This document shows positions 1-64,000 of a stretch of 64,000 bases of DNA, in pieces. The notes beneath the pieces were generated by a model that had not been told where the DNA came from, ran no database searches, and saw nothing but the letters and a program-made list of their open reading frames with translations. Both the position numbers and the translations under genes were made by a program. Position 1 is the first letter of the stretch. Every line of letters begins with the position of its first letter. The stretch comes from Sipunculus nudus. Taxonomy: Eukaryota; Annelida; Sipuncula; Golfingiida; Sipunculidae. Where the stretch lies: contig CM049309.1 of assembly GCA_026874595.1 (NCBI GenBank), positions 14,622,576-14,686,575 of the forward strand. The letters are read 5' to 3'.

Positions 1-1144
1 GAACGAACGTGGCTGCATGCGGCGGAACTATGCTGAAAACAAAGTAAATATATATCCACATAACTCTGCTTTGCCGGATACAAGTAATATTAAAACATCA
101 GTTTTTGTTAGGATCACTGTTGCACGGTATCAATATTCATAAGAGGAAAAGCAAAATACGTGTAAATTAAATGCAGACAAACATGATTTAAGGTTTATAG
201 ATATTATAGGTCATAAGATACTTGTAATCATTAATTTTTTGCTCTCTGTTCGCTTGTGCAATCGATAAAAAGTACATGTAATTTTTGTTTGTCCTATATA
301 TATACAAGCCACCGAAATAAGCCCACGTGCTTGTAAATATATAAAATTTATACTTATTGCCATGTCAGTTTGCTGTTGAAATAATAAAACTCCCGTATGT
401 GGGTATAAAGACATGCGGGCCCCGCGTGTGACGCAGAGCTATTATATACAGAGATTTTCCATGTTTGTTATATAACGACGGTCTCATATATTAACTCTAA
501 GTGGGGATCCATATGTTTGAGTCCTTTTAATCTGCAGTCTCACTAAAATATCTGTATGTTCGCATTTCTCCCGATCCTGCAATCCATGTGAACGAAATTA
601 AATGAAAATACTCTTCCAAAACAGTTTTTGGCCATTTTCTCAAAGCAATAATTTAACAGACTGCACTGTCTTCAGAGCCGTTTGGGCGATATTTCTCAAA
701 AGGCACAAAATGTAAAGTTTTCAAATGTTGCATAAACATTTGTTGACATGTATTCTTAAATGCGTTTATTTCCTTTTTTCGGTATCTTTTATATAGTTTA
801 TAATGATATAAATATAAAATAAAAACGCCTGGAGATATTTGTAAGTACTTTCATATGATACTATTTTTATGTACATACCATTTGCCAAATGTGAGATATA
901 TCGCGTTTAAAAATATTTAAAAATGATTTAAAGTTTAAATTCTTTAACAAATAAAAAACTGGAACACTATTCATGTATATTTCATCTGAAGGAGATTATT
1001 CTAAGGATTCCAAATATGTATAAATCATTGTGGCTAAAATTCATTTTATATGGATTGTAAACCTTATTAATTCTAGTGTTTCGATGATGTATATATGAGA
1101 CTGAGTGATCAGTTATTTACTCATGGTCAAAAAGTGGTGTTTAC
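1..1144. other. AT-rich upstream flank, no gene seen
   Basis: Low-GC sequence without a convincing exon, RNA gene or repeat structure. Short open frames on either strand have no splice context or coding-like composition. It is best read as intergenic or as part of an intron of an unseen gene to the left. Confidence 0.5.
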
Positions 1145-1712
1145 CAGGGGCGTAACCAGACCTGACCGTCCAGGGGTACAAGACACAAGAGGTATCCCGA
1201 CTCTGTACCAATTGAGCGCAAGACGAAGTCCACTGCGTGTGTCTTATAGGATTCTTACACATGACACAGGGTAAAACTTTGGCATTATGAACCCCTGGGG
1301 TAATATGGAACCCTATACGCAGTTCTGCTTACAAGTAGAAAAAAATTATAGCCCTCTCAATATTTTTACTTGCTGTTTTCTATTTGTCAACATGTAGTTC
1401 AAATATAGGCAGTACAGTAATCAGTGGCTAGGGTATAAGAATCAGTCTTAAAAGATGCATCTTAATTTGAAAGTTGAATAAAAAAAATGCAAAAATTTAG
1501 CTTGATCTAACATTAGGATTCAACATTATGTTATTAAATGTCCAATTGTTATGATGTGGTCCAAATTTTAAAATAGTAATAAAAAATCTACTTGTATAAA
1601 GTAACTGTATAATATAGTAATTTATAGCCACACGTCCAATTTTGTTGGAAGTCATGCATGTCAAGTGCAAATGTCAAGTTGGAGTAATATGGCTCCCTCC
1701 CATTTGCATTCT

Positions 1713-1715
<3 letters not shown>

Positions 1716-1746
<31 letters not shown>
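1716..1746. repeat. (AT)n microsatellite
   Basis: An uninterrupted AT dinucleotide run of about 31 bp. Confidence 0.95.
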
Positions 1747-1748
<2 letters not shown>

Positions 1749-2024
1749 TAAATGCAATGTAATGGAAAATCAAATTATGAAAATTACAATATTTTAGTGT
1801 ATTTTATCATTTCAGCATCAGTTTGAATATATTTAACAATAAAACACAATTTTTTTGTCCCTGGTCGAAATTTAACAGCTCTGCCAGAAAGTCCATTGAA
1901 AAGTACAGGGATTCATAATGCATGCCCTAGTGTTTGGAAAATATGGGTCCCTCTGACTAACTGCCTATTATGCCAATTTACATTAAAAGTGTCAATGGCA
2001 TTTTAAGTTTTTACTTTTCATTAG

Positions 2025-2218
2025 GCTCACAGACTTGTAGTTGCATACCCAGTGACGTAAGTATCATGCAATGTACAACCGAAGATGTGTGTTACAGTCA
2101 ATCGGGCCACAAACAATGCAATCCAGGTCAAAAGTCTAAGATTATGTTGCTTGATGATGGTACCATAAATGAACCAAACCTAATTATTTCTAGTTTCTCT
2201 GAACAGCAGTTTGCCTAA
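2025..2218 (+). CDS. candidate terminal exon, cysteine-containing, unidentified
   Basis: After a good acceptor (TTTTTACTTTTCATTAG ending at 2024) the frame is open for 64 codons to a TAA at 2216-2218. It has several cysteines early (TCSC, MQC, EDVC, KQC) and an acidic/polar tail ending EQQFA. Composition is less AT-skewed than the surroundings. No family is recognised and no upstream partner exon was found. A strong donor-like sequence (GTAAGTAT) at 2057-2064 inside the frame means the true exon could be shorter. It lies between the inverted ends of the hAT-like element, so it may be transposon-derived or fortuitous. Confidence 0.25.
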
Positions 2219-2355
2219 AGATTTGTTTTAACTTAAGTTTTTTTTAAGTATTTTTGTTTCCCACTTCTTTATAAGTATTAATAACAAAAGTAGTAATGTA
2301 CGTAGGCCTACCAGGCCACCACCACTATTTTTGTTAGTTAGATGAGTGGCTAGGT

Positions 2356-2575
2356 GTTGTTTTTTTCTTTCCTAAGCCTCTTCATATTTTCATTAGCTTC
2401 ATTTTGGCTCCTTTCTCAGCCTTTTTCCTTTCTTCTCTTCTTCTTCCATTTCTCCTTTTTCTTTTCCTTTTCTTCCCCTTCTTTTTCTTCTTTCTTTTTC
2501 TCTTCTTCCCTTTTCCCCCTCTTTCCTTTCTTTCCTTCCTTTTTTCCCTTCCAGATTTTTTTGCCCCCTTCCCGT
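2356..2575. repeat. polypyrimidine (CT-rich) low-complexity tract
   Basis: About 220 bp almost entirely C and T on the + strand. It produces spurious Phe/Ser/Leu-rich frames on this strand and Lys/Arg/Glu-rich frames on the other. It lies inside the right part of the hAT-like element. Confidence 0.9.
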
Positions 2576-2589
2576 TTTTGGGGGACCGG

Positions 2590-2642
2590 GGTGCCCGGGG
2601 GGGGGGGGGCTTCCCCCTCCCCTCCCCCCCCCCCCCGGGCCA
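2590..2642. repeat. G-run / C-run palindrome
   Basis: CCCGGGG followed by a long G run is mirrored about 30 bp later by a long C run and CCCGGG. It can fold as a very GC-rich hairpin, and the G run could take part in a quadruplex. It is subterminal in the hAT-like element. Run lengths may be unreliable in assembly. Confidence 0.7.
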
Positions 2643-2662
2643 TCCCATTGGTTACGCCACTG

Positions 2663-2986
2663 AGGTCTCCTCTATGAAATGCATAAATCATTCCAGAAAT
2701 ACAGTAACAACTTTTCCATTGGTAACTGTATAAACAGGGGCCAACTGCAGGTTAGAATTTTCCCAGATATGTCGTACAATTTTCTATCAGCTGAATTGAT
2801 TGACATAAATGCAGTTTTAAAAAGGCGGGAGAAACGCATGAGGGTAACAGAGACTTCTGCGGACACCTGTTTATGTGTAATAGAGACTTCCAGCCAATAC
2901 CTGGGTGACATGTGTATTCAATCGAAGTGCGGATCAACCATTTGGCGCTTTGATTGAATGAAAACTGCTGCATACATAAAGTGAAG
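2663..2986 (+). promoter_or_regulatory. probable TXNDC12 promoter and 5' UTR
   Basis: This is the non-repeat segment between the hAT-like element and the TXNDC12 start codon. It contains a CCAAT box at 2894-2898, a GGCGGGAG motif (E2F/Sp1-like) near 2824, and an imperfect inverted repeat, ATTCAATCGAAG (2916-2927) against CTTTGATTGAAT (2948-2959). The transcription start cannot be placed from sequence alone, and no clear TATA box is visible. Location and motifs are observed; the promoter role is inferred from position. Confidence 0.4.
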
Positions 2987-3068
2987 ATGGCCACGACATC
3001 CTTAATCGCTCTTTTATGCGTCTTTGGTCAGTTTGTTGGCCAGGTTGTGTCTAGCGGGCTAGCAAGAG
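2987..3068 (+). CDS. TXNDC12: TXNDC12 exon 1 (start codon, signal peptide)
   Basis: ATG at 2987 opens 27 codons plus one base. The peptide is a typical signal sequence with a hydrophobic core LIALLCVFGQFVG, then VVSSGLA where cleavage is plausible. The donor is AGAG|GTAGGA at 3069. The first base of the split Gly codon is contributed here. Confidence 0.9.
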
Positions 3069-6000
3069 GTAGGATTTATTTGCAAGGTTTTAAATATTGA
3101 GAGTTGAATCTAGATTTAAATTATTTTGCGGTTTTGACAGATTTAATAATGGTGTCAGCTAATATGGCTTTGAATCAGTGATGCCATTTAGAAAAGCTTA
3201 ATGCAATAAATCAGTCTTTGCACCATTGTTCTCTGCACATCATATATTAAATAATTACAGACTGAAAAAAATCAAATTGTTAAAAAACACCACTCCAGTC
3301 CTGAAATAAATTGCAATCTGATGTTGGCATATGATATGGTTCACAATATAATTCATAAATTATCTTTAATGTTTCTTATATACCTTGGTATCAGATAACT
3401 AATTAATGTGTCTTAATCCAAGGTTTAGTTTTGATTTGATTTCTCAATAAGGTACCCAGCAGTGTAAGAATTCTGTATCATCTTTTATCAGCAAGCAATG
3501 CATCTTTACAGGAATTTTTATATGATATTGATAATATATGATCAGTATATATTAGCTGTTCATTTTTATCTTATATTTGATTGAGCCATTGTATTTTGTA
3601 TAATGCTTATTTCAACGAAGCCTTTAGAATGTGTTTTACCTTCTTTTAAATAAATGATTTTTCCTGGTGACCTCAACAAGAAAATATTTTATAGGTTTCA
3701 ATGAGAGAATACAGTGGCTTAATTTAGAAGATGGACTTGCTGCAGGGAAAGCAGAGTAAGTTATTATATATTTAACCGGTTTGTTATAATTAATTAATTA
3801 ATTTATCAATGATATTATAAGAACTCATAGGTTTGGGACCAGAAACGTCTATTTTTGTGGGCTTCTGATCCAAACAGTTGGTCACAGACAGACCTCTGTA
3901 TATTTCAAATACTGGCCTTTTAACAGAGAGACTTGATCAGATTAGATGAAGCCGCAAGAACCAGTGGCTGATCTAACTTGATTGTACACATGTAAACAGA
4001 ATTATGAGAAATCGAAATTATTTCTTCTCCTTATATCTAACCCTACCTGTGTTTTCCAAACTGACCAAAAATTCTGGACTATCAGTGTCAGTATCAATCT
4101 ATTTTGAGCACACACCAGAGGGAAATAAAACAGAATTGCACAGATAATGCTTTTCCAATCAGATGACATTTAAACTGTTAAAATGTGCTTATTAACAGTG
4201 CTCGCATAGTCAATTCTAGTGTCAATACTTCATGCAATATTTATTTAGTTAAGGTCCTTTTTTTGAACATCATGACCCATGAACCACGCAAGTAAAATTA
4301 AAATTTTAAATTTTTAATATTACAACATATTGATCGATTGATCTTAAATAATCTGGAACTAACAATTAACTGCTTTGGAAGTACATGTACATAAGTTTGT
4401 TGAAGACACGTGTGTGAGATTATCACTGTATGTATCTTTAGAGATATACTTCATATTCAGAGATATAATTGAGGTTATTTGTTTATTTTTTCAGCAATAA
4501 ACCAGTTTTTCTGCTGTTTCACAAGTCCTGGTGTGGTGCATGCAAAGGTAAGCTGAAGAAGCAGGCTTCATTCATTAAAATAAAAGAAATAAAAGATGTC
4601 TCAAACTGGTAAATTTCACAGATATAACATTCATACTTTTTGCATTTTTTTTAATTTTGGGACGTGTTACATACAGATACAGTCAATGGTAAATAATTGT
4701 TAACTGTTAAACTTTATTAGTGTAAATGTGTTCCCAATGCAAAGTGTGTCTTGGCTTGATAAAATTATAAGATTATAAAACTTTTTAAACTTAACTGTTA
4801 CTCACTGTGATAGCTAAAGCACATGATCTCATGAGGTTTATTTCTGTCCCAGACATCCCACCGTACATGATGCCATGGAAACTCCCAATATTTCATGAAT
4901 CAGGTTAATGTTTTAAGGTGTTAGAAAAATGCTTACATTTGGCAAGTAAAGTTGTCTATATAGTTTATAAAGCAGGGCACAGATTTAGTACAAGGAATAA
5001 CACAGGTGTTTAGACTTGATAAAACATAAATCAGCTGACCAGCTGTGGTTTCTTAAATCCCATCCTTGGCCTCGCTTATCATACCTTTATCACACTGGCA
5101 AGGTGAACACTTGTCCCTGAAAAACTTGAACATCCAATAAATAAAAAATCAAGAATTTAAGTGCATAAGTTACTATGTATTTTCTCATATAACTACTAAA
5201 TGATAATTAGACAATGCTGGTATTGTTTTGCCTTTGGCACATTACATATATAAGACCTTCCTTTGAGCGACTGTCAGTTACGCAACTTTCAGATAAGCAA
5301 CTTTCATATGCATGGTATTCCTTATGGGTAACCTGCCATTAAGCGACAGTATATAATAAAGAAATACAGACTTGAATTTTGTTCTAGTCATAGTTATATA
5401 GGATGAATTTGTGATAGGACCATTTGGATGTAACAGTTATTGATTATTATTGGATGGAAGAGTAACAGGATGCAAAAATATGATGTTATAGCAATAGGAT
5501 GGATAAAATAGATTACTAATACAATTAATAGTAGTATGTAATAGGATGAAAAAGTAATAAGATTGAAAAGTAATAGCATGAATACCAATTGGATATAATA
5601 ATAACAATGAAAAGGATGCAATACAAGTAGGATGTAATATAAAGGAAGATTATAAGATGTGATAATAAGGATTTACCAATCATAGGATGGAACAGTAACA
5701 GGATAATATGAATAAAATGGAAATCCTAGAATTGAATGGAAATAAGTTTTCTTTAAATTCTTGAATTAGAATTGAAAAAAAAGACTGAATAGTCTCAGTG
5801 TAATCAAACCTGTGATATTTTTAGATTGAGTAGAAGTTAGGAAAATTAGCATCTAACCTGTATGATCAATGGATATATGTTGATTACCTAATGATTTTAA
5901 TTTTGTTGGCAATATTTAATCGTATACTGCAAATTCTGCAGGAAGATAATTTTCAAATATCCTCCATTATCTCGACCTCTGAGAAAATTAATTATTTTTA

Positions 6001-9000
6001 AGTGGTTGCCAAATTAGAATAAATACGGTAATATGATCTTTTATTGCAGCACTGAAGCCCAAATTTGAAGCTTCTCAGGAAATTGAAGATCTGAGTCATA
6101 ATTTTGTCATGGTTAATATAGCGGTAAGGAATTAATTGTATTAATATGTATTTATAAAAGATGTAAAAAACATTATGGTAACTTTAAATTATACCAACTT
6201 TTAAATTAATGATTTTAATTATATTAATTATCTAATAGAATGTAGCATGACAATTTTTTTTCTCTGTACATGAAAAAATATGTGATTCTTTGCTTGGATA
6301 TCATAAAACTGTATTTTGTTTTATTTTATGACATTTTAAGAATAAGAGAGAGAGATATGTTCTAGGACAATTGGATATCCACAGGGGCGATACCCCTATC
6401 AAGGTGACAAATATGACTGAATCTGGATCAATGGTGAGATATATTTTCTCTGATGATCAGACCAGTCTGAATAAATTAGCCCAGCAAAATGAGGGGCATC
6501 TTAGATATAGCAATGGGCTTCTGTCAGTCCTCTGGTGTGGTTATTTCCCCTTAACTCTGCACAAATCATAATTTTATCTGCCAAAACAAAGTTACTATGT
6601 TTACAAAGGATACTATGTTTTTTACTGGGTTCTGCTGCCGCAACCACCTTGTTCGTTTCCAGAATAGTGCTCATTAAACCACTAGACAGAGTTTTAGTGA
6701 ACCTGTGAGCTTATGCGATGGTGTGGCGTTGGCTGTCATCCATAGTCAGTCATCCGTCGTCTGTACGTAAACCCATACTATCTTGAAAACGGCAAGAGTT
6801 AGTATTAGAAAATTTATGCAAAAAATTACATCTTAAAAACTCTTATCAGATTTTGTTATTTTTTGGCTAACTGCATTTTCTTAGATTTTATAGGGAAAAA
6901 GCTAAAATAGCTGTAAAAATCTTCTTCTCCGAAATGGTTCAGACAAATTGTCCAATATTATACATAAATGATTCTTGGAACAATGTCTCTCAAGTTTGTT
7001 TGAATGGTTTAAGTTTGTTGATTTTGGGCCAAGTTACAGGAAGATGAACTTAGTCATCTGTCCAGAAAGCATACTGAAATTACAATCTCAGAAACAGCTG
7101 GAGCTATCATCACCAAATTTTATGCCAATGTTGGTCACATGAGTCATATCTGAAATTGAGGTATTGGTGGCGCCACCTGCATCAGTCTTTATTGTACGGG
7201 GTCATCAGTGTCCGTATCATACTGAGGGCTACAAAAAACTTCTTTCCTGAAACCATATGGCCAAATTGTTTATTATTGCACAGAAATGATCCTAGGGTAG
7301 TGCTTTCTGAAATTTGTTCAAATGGTCTCAGTTCAGTGACTTTTGGCTGAGTTATGGGAAGCTGAATTTAGTCATATGCCATAACAGCCCATTTGAGCTC
7401 AGTGGCTACAAAGATCTTCTTCTCAAAAACCACTGGGCCAAATTCTTAAATCTCACACATTAAATTATCCTAAGATGTTGATAATTCAAGTTTGTTCTAA
7501 TGGTTTTGGTTCAGTGATTTTTGGCTGAGTTATGGGGAGCTTAACTTAGCCATTTTGCTGTATTTTCCTATATGAGTAATAAACCTTCAAAACGTTTTTC
7601 TACTGACACCACTGAGGCCGATTTGTTAAATATTTTACAAGAATAATCCCCTGAATAATTCTAATAATAATTGCATGTGATCACCTCATTAGTATCATGT
7701 GATCACGTCATGGGTGTCATGCTCCTCAGGGCTGCATGTGGAGCCAAGCAGTAAGCTTATGCCATTGTGTAGCGACTATTTCAGATTTGGCAACAGGCCA
7801 AAGGTCAGTCTGGATCTATCTATAGCTTTGGCAGACTGCCAACTGTATCAGATTAGGCAACAGGTCAAGAGTTCACTCAGTGCAGCTAGGTATAGGTCAG
7901 CAGTTCACTCAGTGCAGTAGCTGCATTCTATTTATAGCTTTGGCAGACTGCCAACTGTGTCGGATTATGCAACAGGTCAAGAGTTCACTCAGTGCAGCCA
8001 GGTACAGGTCAAATGTTCATTCAGTCTAGCCAGGTGAAGGTCATAGTTAACCTCAGTGCAGTAGCCTGAGTCAGCAAATTTGTCACAGTTCACTCAGGGC
8101 AACTGCCTATCTCACCTAAGCCTGGTCAGACCTGTGCATCAGACTCAGGGTAAGTTTGATGTATTGTCCTAATATTTTTACCTGTCTATGTGTCTTTGAT
8201 GGCTTTTTTGTTCCCAAGAAATGTGTCGCCACCTACAATGACTTTTGCACAGTGTATATGCCTGCTTATTTCTACAGAGGAATCTGATATATCAGCCTGA
8301 ATTTCGGCATATTAATACATATCAAATAGCTATGTTGTATACAAGACTGGTGGTGCCACCTACAATCATTTTAGCATTGTGTGTGTCCCTGCTTATTTCT
8401 CAGGAGAGGTCGTCTATATCAATCCTAAATTGGGCATAAGTATATATCTCTGATAGCTTTGTTGTATACAAGACTGGTGGTGCCAGCTACAATCATTAGA
8501 ATTCCAGCAGTGATGTTTGTGTAATTGTTTCTTATTTAAAATGTTTAGTACTTGCATTGTTCATATACATGAAAAGTAATGGTCCAGCATTGAAGCAATA
8601 TACCTGGTTTATATCCTAATGACAGGTTCGCATTAGGCCTTTAGGCCTTGTTCTAAAACATGACCCTATTTTCGGGTCACATGTGATCTGGTGACAAACC
8701 ATTTTGCGCTGACTGCTGACCTTTCCTCTCCGCAGTGCGTCCATCTGTTTGTCTGTTTCCACACATATCTTCGAACTGGTTTGACAAATTGTGCTGACAT
8801 TTTGCACAAGTTTAGCTATTGGATAACTTTATAACATTCACAAAAAAATGGTGGTGCCACCTGCAACCCTTTTTTAACATCGTCCATCTGTTCATTTGCC
8901 TTAGGTTAAAAAAATCTGCATATCTCTGCAGTGGTTTGACTTATCCACCTGAAATTTTGCATGTGTATACATCCTGAATAGCTTTCTTGATTTTATGACA

Positions 9001-12000
9001 GGGAGCGCCACCTACATTCACCTTCAGACTGCTATCCATGCTCTCCATGCTAATATCTAAGGACTGGTTTGAGGTATCCACCTGAAAATTTGCATGTGCA
9101 TAAGTCTGACATACTTCTTTGATGGTGTCGCCTGCAAACATTTTTGCACAGCATCTGTCTGTTTCCCTGCCACAGGATAAAATCACTCATATCTTGGCAG
9201 TGGTTTGAGTTTTCTGCCAAAAATTTTGCATGTATATATATCTTACTCATATTTATTTCAGGTAGCGCCACCTACATAAATGTATACGCTGAAGATGTCC
9301 ATGCTAATATCTCACGACTGGTGAGACCTACTGGCCTGGGATATTGCATGTTTATAAATCTCACATATTACTCTTCATCATATGCAAAACTGGTTGTGTC
9401 ACCTGCAACCATTTTTGCACAACGTTAGTCTGTTTGTCTGCCTTAGGTTAAAATCACTCTTATCTTGGCATTGGTTTAACTAATCTGCCTTTAATTGTGC
9501 ATTTATATTCATCTTGGGTAGCTATCTCAAATTTATGGCAGGTGGCGCCACCTACATTTATGTTTACACTGCAGACATCCATGCTAATATCTCAGGACTG
9601 GTAAGATGCATCTAAATGTATATAAAAATATATATGTTAACTATTACAGGATGAGGAAGATCCAGAGGATAAAAAGTTTGCTCCTGATGGAGCTTACATT
9701 CCACGTGTGCTGATACTTGGTGAGTAAATGGTATTATATGCTGATTTGGCAGTTCAGCTGTGGTGATTGATTAACGTGTGTGGCTGTGATTTAATATTTG
9801 GAAATAAGATGAGTAATGAGTGAATTATTTACATATATGGATGTGATTGATCATTTTGTGGGCAGTAAATTTATGGTTAACAAGTATGGAATAAATTATT
9901 TGTGTACTAGGAAAAGATTTATGATTAAGTTAACATGGGGAAGTTATTTTTTTGTGTTTATTGACACTAAATATTTAATATATATGTAGTGAATGATTAA
10001 CCTTTCAAAAGTTAAGCTTACATTCCTTATGTATGGAATGCAGGAAGTGGAAAAGATTGCGAATGCATATCCATTAAAATGAAAACTTGTAGCGATTTTT
10101 GCCAGGTCCACATGGTATCCAGGGGCAACATATAGAAAACCTTGCACATGTCGTGCCAGTACACAAGAAGTTTCTCAACATGCATTCCTCAGCTGGATTC
10201 CGCATCAGGCAGTCAGCTCTCCGTACATAAGCAATCTTAGCCTAAATTGTTAAAATTTGAGGAGTCAATGAATTTGAGGAGTCAATGATTAAGATAAATG
10301 CAGTAAATGATAAAAAAGGAGAATTAATGATTGATGTTTATGAGTGGTGGTTAATCACTAACACAGGGGGAGTAAATGATTTACTTTTTAGAGTCAATTA
10401 TTTAACCAGCTTCTATGGCTGAGGGGTATTGCACACAACTCAAAGCCATTAATTCAAATTTCAGCCGTAATGGTGAGATTTTTTACATTCAACTTCCACC
10501 AAGGACAATCACTCTGCCGGGTTAATGGGAAGACCATGCCCAACAGCCAAGTTTCACTCACAAACAAGTGCACCTTTTGGGGATTCCTCGGGCCCATAGG
10601 TGCAGTAGTCACTGGCTCTGGTTCATACTAGGATATAACATGAGAGGAAGCCTGTGATACTGCCCTGTCAAGTAGTCTGGAACTGGAATGGAATTCTGCA
10701 GATGTTCATATACTTTTTTTCGTTTACACAGGCTTTTACCCCCAAGAAAAAAAATAAAAAAAAATTATTTACTGACAGAAAAATAGATAACATATTGTTA
10801 CTAAAAGATTACAGTTGGGGAGTAAATAAATAATTTGCAGGGAGTAAATGTAATATACTAGGGTAAATGATGAACATACAAGTAAATGATTAACATACAG
10901 GGAATAAATGATTAACATTAGGGGTAACTTATTTACATACAGGGGTTTAATGATCATCATGCAGGGAGTAAATTATGAACATTCAGAGAATAGATTTTTA
11001 ACATGCAGGGAGTAAAGTATTGACATTCAGGGAATAAATGATTAATATTTATTGGGAATAAATAATAAAAGTACAGGGATAAAATATTAACATACAGGGA
11101 GTTAACGATTAATGTATAGAAAAAAATGATTAACATGCTGGGAGCAAATGATAATAAAAAAGGGATAAATGATTAGCATGCAGGGGGCATATGATTAATA
11201 TACAGGGAATAAACGGTAACATATAGGGAGTAAATGATTAACATACACATCATACAGGAAATAAATGATTAACATATTTTGGGAATAAATGATAAATGAA
11301 CAGGGATCGAGTAATATATTAACATACAAGGAGTTACTGATATAAAACAGTAAATGGTTAACAAGTTTGAATTATTGTCATATTATGATTAATAATCACA
11401 TGTGTGTTGAGTAAATAATTTGAGGAGTAAATGATGAACACAGGTGACAAATGATTCACATATTCGGACAACTTATGTGTTAGGAGTAGCTGTGTGGGGT
11501 GTAAAAATTAACATGTTAGAAGTATTTGATAAATGTTATAGAGTAAATGAGCACTGTTTGGGAATTAGTAAATGATGATGTATGGTATCAATGTGCATTG
11601 AATAAAAGTCACACAATTTTTTATCCCTTGAGCAGAAGGGATGTTACAAAGTTAAACAGATAGATTTCCTCAAAATCATTTATTAAGCAAGTCTGCTAAA
11701 GCCACAATAAACAAATTAAGAGTAAAATGAATGTCCCAGTACTTCTGGTAGCAGTTATCTCATGTTCATGAATATATTTATAGGGGCTTATCCAGTGTCA
11801 GTCATATAAAAAGAATGTTAAATAATGATTAAATTTTGAATATTGCTTCTTGTTCTTTTCTTTAATAGGTATGTAAGAAGTAAATTTAAAAAGCGATAAA
11901 TTTATGACAGACATTTGCAATAGCATATTGAAGATCAATTCCAAAATGTACATTCTAGTTTTATTGCATGATACGGAATAACAAGGGCAGATCAAATATT

Positions 12001-15000
12001 TTGGAAAGGTCCAACCCAGGAAGTCTCATAAAAACCTAATAAAGGTCCCCAGACCAAGAAACGTAGGGTCCAGGCCAGAAAAAATGGTTTATATCCATGA
12101 AAAAATAATGTTGCAGCTCTAAAGGAGGGGGTCTGGACCCTCCCCTCTGGATCTGCCACTGAATAATTACCACAGTGTAACAATGATGTTTATCTCCATG
12201 TTTGCAGATTCTAGGGGAGTTCTTATGGACGACATCTACAACGAGAATGGCAGTGCAGATTATAAGTACTATTACCCAGACCCAAATGAAAGTGAGTATA
12301 AGTGGTTCATCAAGTCTTTGTCATCCCTAATTTGGTCCAGAGTTGTTCCTTATTGTCCCCCGCTTCACGGACCCCGCTTCACGGAAGCGGGGGAGATAGA
12401 TTTGGGTTTGTTGCTTGCCGGAAATCTTCGATTTTCGCAAGCTGGTTGGTCAGTCGCGGATGTCTGTCTGTTTGTCTGTTTGTCTGTCATCTCTCTACAG
12501 GTCTCAATTTTGCACCAATCACTTTCGAACTTACACACTTTATAGATAATCAAAAATGCAAGAAGCCTATTGTTTTTGGTCAATATAGGTCAAAGGTCAA
12601 GATCAAGGTCATCAAAACTTCTCAAAACGGTGTTTTCTTCATATCTTTGTCACTATTAGTCGTATCTTCTTCAAACATAGCTCATTTTAAACGTCATTCC
12701 AAGGCCAGTCATCTGGTGTGTAGCTGACTCAAATTTGCCGTAACCATGGTTACGAATTTTTGGGAAAAAGTCATGATATTCGAAAATAAGGGGCCTTATT
12801 TTTCTAACTTTGGCAGTTTTACAGCTAGAGAGGTCTAGTTTTTTGCATCAGGTAGCATTTAACAAGTACTGCAAGATTTTATTACAGGTCTCGCGATATC
12901 TCGTATAATATCTCGTCAAACGAGATATTTCGAGATTTCAGTAATCTTGCCCTAGAGGTCACAGTTTTGCAGGAATCTCTTTGAAACTGACATAGCGTAA
13001 GTCCTACACTATTATCTCGAAACAGGTTTTCCATTTTTTGAATGCAGCCGCTAGGTGGCGCTGTATGCAAACCTCCCCAACATATCATGTTTTGGCGATA
13101 TCTCCAAAACTGTGAGCCTCAATTACATAAACTATAGCTAATTTTCTTCCTCTGAGTCTTTTCTAAATCCTGGTGGAGTCATTTTGACTCAATCTTGAGT
13201 CACTTTGTCAGTGTGTCCGTCTGTTTCTCAGTTTTCATCAAACTCGCCTGCTTACCGGTTATGGCGTCTCACATATAGCATTCTACAGCTCACAGTTTTG
13301 AAAGAATCCTTTTAAAACTATTACATCTTATGTCTTACACTAATATCTGGAAAAAGATTTTTCCTTTTCCAGAATTGGCCGCTAGGGGGCGGTGCACTCA
13401 AACTTGCACAACATATCATTTTTTGGCCATATCTCCAAAACTATAAACCTCATTTACATAAACTATAGCTTATTTTCTTCCTCTGGGTCTTTCCAAAAAC
13501 CTGGTGTATTCATTTGGTCTCAATCTTGAGTCACTTTGTCTGTGTGTCCGTCTGTTTCTCAGTTGTCCTCAAATTCGCCTGCATGCCGGTTCTTGCGTCT
13601 CACATATAGCATTCTACAGGCCACAGTTTTGAAAGAATCCTTTTAAAACTATTACATCTTATGTCTTACACTAAAATCTCGAAACGAATTTTTCATTTTC
13701 CAGATAAGGCCGCTAGGGGGCGGTGCACTCAAACTTCCACAACATATCATTTTTTGGCCATATCTCCAAAAGTATAAACCCCATTTACATAAACTATAGC
13801 TTATTATCTTCCTCTGAGGTTTCTCCATCACATGATTAAGTCAACTGGTCTCAATCTTGGGTCAGTTTGTCAGTATGTTTGTCTGTATGTCAGTTGTCCT
13901 CAATTTCGCCTGCTTCCAGGTGCTTGCGTCTCACATGTAGCATTCTACTGGACAGTTTTGAAGGAATCGTTTTGTAAATTACACTTGTCATATATCATGA
14001 TGATATCTGGAAGTCCTATGTTTATTATTCAAATAAGTCAAAGGTCAAGGACAAGGTGATCAAAATATATCAAAAACTTATTTTCTTTAGAACTTTGTTA
14101 ATATTGGTTCTTTCTTCACAAACTATGGATTATTTTCTTTCACTTTTATACTGCTCGTTCATCTGACTAACTTTACATCATTTCCGGCAAGCGCGTGACC
14201 TCAGGTCATCTAGTTTGTCTGTCTGTCTGTCTGTCTATTTGTCCATCAGGTGTTGTTTCCATGCAATAATTTTCCTAAATATTATTTGATTTCATTCAAA
14301 TTTAGGTCAATGATTGTTCTTATGCATACCTTGGTTGGGATTGGTTTTGGAGTGTTTATCTGAAAAATAATTCTCTCCAGCTCAAAAACAAAATTATCAA
14401 ATTTTGGTCCAATTTCTCAATGTGTTTCGGTTTTTAATCGCCTGCAGATGTCTCTACTTGTCAAAGTGGATGTTGGTCCTATTTCTCAATGTGTTTTAGT
14501 TTATGTTCATTTGCAGGTGTCCCTAAATATCATGGTAGAACTGTTTAATGTGCCCTCAAGATTTTCTCCACATTTCATAATTTTGTTTGCTTATCAAGCA
14601 TGAAAGACAACAAGAGCCCAAAGTGGGGTATGTTAATTCCACAAATTTGCTTGTTTTCATTGAGATTGCCCCAGAGCAGGTCTCTTATGGTCATGTTTCA
14701 TGCCTAGTTTACCCACACATGGTGTCTCTGTTGTTGTGTGCCATGTTTAGATATACCCTAAGGTGGTCAAATATTGGTCCTGTTTTGATGTCTAGATTAT
14801 CCCACATGTAGTCCCTTGTTGGCTATGCCTCATGTTTAGATTTACCCACATGTGGTCTCTCGTTTGTTATGCTTCATGTTTAGATTTACCCACATGTGGA
14901 CCATGTGGTCTCTCATTTGTTATGCTTCATGTTTAGATTTACCCACGTGTGGACCATGTGGTCTCTCATTTGTTATGCTTCATGTTTAGATTTACCCACA

Positions 15001-18000
15001 TATGGTCTCTCATTTGTTATGCGTCATGTTTAGATTTACCCACATTTGGGCACTCATTGAAAATGTTTAAAGTCTAGAGTTACCCAGATATGGCCCCTCA
15101 TTAGTCATGTATCATGTATATATTTACCCAAAGATTATGGTCCATGATTGGTCAGGTGTCACATCTAGATTTACCCACAGATGGTCCCTCATTTGTCATG
15201 TTTCATGTCTAGATTTACCTGCAGATGGTGTCTCTTTTGTCATGTTTCATGTCAAGATTTACCTGCAGATGGTGTCTCTTTTGTCATGTTTCATGTCTAG
15301 ATTTACCTGCAGATGGTGTCTCTTTTGTCATGTTTAGTGTCTAGATTTACCTGCAGATGGTGTCTCTTTTGTCATGTTTCATGTCTAGATTTACCTGCAG
15401 ATGGTGTCTGTTTTGTCATGTTTAGTGTCTAGATTTACCTGCAGATGGTGTCTCGTTAGTCATGTTTCATGTCTAGATTTACCTGCAGATGGTGTCTCTT
15501 TTGTCATGTTTAGTGTCTAGATTTACACACAGATTGTCCCTCATTAGTCAAGTATCATGTCCAGATTTACTCAAGAAATGGTCCTTCAACCCAATGGTGA
15601 ACAACCAAATCCAATTTGAACAAATATTGATGAATTCATCACCTCATAAAGCATCGTGTTCAATTATTATGAAAAATAGCATCTGAAAAGTGGCTGGGAG
15701 CTATTACAGGTGTCAGCATAAAGACACCGCATGGAACCTTTGCATCGCTCAGTCCACAACACCTGTCAAACAGAGGTGCACTGACTGACTTCGCCAAAAG
15801 ACAATGTAATACATGTTCCCCCTGGCTGAAATATTGTGTATTGCTCAGGGACGCTACATAGGGGCCAGGGGTTGGGTCAAGTAAAAGGGGGTGTGTACTT
15901 CAGTATATGTACAAGAACTTTAGGTATTGACAAGAACAAGTACAGAAATATTTAGGTGTACTTGAGTACAAGCAGAGTAGTCTGTTCTTAAGTAAAAGTA
16001 CTTCTTAAGTAAAAGTACTTTATCATTTAATTCATTCAGATAAAGAAAACGGCACAAAAGTACATACAGCAATAATAAGAGCACCGGTTGTGAAAACACC
16101 TCAGTCCTGTGATTAATTAGTGAACCCACTGACTTATCATAGTGCTACGATATATTCTCTGAACATCACAAGGTTTCCTTATGTCGTGTTTATGGTTAGT
16201 AGATATAATTATTTTTTGTTTAGAACTGTACTTAATTGACTATAGTCCTTGATTTTTTTCATTTACATTTTTAGAAAGCACAAGTGCCATGTACAAGTAC
16301 AGGGCAATTACTCAGATATCTGTACTCAAGTACAAGTACATGTACTTGACCCAACCCTGACATGGGCTCGCATGTCATTTAAGCTGAGGCTCCTATTGTA
16401 CAAATCTGTTGCACCAGTTTTTAGCAAACCTGTGAGCTTATGCGATGGTGTGGCGGCGTCAGGCGTCTGTCGTCTGTACGTTAAACCATACTATCTTGAA
16501 AAGGGCAAGAGTTAGCATCACAAAATTTTATGCAAAAAATTCCGGTAAGTCATCTAAAAAACTATATTGGATTTTGCTTATTTTTTGGCTTACTGCATTT
16601 TCATAGATTTTATAGGGAAAAGGCTAAAAAAAAAGCTTTAAAAATCTTCTCTAAAACTGTTCAGCCAAGTTGTCCAGTATATCACAGAAATGATTCCTGG
16701 AACAATCTTCCTCCAATTTGTTCGAATGGTTTAAGTTCGGTGATTTTGGGCTGAGTTACGGGAAATTTAACTTAATTGAGGTATTGGTGGCACCACCTGC
16801 ATCGGCCTTTTTTGTACGGGGGTCATCAGTGCCTGTATCATACTGACAGCTGCAAAAAACTTCTTCTCTGAAACCATATGGCCACATTGTTTAATATTGC
16901 ACAGAAATGATTCTAGGGTAGGGCTTTCTGAAGTTTGTTCAAATGATCTCAGTTCAGTGACTTTTGGCTGAGTTATGGGAAGCTGAATTTAGTCAAATGC
17001 CATTACAGCCCATTTTAGCTCAGTGGCTACAAAGATCTTCTTCTCAAAAACCACTGGGCCAAATTCTTAAATCCCACACATTAATTATCCTTTGTTATTG
17101 ATAATTCAAGTTTGTTCAAATGGTTTTGTTTCAATGATTTTTTGCTGAGTTATGGGAAGCTTAACTTAGCCGTTTTGCTGTATTTTCCCATATGAGTTAT
17201 AAACCTGTAAAACGTTTTTTGACTGACGCCACTGAGGCCAATTTGTTTAATATTTTACAAGAATAATCCCCTGAATAATTCTTAAAATAATTGTCTTTTA
17301 TGGTTCCAAAGAATGAATTTTTGGCTGGAGCTATCATCACCAAATTTATGCCAGTCTTGGTCACATGAGTCATACATGAAATTCAGGTATCAGTGGTGCC
17401 ACCTGCATTGACCTTTTTTTGTAGGGCGGTCATTGGTCATCTGTACATTAACCCATAATTTCTCAGGAATAGCAGGAGCTACCATCCCCAGATTTTATGC
17501 AGTAATCTGTCACATATCAAATGTTGTGGGATTCGGCTTATTTTTTTGCTATCTGCATTTACTTATATTTTATAGGGAAAAAGCTGAAAAACTTTTAAAA
17601 GTCTTCTTCTTATAAATAGTCCAGCCAAATTGTTCAATATTTTACAGAAATGAACCCAGAGGCAAGCCCTCTCAAGTTTGTTCAAATGGTTTGCATTTGA
17701 TGAATTTTAGTGGAGTTACACGAATTTGAACAGTCATTTGGCCAAGTAAGCATACTGACATAGTAATCTCAGAAATGACAGAAGCTAGCATTACCAAGTA
17801 TTATGCAAATGTTGGTCACATGACTCATATTTGAAGTTTTGTGAATATGTCAGCTTGAAGAAAAAAGCATTTTAGCCAAAGTCTTTCACTATGTGTAAAC
17901 AGATTTACCAACAGGCAAAGATTATGTCTGTATCTTTAAATAGGTTGAGAAACTACCAGCTGTTTCAGATTTGGCAACAGATCAAGAGTTCATTCAGTGC

Positions 18001-20415
18001 AGCCAGATATAGGTCAAGAGTTCAATCAGTGCAGCCAAGCACAAGGCATGTGATCACCTCATGGGTGACATGTGAACACCTCATTGGCACCATGTGATCA
18101 CTTCATGGGTGTCATGCCCCTCAGGGCAGGGACCCTGCATGAGCTTATGCAATGGTGTGGCTACTATTTTAGATATGGCAACAGGCTAGAGGTCAGTCTT
18201 GATCTATTTATGGCTTTGGCAGACTGCCAACTGTGTCGGATGAGGCAACAGTCAAGAGTTCACTCAGTGCAGCCAGGTATCGGTCAGGAGTTCACTCAGT
18301 GCAGTAGCTGCATTCTTCTTATAGTGTTGGCAGACTGCCCACTGCATCAGATTTGGCACCAAAGTTCAGCCTGGATCTATTTATAGCTTTTGCAGACTGC
18401 CAACTGTGTCAGATTATGCAACAGGTCAAGAGTTCACTCAGTGCAGCCAGGTTCAGGTCAAAAGTTCCCTCAGTCTAGCCAGGTGCAGGTCATGAGTTCA
18501 CTCAGTGCAGTAGCCTGAGCCAGCAAACTTGTCACAGTTCACACGGGGCAACTGCCTTTCTCACCTAAGCCTGGGCAGCCCCATGCATCAGACTCAAGGT
18601 AAGTTTGTTGTATTTGCCTGATATTTTGACCTGTCTAAGTGTCTTTGACGGCTTTCTCGTTCACAAGACAGATGTCACCACCTACAATGACTTTTGCACA
18701 GTGTATGTGCCTGCTTATTTCTACAGAGGAATTTGATATATCAGCCTGAAATCGGGCATATTTATACATATCAAATAGCTTTGTCATATACAAGACTGAT
18801 GGTGCCAGCTACAATAATTTTTGCATAGTGTGTGTCCCCGCTTATTTTCAGGGGGGGGTTGATATATCAGTCTGAAATTGGGCATATGTATATATCTCTG
18901 ATAGCTTTGTTGTATACAGGACTTGGGGTGCCAGCTACAATCATTTGTGTGTTGTGTGCACCCATGCCAGAATTTCAGCAGTGATGTTTGTGTAATTCTT
19001 TCTTATTCAAAATGTTTAGTACTTGCATCGTTCATGAACATGAGAAGTAATGGTCCAGCATTGAAGCATTATACCTGGTGTATTTCCCAACGCACAGGTT
19101 CGCATTAGGCCTGTAGGCCTTGTTATGTATATGGTACTTGAGACAAAAATACTTAACATATCCAGAAACATTTAAAAAATAACTATAAAGACATACTAAA
19201 TTAGCTTACTGTCAGAACATTTTCTTGTGCCATTTAAGGCCAAAAATGTTAGGGTTCTCAGGCACTTTTTAAAAAAAAAATCAGTGTGGGTAGGTGATTT
19301 TTTTTTTCTAACTTTTTTTTGCATGTTTCGATAAAAATGTCATATGATCAGGGAAAATTGATAATAACATAATTTTTTTGCTTAACAGGTAAAAGCACCA
19401 TATAACAAAGGAAATCTTATCAAAATTCTATTATTTTATCTTCTTTAAAAAGGAAAATAAAAATTTATGATGTGGGGGGTTAAAATTGACACGGGCGATA
19501 TGCCTCAGAACCATACCTTTTTTTTGGCCTTACTATTTTTACATAATATTGTTGTGTGTAATTAAGTGTTGAAATAAATTTATGCAGATATATATATATA
19601 AATCTATATTTTGGCTTAGGCTTTATGTATAATGTCTTTTTAAATTTTTGTATGGCCGAGAGATGGCGCTCTAATCTACATTGCCGCATCGCAGTTTGAT
19701 TTCATAATAGAAAGACCAGACTTACTGTAAGACATGTCATAGTGTAATTCTTTACAATGTTTGGTATTTAAAATAGGAAACTAATAAAAATACAGATTTT
19801 GGTTTTTATTTTAACATTAATTAAAGATGGATTTAATATAAGGGCTACAAAAATGTTGGTATTCAAATTGTCACGAATTCGTGTTTAGATGGTGTGGGGG
19901 TATAGCTCAGTGGCAGAGCATTCGACTGCAGATCGAGAGGTCACCGGTTCAACTCCGGTTGCCCCCTGTGACGTTTTATTTTTTATGCCAAGCTCGGGGT
20001 CCAGTGTTTATAATGAAATCACCTTCAGTTTATTTTCAGCATTTAATCTGTCGAGGTTACTCTAATTAATGTCAGAATACATGTTTATTTTACGAATTTT
20101 GCCTATGTAGATCAACGCCCATATTATAGGGACAAGTGCTGCCGCCTTGTAGCGAAACTGGTAACTACAGCATGCTGACCCTCTGCGTATGACCTGCTTG
20201 TCCAGAGTCTAAATGATTAATAATGAAGTTATTCTTTTTTAGCCCCCCCCCCCCCCAATAAATTATTATATTTTGAAGTATATTTGAATTTTGTATGAGA
20301 TTATACCACTTGTTCTCTTTCATGACAATTATATATTTTATTTTCAGTCGCTTCTTCCATGAAGAGAGCCCTGGAGAAGGTTAAAAACAGCAAAGTGGGA
20401 CTGGATGAACTTTAA
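2987..20415 (+). CDS. TXNDC12: TXNDC12 (ERp18/ERp19) thioredoxin-domain ER protein, complete, 7 exons
   Basis: Joining 2987-3068, 3695-3755, 4495-4547, 6050-6123, 9650-9719, 12208-12291 and 20348-20415 gives 492 bp and 163 residues, with GT-AG introns and matching phases. Residues 1 to about 23 form a signal peptide (MATTSLIALLCVFGQF...). HKSWCGACKALKPKF at 57-71 holds the CxxC redox site (C61, C64), exactly the TXNDC12 type. VMVN follows at 85-88, then an acidic stretch DEEDPEDKK. YIPR at 106-109 carries the cis-proline. The C-terminus LDEL replaces the EDEL of vertebrate TXNDC12 as an ER retrieval signal. The family has thiol-disulfide oxidoreductase activity in the ER lumen and is related to the AGR2/AGR3 proteins. 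Length is close to the vertebrate protein (about 172 residues). No frameshift or missing catalytic residue is seen. Confidence 0.96.
3695..3755 (+). CDS. TXNDC12: TXNDC12 exon 2
   Basis: Acceptor TTTTATAG ends at 3694 and donor GA|GTAAGT begins at 3756. It encodes GFNERIQWLNLEDGLAAGKA, matching the family's pre-active-site region (aromatic and 'LEDG' positions). Phase 1 enters and phase 2 leaves. Confidence 0.95.
4495..4547 (+). CDS. TXNDC12: TXNDC12 exon 3 (WCGAC active site)
   Basis: Acceptor ATTTTTTCAG ends at 4494 and donor AAAG|GTAAGC starts at 4548. It encodes NKPVFLLFHKSWCGACK: the buried beta-strand and the redox-active CGAC that starts the catalytic helix. Confidence 0.97.
5394..5720. 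repeat. degenerate GGATG-rich short tandem repeat in intron 3
   Basis: Irregularly spaced copies of (A)GGATGaAA/TAATAGGATG recur about every 15 to 30 bp. It appears to be a decayed minisatellite. The - strand frame across it is an artefact. Confidence 0.6.
6050..6123 (+). CDS. TXNDC12: TXNDC12 exon 4
   Basis: Acceptor TTTATTGCAG ends at 6049 and donor GCG|GTAAGG starts at 6124. It encodes ALKPKFEASQEIEDLSHNF followed by VMVNIA, near-identical in pattern to the vertebrate protein. It leaves in phase 0. Confidence 0.97.
6696..8652 (+). mobile_element. repeat copy A (about 2.0 kb) in intron 4
   Basis: Starts TTAGTGAACCTGTGAGCTTA and ends in the palindrome AGGCCTTTAGGCCTTGTT. A second copy with the same order of blocks lies at 16421-19124. 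Inside are about 300-bp units (ending 'GAGTTATGGGAAGCT'), a stretch of short CAAGAGTTCACTCAGTGCAG units near 7850-8080, and units with GGTGGYGCCACCTACA near 8232, 8352 and 8481. The end sequence CTTGTT after a palindrome matches the other hairpin-bounded families in the window. No protein coding is evident. Confidence 0.75.
8656..9610. repeat. degenerate array of about 130-bp units with GGTGGCGCCACCTACAT
   Basis: It opens with a hairpin (ACATGACCC...GGGTCACATGT, 8657-8684) and a GTCTGTTT-rich stretch. The motif GCCACCTACA/GCAA then recurs near 8850, 9004, 9130, 9263, 9395 and 9542, roughly every 130-150 bp, each followed by text such as 'CTGAAATTTTGCATGTGTATA'. It probably belongs to another hairpin-bounded element whose right end is lost. 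Confidence 0.6.
9650..9719 (+). CDS. TXNDC12: TXNDC12 exon 5 (acidic loop and cis-proline)
   Basis: Acceptor ACTATTACAG ends at 9649 and donor CTTG|GTGAGT starts at 9720. It encodes DEEDPEDKKFAPDGAYIPR and then VLIL. YIPR carries the conserved cis-proline facing the CxxC site. Confidence 0.97.
10405..10712 (+). mobile_element. tRNA-derived SINE, copy 1 (intron 5)
   Basis: The head CCAGCTTCTATGGCTGAGGG... carries an A-box-like TGGCTGAGGGG and a B-box-like ATTCAAATTTC. The body shares blocks with 38757-39104: 'CAAGTGCACCTTTTGGGGATTCCTCGG' against its counterpart, and the tail 'GTAGTCtgGAACTG...TCTGCAGATGT'. Copy 2 is the better preserved. Confidence 0.65.
10800..11350. repeat. about 22-bp minisatellite in intron 5
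   Basis: Degenerate tandem copies of GATTAACATACAGGGAGTAAAT cover this stretch, and weaker copies extend on both sides (about 9800-11580). Stops in all frames show it is non-coding. Confidence 0.8.
12208..12291 (+). CDS. TXNDC12: TXNDC12 exon 6
   Basis: Acceptor ATGTTTGCAG ends at 12207 and donor GAAA|GTGAGT starts at 12292. It encodes (D)SRGVLMDDIYNENGSADYK then YYYPDPNE. The spacing 'NENG...YKYYY' matches the family's C-terminal half. A frame that reads on past the donor into the intron is not the product. Confidence 0.96.
12356..14215 (+). mobile_element. hairpin-bounded element family F2 (intron 6)
   Basis: The left end is a strong hairpin: CCCCCGCTTC..., a second CCCCGCTTCACGG, then AAGCGGGGG. 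GTCTGTTT repeats follow, then three related units of about 330 bp. Each unit has 'CACAGTTTTG...AAAGAATC...', CCGCTAGGKGGCGS and 'ACATATCATTTTTTGGCCATATCTCC'. The right end is TGACCTCAGGTCATCTAGTT: a short palindrome then CTAGTT. No coding capacity. The architecture fits non-autonomous pearl/Helentron-like elements of bivalves. Confidence 0.7.
14216..14246. repeat. (GTCT)n microsatellite
   Basis: A tetranucleotide GTCT run directly after the right end of the F2 element. Confidence 0.9.
14680..15540. repeat. 44-bp minisatellite in intron 6
   Basis: The unit ATGGTGTCTCTTTTGTCATG + TTTCATGTCTAGATTTACCTGCAG (44 bp) is nearly perfect from about 15180 to 15530. 'GCAGATGGTGTCT' recurs at about 15221, 15264, 15308, 15352, 15396, 15440 and 15484. 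More diverged units with 'TTTAGATTTACCCACATGTGG' extend left to about 14680. Confidence 0.92.
15866..16359. mobile_element. hAT-type MITE (intron 6)
   Basis: A terminal inverted repeat CAGGGGTTGGGTCAAGTA at 15866 is mirrored by TACTTGACCCAACCCTG ending at 16359. Flanking 8-mers ATAGGGGC (15858-15865) and ACATGGGC (16360-16367) agree at 6 of 8 positions, as expected for an aged hAT target duplication. The interior is rich in CAAGTACAAGTAC-type sequence near both ends. No transposase, 494 bp. Confidence 0.8.
16421..19124 (+). mobile_element. repeat copy B (about 2.7 kb) in intron 6
   Basis: Direct-repeat partner of 6696-8652. It starts TTAGCAAACCTGTGAGCTTA and ends CGCATTAGGCCTGTAGGCCTTGTT. 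It holds more internal units than copy A, including two blocks of CAAGAGTTCACTCAGTGCAGCC (about 17980-18030 and 18240-18530) and units ending GTGCCAGCTACAAT. Non-coding. Confidence 0.75.
19235..19532 (+). mobile_element. AAGGCC-TIR MITE, copy 1
   Basis: Left end TTAAGGCCAAAAATG...GGTTCTCAGGCA, right end TGCCTCAGAACCATACC(T)nGGCCTTA. The interior has 'GGTAAAAGCACCATATAACAAAGGAAAT', shared with the copies at 21711, 23835, 28337, 35205, 43079 and 57721. Non-coding and non-autonomous. Confidence 0.85.
19896..19967 (+). tRNA. tRNA-Cys (anticodon GCA)
   Basis: 72 bp with complete cloverleaf pairing: acceptor GGGGGTA with TGCCCCC plus discriminator T, D arm GCTC...GAGC, anticodon stem TTCGA/TCGAG around the loop CTGCAGA (anticodon GCA), T arm ACCGG-TTCAACT-CCGGT. 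Internal promoter boxes A (TAGCTCAGTGGCAGA) and B (GGTTCAACTCC) are intact and there is no intron. It lies in TXNDC12 intron 6, same strand, 380 bp before the last exon. It appears functional, but a run of four or more T's for Pol III termination lies close downstream only as a short TTTT near 19975. Confidence 0.96.
20348..20415 (+). CDS. TXNDC12: TXNDC12 exon 7 (LDEL terminus and stop)
   Basis: Acceptor TATTTTCAG ends at 20347. It encodes (I)ASSMKRALEKVKNSKVGLDEL, stop TAA at 20413-20415. The terminal LDEL is a KDEL-type ER retrieval signal. Confidence 0.95.
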
Positions 20416-20715
20416 AGATGTTGTCTTTATATTTAAAACATAAATTATTGACAAGGTTTAGAGCCAATGTCAAATTAATTGAGCTTCCATGATTAATTTG
20501 TGTAGGCTTTGGAATCGATTTACATTTTTGTGTGGTTGTTAGAATCTTTGTTTGTGAATTTCAAGGTTTTATATAATGTGTTTATTTGATTTCTGTGAAA
20601 ATATTTTGAATTACAGTTGAAGGAATAGAAATTCATTATAGTGAAATATAATTATGTTTTGAATTCTATTACAGTATTTTGAATTTTAAGGGAATTAAAT
20701 AGACATTCATTACAG

Positions 20716-20797
<82 letters not shown>

Positions 20798-21440
20798 TTA
20801 AGACCCTTCATGTGTGCTAAAACATGTTTGTGTTTAACTTAGATGTGTGGTTTTCAGTGGCTGTGACCACATACAGAACCACTAAAATGGTTATATGAAT
20901 ATCAGTGTGGTTTGAATGAGGCAACAGATTAAGCTTATTGAATTGGATTGTTATTTTTCCAAGGACTGAAAAAAATAGTCATGGTTACCATGTGGTTGTT
21001 GCTGGGATCGAGTGATAATCATGAACAAAGTTGTACAAAGAATACATGCAGTGGCATGAAATCTTGATATGATTATATATTGCGCTGGTGTTATATAAAC
21101 TTAACAGTGAATTCTTTTACATGTTTGCCTATACATTTTATGTAAAAAAATACACCAATGTTCTTGGATATCTCATCTGGCTCGAATATCTATATTTATA
21201 TATGTCTTTTTTTTATCACTGATAGGATTTAACGTATTCACTATCATGATTATTTGTTATAAAATATTTATAGCAGTTTTATTGATATTGATACATTCAT
21301 AACTATTGAACAAATAAAAAATATACCGGCCTGTTATAATTGATGATGGGGTCAATATTCTGAAAGGAACGTATGCAATATTATTGTTGGATCAGGTAAG
21401 CCAAATTTAATCCTAGTATGCGAAAGAAGAAATAAACATA
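20416..21440 (+). other. probable TXNDC12 3' UTR with candidate poly(A) signals
   Basis: AT-rich sequence after the stop. AATAAA hexamers occur at 21313-21318 and 21431-21436. Which one is used, or whether an earlier variant signal is used, cannot be decided from sequence. The (TA)n tract at 20717-20796 would lie inside the UTR if either is used. Confidence 0.4.
20717..20796. repeat. long (TA)n microsatellite, about 40 units
   Basis: About 80 bp of uninterrupted TA dinucleotides shortly after the TXNDC12 stop codon. Likely length-polymorphic and cruciform-prone. Confidence 0.95.
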
Positions 21441-21710
21441 ATTATACCAACGTTTAGGGAAATATTTTTTCCTTCAATAAAGGATTATGGGATAAATCTT
21501 AAGTGTTTCTGTTGCTTTGTCACCATGAAGCACTTGATATTATAATTTTCTTTTTTTTTCTTCCGATTCTATCCCTGTGCCACACTTGGCCACAAAATCC
21601 GCCTGGTCACACTTGACTGTAGGGAGTCCACCACTCTGCAAAGCCTGCACTGTCCCCGGGTCGACACTGACTTCGGGCGCCTGACGTCAGAGGGACACAA
21701 TACTGACCTT

Positions 21711-22054
21711 TTAGGCCAAAAAAAATTAAAGGTATGGTTCTCAGGCACCGCCCGCATCAATTTTAAACCCCCGCATCAAAAATTTTTATTTTGATTTTCA
21801 ATAGAAACATCAATTTTGAGCTTCAGCCGCTCGGACATTTCTTTCAAGAAGATAAAATCATACAATTTCCTTTATAATGTGGTGCTTTTACTTATTTAGA
21901 CAAATAAATATGATATTATCATGCTTTTCCCTTATAATTTGACATTTTTATCGAAACATACCAAAAAAAATTAAAATAAAAAAAAACGCCCGCCCGCATT
22001 GATTTCTGGAAAAAAGTGCCTGAGAACCATACCTTTTTTTTTATTTTGGCCTTA
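21711..22054 (-). mobile_element. AAGGCC-TIR MITE, copy 2 (full length)
   Basis: Starts TTAGGCCAAAAAAAATTAAAGG then TATGGTTCTCAGGCACC; ends TGCCTGAGAACCATACC(T)nGGCCTTA. The interior is the reverse complement of the 19235 copy ('GAGCTTCAGCCGCTCGGACAT', 'TTTCAAGAAGATAAAATCATACAATTT'). This is a clean reference copy of about 344 bp. Confidence 0.9.
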
Positions 22055-23834
22055 CCGAGCGGATTTAGAATGGGCGGGGTCGCGACTGGGTGCTCTCTTG
22101 GTTCTATCCACATAAAAATATCTGGACATTAGAAAGCAGTCGGTTTCAGAAGGATTAGCAGATAGCATAATTTTCAAGAGAAGACGATTAGCTTTCTTTT
22201 ATATTTAATACATACCTGGTATGTTAGTTTGTCCCCTTAACTGTTACACCATGCGGATGTCATAAAAAAAGGTCTTCTGTACATTTATCGGAATTATGGG
22301 GGTATACTTTTATCATATCGGAGACCAATTAAACCTGTTTCTGTGGGTTTTTTTTCTGCCTTGCATACTTCTCCATATAAAAACATGAAGTTTATATCTA
22401 GGAGGAATATGTTAGATAAATTAATAATGTAATGATAAAATAAAAGTTCTAAGATTTGCTGATTGCACGTCCATGAGAATGAACTCGTCATACTCCCGTT
22501 TTAACCGACGGGCGGGCTACAGATGATCCATAGGACGTCGTATATACATACACACACTGTATGGTATTATTGCAAAACGGGTTGTGTAATTATAGGCTGG
22601 TACAGACACTGGACATTAATTGTCAAATACAGCGTCACTATACGGTTGCTTAATTAGCTCAAGAGAGAAAAAAATATTATTATATATGAATCCATGCATG
22701 GATGAACGTCATGACCTTGTATACTTGTACACCATTATGGCGCACATTAACGTTTCAATATCGCAAGAAGTCACATCCCATGCATGCACATATGTTACTA
22801 TATCTTTGTGTTTAAATTGGGGGAAATATGTACATGTTGCACTTTAAAAATAAACTACTACTACTATATTTAAATTTCTTATGCAGTAAATCTTTAAAAT
22901 AGAAGTTAAAATTATACATGTGTATATATATAAAAGGACCGATTCATTCACTCGGGGGTGGTGGAGTTTATGGGAGGGACGGGGGAAACAGCAGACATGA
23001 TATATATAATAAATATATCAAGACTTTATTTTACAGACTTTATTTCGGCCCGACCCGCCCATAAAAAGTTTTGCTTGGAACATACGTACGAAATTGCAAT
23101 CAAGTTAGACATTAAAAAACTGTTATATGATTCTTTTTTATTAAAAATGTATATTTTCTTAGATATAAATTTAAGTTTTGAATAATGATATAATATATCA
23201 ATATAAATGGTGCACCCAAAGTATTTACTATACAAAATTTATGATTTTACCACGGATAAAGGTATTCGTTTAATTTGCAAAGAGATGGAAATCAGCCAAA
23301 TTATTACAAATGTAAAAACAACCATGCGGAGACCTGATACTAAATCTTATATATGGTATATGATACACATTCTGTATATTAGTATAAAATTAATATACTT
23401 TATTAATATAATTTAATAAACTTTAATATATATAATAACAATTCTTTTTTATATATATTAAATAACTTTCTTGACGTTAAATATATATTTTCGAACTCTT
23501 GGTTAAAAACAAAAGATTTCAGGTACCGTGCTTGCATGATTTTCCCATGCACTGTTATGAAAAGAACCATGCGAACATGTTAATTAAACACAGTTATGTT
23601 ATGGAAAAAGGTCATGTGAATTTTATATTGCTAGGTCCATTTAGCATGTCATCTTCCACAAAATGAATAAAAAAGGCCTTCCAAACTATACTTTATGACG
23701 TATACTGTATTCTATTAGTCAAACAGTGCTGTTTTAGAACTAAAACCAAGGAACGCCTCCCTTCATAAATTTAGTTCAGCTGTCCGATGCGAGGTGGCGC
23801 TGTTTCCTGCCTGCATGATTTAAGCTGTTTTTAC
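22055..23834. other. no feature recognised
   Basis: AT-rich sequence with short frames only. A GAGGTGGCGCTG motif (CTCF-core-like) lies at 23791-23802. There is no supported exon, RNA gene or repeat boundary. Confidence 0.4.
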
Positions 23835-24054
23835 CCTTTTTGTATGTTTCGATTAAAATGTCATAAGATCAGGAAAAGCATGAAAATAATAGATTTTAAT
23901 AGGTAAAAGCACTACATAACAAAGGAAATCTTATCGAAATTGTATTATTTTATTTTCTTGAAAGATGAAAATTAATTTTTTTGATGCGGGGGGTTGAAAT
24001 TGACGTGGGCGGTGCCTGAGAACCATGCCTTTTTTTATTATTTTTTTTGCCTTG
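23835..24054 (+). mobile_element. AAGGCC-TIR MITE, copy 3 (left end missing)
   Basis: Same orientation as the 19235 copy: 'GTATGTTTCGATTAAAATGTCATAAGATCAGG', 'TAAAAGCACTACATAACAAAGGAAATC', ending GGTGCCTGAGAACCATGCC(T)nGCCTTG. The first inverted repeat is not present. Confidence 0.85.
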
Positions 24055-25219
24055 CATCTCTTGTATGCGTAAACTGAGCCAGATTATAAAAATGGACCGT
24101 GACGCATATATTTGCATTATTGTTAACACGGAAAATTTCAAAATGCGTTATATAGCAGGATCAGGTCATTATCAGGTTGCATAAATAGACGTAAGACCCG
24201 TAAGGCTATATAGGCCTTTTAAATATGTGGAATATAAATACGTGAATTAAATTAACTCATTTGTTATTTGCAGCGTAAAGCCGGTTTATTATTTTTAAGA
24301 AATCAGCCAGTTATGATCATCTGCCTGTAAATAGACTCGTACGGTACAGAGGAACGTTTAACGGGGGTTGGTGGGTAGGGGTATTGACTGTGGTGGTTAA
24401 CTAAGGTGGGGGGGGGGGGGGTTCTAGGCGGTTGATACTATTGATGGTGACCATGGTTGACTCTGTGGAACGTTTTTGACATAAAAAAAGAACTAACCGA
24501 GACATTTATTATTAATAATATCGATACATTATTATAATTAATTCAAGATAGTGCATGCAGAATATGTAATGTTATGAACTATTACCCTAACTTGTTTAGT
24601 GTACAATTAATAATTTCATAGACATTATCGGAACATTGTTTTGCACCCCCCCCCCCCCCCCTCCACCCACTTTGTCTCTTTTTTTTCGATCAAGGGGGTC
24701 TGCCTATATATGCGTATATCCTGTCCAGTATCAACAAACTCAATGATGACGATATTGCTTGACTGGGGCAGTGAAAACACTAATCTCCCCATAAAGTGAA
24801 TATGAAGAATTTGCAAATGTTAAGTCTCCTTTTTAACATAATACGGTGATTATGATATGAATTTGTTGTTGTTGTTGTTTACGAAGATGAGAATATATAT
24901 AAACTTGTATCATATAATGAATATATCGGTCATTATATTTGCTAATGGAAAATTAACATATATTTGTCTTTGGGTGTACATAAAATATTTGGGTTGCGTG
25001 AGACAATCCAGATTGAAATCCAAGAAAATATAAGATTTTACCTAGAATTCTAATATTAATGTAACAGTTTTAATAGTCATACTCTTAAAAAGCAACGGAT
25101 CTCACAGTATAAATGAAGAAAAAAAAAGTACAATAAATTCATTAGTCTTTAGCTTGGATGCATGATTCCTCAACTCAAGTTTCTTTTTGTTATCTCATGG
25201 CGGATTATAAAGTCCCCAA

Positions 25220-25271
<52 letters not shown>

Positions 25272-26640
25272 CAAAGTATATATACAACAGATGAAAGTGA
25301 ACAGTAATAATATTTTCATGTTCAGAAAATTATTTGTCCGCAATTAAGTTATTTTTAATTTGAATTAACAAGAATATATATATATATATATGTGTTAAAT
25401 TTATTTTTGAAGCCTTTTTATAATGTGGAAAAAGATCGGGGATATGCAATTTTGCTTAATTACCTGAGCGTTGTTGGAGCTTTCCATGGTTGTTTGTTTT
25501 ATGGTTCAGTAGCGGTTCAAATATATGCCATGATCAATGATTTCCTTATTTTATAATTTCCCCTTTCGTTTATATTTCCAGTTTTAAAAGAACTATCATG
25601 TTTAGGCCCTATACCGGCCTATATGTATAATTAATATGTTACTCGCAGCATTTTCGTTTCCTTTATCTCGGTATTTCCCCAACGTTAGTTAATAAAATAT
25701 GTTGTTGACACAGGTAATCGTAAGAAATGTTTTTTGAATTTTATTCATGACAAAATTATTGTGATAAAATTGCGGTAAAACCAGCAGCTTTTAATTTCGG
25801 CACGTGCTTCGTGTGGCCAACAGCCATGAAATTGACAAGCATCCGGGCACTTGGCGATCAATATGCAAATAACACAGTGACAGACTCCCGAGTTGAGTGC
25901 ACGAAAACTAAAAGGTGGGTTATTTTTGATAATTTATTCTATCTATTACACAGCTGCAAGACTTCATGTGGTCCATCTTGGATAGATATATTCCCTAGAT
26001 CTACTAGCACTAACTGACCAAGTTTGGGAGAATTAGAAGCCGTAGTTTCACCCGTGTATGGCTTTAAATACACCCCGGTTTTGCGGAGCTGAGCGCTTCT
26101 CCAGTAACATGGCACCGTATGGAAGTCGATAGCCGCATGTTATTTGACCATATTATGTTAATCTGTCACAATTCTGACGCTACTAGAATAAATGATAGGT
26201 CATATAGAAATTTTATATTAAGAGTGGAGCTTGCCCCCGCTACAAGTTAGGTCCTAGACTGCCTTTATAATCCAGACAATATGCGTGAAGACGGGATGGC
26301 ACAGGTAAATATAGCCACACACACGGACTCAGGGCTGTCCAGTGCTTATACATACATACGTGGCCAATGCAAATTGCTGATATTTTCGGATAAAATCTCA
26401 CTTTCTATGCACAAGCTAGGATCATACTGGTTTATAGACACGTCTGGTTTGATCCAGACACATCGTTAACTGGCGGATTCCTGTGTACAAACACACTGTG
26501 GTTTAGTATCTACAAGAATACTGGAGCTTACTTTCACTCTTAGAACAACACTTCTCGCGTGGTGTCAAAATTAGTTCAAACCGTATATAAATTACAGTAT
26601 TTGTTAATAACATGCAAAGGATAGTAAGTTGTTTCACCAT
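24055..26640. other. no secure gene; homopolymer and TA tracts
   Basis: Holds G and C homopolymer runs near 24409 and 24645, a (TA)n tract at 25222-25266 and another at 25375-25391. Two weak exon-like segments end in good donors: 25811-25916 (MWPTAMKLTSIRALGDQ..., donor AAAG|GTGGGT) and 26281-26304 (MREDGMAQ, donor CACAG|GTAAAT). Neither has a recognised product or a partner exon. Confidence 0.3.
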
Positions 26641-26679
26641 ACCATGTGAAAATGGATAGGGGTAGGGTGCAGTTCACGC

Positions 26680-26800
26680 CAACCTGAGCGTGTACATAAT
26701 TATCACTACAACCGCCTGCGCACTAAACGTGCCCAACCCACTTACTGTTGAAAGTGCAAACCGCTAACCAGCTGAGCCGGGTTGCCTGGTGTGGGCGGAC
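26680..26800 (-). mobile_element. tRNA-like SINE fragment
   Basis: On the - strand, GGCTCAGCTGGTTAGCG (complement of 26762-26778) is a good Pol III A box in a tRNA-like context. A degenerate GGTTGTAGTG about 60 bp further could be a decayed B box. No true tRNA cloverleaf forms. It is likely a SINE head. Confidence 0.4.
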
Positions 26801-28336
26801 ACCCACGCCCGTGTTGATACACGGGGTATATCATAGCACTTGTGTTGTACTTATATCACTACCAGAATGCAGGTAGATAGCCAGAGGTCATGACAGAGTC
26901 ATAGTGTGTGTAAATAACTGTCGATGGGGGCACCCTGTGCTATTTGGACAAGACACTTGACATGTATCTTTAACTGATAATTTTATACTTATACAAGTTA
27001 GAAGATGTGAAATGCTAAACTGGTTATTCAGCTTTTGGCTAGTTGCAGTTTCCAATGTTGGCAGGGTAAACAACATCTTAAGGTTACACAGAATTAAACA
27101 AAGAAAAGAAAATTTTAGTTGTTGAGAAGATTTTATAATGTAATATTATAAATATACATTTGTGCATTTGTAAAAGAAAGGATAAAATTGGTGAATACGT
27201 AATGCTGTATGTGATATATTCCCTTCTATTTAAACAACTATTGAAAATATACTAATTACATGTGGAAATCTGTATGGGTAACAGAGGGGGTTTTGATCCC
27301 CCTTTGTATTCCCCCACCCTCCGCCCCGCCGCTATAAAAACAATGAAATCCCATGCATATGCTAGGAAATCCTTGCTGCTATGACAAAATCATCTTCGCT
27401 GGCCGAATCATAGCCGCCCCCACCCCCCCCCCCCCCCCCACCTGGATCTAAAGCTCTACCTTATAAAATTTTGGATCCAATAATCCCAAACTGTCCTATT
27501 GCTCTCTTTATCCAAGTTTCTCCAAACTACTTGGTCATTCCATAGTGACCTCACCAGGAGTGAATCCAAGATTTTGAAATACAGGGATCTACGATTTAGA
27601 ATTAGAAACTTAAACCCCCTAAAAATTCCACAACTCAAATTTTTTTTTTTATCAAACGTGAGAGAACCTGCAAAACAAAATTTCATCAGGAAGGAGGCTT
27701 CAACCATATCCTTTCTAAGTGCACCACTGACAACAATAAAGATATGAAAGGATACATAATATGATTACAACAGGATGCATAAAAAAATGGATGCTCATAT
27801 GCAGAATTATTGTTCAGTAAGATGAATTAATATTAACATTTTTGAATATGTAGGTGGCACTGTATGTGGGATCAGGATTAAGATAACCATATGAATTATT
27901 TGGTGAATAATCTGTTATTATGTATCATCTATTTTGACCATTTGGCATTGTGGAAGTCTTCCAATTTTGTCAGAGTGGTGAGTGCAGTTGAAATTGTTAG
28001 AAAATCTTGAAGAAACAAACTTTTCCAAATTCTTTGACATCTCATAATTTAAAGGTGTCCTGTCACTGCAGTTAAACCATTAGACTTCATACCAGTTTAT
28101 ATGTATCACACCTAAGTAACAATGACTTATTATTTTGGCAAATCATATTCTAACTCAGTATGCTGTAAAACCACTTGCATGTATGTTTCAGGTTTTCATG
28201 CCAACAAACATGTCCCCGGGTGTGTTTTTAACTGCAGTTTCACAAGACTGTAAAAGACCAACTATATTATAAGACCAGATGTCTATCCAGACTACCCTCC
28301 AGTTAATCAAATTAGTTATAAGGCGAAAGAAATAAT

Positions 28337-28670
28337 AAGGTTTGGTTCTCAGGTACTTTTTAAAATAAATCAATGGGGGGGGGGGTGGGTTATTTTAAAT
28401 TTTTGTGTAATTTTTGATAAAAATTTCAAATGTATAAGGGAAAAGCATGATAACAACAGATTTATTTTGCTAAACATGTAAAAGCACTACATAACAAAGG
28501 AAATTTAATCAGAATTGCATGATTTTATCTTCTTGAAAGAAATGTCTGAGCAGCTGGAGCTCAAAATTGGTAAGTTTCTATTGAAAATCAAAATAAAAAA
28601 AAATTGATGCAGGGGTTTAAAATGGACGCGGGCAGTGCCTGAGAACCATACCTTTTATTTTTATTGGCCT
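28337..28670 (+). mobile_element. AAGGCC-TIR MITE, copy 4
   Basis: Left end AAGGTTTGGTTCTCAGGTAC, right end GTGCCTGAGAACCATACC(T)nATTGGCCT. The interior shares 'CTACATAACAAAGGAAAT' and 'TTATCTTCTTGAAAGAAATG' with the other copies. A G homopolymer interrupts it near 28377. Confidence 0.85.
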
Positions 28671-29705
28671 GACTGACCTTTCTAAAGAGACCCTCTGTAA
28701 ATTGAGACCGCTTTTGGCCAGATGCATGGGTGGTTTCACTGCACAAAACAGTGGCCTGCACCAAAATCATACATTTCATATCATGCATTATGGATGAACC
28801 TCTTGTCCTTTCTCAATTACATAAAATCCAATGTACTTCATTTGGCCTTCCAAAGTTGTACCTTATGAGAGACTTCATTTTCTTAGTTTGGTTTTACTAA
28901 TGACATCAAATACAGATATTGGTCTGTAAACTGGAACAGACTAAATACCCAAGTAATTAAATAGAAAGGTCAAACATAGTCTGTCCAGCATGTGACACAA
29001 GTTGAGGAAAATAAAATTACCCTTTGAATTAGGGAGATAGAGATTTATACATAGAGAAGTTTGGGAGCTGTATGGTTACACATGTTCTGAATGAGGATAT
29101 TAAGAAACGAGGTGACTTTTATTTGGGTTACTTGAAAAAAGGATGCGGGAAGGGGGGGGGGGAGCGAGATTTCCCACCAGTATTTAATTAGATTCTACCT
29201 CAAAATAAACACCACTGATATTATATTTAAAGTTAAGGTTATTGAATCAGTACATTCCAGCTTTGATGTAAGCTTAAAAAATGATAGTTGGAATTTAATT
29301 GTATTACATTTGGCTGAATTGTGTTATCAACTTATGAGTATTGTGTCATTTATTCTATGTGTATTATAACTATTATTTTTGAGGCCACCTCTGATTTTTG
29401 AGTTTTCATGTTTCTTTTTCCTCCGGAAAACAGTTTTCCCTTTGTAATGTGTTCTCTTAAATAAGATTTTTCATTGCATAAATTTTTGTGAGTTTCCACT
29501 GAGATTATAACAGGATATTAACATTTTTTTTATCATAAATATATGTCAGGTTATATCCCATTCTGAATGTGCTTACCATGGGCCCTTATTGCTGAGTAAA
29601 TGTGGTGGCGCCATCTACAGGATTAGGGACAGAACCCCTCCCCCCTCCATCATTAAAAGATTACTGACGAAAATATGAAGAAACTATACATTTTGTTATG
29701 GTATT

Positions 29706-30148
29706 CAGGGCTCAACATTAACTTTTGAAAGTACTTGCAAAGTGGGGTAAGTGATAACTAGCTTTTACTTGCCCCACCTGAATTTTTACTTGTCCCACTA
29801 AAATCAGTGATCACAGCCACAACCAAAAAAAATGTAATCCACATGATTTTTTTTGCAACAATATACATATTCAAATGTTTGTGTGTTTATAATGTTTCTC
29901 CTTAGCATTTACACAGATAAAAACTTGTAGGGAATTTAAGCTGTAGGTAAAACAATATGATTTCACTAACCCTGAAAAAAAGAAAGTGGCTTACTTAAGA
30001 TTAGTCAAGATTCAGACCCTTCTGTAAAGGTTAATGTAATGTTGCACCCAGTCGGGCAAGTAGGAACCCATGTTTGCTTGCCTTACCACCATTTTCTGAA
30101 ACTTTTACTTGTCCTGGGCAAGTGGTTAACTCTTAATGTCAAACCCTG
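29706..30148. mobile_element. second hAT-type MITE
   Basis: CAGGGCTCAACATTAAC opens it and GTTAACTCTTAATGTCAAACCCTG closes it, giving imperfect inverted repeats with CAGGG/CCCTG termini. Both sides carry ACTTGC/GCAAGT-rich subterminal repeats. An 8-bp target duplication is not clear. No coding capacity. Confidence 0.6.
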
Positions 30149-32383
30149 GTATCATCTTGATCTGTACATTAAAATGTTTTTTTGTTTGAGGCTGATGGTG
30201 CATGATAAACTTTTGCCACAACAGAACATAAATATTTCATATAATAGAGTTGTTTTCATTATAATTTGGGTTTTTTCTAATAATTTCAGCCTTGGAATTT
30301 GAATTGAAAATGATACATGATATATCAAACTCACTGTTCTGGGTATTTCATAGAATATCAGCCTTGCTGGTTATGCATTATTAAAATCAATAGCAGGATA
30401 CTCATCTCAGGAAAACTCATTCCAGATAATAATAAAACTACTGCGGGAGAATGAAACATTCATTTAAAAATAATGAAATCCTGATGGCTGCAGATGCTAC
30501 AGTGGAGTCTTATTTCCTGTTTAATAATTGATGTTAGCCTGTTCATGGGTAGTTTTTTGTAGTGTATATGCTTTATAGAAAATTTTTAAATATACCTTTA
30601 AGGTTGATAGATAAAGGTGGACTGTTCTTGTATGTGTAATATATTGTACATTTAAGTTATAAATCATAAATATTTATCTTGTATTAATACTGAATAATGC
30701 TGACCAAGGAGGTTATGTTATTTGTTGTGTTCATTGTTGGTTGGTTTGATTATCTGTTCGCATGATTATGCACTGAGGCAGACCAGTAGGATTGTTTAGC
30801 CTTGGCATAAGTATGCATTCTGGTGAGTGGTAGACTGGTAGTTAAAGTTTAGTGTATAAGATTTTTTAAATCAGTATTTTTGGTTATTTAGAAGAGGTTG
30901 ATCCAGGAGAGGCTTTACGCCAACTCTTTGCCTAAAGGGTCCTGCCCCATGCTGGGGTATTTTAGTCATGACAAGTAAAATTATTTTCCAAGAGTTTCTG
31001 TAGTCTATTGCATCAAGGGGTACCCATCAGGTTAAGGGATATACAATGTTCAGTGCTGAATGTCTCGAGACTGGTCTTGGCCTCGAGGCTGCTCTTGAGG
31101 CCAGAATCTGCTGGCCTCAGACTCAGCAATGGCCTCAGAAGCCTAAGACTCAGGCTTGGCTTTGAGCTTTCCAGCTTCAGTGACATGGCCATGAGGATGC
31201 TTCAGTTTGACCTATTTTGTATATATGCATTTGTGCTGTAACTCCTATCAGGATTCAGTCAATGAATCTTACTGTATGGAGCTCTCACTTGGTTGGAGAT
31301 GACTCGGCCTTAAGTCACATCTTTGGAGATCTGTCCATTGGACTCAATTTTGGCCATGACTTGGCCATGAGCTAACAAAATTGCTCAACTTACAATACAA
31401 AAAGACTCATAGACATTTTATTGTTTTGTTCCTTCAATGTTTCCCTAACCTTCCAACAAATTTCATCAAAATCTGTTAGAATCTAAGTAAAGTCGACCAA
31501 ACAACTAGGACAAAACATGACATATCCTGAGAAATAAATATACAATAAATTTGATATTCTGCATAGATTTTTAAGGGAATGTTCCTGCAGAGTGGTATTA
31601 CAAATGAGGTGTTGTCTGAAATGTAGTGTCTTCTCTTCTCTTCCTTATGTAAGCATGATTATCAAAGGCACCATGTGTAAAGGTACATGCAGTATACATT
31701 GAAGTTTTTTTAAGTTAAGATATTATGCTACCTTGCAATATTTGGTGGATTCCATCCATATTTCTTATAAATAAATTACTTTTAAAAAATTCTCTTTCAG
31801 ACAATAACACTGTATTATTGCTGTATATGAGAGGTAGAAGCATTAATGTGCAAAACAGGATTTTATCGGTTGTGTAGAAGGGTGTGTCATTCTGCTTAAA
31901 TCAGGAATCATGTCCTGGATTATGGTTACCATGTTCATTTTACACAGATTGCAGGCCAGGATGAATGTAATTACATCTGTCTGATGGCCATGCTGCCGTT
32001 TGACCGTGTGTGTTAACTCAGATAATGGATTAAGAACCATTCCACATACTGTGAAAGAAACCAGGAGGATCCCTTAATGGCCTCCTGTACAAGTTGATAG
32101 CGAGAGGAAATAATCATTAACTTGACAAGACCAACCTACCATGTGTACTCTGAGTCTGAGCAGTCCAGTCTTGCTTATAATTTAAGTACCCCTGCCCAAT
32201 GGTTTAATATTGATTGTATAAAAAATATTAATAGATACTAAGTAATGCAAATTACAGAAGAATGAATTTATATATATATATATATATGCATGCATAGGTT
32301 ATTAATCAGTTCAAGATTAATTAATCACTCTGATTAATCAGACTTCAAATTTAATCAGACTTTAGTGCTATAGTTTTCCTTAT
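30149..32383. other. no feature recognised
   Basis: AT-rich sequence. A patch at 31068-31180 is rich in GGCCTCAG/GGCCTCGAG words but has no clear unit. A short (TA)n run is at 32269-32287. No exon with good borders was found. Confidence 0.4.
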
Positions 32384-32384
32384 T

Positions 32385-33589
32385 GTATCCCCAGACATAG
32401 TCTGGAGATACTGTGGTTTAGGCACGGTTGCGCCGCAGAGATTTCTTTTGGACACAATAACTAAAAAAATATTTCAAGGATCTTTTCAAACTTGACACAT
32501 TTATAGATATAGGTGAGAGGACGAAGCCTATTTAAAATGGGGTCATGACCTCAACTAGGAGAGTGACCTTGACCTTGAATATATCCATTTTTGGGGAAAA
32601 TCACACAAATTCTTAAATATCTCAAGAAATCTTTCATGGATTTATCCAAAAATCAAGTTGGACAAAGATCTTGGATAGTGATGTCATGTACCTGAAACTG
32701 GTGGTGCCACCTAGTATCCTTTTCTTGTTTTTGTGCCGTTAAATACCCCCATCATTGCCACTTGACAGTACTTTTAGCATCACAAGTCAAAAACTGATTG
32801 ACAGATTTCTTTAATATTATGCATGTACATAGGTATGGGTTATGGGATGATGTATATTAAAATTGGGGTCATGACCTTTCCTTTGAGAATGGCTTTGACC
32901 TTGAATATTACCATATATGGTGAAAATCACATAAAATCATGAATATCTTAAAAAGGGATGCATGGATTGGTCCAAAAATCAAGTTGACGGAAGATCTTGG
33001 ATAGTTTTGTCTTTTGCAGAAGATAGGTGGCGCCACCTGTTGTCCTTTTCTTGTTTTTTGCGCCTTTGAATACCCCATCATTGCCACTTGACAGTATATA
33101 CTGTGAGCATTATAAGTCAAACAGTAATGGACAGATTTCTTTCATGTTATGCATGTATATAGATATGGTTTATGGAATGAGGTATATTTAATTTTAAATT
33201 TAATTTTAAAATTTAATTTAATTTAAATTATTTTTTTTTTAATTTAATTTTTTTTTCAAATGTTGGATATTTTGGAATGCAGTTTATTGATTTGGGGTCA
33301 TGACCGTGACTATGAGAGTGACCTTGACCTTGAATATTCCCATATTTGGTGAAAAACATAACATCATGAATATCTTCAAAAGGGCCACTTGACAGCACTG
33401 TGAGCATTATAAGTCAAAAACCCTTTGATCAATTGTCCTTCCCAATCCAAAATATTCCTATATTTTGTACAAATGTTTCTCACATTCATTGCTAAAATAC
33501 AAATACATCACATTATATCAACAAAATACCACAAAACCTCATTTGTCTGGCGATACTATGGCACCAGCGGTGCCAAGAAATGTCTAGTT
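32385..33589 (+). mobile_element. hairpin-bounded element family F5, copy 1
   Basis: The left end is the palindrome GTATCCCCAGAC-ATA-GTCTGGAGATAC. Internal units of about 330 bp carry 'GGTGGYGCCACCT', 'CATTGCCACTTGACAGTA' and 'GGGGTCATGACC...GACCTTGACCTTGAATAT'. The right end is the hairpin GGCACC-AGC-GGTGCC, nine bases, then CTAGTT. Same architecture as F1 to F4. Non-coding. Confidence 0.75.
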
Positions 33590-34605
33590 TATTATTATAT
33601 TTATTCATGCAAGGGGATTGATTATCCGTATCCTTGACAAAAATAAATACATGTTCAACGGCTCTGGCAAGATTGGATAGAGATATGCATGACTGCAGCA
33701 AGAATTTATATAAAAACAAGATTGTGCAGTCAGAGCCAACAAACCTTCTGCAGAATCTTCTAATCAGACTTTCATGTGTTGTACAGTGTCATACTTCAGT
33801 AACACAGGTTAACCTGGTCAGTTGCTAAACAAGCCTGCCCCTAATACCAATGAATGGGTTGGTTCTACGTAGGATGCAGGAATTACTCTGTGTCACAACG
33901 GTATATATAGTAATTTGAATTTGCTCTAAAATTTAAATGAGTTGTTGCTAGGGTGTGAGACAAAATGCTTAATTGTAAATATAGGTGAACTAGGGTGAAA
34001 AATCAATATTTACGGGTAATTATGATAAGTAATACTGGTAAACAGTTCACCCAATAGCCATTCTACTATATGCATATTGTTTTACAAAATGGCAGTTATT
34101 TAATAGCACATACAGAAATATGTGTAACTTTTACTTTCCAAAATAATAATTACTGGTTTGCATTTTAATTCCACTTAATATAAGCATATGTTAGACTTCC
34201 AAAGTAAACTAATTTTGAACTAAACTAGAATCCAGTGCACTTTTAAAATGCATATTTACAGAAATAAACTAAACAATATATCTGCTCAAAATGACATACA
34301 TACAGCACATTATGAAAGTGAAACATGTTTACTCACTGTTTGACTGAGTCTTTATCTCTGCCCAGTTTATGATTCAGGGAATTATGGCCTACTTTGACAG
34401 TAATGGGATGTGTACCATGTGAATCAAATACAGTTGCAAAATCAATTGTCTCATCAATATTTGATGACCAAGCCCTACAACTGTTAATGAAATCTAAACA
34501 TAAATGACTACATAAACCAAGCTTGGTGACACCCAATCTAATTAATTATTTATTCCAATGTACTGGCTGGTGACATCTCAAGGCCACTTTCTCTATTCCA
34601 TATAC

Positions 34606-35035
34606 TGTGGTTGTCTTCATATTTGCAAGGTTAACAATATGGATTTTACTTTTTCACTATTTCACAAGGGTTAAATTTTCATGATCTCACCATACAGTAA
34701 CGTACACAGAGATTATCTATCATTTTATGAATTACTAATGCACAGTAAAATGTACGCAAAATGGTAACATTTGGACGTTTTATTTGATTATCAATGGATA
34801 GGGTTCATTGTTCATGGTTCACAGATAATTTGAAAGTACTTATTAATTTATTCAGCTCTGTGAGATACATACAAGATCAGTTGTTATTTATTATATCAAT
34901 CTTTGGCCTTAAGATTTCCCTATGAGTATGACCATTGGACCTCTTATTCACGAAGGTTTTATTTTTGCAATAATTTCACTTTCTCCAAATCATGAATTTG
35001 AAACCCTTGCAAACAAAAAGGCAACCACAGTAGTC
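34606..35035. mobile_element. TACTGTGGTTGCC-TIR MITE, copy 1
   Basis: TATACTGTGGTTGTCTTCAT followed by 'TTTGCAAGGTTAAC' on the left is mirrored by 'GAAACCCTTGCAAAC' and AAAAAGGCAACCACAGTAGT on the right. The interior shows 'GACCTCTTATTCACGAAGGTTTTA', also found inverted at 49937-50219. Confidence 0.65.
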
Positions 35036-35204
35036 CTGTTCCTCAGTTGGGTACCCCATTTCAATTTGTTGATCTTTTCTTAAACTCATGGATCATATCC
35101 AAAAAGTAAGCTGCAATAGAGGAATGAGGTGAAGGCCTAATTAACTAGAATGAAACCAAAACAATAGCTTGTAAAATATTTTTGTAATTCATTAAAAGCA
35201 ATAT

Positions 35205-36617
35205 CTGCAATATTATGCTTAACAGGTAAAACATACATAACAAAGGAAATTTTATCAAAATTGTATTATTAGCTCAGCTGACTTTAAATTATCTGAGCTA
35301 TAGTCATGGTCCTTTGTCCATCTTCTGGCGTGCCGTCCTGCTGTCCGTTAACAGGGCACGTTTTGAAACCGTTGGACTTGCAAATCCAAAATTTGGAATA
35401 TAGTTAGATGTCCCCAAAATCTCCTTCCGTACTGAAAATTGGGTCACTAGGACTTCATTCCTACCAGAAATTAAAAACCCACTGTTACACTTCAAGGCTG
35501 CCTAATATAAAACCACTGATCTGTTTTTTATCATATTTCATATACTTATTCCTCTATATATTTCCTTTATACACACAAGAAATTATGTCAGTATTGACTG
35601 ATTTTTAGTTATGGGTCGGAACATTATCCACTTTGTAAAAAATCAGGAAATATATTTACTCACTTAATATGAGAATTGCTGAAGCTAGAGACTTTTTTCA
35701 GGGATATAACTTGATTTAATCAAAATTCAATTGTATAATGAAAATTAGATCTCAAAAAGGAATTTGATAGTTAATGAGTAACAGGAAATTACCTTACCTT
35801 GTATTCTCATCATCTTTGTTTGGCTGAAACTGATTAAATACCAGACATGGTGTGAATACTTTGCAAATGTTTTTTGAATACAAATATGAATATGTACTCC
35901 ATAATTTCATGAATAAGAATACAGGTAAAAATGAAAGTATTTGAATACGAATGCAAATACTTTCAAAATGTATATTCATGAATGCATTCATGAATATATT
36001 CTTTAATATTATTTTAATAATCATTTATTTCAGTTATATTATTTTTTAAAAATCATATGATTCTGTTATTATTTTTGATTAAAATTATATTTGGCACAAT
36101 ATTAGTTATTAAATATTAATAAATAGTTAAATAAATAGTTAAACTCTTATATTATAAGGGGTAGGGATAACCTGTAATTATTAAATAACAGTTAACTCGT
36201 TTGTAAAAAGCATAATTAAAATGACTGATAATGGACAGTTTTTCAAATACTTCTACTGCAATGTAGGTAAAGTTATATGGCCAAGGCAAAACCTATGTGA
36301 CAATAGCACTCCATTTGTTAATAATATAAATGACATTAATCCTCTTCTCAGTTTCCAAAGATACTATTAAAATCTTACATAAGCTAAACACCAACAACTC
36401 ATAATACAACTTTTATTTATTACCACACAAAACCAGCATGTGCCTCATTTCCAAATCATATTTTGTGATCATCCATGGGTCCCTTGTTTTATCTTCTTGA
36501 AAGAAATGTCCGAGTGTCTGGAGCTCAAAATTGATAAGTTTCTGTTGAAAATAAAAAAAATTGATGTGGGGGTTAAAATTGATGGGGACAGTGCCTAAGA
36601 ATTTTTTTGTTTGCCTT
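35205..36617 (+). mobile_element. AAGGCC-TIR MITE, copy 5, split by an F1 insertion
   Basis: 35205-35270 carries the MITE centre ('AACAGGTAAAACATACATAACAAAGG...TTGTATTATT'). The MITE resumes exactly at 36489 with TTATCTTCTTGAAAGAAATG and ends near 36617 in TTTGCCTTA. The joined flanks reproduce the uninterrupted MITE, so 35271-36488 is a later insertion. The left inverted repeat is not recognisable. Confidence 0.8.
35271..36488 (+). mobile_element. hairpin-bounded element family F1, copy a
   Basis: Left end AGCTCAGCTGAC...ATCTGAGCT (imperfect palindrome), then ATAGTCATGGTCC and a short GTCC region. The interior 'GGCACGTTTTGAAACCGTTGG...TTAGATGTCCCC' block is shared with copy b. The right end is CATGGGTCCCTTGTT. 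Its borders are fixed by the interrupted MITE around it. Confidence 0.85.
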
Positions 36618-36621
36618 AACT

Positions 36622-38756
36622 CTTAATATTTTCTCTGATGTCTTGACTGCAGACTCTGGATTATTCCTGGCCTATATGCATATGAAACCTGCATTCCAGA
36701 TTCCTGTCTTTTTGTATATGCATATCATGCTCTTCATTCAGTGAAGAGAATATCACAGACATGCCTACCATGGAGCTTTATTTTTAAAATAAAAACTTAC
36801 AAATTGTCTGGACTTAGAGACTGACAGTTATTTAGTATATACCATACCAGGGCAAGGGTAATATCTTATCTAGCTGAGGCAGACATTTATTTTTGAAAAT
36901 CATTAATAACTGGTCTTAGAGTCCAGCTTTTCATCATGTTTGCAACTTAAAAGATCTTGAAATATGAGACTGTCATTTAACTTATGAACATTATTTTCAT
37001 CTGCCACAGCAGAATTTAGCTCTAGATTTTAGATTTATGTACATAATTTACATGATGTGGAATCCTTAAAAATGTGATGCACATGGCTATTTCTTATTTT
37101 ACAGACTTAATATTCTTGATGGCAAATGGGATGTTAATTCGAGTTCTTGATTTTCTTCCCATGGCAAGTCTTACTCTACAAAAAAATTCACATTCTTCTG
37201 TGGCCTATACATTTTCCACTATTTTTTTAGAGGTATTTTTCAAACTGTGGACAGTAATTTTATGTTGAGTTTACTTTAAGATTATTATATTTATGTAATT
37301 TTTAATGCCAATTTTAGAAAAAACAATAGATTTACCTCCTGAGCTGAACATATTTGATTTTAACATTTGTGTGAAAACCAGTTATAATTGGCTAATTGGT
37401 CAGTCAGGTGCATTGGATGAACTTGATTAGTCTCTTGGGTTTGATCAAGAAGTCACTGATTGGGTAATTATTCCTAGTGACTGGAAGCTGATTGGTCACT
37501 TTGGTCTGATTTCATGCCATTTTATTCTCCCCTTGCCCCTGGTTTTATGTCTGCAGAAAAAAGCACCATTGGCATTAAAGGTCACCTTGAATGGAGCCCT
37601 TGTACGATTCGCCAAAAAATCAGTTTCTGAGAGCAGACCTGGTGATAAGGCCCATTTCCTGTGGCATTTTTACGCAATTATTGTGGATGTGACCAGTGTG
37701 CCATGAATGCAAGGAAGTTAAAATTAAATGCAAGGTGTCTGCAGACTCACTTCCACCATACAAAGTGTCAGGTGGACATAAAAAAGCCACTTGGACTGGC
37801 AACTTCACTGTAGCCAACAATTGTAGCCTGAGGCAGAGTGAAAAACCTCATTCTCTAGACAGCTGATAGTTAGTGGATAAGACCAGTTTGGAATCACTCG
37901 AAGTGAAAAAGAGAGAAACTTTCTTGTAATAGATGACTTGGAAAAATTTGAATACTTTCTGGCTTGGTCATACTTTCATTCCTTGTCTCATAGAATATTT
38001 CATTCAGTCTGTCAGCTCCATTTACATACACCTACTATGCATACATCTAGTAAATCCATTTGCAGATTTCATAAGTGTAAAGTTGAAAAGATGAAATTAC
38101 ACAAATCCAGCATTTACTGGCTCTTTTGTGTCTTTTTTTAATCTATTACATTCAGAGTTCTAACTGTATTCAGGGACACTTGGAGTCTGGTTTTGAACTT
38201 CACACATGCAGATGAAACATAAAAAGGTTCTTTTCAAGATCTACCTCTTAGGGAGTCAGGGGCAAATGAAGGAAAATCTTGGTTTGGCTTTAAATTGACA
38301 TGCTGTGAATCGTATGGTGAATACATGTATATGGTTGTGTAGTTCATTCATCTTCTGTTTTATAAAATAACCAGGATGATCCATCAGATCTTCACAAATG
38401 TGCTACACTTTTAATGAACGAATTATCATAGGTTTCATCCTCAGACAGCTCCAAGCATGATGCTTGAGGTACATACATCTTTAGCAAATCTAGCTGAACA
38501 AACAGGATGTTTATAAAATGGTTCAAACATCCTGGCTAGTCATGAGTTTGCAATTCAGCATAAAATGTTGAGGAATAAAAAAAAATCATGAAAATTTTAT
38601 CAACAATTTTTCTTGCCGTTTAAAAATTCTTCATAAATTTCATTGAATAATAAAATTTTAATAAATTGCACATGCTGTTACTTTGATAGGATGTTTCCCT
38701 TGAAATTGACCTGTACAATTTTATGCGAAGACCTACTAGCAAATAAGAAGTCAACA
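36622..38756. other. no secure gene; one weak exon-like segment
   Basis: Mostly AT-rich unique sequence. At 37557-37699, after a pyrimidine-rich acceptor (TATGTCTGCAG), a frame runs KKAPLALKVTLNGALVRFAK... for 46 codons to TGA. Composition rises locally to about 45% GC through 37830. No family is recognised and no partner exon was found. Confidence 0.25.
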
Positions 38757-39104
38757 AGCTTCTGTGGCTCAGGGGCAGAACACAAGACTCAAAGCCAGGT
38801 GGTTGTCAGTTCAAATCTCAGCCAAGGAGCGATGAGATTTTCACGGTCAACCAAGGGTGAGTGCGCTACAGGCTTAATTGGAAGGCTGTATCCAATAGCT
38901 GTGTATCAGTCACAAAACAAGTACGTCTTTGGGAGGTTCCTCGGTGTTATGACCCAGCAATGAGGATGATTACACCCAGGCACTTCAGGTGGGGTAGACA
39001 CCGAGTCTAGGTGTCACCAGGATATATAATAAAAAAAAATGGAAGCAAGTGCTCCCACCCTGTCACGTAGTCCCAAATTGAAATTGAACTCTGCAGATGT
39101 AAAT
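38757..39104 (+). mobile_element. tRNA-derived SINE, copy 2
   Basis: The head AAGCTTCTGTGGCTCAGGGG has a near-perfect A box (TGGCTCAGGGGCAGAAC) and a B box GTTCAAATCTC about 45 bp on. The body includes 'AAGTACGTCTTTGGGAGGTTCCTCGG' and the tail 'CGTAGTCCCAAATTG...CTCTGCAGATGTAAATAC'. It aligns block by block with 10405-10712. The long frame across it is not a gene. Confidence 0.75.
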
Positions 39105-40398
39105 ACTTAGGTTAGAAATTAAACAAGTCAGCAATACAAATATAGAGGCGGTTACCAACAAAAAACAATAAAAAAAACAAGATGTCATTATTTTCATGAA
39201 TGTGTCATGGTGCAGTTCTTTTTGCATGACACAACTGACATAGAACAATCATAAAATTGCAGAATATCTTTCAATATATTTTTAAAATATTTTTTAAATA
39301 ATAAAAGGAAAGACATTCTGAAAAGGACATGAAATTTCAAATTTATTTTAATTTTATGAAACTGTACCTTGCACATAAATATCTTATTTATCCCAATGAG
39401 AATTGTGCTTGATCAAAAGATGTAGAATGGAAAATCGACACCATTCATCACTGTGTTGCATTGACAGAAACCACAGAAACTAAGCAATAAAGGTTACCTG
39501 ATCTGGAGGGCCCTTGTAAATCCTGCTTTCTTCCCATGAAAACTCCTGATGGTTTACTGTATCCATAGAAACAACATGTTCCAGACACCCCTGATAGATG
39601 TAAAATAAAAAAAAATCTTGTTTCATGTCTGGATAGGACAATACCTCACAGTGCTCAAGAAGGACATCCAGTAAGTGTGTTGAACAGTGTCTTATATTTC
39701 GGGAATATCATTATCATTTTAAATAAACTATTTCCATAGAATCCAAAAGTTATTAATGTAATAAAATATCTAATATTCCCATAAACTGTCATACAGAACA
39801 AAAAGAGTAAATCATGGATGAAAACACAGTTAAATGGTTACACAAGCTGATTTACTCTTACTCAACAACCAGAAGTTTTACTTACTATTAACAGGGGTGT
39901 TGGGTGATTCCATTGAAATCTAGAGGGAAACCAACAATGGTTGGACCAGTTGTGAAACTAGGTAAACTTAAATTTCAAACCAGCCAGTTCTAAATGCTGA
40001 GGTATATATGTTTCAGCCATTCATTTCTGTAACAGCTGTAAGAGATTAATCATATTCTTTTGTTCATGAAGGGAATATTTAGATGGTAATTTAAAGGATT
40101 ATGTCAAAATCAAAGTATCATTCACAAATGAGAAATCAATTGAATTCTCAAAAAGGTTATTATACTGTATAAACCTTTGCTGCAGCCTGCTTATGGTGGA
40201 CAAAGCATATTATGTAACAGAATGGTAACATTTCAGTTTACCTTGTAAGCCAGTTAAAAGATGAGAAATATATATATTTAGTTTTATAAACAATCTGAGT
40301 GATAAGGCAGCTTAAAATATGGGCAAAGGATATTTTTTTCTCAGATGACCAGGCAGTCCTCTGGTATATGCAACCTCACAAGTGCTGAGTGGCTTTTT
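39105..40398. other. no feature recognised
   Basis: AT-rich sequence without supported exons or repeat ends. Confidence 0.4.
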
Positions 40399-43008
40399 AG
40401 CTCAGCTGACTATAAGTCATCTGAGCTATAGTCGTGGTCCATTGTCCGTCGTCCATCCGTCTGTCCGTCCGTCCGTCCGTCCATAGATGTGGCACGTTTT
40501 GAAACCGTAAGACCTAGGAATCCAAAATTCGGCATAATGTTAGATGTCCCCAAGATCTCCTACCAAGCCGAAAACTGGGTGTTTGCAACTTCGTTCCTTT
40601 GAGAAATTAAGGAAAAACCTCAATTATTTATTAACAACCTTTTTTTCCCACTTCAGGACTGCCTAATATCGAAACCACTCATCTGTTTTACCTCATATTT
40701 ACCATAAATATTCCTCTATATAGTTCCTATGTACATGCCAGAAATTATGTCTGTATTATTTAATTTAAAAAAGTTATGGGCCCAAACATAATGCATTTTG
40801 TAAAAAATCAGAAAAGATATTTGATCACTTAACACAAAAAATGTTAATGCTATGGACCTTTTTTCCAGTAATATAACTTTGATTAATCAAAATTAAATTG
40901 TATACCCAAAATTAGATGAAAATCTTTTAAATTTTTTAAAATATTAATAAAAATAAAAAATTGGTACCTTAAATTTTGCCCAACTTTGACCATGGCACGT
41001 TTTTTTCCTGTAAGTACTGTGGATTTAATTTTCACAGCCTGTTTTTGTTAGCATTTAAACTGTTAACACCAAAAATTTGAAACCAGTTGATCAAAAACTG
41101 TAGATTTTAATCAAGTTTTCAAGCACCATGTAACATATTGTTTACATCAAGCTAGTGTTATGCAGTTTGCAAGAGCTCAGCTCCCCAGCTTCAGCTCTAA
41201 GTTCCTTAAATTCGGCATACAGTTAGATGTCTCCAAAATGCCCTACCATGCCAAGAATTTGGTCACTAGGACATTCGAGATATTAATGAAAAACTTCATT
41301 TTTCCATTAAAAACCCATTGTTACACTTCAAGACTGCCTAATATCAAAACCACTGATCTGACTTTAATCATAAATAATATACATATTTTTCATTCTCTAT
41401 GCACATGCCAGAATGATGTCAGTATTGTGTAATTGTTTTAAGTTATGGGCCCAAACATAATGCACTTTGTAAAAAATCAAGAAATATATTTACTCCCTTA
41501 ACAAGAGCATTGCTGAAGCTAGAGATGTTTTTGTCAGGGATGTAACATTATTTAATCAAGATTCAATTGAATACCCAAAATTAGTTCTGAATTTTTCAAA
41601 TTTTATTTAGTATAAATATAAAATTAGTACCTTAAATTTTGCCCAACTGTGACCATGGCACGTTTGTTTCCCGTGAGCACTGTTGATATAATTTTCATAT
41701 CATGCACACATAAGCGTTTCAGCTTTTTAGTTTAGAAAGCTGAAAGAAATTGGCCAAACATTGTAGCTTTTATTAATGTTTTTTATGAGACCCTGTCAGA
41801 CTTTGGCTCTCTCCAGCCCCTCTTGAGTCACCTGTATGTTGACCTTGTTGACCTTTCATCAAATTATGCACGCTTGAGGCGAGGCATACATGGAATCCAG
41901 GCAGCTTATGGCAAGCCACAGTTGCTCCAGGTGTCCAACCCAACTCATCTAGTAGTTTTAACCAAGAACATAACAAAAAACAATAAATTAATAAATTTTT
42001 ATTGGTTTTTAATAACAAATTAAAGAAAAATAGAAAAGGAATTTGTTAGTTTATAATAACAGGAAATTAACTTGCAGTTACTGATGATATAAGAATCTTG
42101 TATCGATGGGTAGAATGTCACATATTCCAAATAACACCATGCAGTCACCTATGGCATTTTTCAGTTCAATTTTAATGATAAAGAAGTAAATCATATTATT
42201 CATTACTAATCATTAGGGATCATATGAAGGAAATTAGACAAAGATGCAGTTGATAATATTAATCTAGATTCCTGCTGTGTCTAGTGTGTACATTGATGTG
42301 AAATTAGTCCGAAATGAATTTTTTACAGTTATTTTTTAATATAAATAAAAGCCATAAAACCAGGTACTTATGATCATTATTTAAATGTGTGAATTTTGTA
42401 TATTCTGGATTCTCAACATCATTGTTTGGTGAAAACTGAATAAATTCCAGACATGGTGCAAATACTTTGAAATTGTATTTAAATACGAATATGATTTTGT
42501 ACTCCATTATAAAATTTCTTGCATAAAGAATGGGAATTCAGGTAAAAATGAAAATATATGAATACTCGTGCAAATACTTTCAAAATGTATTCATGAATGC
42601 ATTCATGAATATATTCTTTAATATTATTTTAATAATCATATCACTTATATTTCATTTTAAAAAATCATATGATTCTCTTATTATTTTTAATAAAAATTAT
42701 ATTTGGGACAATATTTGTATTTTTTTTAATAAATAGTTTATATCTTATATTATATGTTCTGCTTATAAGTTATATGGCCAAGTCAAAATCTGTGTGACAA
42801 TAGTACTCCATTTGTTAATAAAATAAATGAAATCAATCCTCTTCCCTGTCTCCAAAGGTACTATCAAAATCATACATAAGCTAAACAACAACAACTCATA
42901 ATACAGCTTATATTTATTACCACACAAAACCAGCATGTGCCTCATTTCTAAATAATATTTTTTTATCATATATAACAGCTGAGTGTCGTGACCCATAGGT
43001 CCCTTGTT
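40399..43008 (+). mobile_element. hairpin-bounded element family F1, copy b (long, duplicated interior)
   Basis: Left palindrome AGCTCAGCTGACTATAAGTC...ATCTGAGCT, then (GTCC)n at 40448-40482. A block of about 700 bp beginning 'AATCCAAAATTCGGCATA' appears twice (from about 40510 and about 41200). A non-repeat insert lies at about 41776-41960, followed by a section shared with copy a ('CCAGACATGGTGYRAATACTTTG', 'GTATTCATGAATGCATTCATGAATATATTC'). The right end is GACCCATAGGTCCCTTGTT. Larger than copy a because of the duplicated block and the insert. Confidence 0.75.
41776..41932 (+). pseudogene. exon-like segment inside F1 copy b, possible captured gene fragment
   Basis: From ACCCTGTCAG to a donor-like CTCCAG|GTGTCC at about 41932/41933 the + frame reads DFGSLQPLLSHLYVDLVDLS then SNYARLRRGIHGIQAAYGKP. 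It stays open to 42023. GC content is clearly above the surrounding element. The stretch is absent from the other F1 copies. Product not recognised. It may be host exon sequence picked up by the element, or an exon with the element around it. Confidence 0.35.
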
Positions 43009-43078
43009 TAAATAGAGAAAATTGTCTTTGTTAATAGTTTCAGGGAAAAAACACACTTTAGAAAATATGATGTGCTAA

Positions 43079-43395
43079 GCCTTCAAAATAAAAGGTACGG
43101 CATTGATTTTTATTACCGCATCAAAATTTTTATTTTGATTTCAATAGTAATTTACAAATTTTGAGCTCCAGTCTCTCAGACATTTCTTTCAAGAAGATAA
43201 AATAATACAATTTTGATCAGATTTCATTTGTTATGCAGTGCTTTCACCTAATTAGCAAAAAAATTTGTTATTTTCAAGCTTTTCCCTGAAATTTTTATTG
43301 ACACATACAAAAAAAGGTAAAACAAAAAAATAGCTTGCCGGCATTGATTTCTTGAAGGAAGTGCCTGAGAACAAACCTTATTTTTTTGGCCTTAA
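43079..43395 (-). mobile_element. AAGGCC-TIR MITE, copy 6
   Basis: Left end GCCTTCAAAATAAAAGGTAC (degraded), right end GTGCCTGAGAACAAACCTTA(T)nGGCCTTAA. The interior matches 21711-22054 ('TTTTGAGCTCCAGTCTCTCAGACAT', 'CTTTCAAGAAGATAAAATAATAC'). Confidence 0.8.
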
Positions 43396-43841
43396 CCATT
43401 GATGCAAAGGTTCATTACATAATTACACTTAAACTTGACCATCATTTATTTTTTGGTGTAGTATTTTGTAGATCTTAGTAGATTTGAATGTGATTCAGTA
43501 GTATATTGAATTGTTTATAGGAACACTGGAAATATATTGGGTCTGATGGGATTTGTCTTAGTGATGAGACCCTGATGGTCCTCTCAAGATTGCAGTCTCA
43601 ATTGCATTTCTTGGATCCGATTGGTCAATTCTCAAACCTTTTTGTCAGATAACTGGCTGGATTGATCAGTTGGACAATCTTGTAACCGGCTGGTCAAAAT
43701 AGATCAGGATGAAATCTCATTGTTCTGTTCTAAGTTAAATCTTCAGTGGATGACCAAAATTCCAGTTCCATCTTTTCTCTATATAAAATTTTAAAGTTGG
43801 TAACTAATCAGATAATGCTTCAAGGCATTCAAGATTTTATT

Positions 43842-45932
43842 ATGCCCCCGCCACAAAGTGGCCGGGGCATATAGTTTTGCCTGATTATTGGTGTGTGTGA
43901 AGATAATGACCAGTTACAGATCGAGTTCGAGTTTTGTCCCGGTTGACCTACTTTTGTCTGTTTTACGGCTCTTTAACTTAGAAAATTTCATGAATAGAAA
44001 TAGAAATTTTCATGACAAATACACATGTACGGACTTTTTTTTCGCAATGCCTGCAGATATTGGCCTGATTTTTGGTGTGTGGGCAGATATTGACTAGTTA
44101 CAGATCAAGTTCGAGTTTTGTCCCAGTTGACCTACTTTTGTCTGTTTTACGGCTCTTTAACTTAGAAAATTTCATGAAAAATATAAATTTTCATAACAAT
44201 TACACATGTACAGACCTTTTTTCGCAATGCCTGCAGATATTGGCCTGATTTTTGTTGTGTGGGCAGATATTGACTAGTTACAGATTGAGTTCGCGTTTCG
44301 TCCCAGTTAAACTACTTTTGACCATTTTACGGCTCCTAAACTTAGAAAATTTCATGAAAAATATAAATTTTCATGACAAATACACATGTACAGACCTTTT
44401 TTCGCAGTGCCTGCAGATATTGGCCTGATTTTTGGTGTGTGGGCAGATAATAACCAGTTACAGATTGAGTTCACATTTCGTCCCAGTTGACCTACTTTTG
44501 ACTGTTTTATGGCTCTTTAACTTAGAAAATTTCATGAAAAATATAAATTTTCATGACAAATACACATATACAGACTTTTTTTCGGAATGCCTGCAGATAT
44601 TGGCCTGATTTTTGGTGTGTGGGCAGATAATAACCAGTTACAGATCGAGTTCACATTTCTACCCAGTTGACCTACTTTTGACTGTTTTATGGCTCTTTAA
44701 CTTAGAAAATTTCATGGAAAATTGAAATTTTCATGACAAATACACATGTAAGGACATTCGCAATGCCTGCAGATACTGCCCTGATTTTTTATGTGTTAGC
44801 AGATAATGACCAGTTGCAGGGGGAGTTCGCGTTTCATCCCAGTTGACCTACTTTTGATTGTTTTATGGCTCCTAATTATAGAAAATTTCATGAAAAATAT
44901 AAATTTTCATGACAAATGTACATGTACAGCTGTTTTTAGCCCTCAGCTCATAGGCTGATGGGCTATTGACGTCACCCAACCTGTCTGTCTGTCCGTTCGT
45001 CTGTCCGTCCGTCTGTCCGTCCGTCTGTCCGTCCGGTGTCCGTCCGCTGTCCGTTCCGCATCTGTTAACTTTTACCTTGTGAGCAGGATATCTCTAAAAG
45101 GATTCACCTTTGGAATTTTATTTCATCAGTAAAGATGTATATCGATTAAATCTCGGTCAAGTTCGAAGATGGGTGACCTTGACTCATTTTTCTACATTTT
45201 AGAGCTGATTATTGAAAAACACTCAGAAGCTTATATCTCAGGAACCATTGTGTGGATTTTACAAAACTTATTATGTTCATTGGGACTGATGGTTTGTACA
45301 AGCTGCAAATTAAGGTATTCAACACAGGAACTTCATTTCTTCAGTGCTATTGCATTATATTTACAAAATCTTGGTCAAGTTCAAAGATGGGTGATCTTGA
45401 CCTACTTTTCAAGGTCAAAGAGCTTAGTATAGAAAAAAACTTAGGAGCTTATCTCTCAGGAAGCATTTGGTGGATTGTTATGAAACATGGTACATACCTC
45501 TCCAATTTAAATTTATAACTGATTATCAGCTTTTGCTAATATTCTAGTTTCACAATGCAGTGCTTACAGATACTGGCCTAATGTTTGGTCTATGGGCACA
45601 TAATGACCACTTACAGTTCAAGTTTGCATTTTGTCCCAGTTAGCCTATTTTTCACCATATGACAGATCCTGAACATAGAAAATATCATGAAAGACAGACA
45701 TTTTTATGAATTTGCACATGTATGGACTTTTTTTCACAATGCCTGCAGATACTGGTCTGATTTTTGGTGTGTTGCTTGATAATGACCTGATACAGATTGA
45801 GTTTGCATTTTGCCCTTGTTGACCTACTTTTGACCATACAACACCTCCTGAACTTAAAAAAATTTACAAAATTTAACAAAGTTTCTAATTTGCCACATGC
45901 GGGGGTGTTCGTGTCGTTCCGACACATCTAGT
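43842..45932 (+). mobile_element. hairpin-bounded element family F3 with 180-bp array
   Basis: Left hairpin ATGCCCCCGCCAC-AAAG-TGGCCGGGGCAT. Tandem units of exactly 180 bp follow: 'GCCTGCAGATATTGGCCTGA...' repeats at 44049, 44229, 44409 and 44589, each carrying 'CAGTTGACCTACTTTTG' and 'GAAAATTTCATGAAAAATATAAATTTTCATGAC'. The array is interrupted by F4 (44938-45549) and then resumes with diverged units. The right end GTGTCG-TT-CCGACAC then ATCTAGTT is a short hairpin before CTAGTT. Non-coding. Confidence 0.8.
44938..45549 (+). mobile_element. hairpin-bounded element family F4, nested in F3
   Basis: Left hairpin AGCCCTCAGC-TCATAG-GCTGATGGGCT, then a GTCTGTCC/GTCCGTCC microsatellite (44981-45055). 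Two units follow, carrying 'AAGTTCRAAGATGGGTGAYCTTGAC' and 'CTTATMTCTCAGGAA'. The right end is ATATTCTAGTT. Removing it rejoins a TTTTT...TCGCAATGCCTGCAG-like unit of the F3 array. Confidence 0.75.
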
Positions 45933-46908
45933 TATATATACCATGATATAGGGTAATATTGTTAAACCTCCTCCTTAGAACAAGAATAAATATTCAGTCA
46001 CAATGTTGATGGAATTAGAAAGATCACCATACTTCTTTTTCAAATTAGAGAAAAAAAAACTTCTTTTTTTTTTAGTATTTAATAGACATAGTGTTATCCT
46101 TATCATTGAGAACAATATTGACTTAATTTCCTGCTATGTATCTGTTGTGGCTTAATTATAAGCCCACATGACTTTAATCTGCTTCTGTCTGTCATTTATC
46201 ATTAACTATCAGTACCACTGATTATAATGATCATCTGAATGGAAGTGTGCAGTAAGTACAATTATAAGGACCACCATGTAGTCCATTCACTCCATTAGGT
46301 CATAACATTCATCTCAAGTACGTATTCACATACCAGGTATGTTGTAAAAATTGTGAGGGAAGAATGACAATCAGGAAAGCTTCAGAATCTTCCTGGGTAT
46401 AATAAGAAATCCAATTCTGTAAGGAAAAAATGAGTATTCTTGTTCTTCCAATGAAAGAAGGAGAATTCCCATTCCTCCTCGGGGAAAAATGGGAATTTAT
46501 AATAATTCTTGATTCTCATTTTTCCTGGGAGAAATGAAAATTCTGATTTTTTTTCCAGAAACAACAAGAATTCTCATTCTTTAATGTCAGATTTCTCAGG
46601 ATTTATGGGGAAATGTCAAAAGTGACTTCCCTTAGGACACATTGTGCATCATTTGCATCACATCAACAACAAAACTGGTATCTCCACAGAGGAATTGTGT
46701 GACAGTGGTTGAGTGGCACCACCTTCAATTATAGATTATCTAGGCATCCTGATATGAACAGATTGCCCCCCCCCCCCCCCCACTGTCTTTTCAGATGATC
46801 CTGTTATTCAGTGGTGGTTGTGTTGACAGGTTTGCTGTGGGTCAGGGTTTTACTCTTCATGAAAATGTGATAAATAAACTGATATGACACGCCTTAGAGG
46901 GGGTACCT
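45933..46908. repeat. mostly unique; degenerate tandem GAATTCYCATT units
   Basis: At about 46385-46600 related words GAATTCTCATTC/GGGAAAAATGGGAATT recur every 40-50 bp. A C homopolymer lies at 46767-46781. No exon is supported. Confidence 0.45.
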
Positions 46909-48346
46909 TTCATAAGTCATCTGAGCTTTAGCAATCACTCTTTGTCCGTCGTCCGTCCGGTTGTCTGTCCATTAACAGGGCACATATCATAACTGCTGGA
47001 CCTGGAATCTTCTAACTTTACATCAAGAGAGGTCTATGAAAAATCTCTTTGTAAACCTAGAATTAGTTCTGTGTTACCAATATTCCTTGATCTATGGGTC
47101 CTGAAGTACCCTTTCCCAGAATAATGGATAATTTGACACAAAAACTCAAGTATCTGAACAACTGATGCATTGATCACCATGATTCTGTGCATGGATATTG
47201 GTCATGGAGTGTTTCATCAGTTTCTGCAGACTGGTGGCGCCACCTGTATTTTTTTTCGATTTTTTACAATTTTTTTTCTCAATTTTTGAGACCTTGAAAG
47301 ATGTGGTCATCTGTTGAAAGGGCACAAATAGTAATGACTGGACCCTTCTGTCTTGACCTGCAGGAAACCCATGAAAATTCTCCTTGGAAACTAAGAATTA
47401 GGTCTCTATTACCCATATTCTTCGAGCTATGGTGCTCTGAAGTACCCCCCAGAATAATTAATGGAAAATTTGATAAAAAAACTCAAATATCTGAACAACT
47501 TAAGCATTGATCAGCATGATTTTTTGCATGGATATTGATCATAGAGTGATTCATCAGTTTATGCAGACTGGTGGCGCCACCTGTATTTTTTTCTAATTTT
47601 ATTGCGATTTTTTTCCTCTATTTTTGGTCCTTAAAAGATGCAGTAATCTGATAACAGGGCAAAAATCATAAAGACTAGACCTAGAATCTTCTAACTTGAT
47701 CTGCAGGGAGGACCATGAAAAGTCTCCTTTGAAACCTGAAATTAGGTCTCTGTTACCCAAAACCTTAGAGCTATCGGGCTTTGAAGTATCCCCCAGAATA
47801 ATTGAAAATTTGATACCAAAGCAGGACACAAATCATAACCATTCGACCTAGAATCTTCTAATTTGACAACCAGGAGGTCCATGAAAAGTTTTCTTGGAAA
47901 CCTGAAATTAAGTCTCTATTACCCATATTCTCCAAGCTATGGGGCTTATAAGCACCCCTCAGAATAATTGAAAATTTGATACCATAGCAGGGACAAATCA
48001 TAACCATTTGACCTAGAATCATCTAACTTGACATCATTAGAGTTCCTCAAAAGTTCTCCTCAGAAACCTGAATTAAGGTTACTGTGACCTATATTATCTG
48101 AGTTACAGGCCATGTTTGAGTACCCCAGAAATAATGCAAAATACACACAAATTGCCAGATTCCTCAGGAACAGCTGGATGGATTGTCATCAGATTTGATG
48201 TGCTTATGGGTCTTGATTAACTTCAGCACATATGCATTAACTATGATGCCACCTACATTATCTTAATTTGTTTGCTTGTTTGCTGTGCAAGGACATATTG
48301 TCAACATGCCAGACGACTGAGCGTCATGACCCATTGGTCAATTGTT
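46909..48346 (+). mobile_element. hairpin-bounded element family F1, copy c (left end truncated)
   Basis: Only the second half of the left palindrome remains (CATAAGTCATCTGAGCTTTAG), then GTCCGTCGTCCGTCC. Internal units of about 335 bp carry 'GGGCACAAATCATAAC', 'CTAGAATCTTCTAACTTGA', 'GGTGGCGCCACCTGTATTTTTTT' and 'CCCCAGAATAATTGAAAATTTGATAC'. The right end is GCGTCATGACCCATTGGTCA + ATTGTT. Confidence 0.8.
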
Positions 48347-49936
48347 TGAAACAGATGTCTTTATAAAATGTTTGGATTTATCAACATTGAGAACAAACTG
48401 ATGAATATATTTTTTCAGACTATGAAATAAACATATTGATATGTAACACACATCACACCATGTCTTAAAGGTGCCCATTCACCTACCTTTTAAAAAGGAA
48501 TTTATGTGATTTTCCTGGCTTCCTCTTGAGTTTATATTAATGATCTTGGGGTAATTCTGGTTAGGAAAAAGTTCTTTTAATGCCTCTGTGAAGGATGCAT
48601 GAACTTGTTTATCAACAAAGTGTTTGAAAACACAGCAATGTTGACAACATGAAAAACATGTAACTTAAGGTGGTAGGTTGCATACATGCTGAGATAGAGA
48701 GGTCTCTTGTTGCAAAATGCCATTTGAAAAGCTCTTGCTTATCTGACTCGCCACCAGATGCTCTTGTTGAATTTGTTTTATTTTGGTGGACCCCCACATA
48801 TTATAAACACATTGAAATTAACAAAACAAGCAGCATGTGTGCAGTAATATCCACCTTTCCTGGGGTATTTTTATAAAAGCTCCAAGGGATTAACTTATGT
48901 TATTAAAGGTCAGATTAGAATGTTAATACCCCAGCATAAGTACATTTAATAAAAAGGATTATTTTGTTTATTGAAAATGAACAGGATAAACAGTTTTAAT
49001 TCAAATACACATTATTTTAACAATCAAATATTGTACTAGAAACAATGTGATGCCTAAGGGGCAAACCATTATTGATCGGTTGGACAGTCTTAACTCTCAT
49101 TTGTCAAATATAGATTACTGGCTTAGCACTAATTATTGTAGATGCTTGACATTTTGCCGGCGGGTCGAGAGACATTGGTGTTGGTCAACAGGAGAACGGT
49201 TCTCATTATCCCCAAGTGTTGTTAGACCATAGGCATGTGAAGCCAGCTTTCTGTGCATTTAACCTCTCGAGGGGTGTAGTAAAAAAATCTCCCCCAAAGT
49301 CAAAATCCTCCCTGGTAGAGAGCCACCATGGGAAACAATCACCCCAGGTTAAAATCATCCCTGTAATAATTTCCCCTTAAGTTAGCCTGTGATTGTGTGG
49401 ACAAATCTTCGGTGAAGAAAGAATGATATATCACCATTATCATCTTCTGGATTTCAGGTTTTATACGCACAGGGCTTCGAATAATCCAGAAATAAAATAA
49501 TTATAAATATAACCCAAGTTGACAGGTTGCCAGTTTGATTCTTTATATGTAGTAGTGATGTAGTTCTCTAGCATATTGTAATGTTTTGTATTTATCTGGA
49601 ATTCCTTTTCATGAATGACAGTTTGGCATCTTATGTTCTTTCGCCATTAGGGCTGAAACAGACTTCATATTTAAGACTCAAGCTCTCTGCCTTAACCATT
49701 ACCCAAATTGGATTCAGTCTCGGAGTCTTGTTGCTATGGCAGTACTGTAAAGATATTAAAGGACATCAGTTTACAATGCAAAATATGTATTCATTTGACT
49801 TCATGGAAGAGCACTAATAAAAGTATTTGATTCAAAATATTTGTCTCAATTACTTGATAAATATTACTCAGACTTTAACTACATCTCAGGGTACATATTA
49901 CTCAGGCTTTAGTGCTCCTTTCATCCTTGAATGTTT
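48347..49936. other. no secure gene
   Basis: AT-rich. Two + strand frames (49047-49232, with GQTIIDRLDSLNSHLSNIDYW, and 49581-49817) have somewhat protein-like wording but no convincing borders, partner exon or recognised family. Confidence 0.3.
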
Positions 49937-50219
49937 ACTATGGTTGCCTTTTTGTGTCCAAGGAGTTGCAAATTTGTGATATTAGCGAAATAAGAATTAT
50001 TGTGAAAATAGAACCTTTATGAATAAGAGGTCCCATTATGGAAGGCAAAGTTGAAAGGTAAAAGCTGACATTTTGCTATTAACATTTAGTAATGAAGATT
50101 TTGTGCAAGTAATATTTGATTTAATTCACATAATTAAAGTTATACTCTATGTATTGATATTTTGTATTGTGAGATCAGGAAAATGGAACCCTTGCAATTA
50201 TGAAGCCAGCCACAGTATT
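49937..50219. mobile_element. TACTGTGGTTGCC-TIR MITE, copy 2
   Basis: TACTATGGTTGCCTTTTTGTG on the left is mirrored by 'GGAACCCTTGCAATTATGAAG' and CCAGCCACAGTATT on the right. The interior 'GAACCTTTATGAATAAGAGGTCCC' is the reverse complement of sequence in 34606-35035. A third, poorer relative lies near 56780-56878. Confidence 0.65.
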
Positions 50220-50402
50220 TGAAAAAAAAATTTATTATTTATTAAGCTGATAATAATAATATAGGTTGTATACATTTTGGGATTGGAATGAAAAAATAAT
50301 GACATCTAGCTTTTATAGATGTTCCCCATTTGTTTATGGGTCTGTTGGTGTGTGTGGGTGAGCTCCCTATGGGGGGGGGGACAATTTGACCAGGGGGACT
50401 TC

Positions 50403-50709
50403 CATCCCTACCCTTCCTCTCTTTAGTTATTGTGCCTTAGACTGCAGCTGAGCTGTATAATCAATACATGCCTCGATACGACAGTAATACCATTCCTAGT
50501 CGGTGGGGGGAGGTGGTATTAGGATATCGCAGTGGCGTTGAATGGTCTGCTTGCCTGAAACAAGTCTGATACAAGAGAGAAAAGCAGAGAAAGAGCTTGT
50601 GTTTAGTGCTTTAAGGAAGCTGGAAGCCCTCGGTTTATGGTTCTCAGTCCAAGTGGATCTAGTGTAAATATCTAACTGGCCGGCAGAGACTCAATAACTC
50701 GCTAGGAAA
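50403..50709 (+). other. possible non-coding first exon ending in a strong donor
   Basis: A stretch of about 300 bp with higher GC and unique wording ('CTAACTGGCCGGCAGAGACTC') ends CTAGGAAAG|GTATGTTAAC at 50709/50710. It has no long open frame and could be a 5' UTR exon of a + strand gene. The following exon was not found. Confidence 0.25.
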
Positions 50710-52394
50710 GGTATGTTAACATGTAAAGCTTTGTTTTGCTCAGCATTAACTGCATGCTGACTGATGGGTAACATTTCCTTATGGATTTCACCATAGCCGT
50801 GGACATTCCTATGGTGTTGCAGTGGTTTTATGACCAGCTAGCTCACATCAACTCCATGTTGAAGGAAGGCTTCTGGGAAGGCTTTGACACTTCAGTGTCC
50901 TAGAATGAGTAAAAATTTCCTGGTCTCACACCACCAGTGTTGAAAAATGTGTACCATATCAATATGTATGGTAAATACAGACTGGAATTAAATAACACCG
51001 TATTTGGACAAGATACATATTCTGTTATATATTTTGTCAAATATTTTAACAAATAGTACTGAATAGTAGGGACCAAGAATCAATCAGGGTGCTAAAATAT
51101 TATATGAACATCAGATTCTAAATGTGTGATGGATATTTGTATGAAATTGTAAATTTTAGGGTTATATGCCAAAAACTCTCTGAAATATGCTGAAATTCAC
51201 AAGTTGTATGATCAAATAATTAGAGTTAAATTGGGTTTGCACCCTGTAATTACGTAGAATTTTGGCATATGTGCCTGTAATGCTCAGACTCATATTTTGT
51301 CCTTTACAGACAGTATTAGCTTGTCTGGTTTATTTTTAGGTTCATTGTAGTGCTGTATGTGTATTATCCATCATGATTGCTGAGAAAAGTACTTCAGATA
51401 CTTTAAAAATACAAGTTATATTGAATCCACAGTGCAAAATATGCAGTTTTAACCCTATTACAAGAACATTTACAAGAAAACATATAAATATTCAAGACGG
51501 GATTTTTTTCACTGAATTTCTTAACACCCTTCCCCCCTCCCCCCACCCCACACCACCCTTCCATTTCCAGTTATCCTTAATTATTGTTAAAACCCTTTGT
51601 TCATAGGACTATAAATTTATTCCCAAATACCAGGACCAGCGTGCTGCTATTAAGAATGAGCCAACCTTATTTCCATTGATTTATCAATTTAGGATTCCAA
51701 AGGTCTTTTACCCCTTAAATAAGGCCACTTTTACCTTATTTTTGGCCAGCAATGCCAAGGATCATTTATTATAGATATCAGGATTTTTTTTTAGCAAAAT
51801 TTCAGATGGAACTTCACTCCATCTCAAATTTCATTAAAATGGCTCATGGCCAAGTTTTCCATTTTAATTGAGGTCGACTAATATAGCTGGCTTATTAGCT
51901 GCCCTAATTATTACCCCTGAAAGGAATTGTGAATTGTTATTTTGGTAAAAAAATATGTCCATTAGCCCTGGATTTTCCTAGAAATGTGTGTGTTATTTTC
52001 AGTTGTGGACAAATCTGTCCTCATTGTCATAAATACATCATGAATGTAATTGATCACGTGTATGATAAATTATCAGTTGATCTCTTGATAAAATTGGTGT
52101 ACTGAATACCAACAGGCTGTAGAAAACATTATTTACTGAGAGATAATAAGGTGATTTTTTTTATGCAGGACATTATCAATTTTTTTAATCTGATCATTAA
52201 TTATGCCTTCTTTCATTTACCATATATTATTTTTTTATTTATCAAATGTGATTATGCTTAAAATCTAATTTGAGAACATTGTTTGTATAATTTATGGTAT
52301 ATCAACAGATTTTACTGTTGTTAAGTATTTTGACCTTTCTCAGTTATTCTGTTTCAATTAAAGACCTCCATAAAATACTATACTTCAGCTGTAC
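50710..52394. other. no feature recognised
   Basis: AT-rich; a C/A-rich patch near 51529-51565. No exon borders with open frames were found. Confidence 0.4.
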
Positions 52395-52505
52395 TTGGGC
52401 TGTTGGGGATCGGGCTGTTACAGCATCATCTGCTCGCAAACCACGTGACAGACATATAGTGTTATACACAGACACTACCAGCTCCAAGTAACACTTGATT
52501 GTGTC
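52395..52505 (-). CDS. candidate exon of an unidentified - strand gene
   Basis: Read on the - strand, acceptor CAACACACAG precedes GAC ACA ATC at 52505. 37 codons run without a stop (DTIKCYLELVVSVYNTICLS..., ending SPTAQ) to a donor-like CAA|GTACAG. The segment is 111 bp, phase 0 to 0, and would follow in frame after the phase-0 end of 60773-60709. GC is above background. The + strand is also open here, so the call is weak. Confidence 0.25.
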
Positions 52506-52907
52506 CTGTGTGTTGAGTTCAGGAAACAATAACACCACTGTTCCTGTATCCCGGAAGTTCATTACAGCATCATATCAGTGCTGTGCTGTATGTTAACAGT
52601 GCTGGAGCAGATGACTTCTGGGTAAATTACAAGGATGTATACCTCATGCACTGAAATAAATGAAATAAAATACAATAACTGATCCCTGTCACTGTATTCC
52701 TGAGGTCCTTTGAAGCTGTAATTTTTTAGAAGAGCAGGTGGTGTATAGATTGGTCATGAGCACTGGGGATCAGGTATTATATTTTGTCCTCTTTATAGAA
52801 ACTAATGTATTTGTAAAACTGATTAATTTTACATATCTTTGCAACCTTTCTAGCTGAGGTATTATTAACTGTTCATGTGTTTAAATATGATTACAATTGT
52901 TTATCAT

Positions 52908-54646
52908 TGTATCCCCAGACAAAGTACCCCCATAATTGCCACTTGACAGTACTGTAAGCATTATAAGTCAAAAACTAATGGACAGATTTCTTTCATATTA
53001 TGCACATGTAGAGAGATGGGTCATGGGATGAGGTCTATTTACATTTGGGTCATGACTTTTACCATGAGAGTGGCCTTGACCTTTTATGTGTCCATATTTG
53101 GTGAAAATCACACACCTCTTATGATATCTCCAGTGTTGATAGCCATATGGATGTCAAACATGACTTATGTATGGCCCACCACTAAAGTAAGAACCCTATA
53201 GGTTCTAGGGTCATGAGGTCAAAGGTCAAGGTCACTGGACTCGCATCTTAAAAGATACTGTGGATGCATTTTAAGCCAAACTTTAATCCCAGGTCTTCCA
53301 TCTTGAATATATAGCTCACCCTGCCAATAGTGGATGATCCATATCAATTTTAGGGTCACAAGGTCATAGGTCAAGGCCACAGGAGCTATCTGTCAAAAAA
53401 TTAGTTTCTGGATGATAATTCCTGCTTTTATTGATGTATTGATTTCAAACTTGACTTATATATGTCCCATTGAAAAAGCAAGTCTCCAATTGATTTTTGG
53501 GTCATGAGGTCAAAGGTCAAGGTCACAAGACACATCTTTAAAAAGATTGTGGATGCATTTTCAGCCAAACATTTCATCTCAGACCTTTCATCTTGCACAT
53601 TTAGTACATCTGCCAATAGAGGAAGACCCCTATCAATTTTGAGGTCACAAGGTCAGAGGTGAAGGTCACCGGAGCCATCTGTCCAAAAATTAGTTTCTGA
53701 ATGATAATTCCTGCTTTTATTGATGTATGGATTTCAAACTTGACTTGTATATGACCTATTGGAAAAGCAAGACCCGAATTGATTTTGGGGTCATGAGGTC
53801 AAAGGTCAAGGTCACAGGACACATCCTTAAAAAGATGTGGATGCATTTTCAGCGAAACATTTCATCTCAGATTTTTCATCTTGCACATATAGTTCACCTG
53901 CCAAGAGAGGAAGAACCCTATCAATTTTGAGGTCACAAGGTCAAAGGTGAAGGTCACAGGAGCCATCTGTCCAAAAATTAGTTTCTGGATGATAATTCCT
54001 GCTTTTATTGATGTATAGATTTCAAACTTGACTTGTATATGTCCCATGGGAATTGATTTTGGGGTCACGAGGTCAAAGGTCAAGGTCACAGGACACATCT
54101 TTAAAAAAAAAAGATTGTGGATGCATTTTCAGCCAAACATTTCATCTCAGACATTTCATCTTGCACATACAGTTCCCCTGCCGATAGAGGAAGAGGGGAT
54201 ACTATGGTTTCATGACGGTTCTGCCACAGAAAAATCTTGTGAGCAAGATAACTAAAAAAAATTTCACGGATCTTTATCAAACTTTACATATGTATAGATA
54301 TAGGTCAGAGGACCAAGCCTATTTATAATGGGGTCATGACCTTTGCTAAGAGAGTGACCTTCTGCTGAAAATTACACAAACTCTTAAATATCTCAAGATC
54401 GTTTGCATGGATTGGGCCCAAAATCAAGGTGACAGAAGATCTTGGATAGCCTTGTGATGTGCCAAAAGGTCAAGGTCACTGGACCAACATCTTCAAAAAG
54501 ATTGTGGATTGGTAGATGGAAGAAACAATAATTGCTTGCCAAGTGTCAGTATATGCTGCTAAAAATGGGGGCCTGTTCTTAAGGGGGGGGGGGCATACTA
54601 TGTCTGGGGATACTCTGGCACCTGGGGTGCCAAGAAATGTCTAGTT
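52908..54646 (+). mobile_element. hairpin-bounded element family F5, copy 2, with AGGTCA-rich array
   Basis: Left end TGTATCCCCAGAC (hairpin cut by a deletion), then F5 units ('CATAATTGCCACTTGACAGT'). About four units of some 285 bp follow, with 'GGTCATGAGGTCAAAGGTCA', 'AAAAAGATTGTGGATGCATTTTCAGCC' and 'TTCATCTTGCACAT'. An F5-like start reappears near 54194. The right end GGCACC-TGG-GGTGCC, nine bases, then CTAGTT is identical in layout to copy 1. Non-coding. Confidence 0.75.
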
Positions 54647-57600
54647 GGTTATTAAATTTAGTAAATGTTGAAATTTATATCTTTAATAAATAGAAAAGAG
54701 GATTATAACAAACTCACTAGATTAAGTTTTATCTGAATTATCATTCAGATAATCCTGTAAAAATCCTGTCCACATTTTCCATATTCTGAATGAAGGTAAA
54801 GGTCAGGGTTTATTGTCTGATGATATCACTGAACATGCCAGTCTCATCCGACTTTACACTTTACATTGAGGTTTATTAAATTTCCTTCATACAGGAGAAT
54901 CATTTTTACATTGTCTGCTTAATTTTTGTAAAACTAATGTTTTTCATTCCCTGTGTGCTACATATGTTTGTAATGTTAATTGGCATGCAATTAATCTCAT
55001 TATATTGAATAGGGATGGTAGGTTTGAAAGGAACTTGTACACGTGCATGTCATATTGAAGTGAAGAGCAGACAAATCCAGTGATACATACTTAAATTCAA
55101 ATTATCTTGACATTTTAAATAAAAATAAAAACTAGCTAAACTGTTGGTTTATTTGATCTAAGGCAGTCACTGTAGTCCATGTAGCTGATATTCTTATGAT
55201 TACATTGAGCAGTAGTACCACTGCAAGTGACTTAGTATTATAAATCTTTCCTTATGCATGATTTTGTTTACATAATTGGTTTTAATTTTACAATATGATG
55301 AACATGACTGCCACACATGGTTTGTGTGAATAAGCCCTGGTTTCATCTTGTTATGAAAAGGAATCAGTACAAGTACTCCATGAAGTATATCCAGGAACAA
55401 ATCTGAAAATTACATTAAGGGCATATATAGGAAAACTGCCAACAGGACTTTGATAAAGTGGTTGCATTTTTGAGGTTTCTGTCTAAGTGAGGTCTTACAC
55501 AAAGAGCAAAAAATAATTGGGACTGTGAAGAAGTTGTCAGTATATTGAGGTGGTCACTAAACTGAGGTGGTCATAAGGTGAGGTGAGGTTTTACTGTAAT
55601 ATTGACAGCTGCATAGCTGGTACAGTGGCAGCAAACATGGCTCATCAAAAGAGTGACCCAGGTTAAAATCCCAGCACATTTGATATACCATACCTCTGAC
55701 ATATCTTTACCTGGATTTGAATGTTTGGCGTTTTCTGAGGAATTGTTCTGTATTCCAGACTACTATTAGTTTGTATGAATGGCATTGACTACTGTTACTA
55801 AGGCCTAAAATGTCAATGTTGCTGGGTATAATTTTGTTAAAGCTTCCTTTGACAGCTTTATATACAGACCACTATGGACCTTCATTAGAGCTCTAGTATC
55901 AAATCAAAGTTACAGATACACTAAATCAATCCTTTTGACCTTGCATCATATTTGCACTGGCCAGTGAACTAGAGTGTCCTTTAAGGGATATATTAAGAAA
56001 GAGGAAAGGGTGAGTCTACTGCCTTCAAGGTACTTGCTACTTCATTATAACGCAGAGGGAATCAATTGATAAATGCTTCCATTGAAATCATCCTTTCCTA
56101 CAAATACACCCATCCTCAAATTAACTTCATATACATAAACGAAAATGAAAGCATAATGGATAAGACACTTCATCTACAAAGTGAACAGCCTTGTATAATA
56201 AAGCCCAATTTGCATTTTATTTATTTTATCAGTGTATCCACACTTTTGTAAAAGGCAAAAGATTGTGTCATGTTACCTGTATCATTGTTCTAGCCAGGTC
56301 CTTGTCAGATTGTTTAAGGATATAAATCAAGTTGGGTAAAGATAACTAACATGAAGCTTTCATGAAACAATTGGTCTAAATAATGCACAGGTGTTGTATG
56401 TCTATGCATGTGATGCATGTAATCTGTTGTCAGGTTTACACACACAGCAGCACTTTGGGATCAGCTACCTCATGGCTCATACAAAAGCATTTGAAAATGA
56501 AATAGCTGTTGAAAATAACAACGTATTATACCAAAGGCACTCATCCTGTTTGCCACACCAGGTTATGAAAATAACATACAGGGTGAACTGTCGTGACTAA
56601 TATTTCAGATACAAGATTAACCAGAGGATATGAACTAAATAAGATGAAAAAACATGCACATGATGGGTACAGCTGATTTTTATGCTACTAGAGAACGGTT
56701 CTTTAATTAAGATTAAGCAATGAGCACGCTAAGTGTTAAGTAATCAATGTTACAATGGATATACTATATGTATAGGTTCCTGCATTTTAAGATCATGAAA
56801 ATTAAACCATTGTGAAACAATGAAGAAGAGAAAATCGCAACCTTTTAGACTCATGAATACAAAGGCAACCACAGTATACAGCAGTATATCACTTGTACGT
56901 GTACAGACCGGGTTATCAAGGTCGGGTCATCAGGGACTAGCCAGTGCTAACTTACAATGCTTGTACATACTACCAGCTTACCACCGTGCTACATAGTGGT
57001 TTATTACTACAGAGCTGGCTGTGTTCCTGTGACAGTAGTAAGTACTGGTTGCCATGAAAATGTTCTGATTTTACAAAGGCTTAAGCCAGTAAGGAGGAAA
57101 AAATTTTACCTGGGTTTATATATCACACACATTTTAATAGGACATGCATGTAACATAGGTCATTGTCAAGGTCACAACAGCTGATAAGGATTAAGACAGT
57201 CCAATGTTTTGGAAATAATTTTTTTCTTAATAATATATTTTATATTATAAATTACTCAAATTTGGAAAATAAATGGTAACTTCTTATGAGGATCTGTCTG
57301 TATCAGACACCTCTACTACAGACACTTAAAGTGGTCCTGTTAGAAATAGACTAGGAGGTTAGTACTTTTTAAAACAAACATTTGAACACATTTATTGTCT
57401 AACATACAATAAAACATGAAACACACATAAATGTGGGACTCATTTGGTATACAGTAAAAGCTAGATTTTTCAAGTGGACAAGTTCATTCCAACGTTAATG
57501 TCAAGCTCTGAATGCTGTTATTAAATGTTTATAACAAAAGCAATGATACATTCTTCAAGATACATGAATGCTGTAACTGTGTACAGGCCTGACTAATGAA

Positions 57601-57720
57601 TATTGTGTGTAAAGTCACAACAACAGTCTTTATATGTAGATATTGGATATATTTTATGCAAAAACATGGGAGGCAGAAATCCCTTTCCAAGAGTTTTGCT
57701 GTTACAACAGTGATATCTGT
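54647..57720. other. no secure gene; one tRNA-like fragment
   Basis: Mostly unique AT-rich DNA. At 55611-55675 a tRNA-like segment (A-box-like TAGCTGGTACAGTGGCAG, B-box-like GGTTAAAATCC) suggests a decayed SINE head, with no cloverleaf. Near 56860-56878 GGCAACCACAGTATA is a lone inverted-repeat end of the TACTGTGGTTGCC MITE. Confidence 0.4.
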
Positions 57721-60108
57721 AAGGCCAAAAAAAAGGAATGGTTCTCAGGCACTGCTTGCTTAAAATTTAATCCCTTGCATCAAAAGTTTTTAGCTCAGCT
57801 AACTGTAAGTCATCTGAGCTATTGAGATCACTCTTTGTCTGTTGTCTGTCTGGCCATCCGGCTGTCTGTCCGTTAACAAGGCACAAATTGTAACCACTGG
57901 ACCTGGAATCTGTATTTTTTCGATTTCTTATGATTTTTTTTTCTCTATTTTTGAGACCTCAAAAGATGCTGTCATCTGTTAACAGGGCACAAGTATTAAC
58001 CACTGGACCTGGAATCTTTTCACTTTACATCCAGAGAGGTCAATGAAAAGTCTTCTTGGAAACTTGGAATTAGGTCTCTGTTACCCATATTCTTCAAGCT
58101 GTGGGGCTTCGAAGTACCCCCCCAGAATAATAAAATATTTGATACAAAAGCTCAAGTATCTGAACAACTATTGCATTGATCACCATGATTCTTTGCATGG
58201 TTATTGATCATGGGGTGTGACATCAGTTTTTGCAGAATGGTGGTGCCACCTGTATTTTATTTTTTACGATTTTTTCCCCCTATTTTTGAGACCTTAAAAG
58301 ATGCAGTCATCTGTTAACAGGGCACAAATCTTAATGACTGGACTTAGAATCTTCTGTCTCAATATTCAGTGAGGCCCATGAATAGTCTCCTTGGAAACCT
58401 GGAATTAGATTTTTGTTACCCAAAACATGTGAGCAATGGGGCTTCCAAGTACCCCCCCCCCAAAAAAAATATTAGAAATTTGATACAAAAGCTCAAGTAT
58501 CTAAACAACTAATGCATTGATAACCATGTTTTTATGCATGGAAATTATTGATGGAGTGTTTCATCAGTTTCTGCAGACTGGTGATGCCACTTGTATTTTT
58601 TCAATTTTTTACTATTTTTTTTATCTATTTTTGAGAGCTTAAAAGATGCAGTCAACTGTAAACAGGGCACAAATCATAACGATTGAACCTAGAATCTTTT
58701 TTTCTTGACATGCTTGGAGGCCCATGAAAAGTCTCCTTGGAAACCTGAAATTATGTCTCTGTCACCCATATTGTCCGAGCTATGGGGCTCAGAAGTACCC
58801 CCCAGAATAACTAAAAATTTGATACAAAAGCTCTGTTATCTGAACATTTAGTGCATTGATCGGCATTATTCTTTGCATGTATATGCATCATGGAGTGTTT
58901 CATCAGTTCCTGCAGACTGGTGGTACCACCTTGACTTCTTTGAATTTTTACGTATTTTATCTTTATTTTTTAGACCTTCAAAGATGTGGCCATCTGTTCA
59001 TAGGGCACAAATCATAACTATTTGACCTGGAATCTTCTTTCTTGACAGCCTGGGAGGTCCATAAAACCTCTATGGAAACCTGAAATTAAGTCTCTGTTAC
59101 CCATATCCTCCGAGCTATGGTGCTTAGAAGTACCTCACAGAATAACTAAAAATTTGATACAAAAGCTCCAGTATCTGAACAACTATTGTATTGATCAGCC
59201 TGATTCTTTGCATGCATATTCATCATGGAGTGTTTCATCAGTTCTTGCGGACTTGTGGTACCACCTAAATTAAAAAAAAAAATTTAACACATTTTTTTTC
59301 TCTATTTATGAGATCTTCAAAGATAGGGTCTTCCCTTAATAGGGCTCAAATTGTAACCATTGGTCCTAGAATCTTCTGTGAAAAGTCTCCTTGGAAACAT
59401 GAATTAAGGTCTCTGTTACCCATATTTTCTGAGCTATTGGGCTTATTAGCACCCCTCAGAATAATTGAAAATTTGATACCAAAGTAGGGCTAAATTAATC
59501 ATAAACATAGGTCCTTCTAGAATCTTCTTACTTGACATCCTGAGAGTTCCTTAAAAGTTCTCCCCAGAAACCTGAAAATGGGTCACAGTGACCTATATTC
59601 TCAGAGTTTTGGGGTATGTTTGAGCACCCCAGAAATAATGCAAAATACACACAGACTGTCAGATTTCTCATTAAAGGCTAATTGGATTGTCATCAGATTT
59701 GTTGTGCTAATCGGTCTGGACTTAAGCTAATATGCATCAACAATGAAGCCACCTATCTTAATTAATTGTCTGTGCAAGGACATATTATCAACATGTCAGT
59801 TGGCTGAGCATCATGACCCATAGGTCACTTGTTATTTTGATTTTCGATAGAATTTTACCTATTTTGAGCTCCAGCCGCTTGGACCTTTCATTTAAGAAGA
59901 TAAAATAATACAATTTTGATAAAATTTTCTTTGTTAAGTAGTGCTTTTACTTGTTTAAGAAAAAAAATTGCTATTTTCATGCTTTTCCCTGACCATATGT
60001 CATTTTTATCAAAACATACAAAAAAAGATAAAGAAAAAAAAATTTGCCCATCCACATTGATTTCTGAAAAAAAAAACCCTGAGAACCAAACCTTATCCTT
60101 TTGGGGCC
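57721..60108 (-). mobile_element. AAGGCC-TIR MITE, copy 7, split by an F1 insertion
   Basis: 57721-57791 holds the left end (AAGGCCAAAAAAAAGGAATG + GTTCTCAGGCAC ... 'CATCAAAAGTTTTT'). The MITE resumes at 59834 with ATTTTGATTTTCGATAG and ends near 60108 in TTTTGGGGCC. The rejoined flanks match copy 2 at 21711-22054 through the junction. Confidence 0.85.
57792..59833 (+). mobile_element. hairpin-bounded element family F1, copy d, with about 340-bp array
   Basis: Left palindrome AGCTCAGCTAACTGTAAGTC + ATCTGAGCT, then 'CTGTCTGTCCGTTAACAAGGCAC'. About five tandem units of roughly 340 bp are marked by 'AAAGATGC.GTCATCTGTTAACAGGGCACAA' (near 57966, 58308, 58650, 58985 and 59325), each with 'CTGGAAATTAGGTCTCTGTTACCCATATT'-like text. 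The right end is GCATCATGACCCATAGGTCA + CTTGTT. Non-coding. Confidence 0.85.
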
Positions 60109-60708
60109 AAAGTTTGCTGAAGTACTTGTGCCAGAAAGGTTATATATTGAGCCTACAAACCCATTTATTTATTACCTCTGTTAATCATTATTTGAAATCT
60201 GTGTGTACATTCATTATGGTACTTTTTGATAAAGCCCAGATGCTAATGATAAAATCAACAATAAAGAGTATACAGAAATGAGCATTAAACAGCTATTAAA
60301 ACTTACTTCAGACTTTCATTTTATAAAAGTTAGATATTTGTAGAGTTAAGTCATAACAAATATCAGATTATAATCAATGCTTTCTTAAATTTACATTACA
60401 AAATGAAGTAAAACCATGCACAAAATAAACAAACCAAGTAAGTGGTTATAAAAATGATACAGTTGTTTTAGGTCTGTCAAATTACTTATAACTGTCTGAA
60501 AGTCAGTTAAGCCTGTTAATTAGTGGGATAGTCATTAAGTGAGAGTTCATTTGCACAATGAAGAGATGTTAATTTATTTTATTGTGTCCTTGTTGTAGGG
60601 CACATGCACATAAGATGTAAGAATACTGTACATAATTTAAATATATACTTTAAATATATAACACTTGATTGTAAATGGTGAACAATGATGTTGGTGATGA
60701 TTACTTAC

Positions 60709-60773
60709 TTCTGGAGATAGCTTATCCAGAGGTCTTACTGGCTCTAATATTCCTGGTACAAAGGCAGTTATGT
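60709..60773 (-). CDS. candidate exon, unidentified - strand gene
   Basis: On the - strand, acceptor TTTTGTTTAG precedes 60773 and a perfect donor GTAAGTAATC follows 60709. It encodes (D)ITAFVPGILEPVRPLDKLSPE. It enters in phase 1 (two bases complete a codon) and leaves in phase 0. The incoming phase fits the donor of 62657-62505, giving a continuous reading ...CLRIIFPQ-DITAFVPGIL.... Product not recognised. Confidence 0.5.
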
Positions 60774-62504
60774 CTAAACAAAAATGTGTTACTGTGTTGT
60801 ATAATGATTGAATTGACTATGTGATGTCCATTAAATAAGAAATGTTTATTTACAACACTGGTAAATATATTCCTAACATAAACACAGTTTGGTTTAAAAA
60901 AAAGTTTTATTATGTTGTTTAATGATTTAATTGACTTGTGCCATATTCATTAAATATAACAATGTTTATTTACAACAACACCTCTATAGGTCACCAGGAC
61001 TCAACAATAATATTTCCTAAGACTGTCAGTTTTGCCTGGGAATCATTTTGATGGAATGATAAGAAAAATCTGATGGGGAAAGCCATTTACAGTACCAGGT
61101 GTTTCAAGTCTGTTGTTAAGTGGTGACATGTCTGTATTCAGACACAATGCACTCTTATCAATATATGCACTTAGTTCACCTCAGGCTGGGGCATTTATTG
61201 AGCTGTAGGAAAAAGCAATAAACAGACAGTGCAGGCTCTATGCTCTGGCTCACCTTGTCTACTTGTTTTATAATATTATATTGTAATAATATATATCTCA
61301 AGTGGATGTTTTGCAGAGCTCATAATTTAGAGTCCCCTCTTTGCTGGGGGCCAGTAAAATATCCAGAAAATATTGGTTCAGCAAATATAAGTCGGCTCCT
61401 TTCTTAACAGGGCAAGGGGTCTAACATAAACCTCCGAATCTTAGCCTCATTAGCATAAATTAACATTGTTTATCTATATAAATACTAAAGAGAAATACGA
61501 TTTATAACAAACATTTGAATATGTGTTTAACATATGCAAACATGCAACACCATCATGTGGAACATACTTTAATAGTGTTAGTCTTGAATAGTATCTGTAA
61601 TCTCTGATTTTTTTAGGGAAAGTAAAAATTGCTTAATTGAACAAATACTTTCAAAAAATTTATGTCAAGCCCTGTCGCCTTTTAAAAAGGAAAGTGGTCA
61701 GATGAGGAAACTGCAGACTGATCTTAATGAAAAAACACTAAGGAAAAGCCTTACTTTTAGAAAGTGCACAGGATATCTTAAAAAATTTACAGTATAGTTT
61801 CTGTGGGAAGTACCATTGATGGTTGACAGAAATATATTAATACTTTGGAAGGGTAGGCTCTTTTGACAAATGTTTATTAGATGCAGTGTTATAAAACCAG
61901 TAAAAATGGGGATGTTTTACAAGTCAGGTCATAAGATGGTAAAATATAAAAAAATATTTCCCTTCCAACTGGAGTTTGACCTATAATGCAGAACCATTGT
62001 TTTATAATTGTTTATCTGAGCATGGATATGGAAGAATAAAAATTGAAAAGAAATGGCATGCTGGGAAAATCATCCCAGGTCTGTCTCCACATTTGGACTA
62101 AAACCAGAAGTTCAGTAGTTCAGGTTGAAAACATGACAAATCAGTCACAAATGTTTAATGAATATCTATAATCCCACTAACTTGTATCAAACAAATTTTA
62201 ATATCCAGTAGATTTATAAACACAGGTTGAAACATATAGCTCCTGACCTATGCTGGGGTATAGTGTGAAATTGTGGATAAAAGTAAGAGGTGGCCTGAGT
62301 AGAAGTTAGTGCCACATATGAAAAAAAAAACCAGATTGTCTGATTCCCACAGAGAGGGGACATTGCAGAATTTCATCCATTGTAGATTAGGCTTGGGTGC
62401 TGCAGCTGTGAGCGTCTGAATTGACGGAATCGGCAGTTTTCTGTTCACACTTGGTGGGCAAGTCACGGACGGGCTTATCTTATACATCACAGGGAGGTTG
62501 ATAC

Positions 62505-62657
62505 CTTGGGGAAATATGATGCGGAGGCAGGGCTTGTTGTCTGAACCGGAGTACGGATTAAATATTAAGCGAAAAAGATGCTCCTGGAGGTGGTCAATAG
62601 AGACTTTAAAAACTAGACTGGCCCCATCAACATTTATCCTCATGACTCTTGGTTGTA
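62505..62657 (-). CDS. candidate exon, unidentified - strand gene
   Basis: The - strand frame with ATG at 62643 reads MRINVDGASLVFKVSIDHLQ, then EHLFRLIFNPYSGSDNKP and CLRIIFPQ. A donor AAG|GTATCA at 62505/62504 ends it in phase 1. The acceptor may be CTAACCAG (exon from 62657) or ACCAAG (exon from 62647). The frame also stays open to 62248 for a read-through total of 131 codons. GC is about 45-50%, well above background, and wording is protein-like. No family is recognised. Confidence 0.5.
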
Positions 62658-63248
62658 CTGGTTAGAGACCAATGAAACAAGTTTTTGTTTCATTTGAAAA
62701 ATACTATGGTTGAATGGGTTTATATATGGGATATTGCTAATACTGATACTCTTGTGTGTGGAGGTGGAATAAACCTGCTTGCCTGAAAAATTGCAGGCAA
62801 ACAACTAGCACCCCTGGTGGACAGCCTGTCCAACCCTTTCATTCAAAACAGCTGCTTCTGCACTGAGCATAACGCAAAGCACTTTAACAAATTATCCTGA
62901 ACTTTAATATTGTCTTGTTTTCATAGTCTGTTGTTGTGTTGAAATTAAAATGGTTACATGAACGAGGAAAAGCTTAGAAATAACATATCGCATTAGAACT
63001 TTATTTTGAATCAACAGACTCGCATAATTATTCAGGGCAAAGCTACAATTGGTCTTTCTTTTATGGGTTAAAGTCAGGTTTGGCAAGTTTCATTTAATCT
63101 TCCTTGCAGCATACCAACAATTATTTGCAGCCTCATATTTGTTCAATGATCACATTAAATAAAAAGAGTTCATAGTGTATATAACCTTCAGTAGTTGGAA
63201 TGGTCAGCTCAAACTGTGCCAATGACCATCTGGGTGAATCATGCTTGC

Positions 63249-63326
63249 CTGCGTAAATGGACTTCCGGCTGTGCCAGCCAGTGGTTTTTCTCCATCATTT
63301 CCAAGAGAGACTGCATTGGTGATATC
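63249..63326 (-). CDS. weak upstream exon candidate, unidentified - strand gene
   Basis: On the - strand, acceptor GTAATACAG precedes 63326. The frame reads ISPMQSLLEMMEKNHWLAQP + EVHLRR up to CGCAG|GCAAGC, which would be a GC-AG intron donor. Its phase-2 end fits the next segment if that begins at 62647 (giving ...HLRR-VMRIN...). Without the non-canonical donor the frame closes at once. Weak but coherent. Confidence 0.25.
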
Positions 63327-64000
63327 CTGTATTACGAAATGTTGTGAAATTGGGAATTATCACAAAATGAAGGCTTCATGAATAAAACCTCAATCCAACT
63401 GGCTGAACAGTCATTTATACAGTATCCTTATTGGCAGTTTATAGTGTCCACACAAATAGCAACAGTAGTAGATAGTCAGAAGATTGCTATAATGGCTCTT
63501 TTATATTATCTGCCAAAAACAAATAATGAAAAATTGATTGCCACTAACATTTGTTCTTTTACTTCGTTTCAAGTTGTTAAGAATATGCATGTATATATAA
63601 ATCACAGGAAGTGACATCACAGACTAACTTATTTCATATCAAGACTATCTTGAAACCCCAGAGAGAAAAGAATTCGATATGGGTATGGTTTATTTAAATA
63701 AACAAACTTATTAGCTGTACTTGATTTTGACAGATAAATAACTTCAGCCTTATTCTTCATGGGTAGGTTTTCCATTGGCCAAGTTAACCCTCTGGATGGA
63801 CTTGTGTAGTTTCTGATAGATAGCGCTGTCATAGATCCAAAATTTCTAAAATAATATCAGATTCCTAAGGATGTATTGGAAAATTTTGAAAATTACCCCC
63901 CCCCCCCCCTTAATTAGGACAGACTTGGCAACATTTCCAAACACACCAAGACATAAATGCTCACAGACAATTCGCCAGACAGGAGTTGTGTGACAAGCAT
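63327..64000. other. no feature recognised; C homopolymer
   Basis: Short frames only. A C homopolymer lies at 63896-63909. The window ends in unique-looking sequence. Confidence 0.4.

Follow-up and report, generated by a model that had tools for sequence, protein, structure and literature searches.

Satellite-carrying, Helentron-like elements in Sipunculus nudus and coding elements that share their ends and arrays

The window, i.e., the whole stretch of 64,000 nucleotides of Sipunculus nudus DNA analysed here, contains short elements that the initial annotation had grouped into at least five families (F1 to F5) of one architecture. The left hairpins, the GTCC/GTCTG tracts and the 3′ hairpins followed by CTAGTT or CTTGTT are present at the positions it gave, and the long tandem units measure 331, 180, 166, 289 and 335 bp. 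This common plan stands, but the left border proposed for F2 and the free spread proposed for F4 do not, and a sixth element had been merged into F2. The features are as follows, HINE denoting a very probable non-autonomous Helentron.

12372–12406, + strand: left end of an outer element, hairpin CCCCGCTTCACGGAAGCGGGG, previously taken for the left end of F2; other copies cross the junction without F2
12407–14215, + strand: F2 HINE, 13-bp subterminal inverted repeats (subTIRs) GCTTGCCGGAAAT/ATTTCCGGCAAGC, array of ~331-bp units (13047–13973), hairpin TGACCTCAGGTCA, CTAGTT
14216–14454, + strand: continuation of the outer element from its GTCTG microsatellite onward, as in copies lacking F2
28319–28670, − strand: uninterrupted copy of repeat M, the empty site for F1b and F1c
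32385–33589, + strand: F5b, related to F5; its left hairpin is complete and its end is CTAGTT
35271–36488, + strand: F1b HINE within repeat M, running from an AGCTCAG hairpin to CTTGTT
40399–41860, + strand: F1a, GTCC tract and a left hairpin that shares its first 13 bp with the coding family Y described below; end approximate, as a search found no right border
43838–45933, + strand: F3 HINE, hairpin TATGCCCCCGCCACAAAGTGGCCGGGGCATA, 180-bp array (43879–44929), hairpin GTGTCGTTCCGACAC, CTAGTT
44938–45548, + strand: F4, own hairpin, GTCC tract, CTAGTT; nested in a T-run of an F3 unit; no subTIR of at least 8 bp
46913–48346, + strand: F1d, F1 copy truncated at the left hairpin, half of which is missing; 3′ hairpin and ATTGTT
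52909–54646, + strand: F5 HINE, 13-bp subTIRs GTATCCCCAGACA/TGTCTGGGGATAC, ~289-bp array (53208–54194), hairpin TGGCACCTGGGGTGCCA, CTAGTT; left end incomplete
57792–59833, + strand: F1c HINE within repeat M, AGCTCAG hairpin, GTCTG tract, ~335-bp array (57945–59266), hairpin TGACCCATAGGTCA, CTTGTT

A genome search showed F1, F2, F3 and F5 to be real dispersed elements, with rough candidate counts of 21,864 for the F1 query and 7,650 for the F3 query. In most scored copies (at most 40 per query), homology ends at the hairpin and CTAGTT/CTTGTT or a short tract beyond, so that the supposed borders are indeed shared for F1, F3 and the right ends of F2 and F5. With F1c as query, the piece stops at query positions 2143–2149 in 32 of 39 other copies (CTTGTT ends at 2144). 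For F3, 25 right-end pieces stop at 2163–2171 (CTAGTT ends at 2164) and two elsewhere, and 30 of 33 left-end pieces begin at 65–68, a few bases before TATGCCCCC. Among the F5 right-end pieces listed, 20 of 29 stop at 1806–1808 (CTAGTT ends at 1807) and the others at 1770–1839. F5 is confirmed as a dispersed family with a shared right border, but the left end of the window copy is incomplete and the other copies start further in: the long piece begins at 86–89 in 37 of 39, at least 16 bp inside the window's left hairpin.

Left inverted repeats or palindromes with stems of 9–14 were found in F1a, F1b, F1c, F3 and F5b as well as in the coding elements of F1 and F3 type described below; the left-end stems of F2 (7) and F4 (6) are shorter. 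A palindrome with a stem of 6–8 bp lies just inside the 3′ terminus of F1c, F1d, F2, F3, F5 and both coding elements, whereas that of F4 is weaker. Exact subTIRs span 13 bp in F2 and F5, and 11 and 10 bp in the F1- and F3-type coding elements, respectively; none of at least 8 bp occurs in F1c, F3, F4 or F5b. Empty sites were identified for F1b, F1c, F2 and F4, and insertion falls at T-rich or TT sites without target-site duplication. The empty site of F1b is 88% identical with no gap at the junction, and comparison for both F1b and F1c reveals T-rich insertion sites and no target duplication beyond the Ts.

The initial annotation had placed the start of F2 at 12356. This start was rejected, as the other listed F2 pieces begin at query position 122 (12401) or later. 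For 28 of 48 pieces the start lies at 124–129, and for 20 of 48 at 182–199, within the microsatellite; several of the latter adjoin another F2 copy head to tail. With a query from which F2 had been removed, 27 of 39 other scored copies begin at or before position 58 and cross the junction (67/68), while 12 begin at 62–74. Since copies lacking F2 run across the junction, the CCCCCGCTT hairpin is assigned to an outer element interrupted by F2 rather than to F2. No right end was found for this outer element. A partial duplicate of its left end lies at 12357–12371. At the right border of F2, 47 of 48 other long pieces stop at 1936–1964 and one at 1996 (CTAGTT ends at 1936, followed by the GTCTG tract). 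The exact 13-bp complement of the subTIR GCTTGCCGGAAAT precedes the 3′ hairpin, and the 3′ end of F2 reads TTTCCGGCAAGC..CTAGTT.

F4 had been counted as an independent family like the others, but it is chiefly carried along by F3, fixed at a single site of that element. In all 13 copies for which both flanks were read, the window copy included, it occupies the identical F3 site, and 1,472 F4 left ends carry the F3 flank compared with 1,562 in all (under different mismatch limits). Spread as a free family was rejected on these grounds. One might instead regard F4 as a second array module of F3 with no nested element involved, in line with the lack of an 8-bp subTIR and with the F4 left ends being almost as numerous when the F3 flank is required as when it is not. 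This is an unlikely though not negligible reading: F4 possesses a hairpin, a GTCC tract and a CTAGT end of its own, and the F3 unit is restored once F4 is removed in silico, save that the lengths differ by 5 bp a few bases further right.

None of the 143 PF14214 (Rep) matches listed for the genome lies inside the window. The earlier proposal that a Rep/helicase must be supplied from elsewhere is supported by autonomous partners with Rep, helicase and a C-terminal AP endonuclease and with the same ends, which were found for F1 and F3. The first, family Y, is a 14.9-kb Helentron family that encodes Rep, PIF1 helicase and endonuclease and combines an F1 hairpin, a GTCC microsatellite, an F1-type ~337-bp array and an F1 3′ end. 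Y-type open reading frames of 2342 aa (copy C17) and 2420 aa (C13) contain Helitron_like_N and PIF1 domains; the endonuclease domain scores above the Pfam cut-off in C13 (32.7 vs. 27.4 bits) and below it in C17 (20.5 vs. 24.5). The motifs SPHIH and YIVSYVSK and a Walker A motif were recognized in the Y protein. The C17 frame lacks the terminal SDH motif of C13 and so may carry C-terminal damage. For the C13 element, whose frame is ~90–93% identical in DNA to that of C17, 12.5 kb was read, ~5 kb of it downstream of the gene, and contained no end of F1 type.

The left end of Y, TTTTT|AGCTCAGCTGACTGAAAGTCA, was found in all three copies traced far enough upstream (C17, C5 and C1), each with a different flank. 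Inward of it follow the GTCC tract and an array 74–83% identical to those of F1c and F1d in the longer pieces. In the 3′ region, six other copies, 95–99% identical, stop at query positions 600–607 (CTTGTT ends at 603), and a Rep match lies 4.7–4.8 kb upstream of the 3′ end at five of seven Y loci, the other two having none among the matches listed. The last 34 bp of Y are 94% identical to F1c, but over the last 60 bp only 48 of 66 alignment columns agree (73%). As the last 60 bp differ in this way and F1c has no exact subTIR of at least 8 bp, Y is best regarded as a relative of the F1c helper, a candidate rather than a proven one.

The partner of F3 has a left hairpin identical to that of F3 base for base and also carries the 180-bp array (78–87% identical to the F3 array in the longer pieces) and the F3 3′ end, with 49 of 61 columns identical over the last 60 bp (80%). 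Its 3′ region stops at 368–377 in 29 of 39 other scored places (CTAGTT ends at 372). PF14214 and PIF1 domains were detected, together with an endonuclease by tblastn (E 3e-17); the reading frame of the copy read is broken by one frameshift and two in-frame stops. Two copies of this partner, with different flanks and the F3 3′ end in both, are 97–98% identical outside the array, and the number of array units varies between copies ~97% identical.

Since these HINEs are very abundant by the rough counts above and can lie within one another (the 5′ part of Y, for instance, contains a GTATCC-type HINE), it could be argued that the coding elements are unrelated in origin to F1 and F3 and merely flanked on each side of the Rep gene by chance insertions of one family. 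Such a coincidence is improbable, as Y copies from different chromosomes match almost perfectly throughout the unit while their outer flanks differ (at three left ends and six right ends, with a seventh right end inferred from where homology stops), and the two F3-type copies behave likewise at both ends.

In 30 stretches downstream of Rep matches, the F1/F3-type 3′ ends in sense orientation number 12, spread over 10 stretches, against two in antisense (p 0.013 by a sign test, with end patterns written after such ends had been seen); 20 of the 30 have no sense end. The same patterns also occur alone, both in the window (three of F1, one of F3) and in F4 loci (two of F1, 12 of F3). No F2 or F5 ends were present in these stretches, and the search yielded no established helper of F2, F4 or F5. 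A partial link exists between F2 and the family X Helentrons, represented by A (locus L004), B (L007) and X1/X2 (L029/L030). Here, F2-type units lie reversed, ~2–9 kb downstream of the open reading frame, and locus A has two F2-type 3′ ends in that region. Upstream of the frame, however, the search revealed no right end of F2, which leaves family X a candidate F2 helper only. The stretches read for A, B and X1 have no F1-, F3- or F5-type end. The left border of X1 and X2, which are 99.3% identical over 19 kb, could be matched to no familiar type.

Taken together, it is highly probable that F1, F2, F3 and F5 are HINEs and F4 a HINE-like cargo of F3, all copied by a Rep/helicase/endonuclease encoded elsewhere. 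The Helentron-associated identity suggested by the initial annotation gains from the presence of the same ends on Rep-helicase-endonuclease elements. From this we infer that a rolling-circle enzyme made elsewhere in the genome would copy the short elements by recognizing the left hairpin or subTIR and the 3′ subTIR with its palindrome, and would insert the new copy between Ts. F4 would now spread mainly as F3 cargo. The short elements most likely derived by loss of the coding part, with the array and ends retained. Since the F1- and F3-type coding elements carry the same arrays between the same ends, the arrays are part of the helper elements themselves, and because array length differs between recent copies, the system re-sizes satellite arrays as well as dispersing them.

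Canonical Helitrons begin with 5′-TC, end in 3′-CTRR and insert at A|T. An origin as canonical Helitrons, suggested by the CTAG directly after the hairpin, is very improbable, as homology continues to the TT of CTAGTT/CTTGTT, the left ends (AGCTC, ATGCC or AGCCC) follow T-runs and none starts with TC, insertion is into T-runs, the partners carry an endonuclease, and no copies bordered at A|T directly after CTAG were seen. The 3′ end that the initial annotation compared with that of a Helitron is of Helentron type, with T|T insertion, and not a canonical Helitron end. Equally implausible is mobilization by a DDE transposase, with the elements being TIR transposons (MITEs): exact 13-bp inverted repeats do lie near both ends of F5 and F2, and pearl elements were first described as MITEs according to PMC7492417, but the repeats are subterminal, with the 3′ hairpin and CTAGTT outside the right one, nothing more than Ts could have been duplicated at the F1b and F1c targets, judging by their empty sites, and the ends recur on Rep-helicase-endonuclease elements, so that terminal inverted repeats with target-site duplication are not what is seen here.

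Oysters and flies are already known to have HINEs; what is chiefly new here is that, for two families, coding elements share both ends and satellite arrays with them. As described in the portions of PMC7492417 available, Cg_HINE of the Pacific oyster shares with the present elements a 5′ subTIR with a complementary inverted repeat (the left hairpin), a GTCC/GTCY microsatellite, a satellite-like array (mostly 140–180-bp units), a 3′ subTIR, a 3′ palindrome and a T-rich target without target-site duplication, exact subTIRs being limited here to F2, F5 and the two coding elements. Clusters carried by oyster HINEs hold 49% of the detected satellite-like arrays, yet these HINEs could not be related to any autonomous element (PMC7492417, in part), whereas here such elements with the same ends and arrays exist for two families. 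The oyster assembly paper, in its available part, likewise found no autonomous element and supposed the elements to be inactive (PMC7992393). Bivalve pearl/CvE-type elements, likened here by description alone, also have central tandem repeats between conserved ends (PMC7492417; PMC11136912, both in excerpt). The accessible text of the open-licence PubMed Central literature yielded no HINE of a mollusc that both carries a satellite and has been assigned an autonomous partner.

Several traits link the present system to the Helentrons and DINE-1/HINE elements of flies, mites and a mosquito (PMC4067079, as excerpted): an AP endonuclease fused to the Rep-helicase, a stem-loop at the 3′ end, a TT target accompanied by a run of Ts, and ends common to HINEs and a partner. 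SubTIRs also belong to that list, in exact form for some of the present elements. There, HINEs are >95–98% identical to the partner, whereas the arrays here are 74–87% identical to the partner's; in addition, the array here sits within the coding element itself. By the subfamily rule of at least 80% identity over the last 60 bp (PMC4067079, same excerpt), F3 and its partner, at 80%, reach the limit, and F1c and Y, at 73%, fall short.

These findings make the origin of dispersed satellite arrays testable, as the analysis has identified a protein and the ends, along with recent copies whose arrays differ by entire units. A bolder reading, which we consider rather doubtful, is that the array is a built-in module of active autonomous Helentrons, retained beside the left hairpin across separate helper lineages, and that nearly every rolling-circle round alters the number of units. 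Helpers and HINEs would then work as a single engine for producing, re-sizing and spreading satellite DNA. Its products would include F3 with F4 riding along, as well as F2 copies joined head to tail, whose helper, family X, would have its gene in antisense. As to the very active system claimed earlier, enzyme-bearing elements with the same satellite do exist, some with long open frames and a 3′ region 95–99% identical between chromosomes. The description fits Y and some of the F2 copies (among 48 long pieces, 14 are 97–99% identical to the window copy), but less so F1, whose copies are mostly 84–87% identical with F1c as query.

Helentrons have been described as combining a Rep/helicase with a fused AP endonuclease, an OTU protein, subterminal inverted repeats (subTIRs), a stem-loop and a TT target (PMC4067079). 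The architecture of the window's satellite-carrying families, F1 to F5, is that of the oyster Cg_HINE elements, for which the passages cited here record GTCY/GTCC microsatellites, a subTIR plus an inverted repeat, arrays and TT targets (PMC7492417). According to those passages, the oyster HINEs (non-autonomous Helentrons) could not be related to autonomous partners (PMC7492417); in the cited part of another report no autonomous element was found and inactivity was supposed (PMC7992393). Unlike in these accounts, the present genome has helper elements, large Helentrons with Rep, PIF1 helicase and endonuclease, for two families. The initial annotation had postulated that the families depend on a Rep/helicase supplied from elsewhere; Rep/helicase elements sharing the ends were found for the F1 type (helper Y) and the F3 type. 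The result extends a known kind of element and is not a new kind.

The window occupies C4:14622576-14686575. Tandem arrays of the lengths originally claimed are present in the window, and the hairpins and CTAGTT/CTTGTT motifs lie where they had been placed. F1c, F2, F3 and F5, each with flanks, were searched against the assembly (1.43 Gb, 153 contigs), yielding 21,864 (F1), 9,271 (F5), 7,650 (F3) and 6,727 (F2) rough first-look candidates; the counts below come from the best 36-40 scored candidates and thus describe top copies (q, position in the query). Of the 33 left pieces of F3, 30 begin at q65-68; on the right, 25 pieces stop at q2163-2171 (CTAGTT end, q2164) and two elsewhere. F1c, whose CTTGTT end is q2144, has a piece stopping at q2143-2149 in 32 of the 39 other copies scored. 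Among the F5 matches listed, 20 of 29 right-end pieces stop at q1806-1808 (CTAGTT end, q1807). On the left, 37 of 39 other scored F5 copies start at q86-89, inside the hairpin of the window copy, and many carry a segment resembling q1357-1628 upstream; the left end of the window F5 is therefore rearranged.

F2 was proposed to start with the hairpin at 12357, but a search with F2 removed and its flanks joined places this hairpin outside F2: of the 39 other copies scored, 27 begin at q58 or before and match over the junction (q67/68), and the remaining 12 begin at q62-74. Since copies span the junction without F2, F2 separates the hairpin of an outer, sixth element of the same architecture from that element's microsatellite. 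F2 itself has the subTIR GCTTGCCGGAAAT, with an exact match, ATTTCCGGCAAGC, ahead of its 3' hairpin. Its 48 other long pieces (97-99% identical to the window F2 in 14, 84-96% in the remainder) start at q124-129 in 28 cases and at q182-199, in the microsatellite, in 20; 47 stop at q1936-1964, beyond CTAGTT (q1936) into a GTCTG tract, and one at q1996. Some F2 copies are joined head to tail; at some loci (e.g., C13:11823580-11823757) several copies of the first ~66 bp alone stand in a head-to-tail row, as if initiation had been repeated at the left end. Both arrangements would fit a rolling-circle element. A minisatellite of 44-bp units at window positions 14679-15570 is perhaps the array of the interrupted outer element.

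F1b and F1c interrupt separate copies, differently oriented, of repeat M, a dispersed, MITE-like sequence of ~340 bp whose inverted ends are AAGGTATGGTTCTCAGGCAC.. / ..GTGCCTGAGAACCATACCTT. Repeat M occupies the following window positions:

19234-19530, repeat M
21713-22054, repeat M
23829-24042, repeat M
28319-28670, repeat M
43116-43394, repeat M

Compared with an uninterrupted M copy of the window, the joined flanks are 88% identical with a gap-free junction for F1b and 82% identical with a single gap of one T for F1c, and show no target duplication beyond Ts. The window also holds two long related blocks with internal repeats (6692-8652 and 16419-19124; pieces ~74-92% identical).

F4 lies in a T-run of an F3 unit, and its excision restores that unit (79% and 84% identity in ~120 bp; lengths differ by 5 bp just to the right of the junction, a few bases away). 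Of 14 F4 loci fetched, including the window's own, both ends could be placed in 13, and these all sit in the same F3 sequence, left and right. The F4 left end occurs 1,562 times in the genome (≤1 mismatch) and the left end plus F3 flank 1,472 times (≤2 mismatches), with reversed-pattern controls of 0; owing to the unequal limits the ratio is not an exact fraction, and the patterns sample close F4 copies rather than diverged relatives. We infer that the majority of close F4 copies trace back to a single insertion later copied by F3, with F4 as its passenger.

A profile search with PF14214 produced 195 candidates, of which 150 were scored, and 143 matches, all outside the window. The open reading frames of family Y, 2342 aa long on C17 and 2420 aa on C13, contain Helitron_like_N, DUF6570 and PIF1; also present are the Rep motif (SPHIH), a pair of tyrosines (YIVSYVSK) and a Walker A motif. 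The endonuclease scores above the Pfam cut-off in the C13 copy and below it in C17, and the terminal SDH motif is present in C13 and absent from C17. A hairpin scan located an F1-type 3' end 1 kb beyond the C17 stop codon. Searching with this 3' region returned six further copies (95-99%) stopping at q600-607 (CTTGTT end, q603); a Rep match lies 4.7-4.8 kb upstream in five of the seven loci, and the other two have none among the PF14214 matches listed. The last ~100-160 bp alone are common to 18 other places (79-91%), as expected of non-autonomous relatives. The left border is the same in the three copies that upstream walking followed far enough, the C10 copy not among them: TTTTT directly before AGCTCAGCTGACTGAAAGTCA..TGAGCT, followed by TTTGTCCGTCGTCCGTCTGTC and a ~337-bp array whose longer pieces share 74-83% identity with F1c and F1d. 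Outer flanks differ at all three left ends and at the six right ends read. From its mapped ends, the C17 copy spans ~C17:35625477-35640361 (14.9 kb). F1c is too distant from Y for Y to be called its direct helper. The 5' part of the Y copies examined holds a nested GTATCC..GGATAC/CTAGTT HINE sequence, recurrent between copies and belonging to a family very abundant in its own right.

The F3 3' end occurs in sense in two of 13 stretches downstream of other Rep matches (C3:41770464 and C5:20308942). Upstream of both matches, TTTTT is followed by ATGCCCCCGCCACAAAGTGGCCGGGGCATATAGTTTT, identical to the window F3 from TTATGCC onward, then by a GTCC/TTCC tract after the left hairpin and a 180-bp array whose longer pieces share 78-87% identity with F3; the last 60 bp agree with F3 in 49 of 61 columns. 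The C3 helper is 12.0 kb long and has Rep, PIF1 and, by tblastn (E 3e-17), a region matching the endonuclease, its reading frame broken by one frameshift and two in-frame stops.

Across 30 stretches downstream of Rep matches (the 13 above and 17 of a further 18), 3'-end patterns for F1, F2, F3 and F5 matched 12 times in sense (10 stretches) and twice in antisense (two stretches; sign test, p 0.013), a count that describes these stretches more than it tests them independently, as the patterns were written after such ends had been seen. All matches are of F1 or F3 type, and 20 of the 30 stretches lack a sense end of these patterns. Helper D (C13) has no such end in 12.5 kb. Several F1-type helpers finish in CTAGTT instead of CTTGTT, so the two motifs are variants of one end type. 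In a further Helentron family, X, the region downstream of the gene in elements A and B contains F2-type units, repeated and in reverse orientation, and locus B has OTU, Rep, PIF1 and endonuclease domains. Two degenerate X loci, one on C3 and one on C5, share 99.3% identity along 19 kb and differ in their left flanks, which points to a recent large duplication or transposition.

Following known Helentron biology as set out in the passages cited (PMC4067079), the helper protein would nick at the element ends and use one strand for copying, which the 3' palindrome would bring to a stop; insertion is between Ts. HINEs retain the ends and presumably use the helper protein in trans.

The number of array units seems to change more quickly than the sequence does. 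The Y copies on C17 and C5 are 97% identical outside the array and differ by about one 337-bp unit (1.9 vs 2.9 copies by TRF; offset 358 bp); for the third copy, on C1, TRF reported no array. Between the two F3 helpers identity is 97-98% outside the array; the C3 copy has 6.5 units and the C5 copy 1,491 bp of array, ~8.3 units by division.
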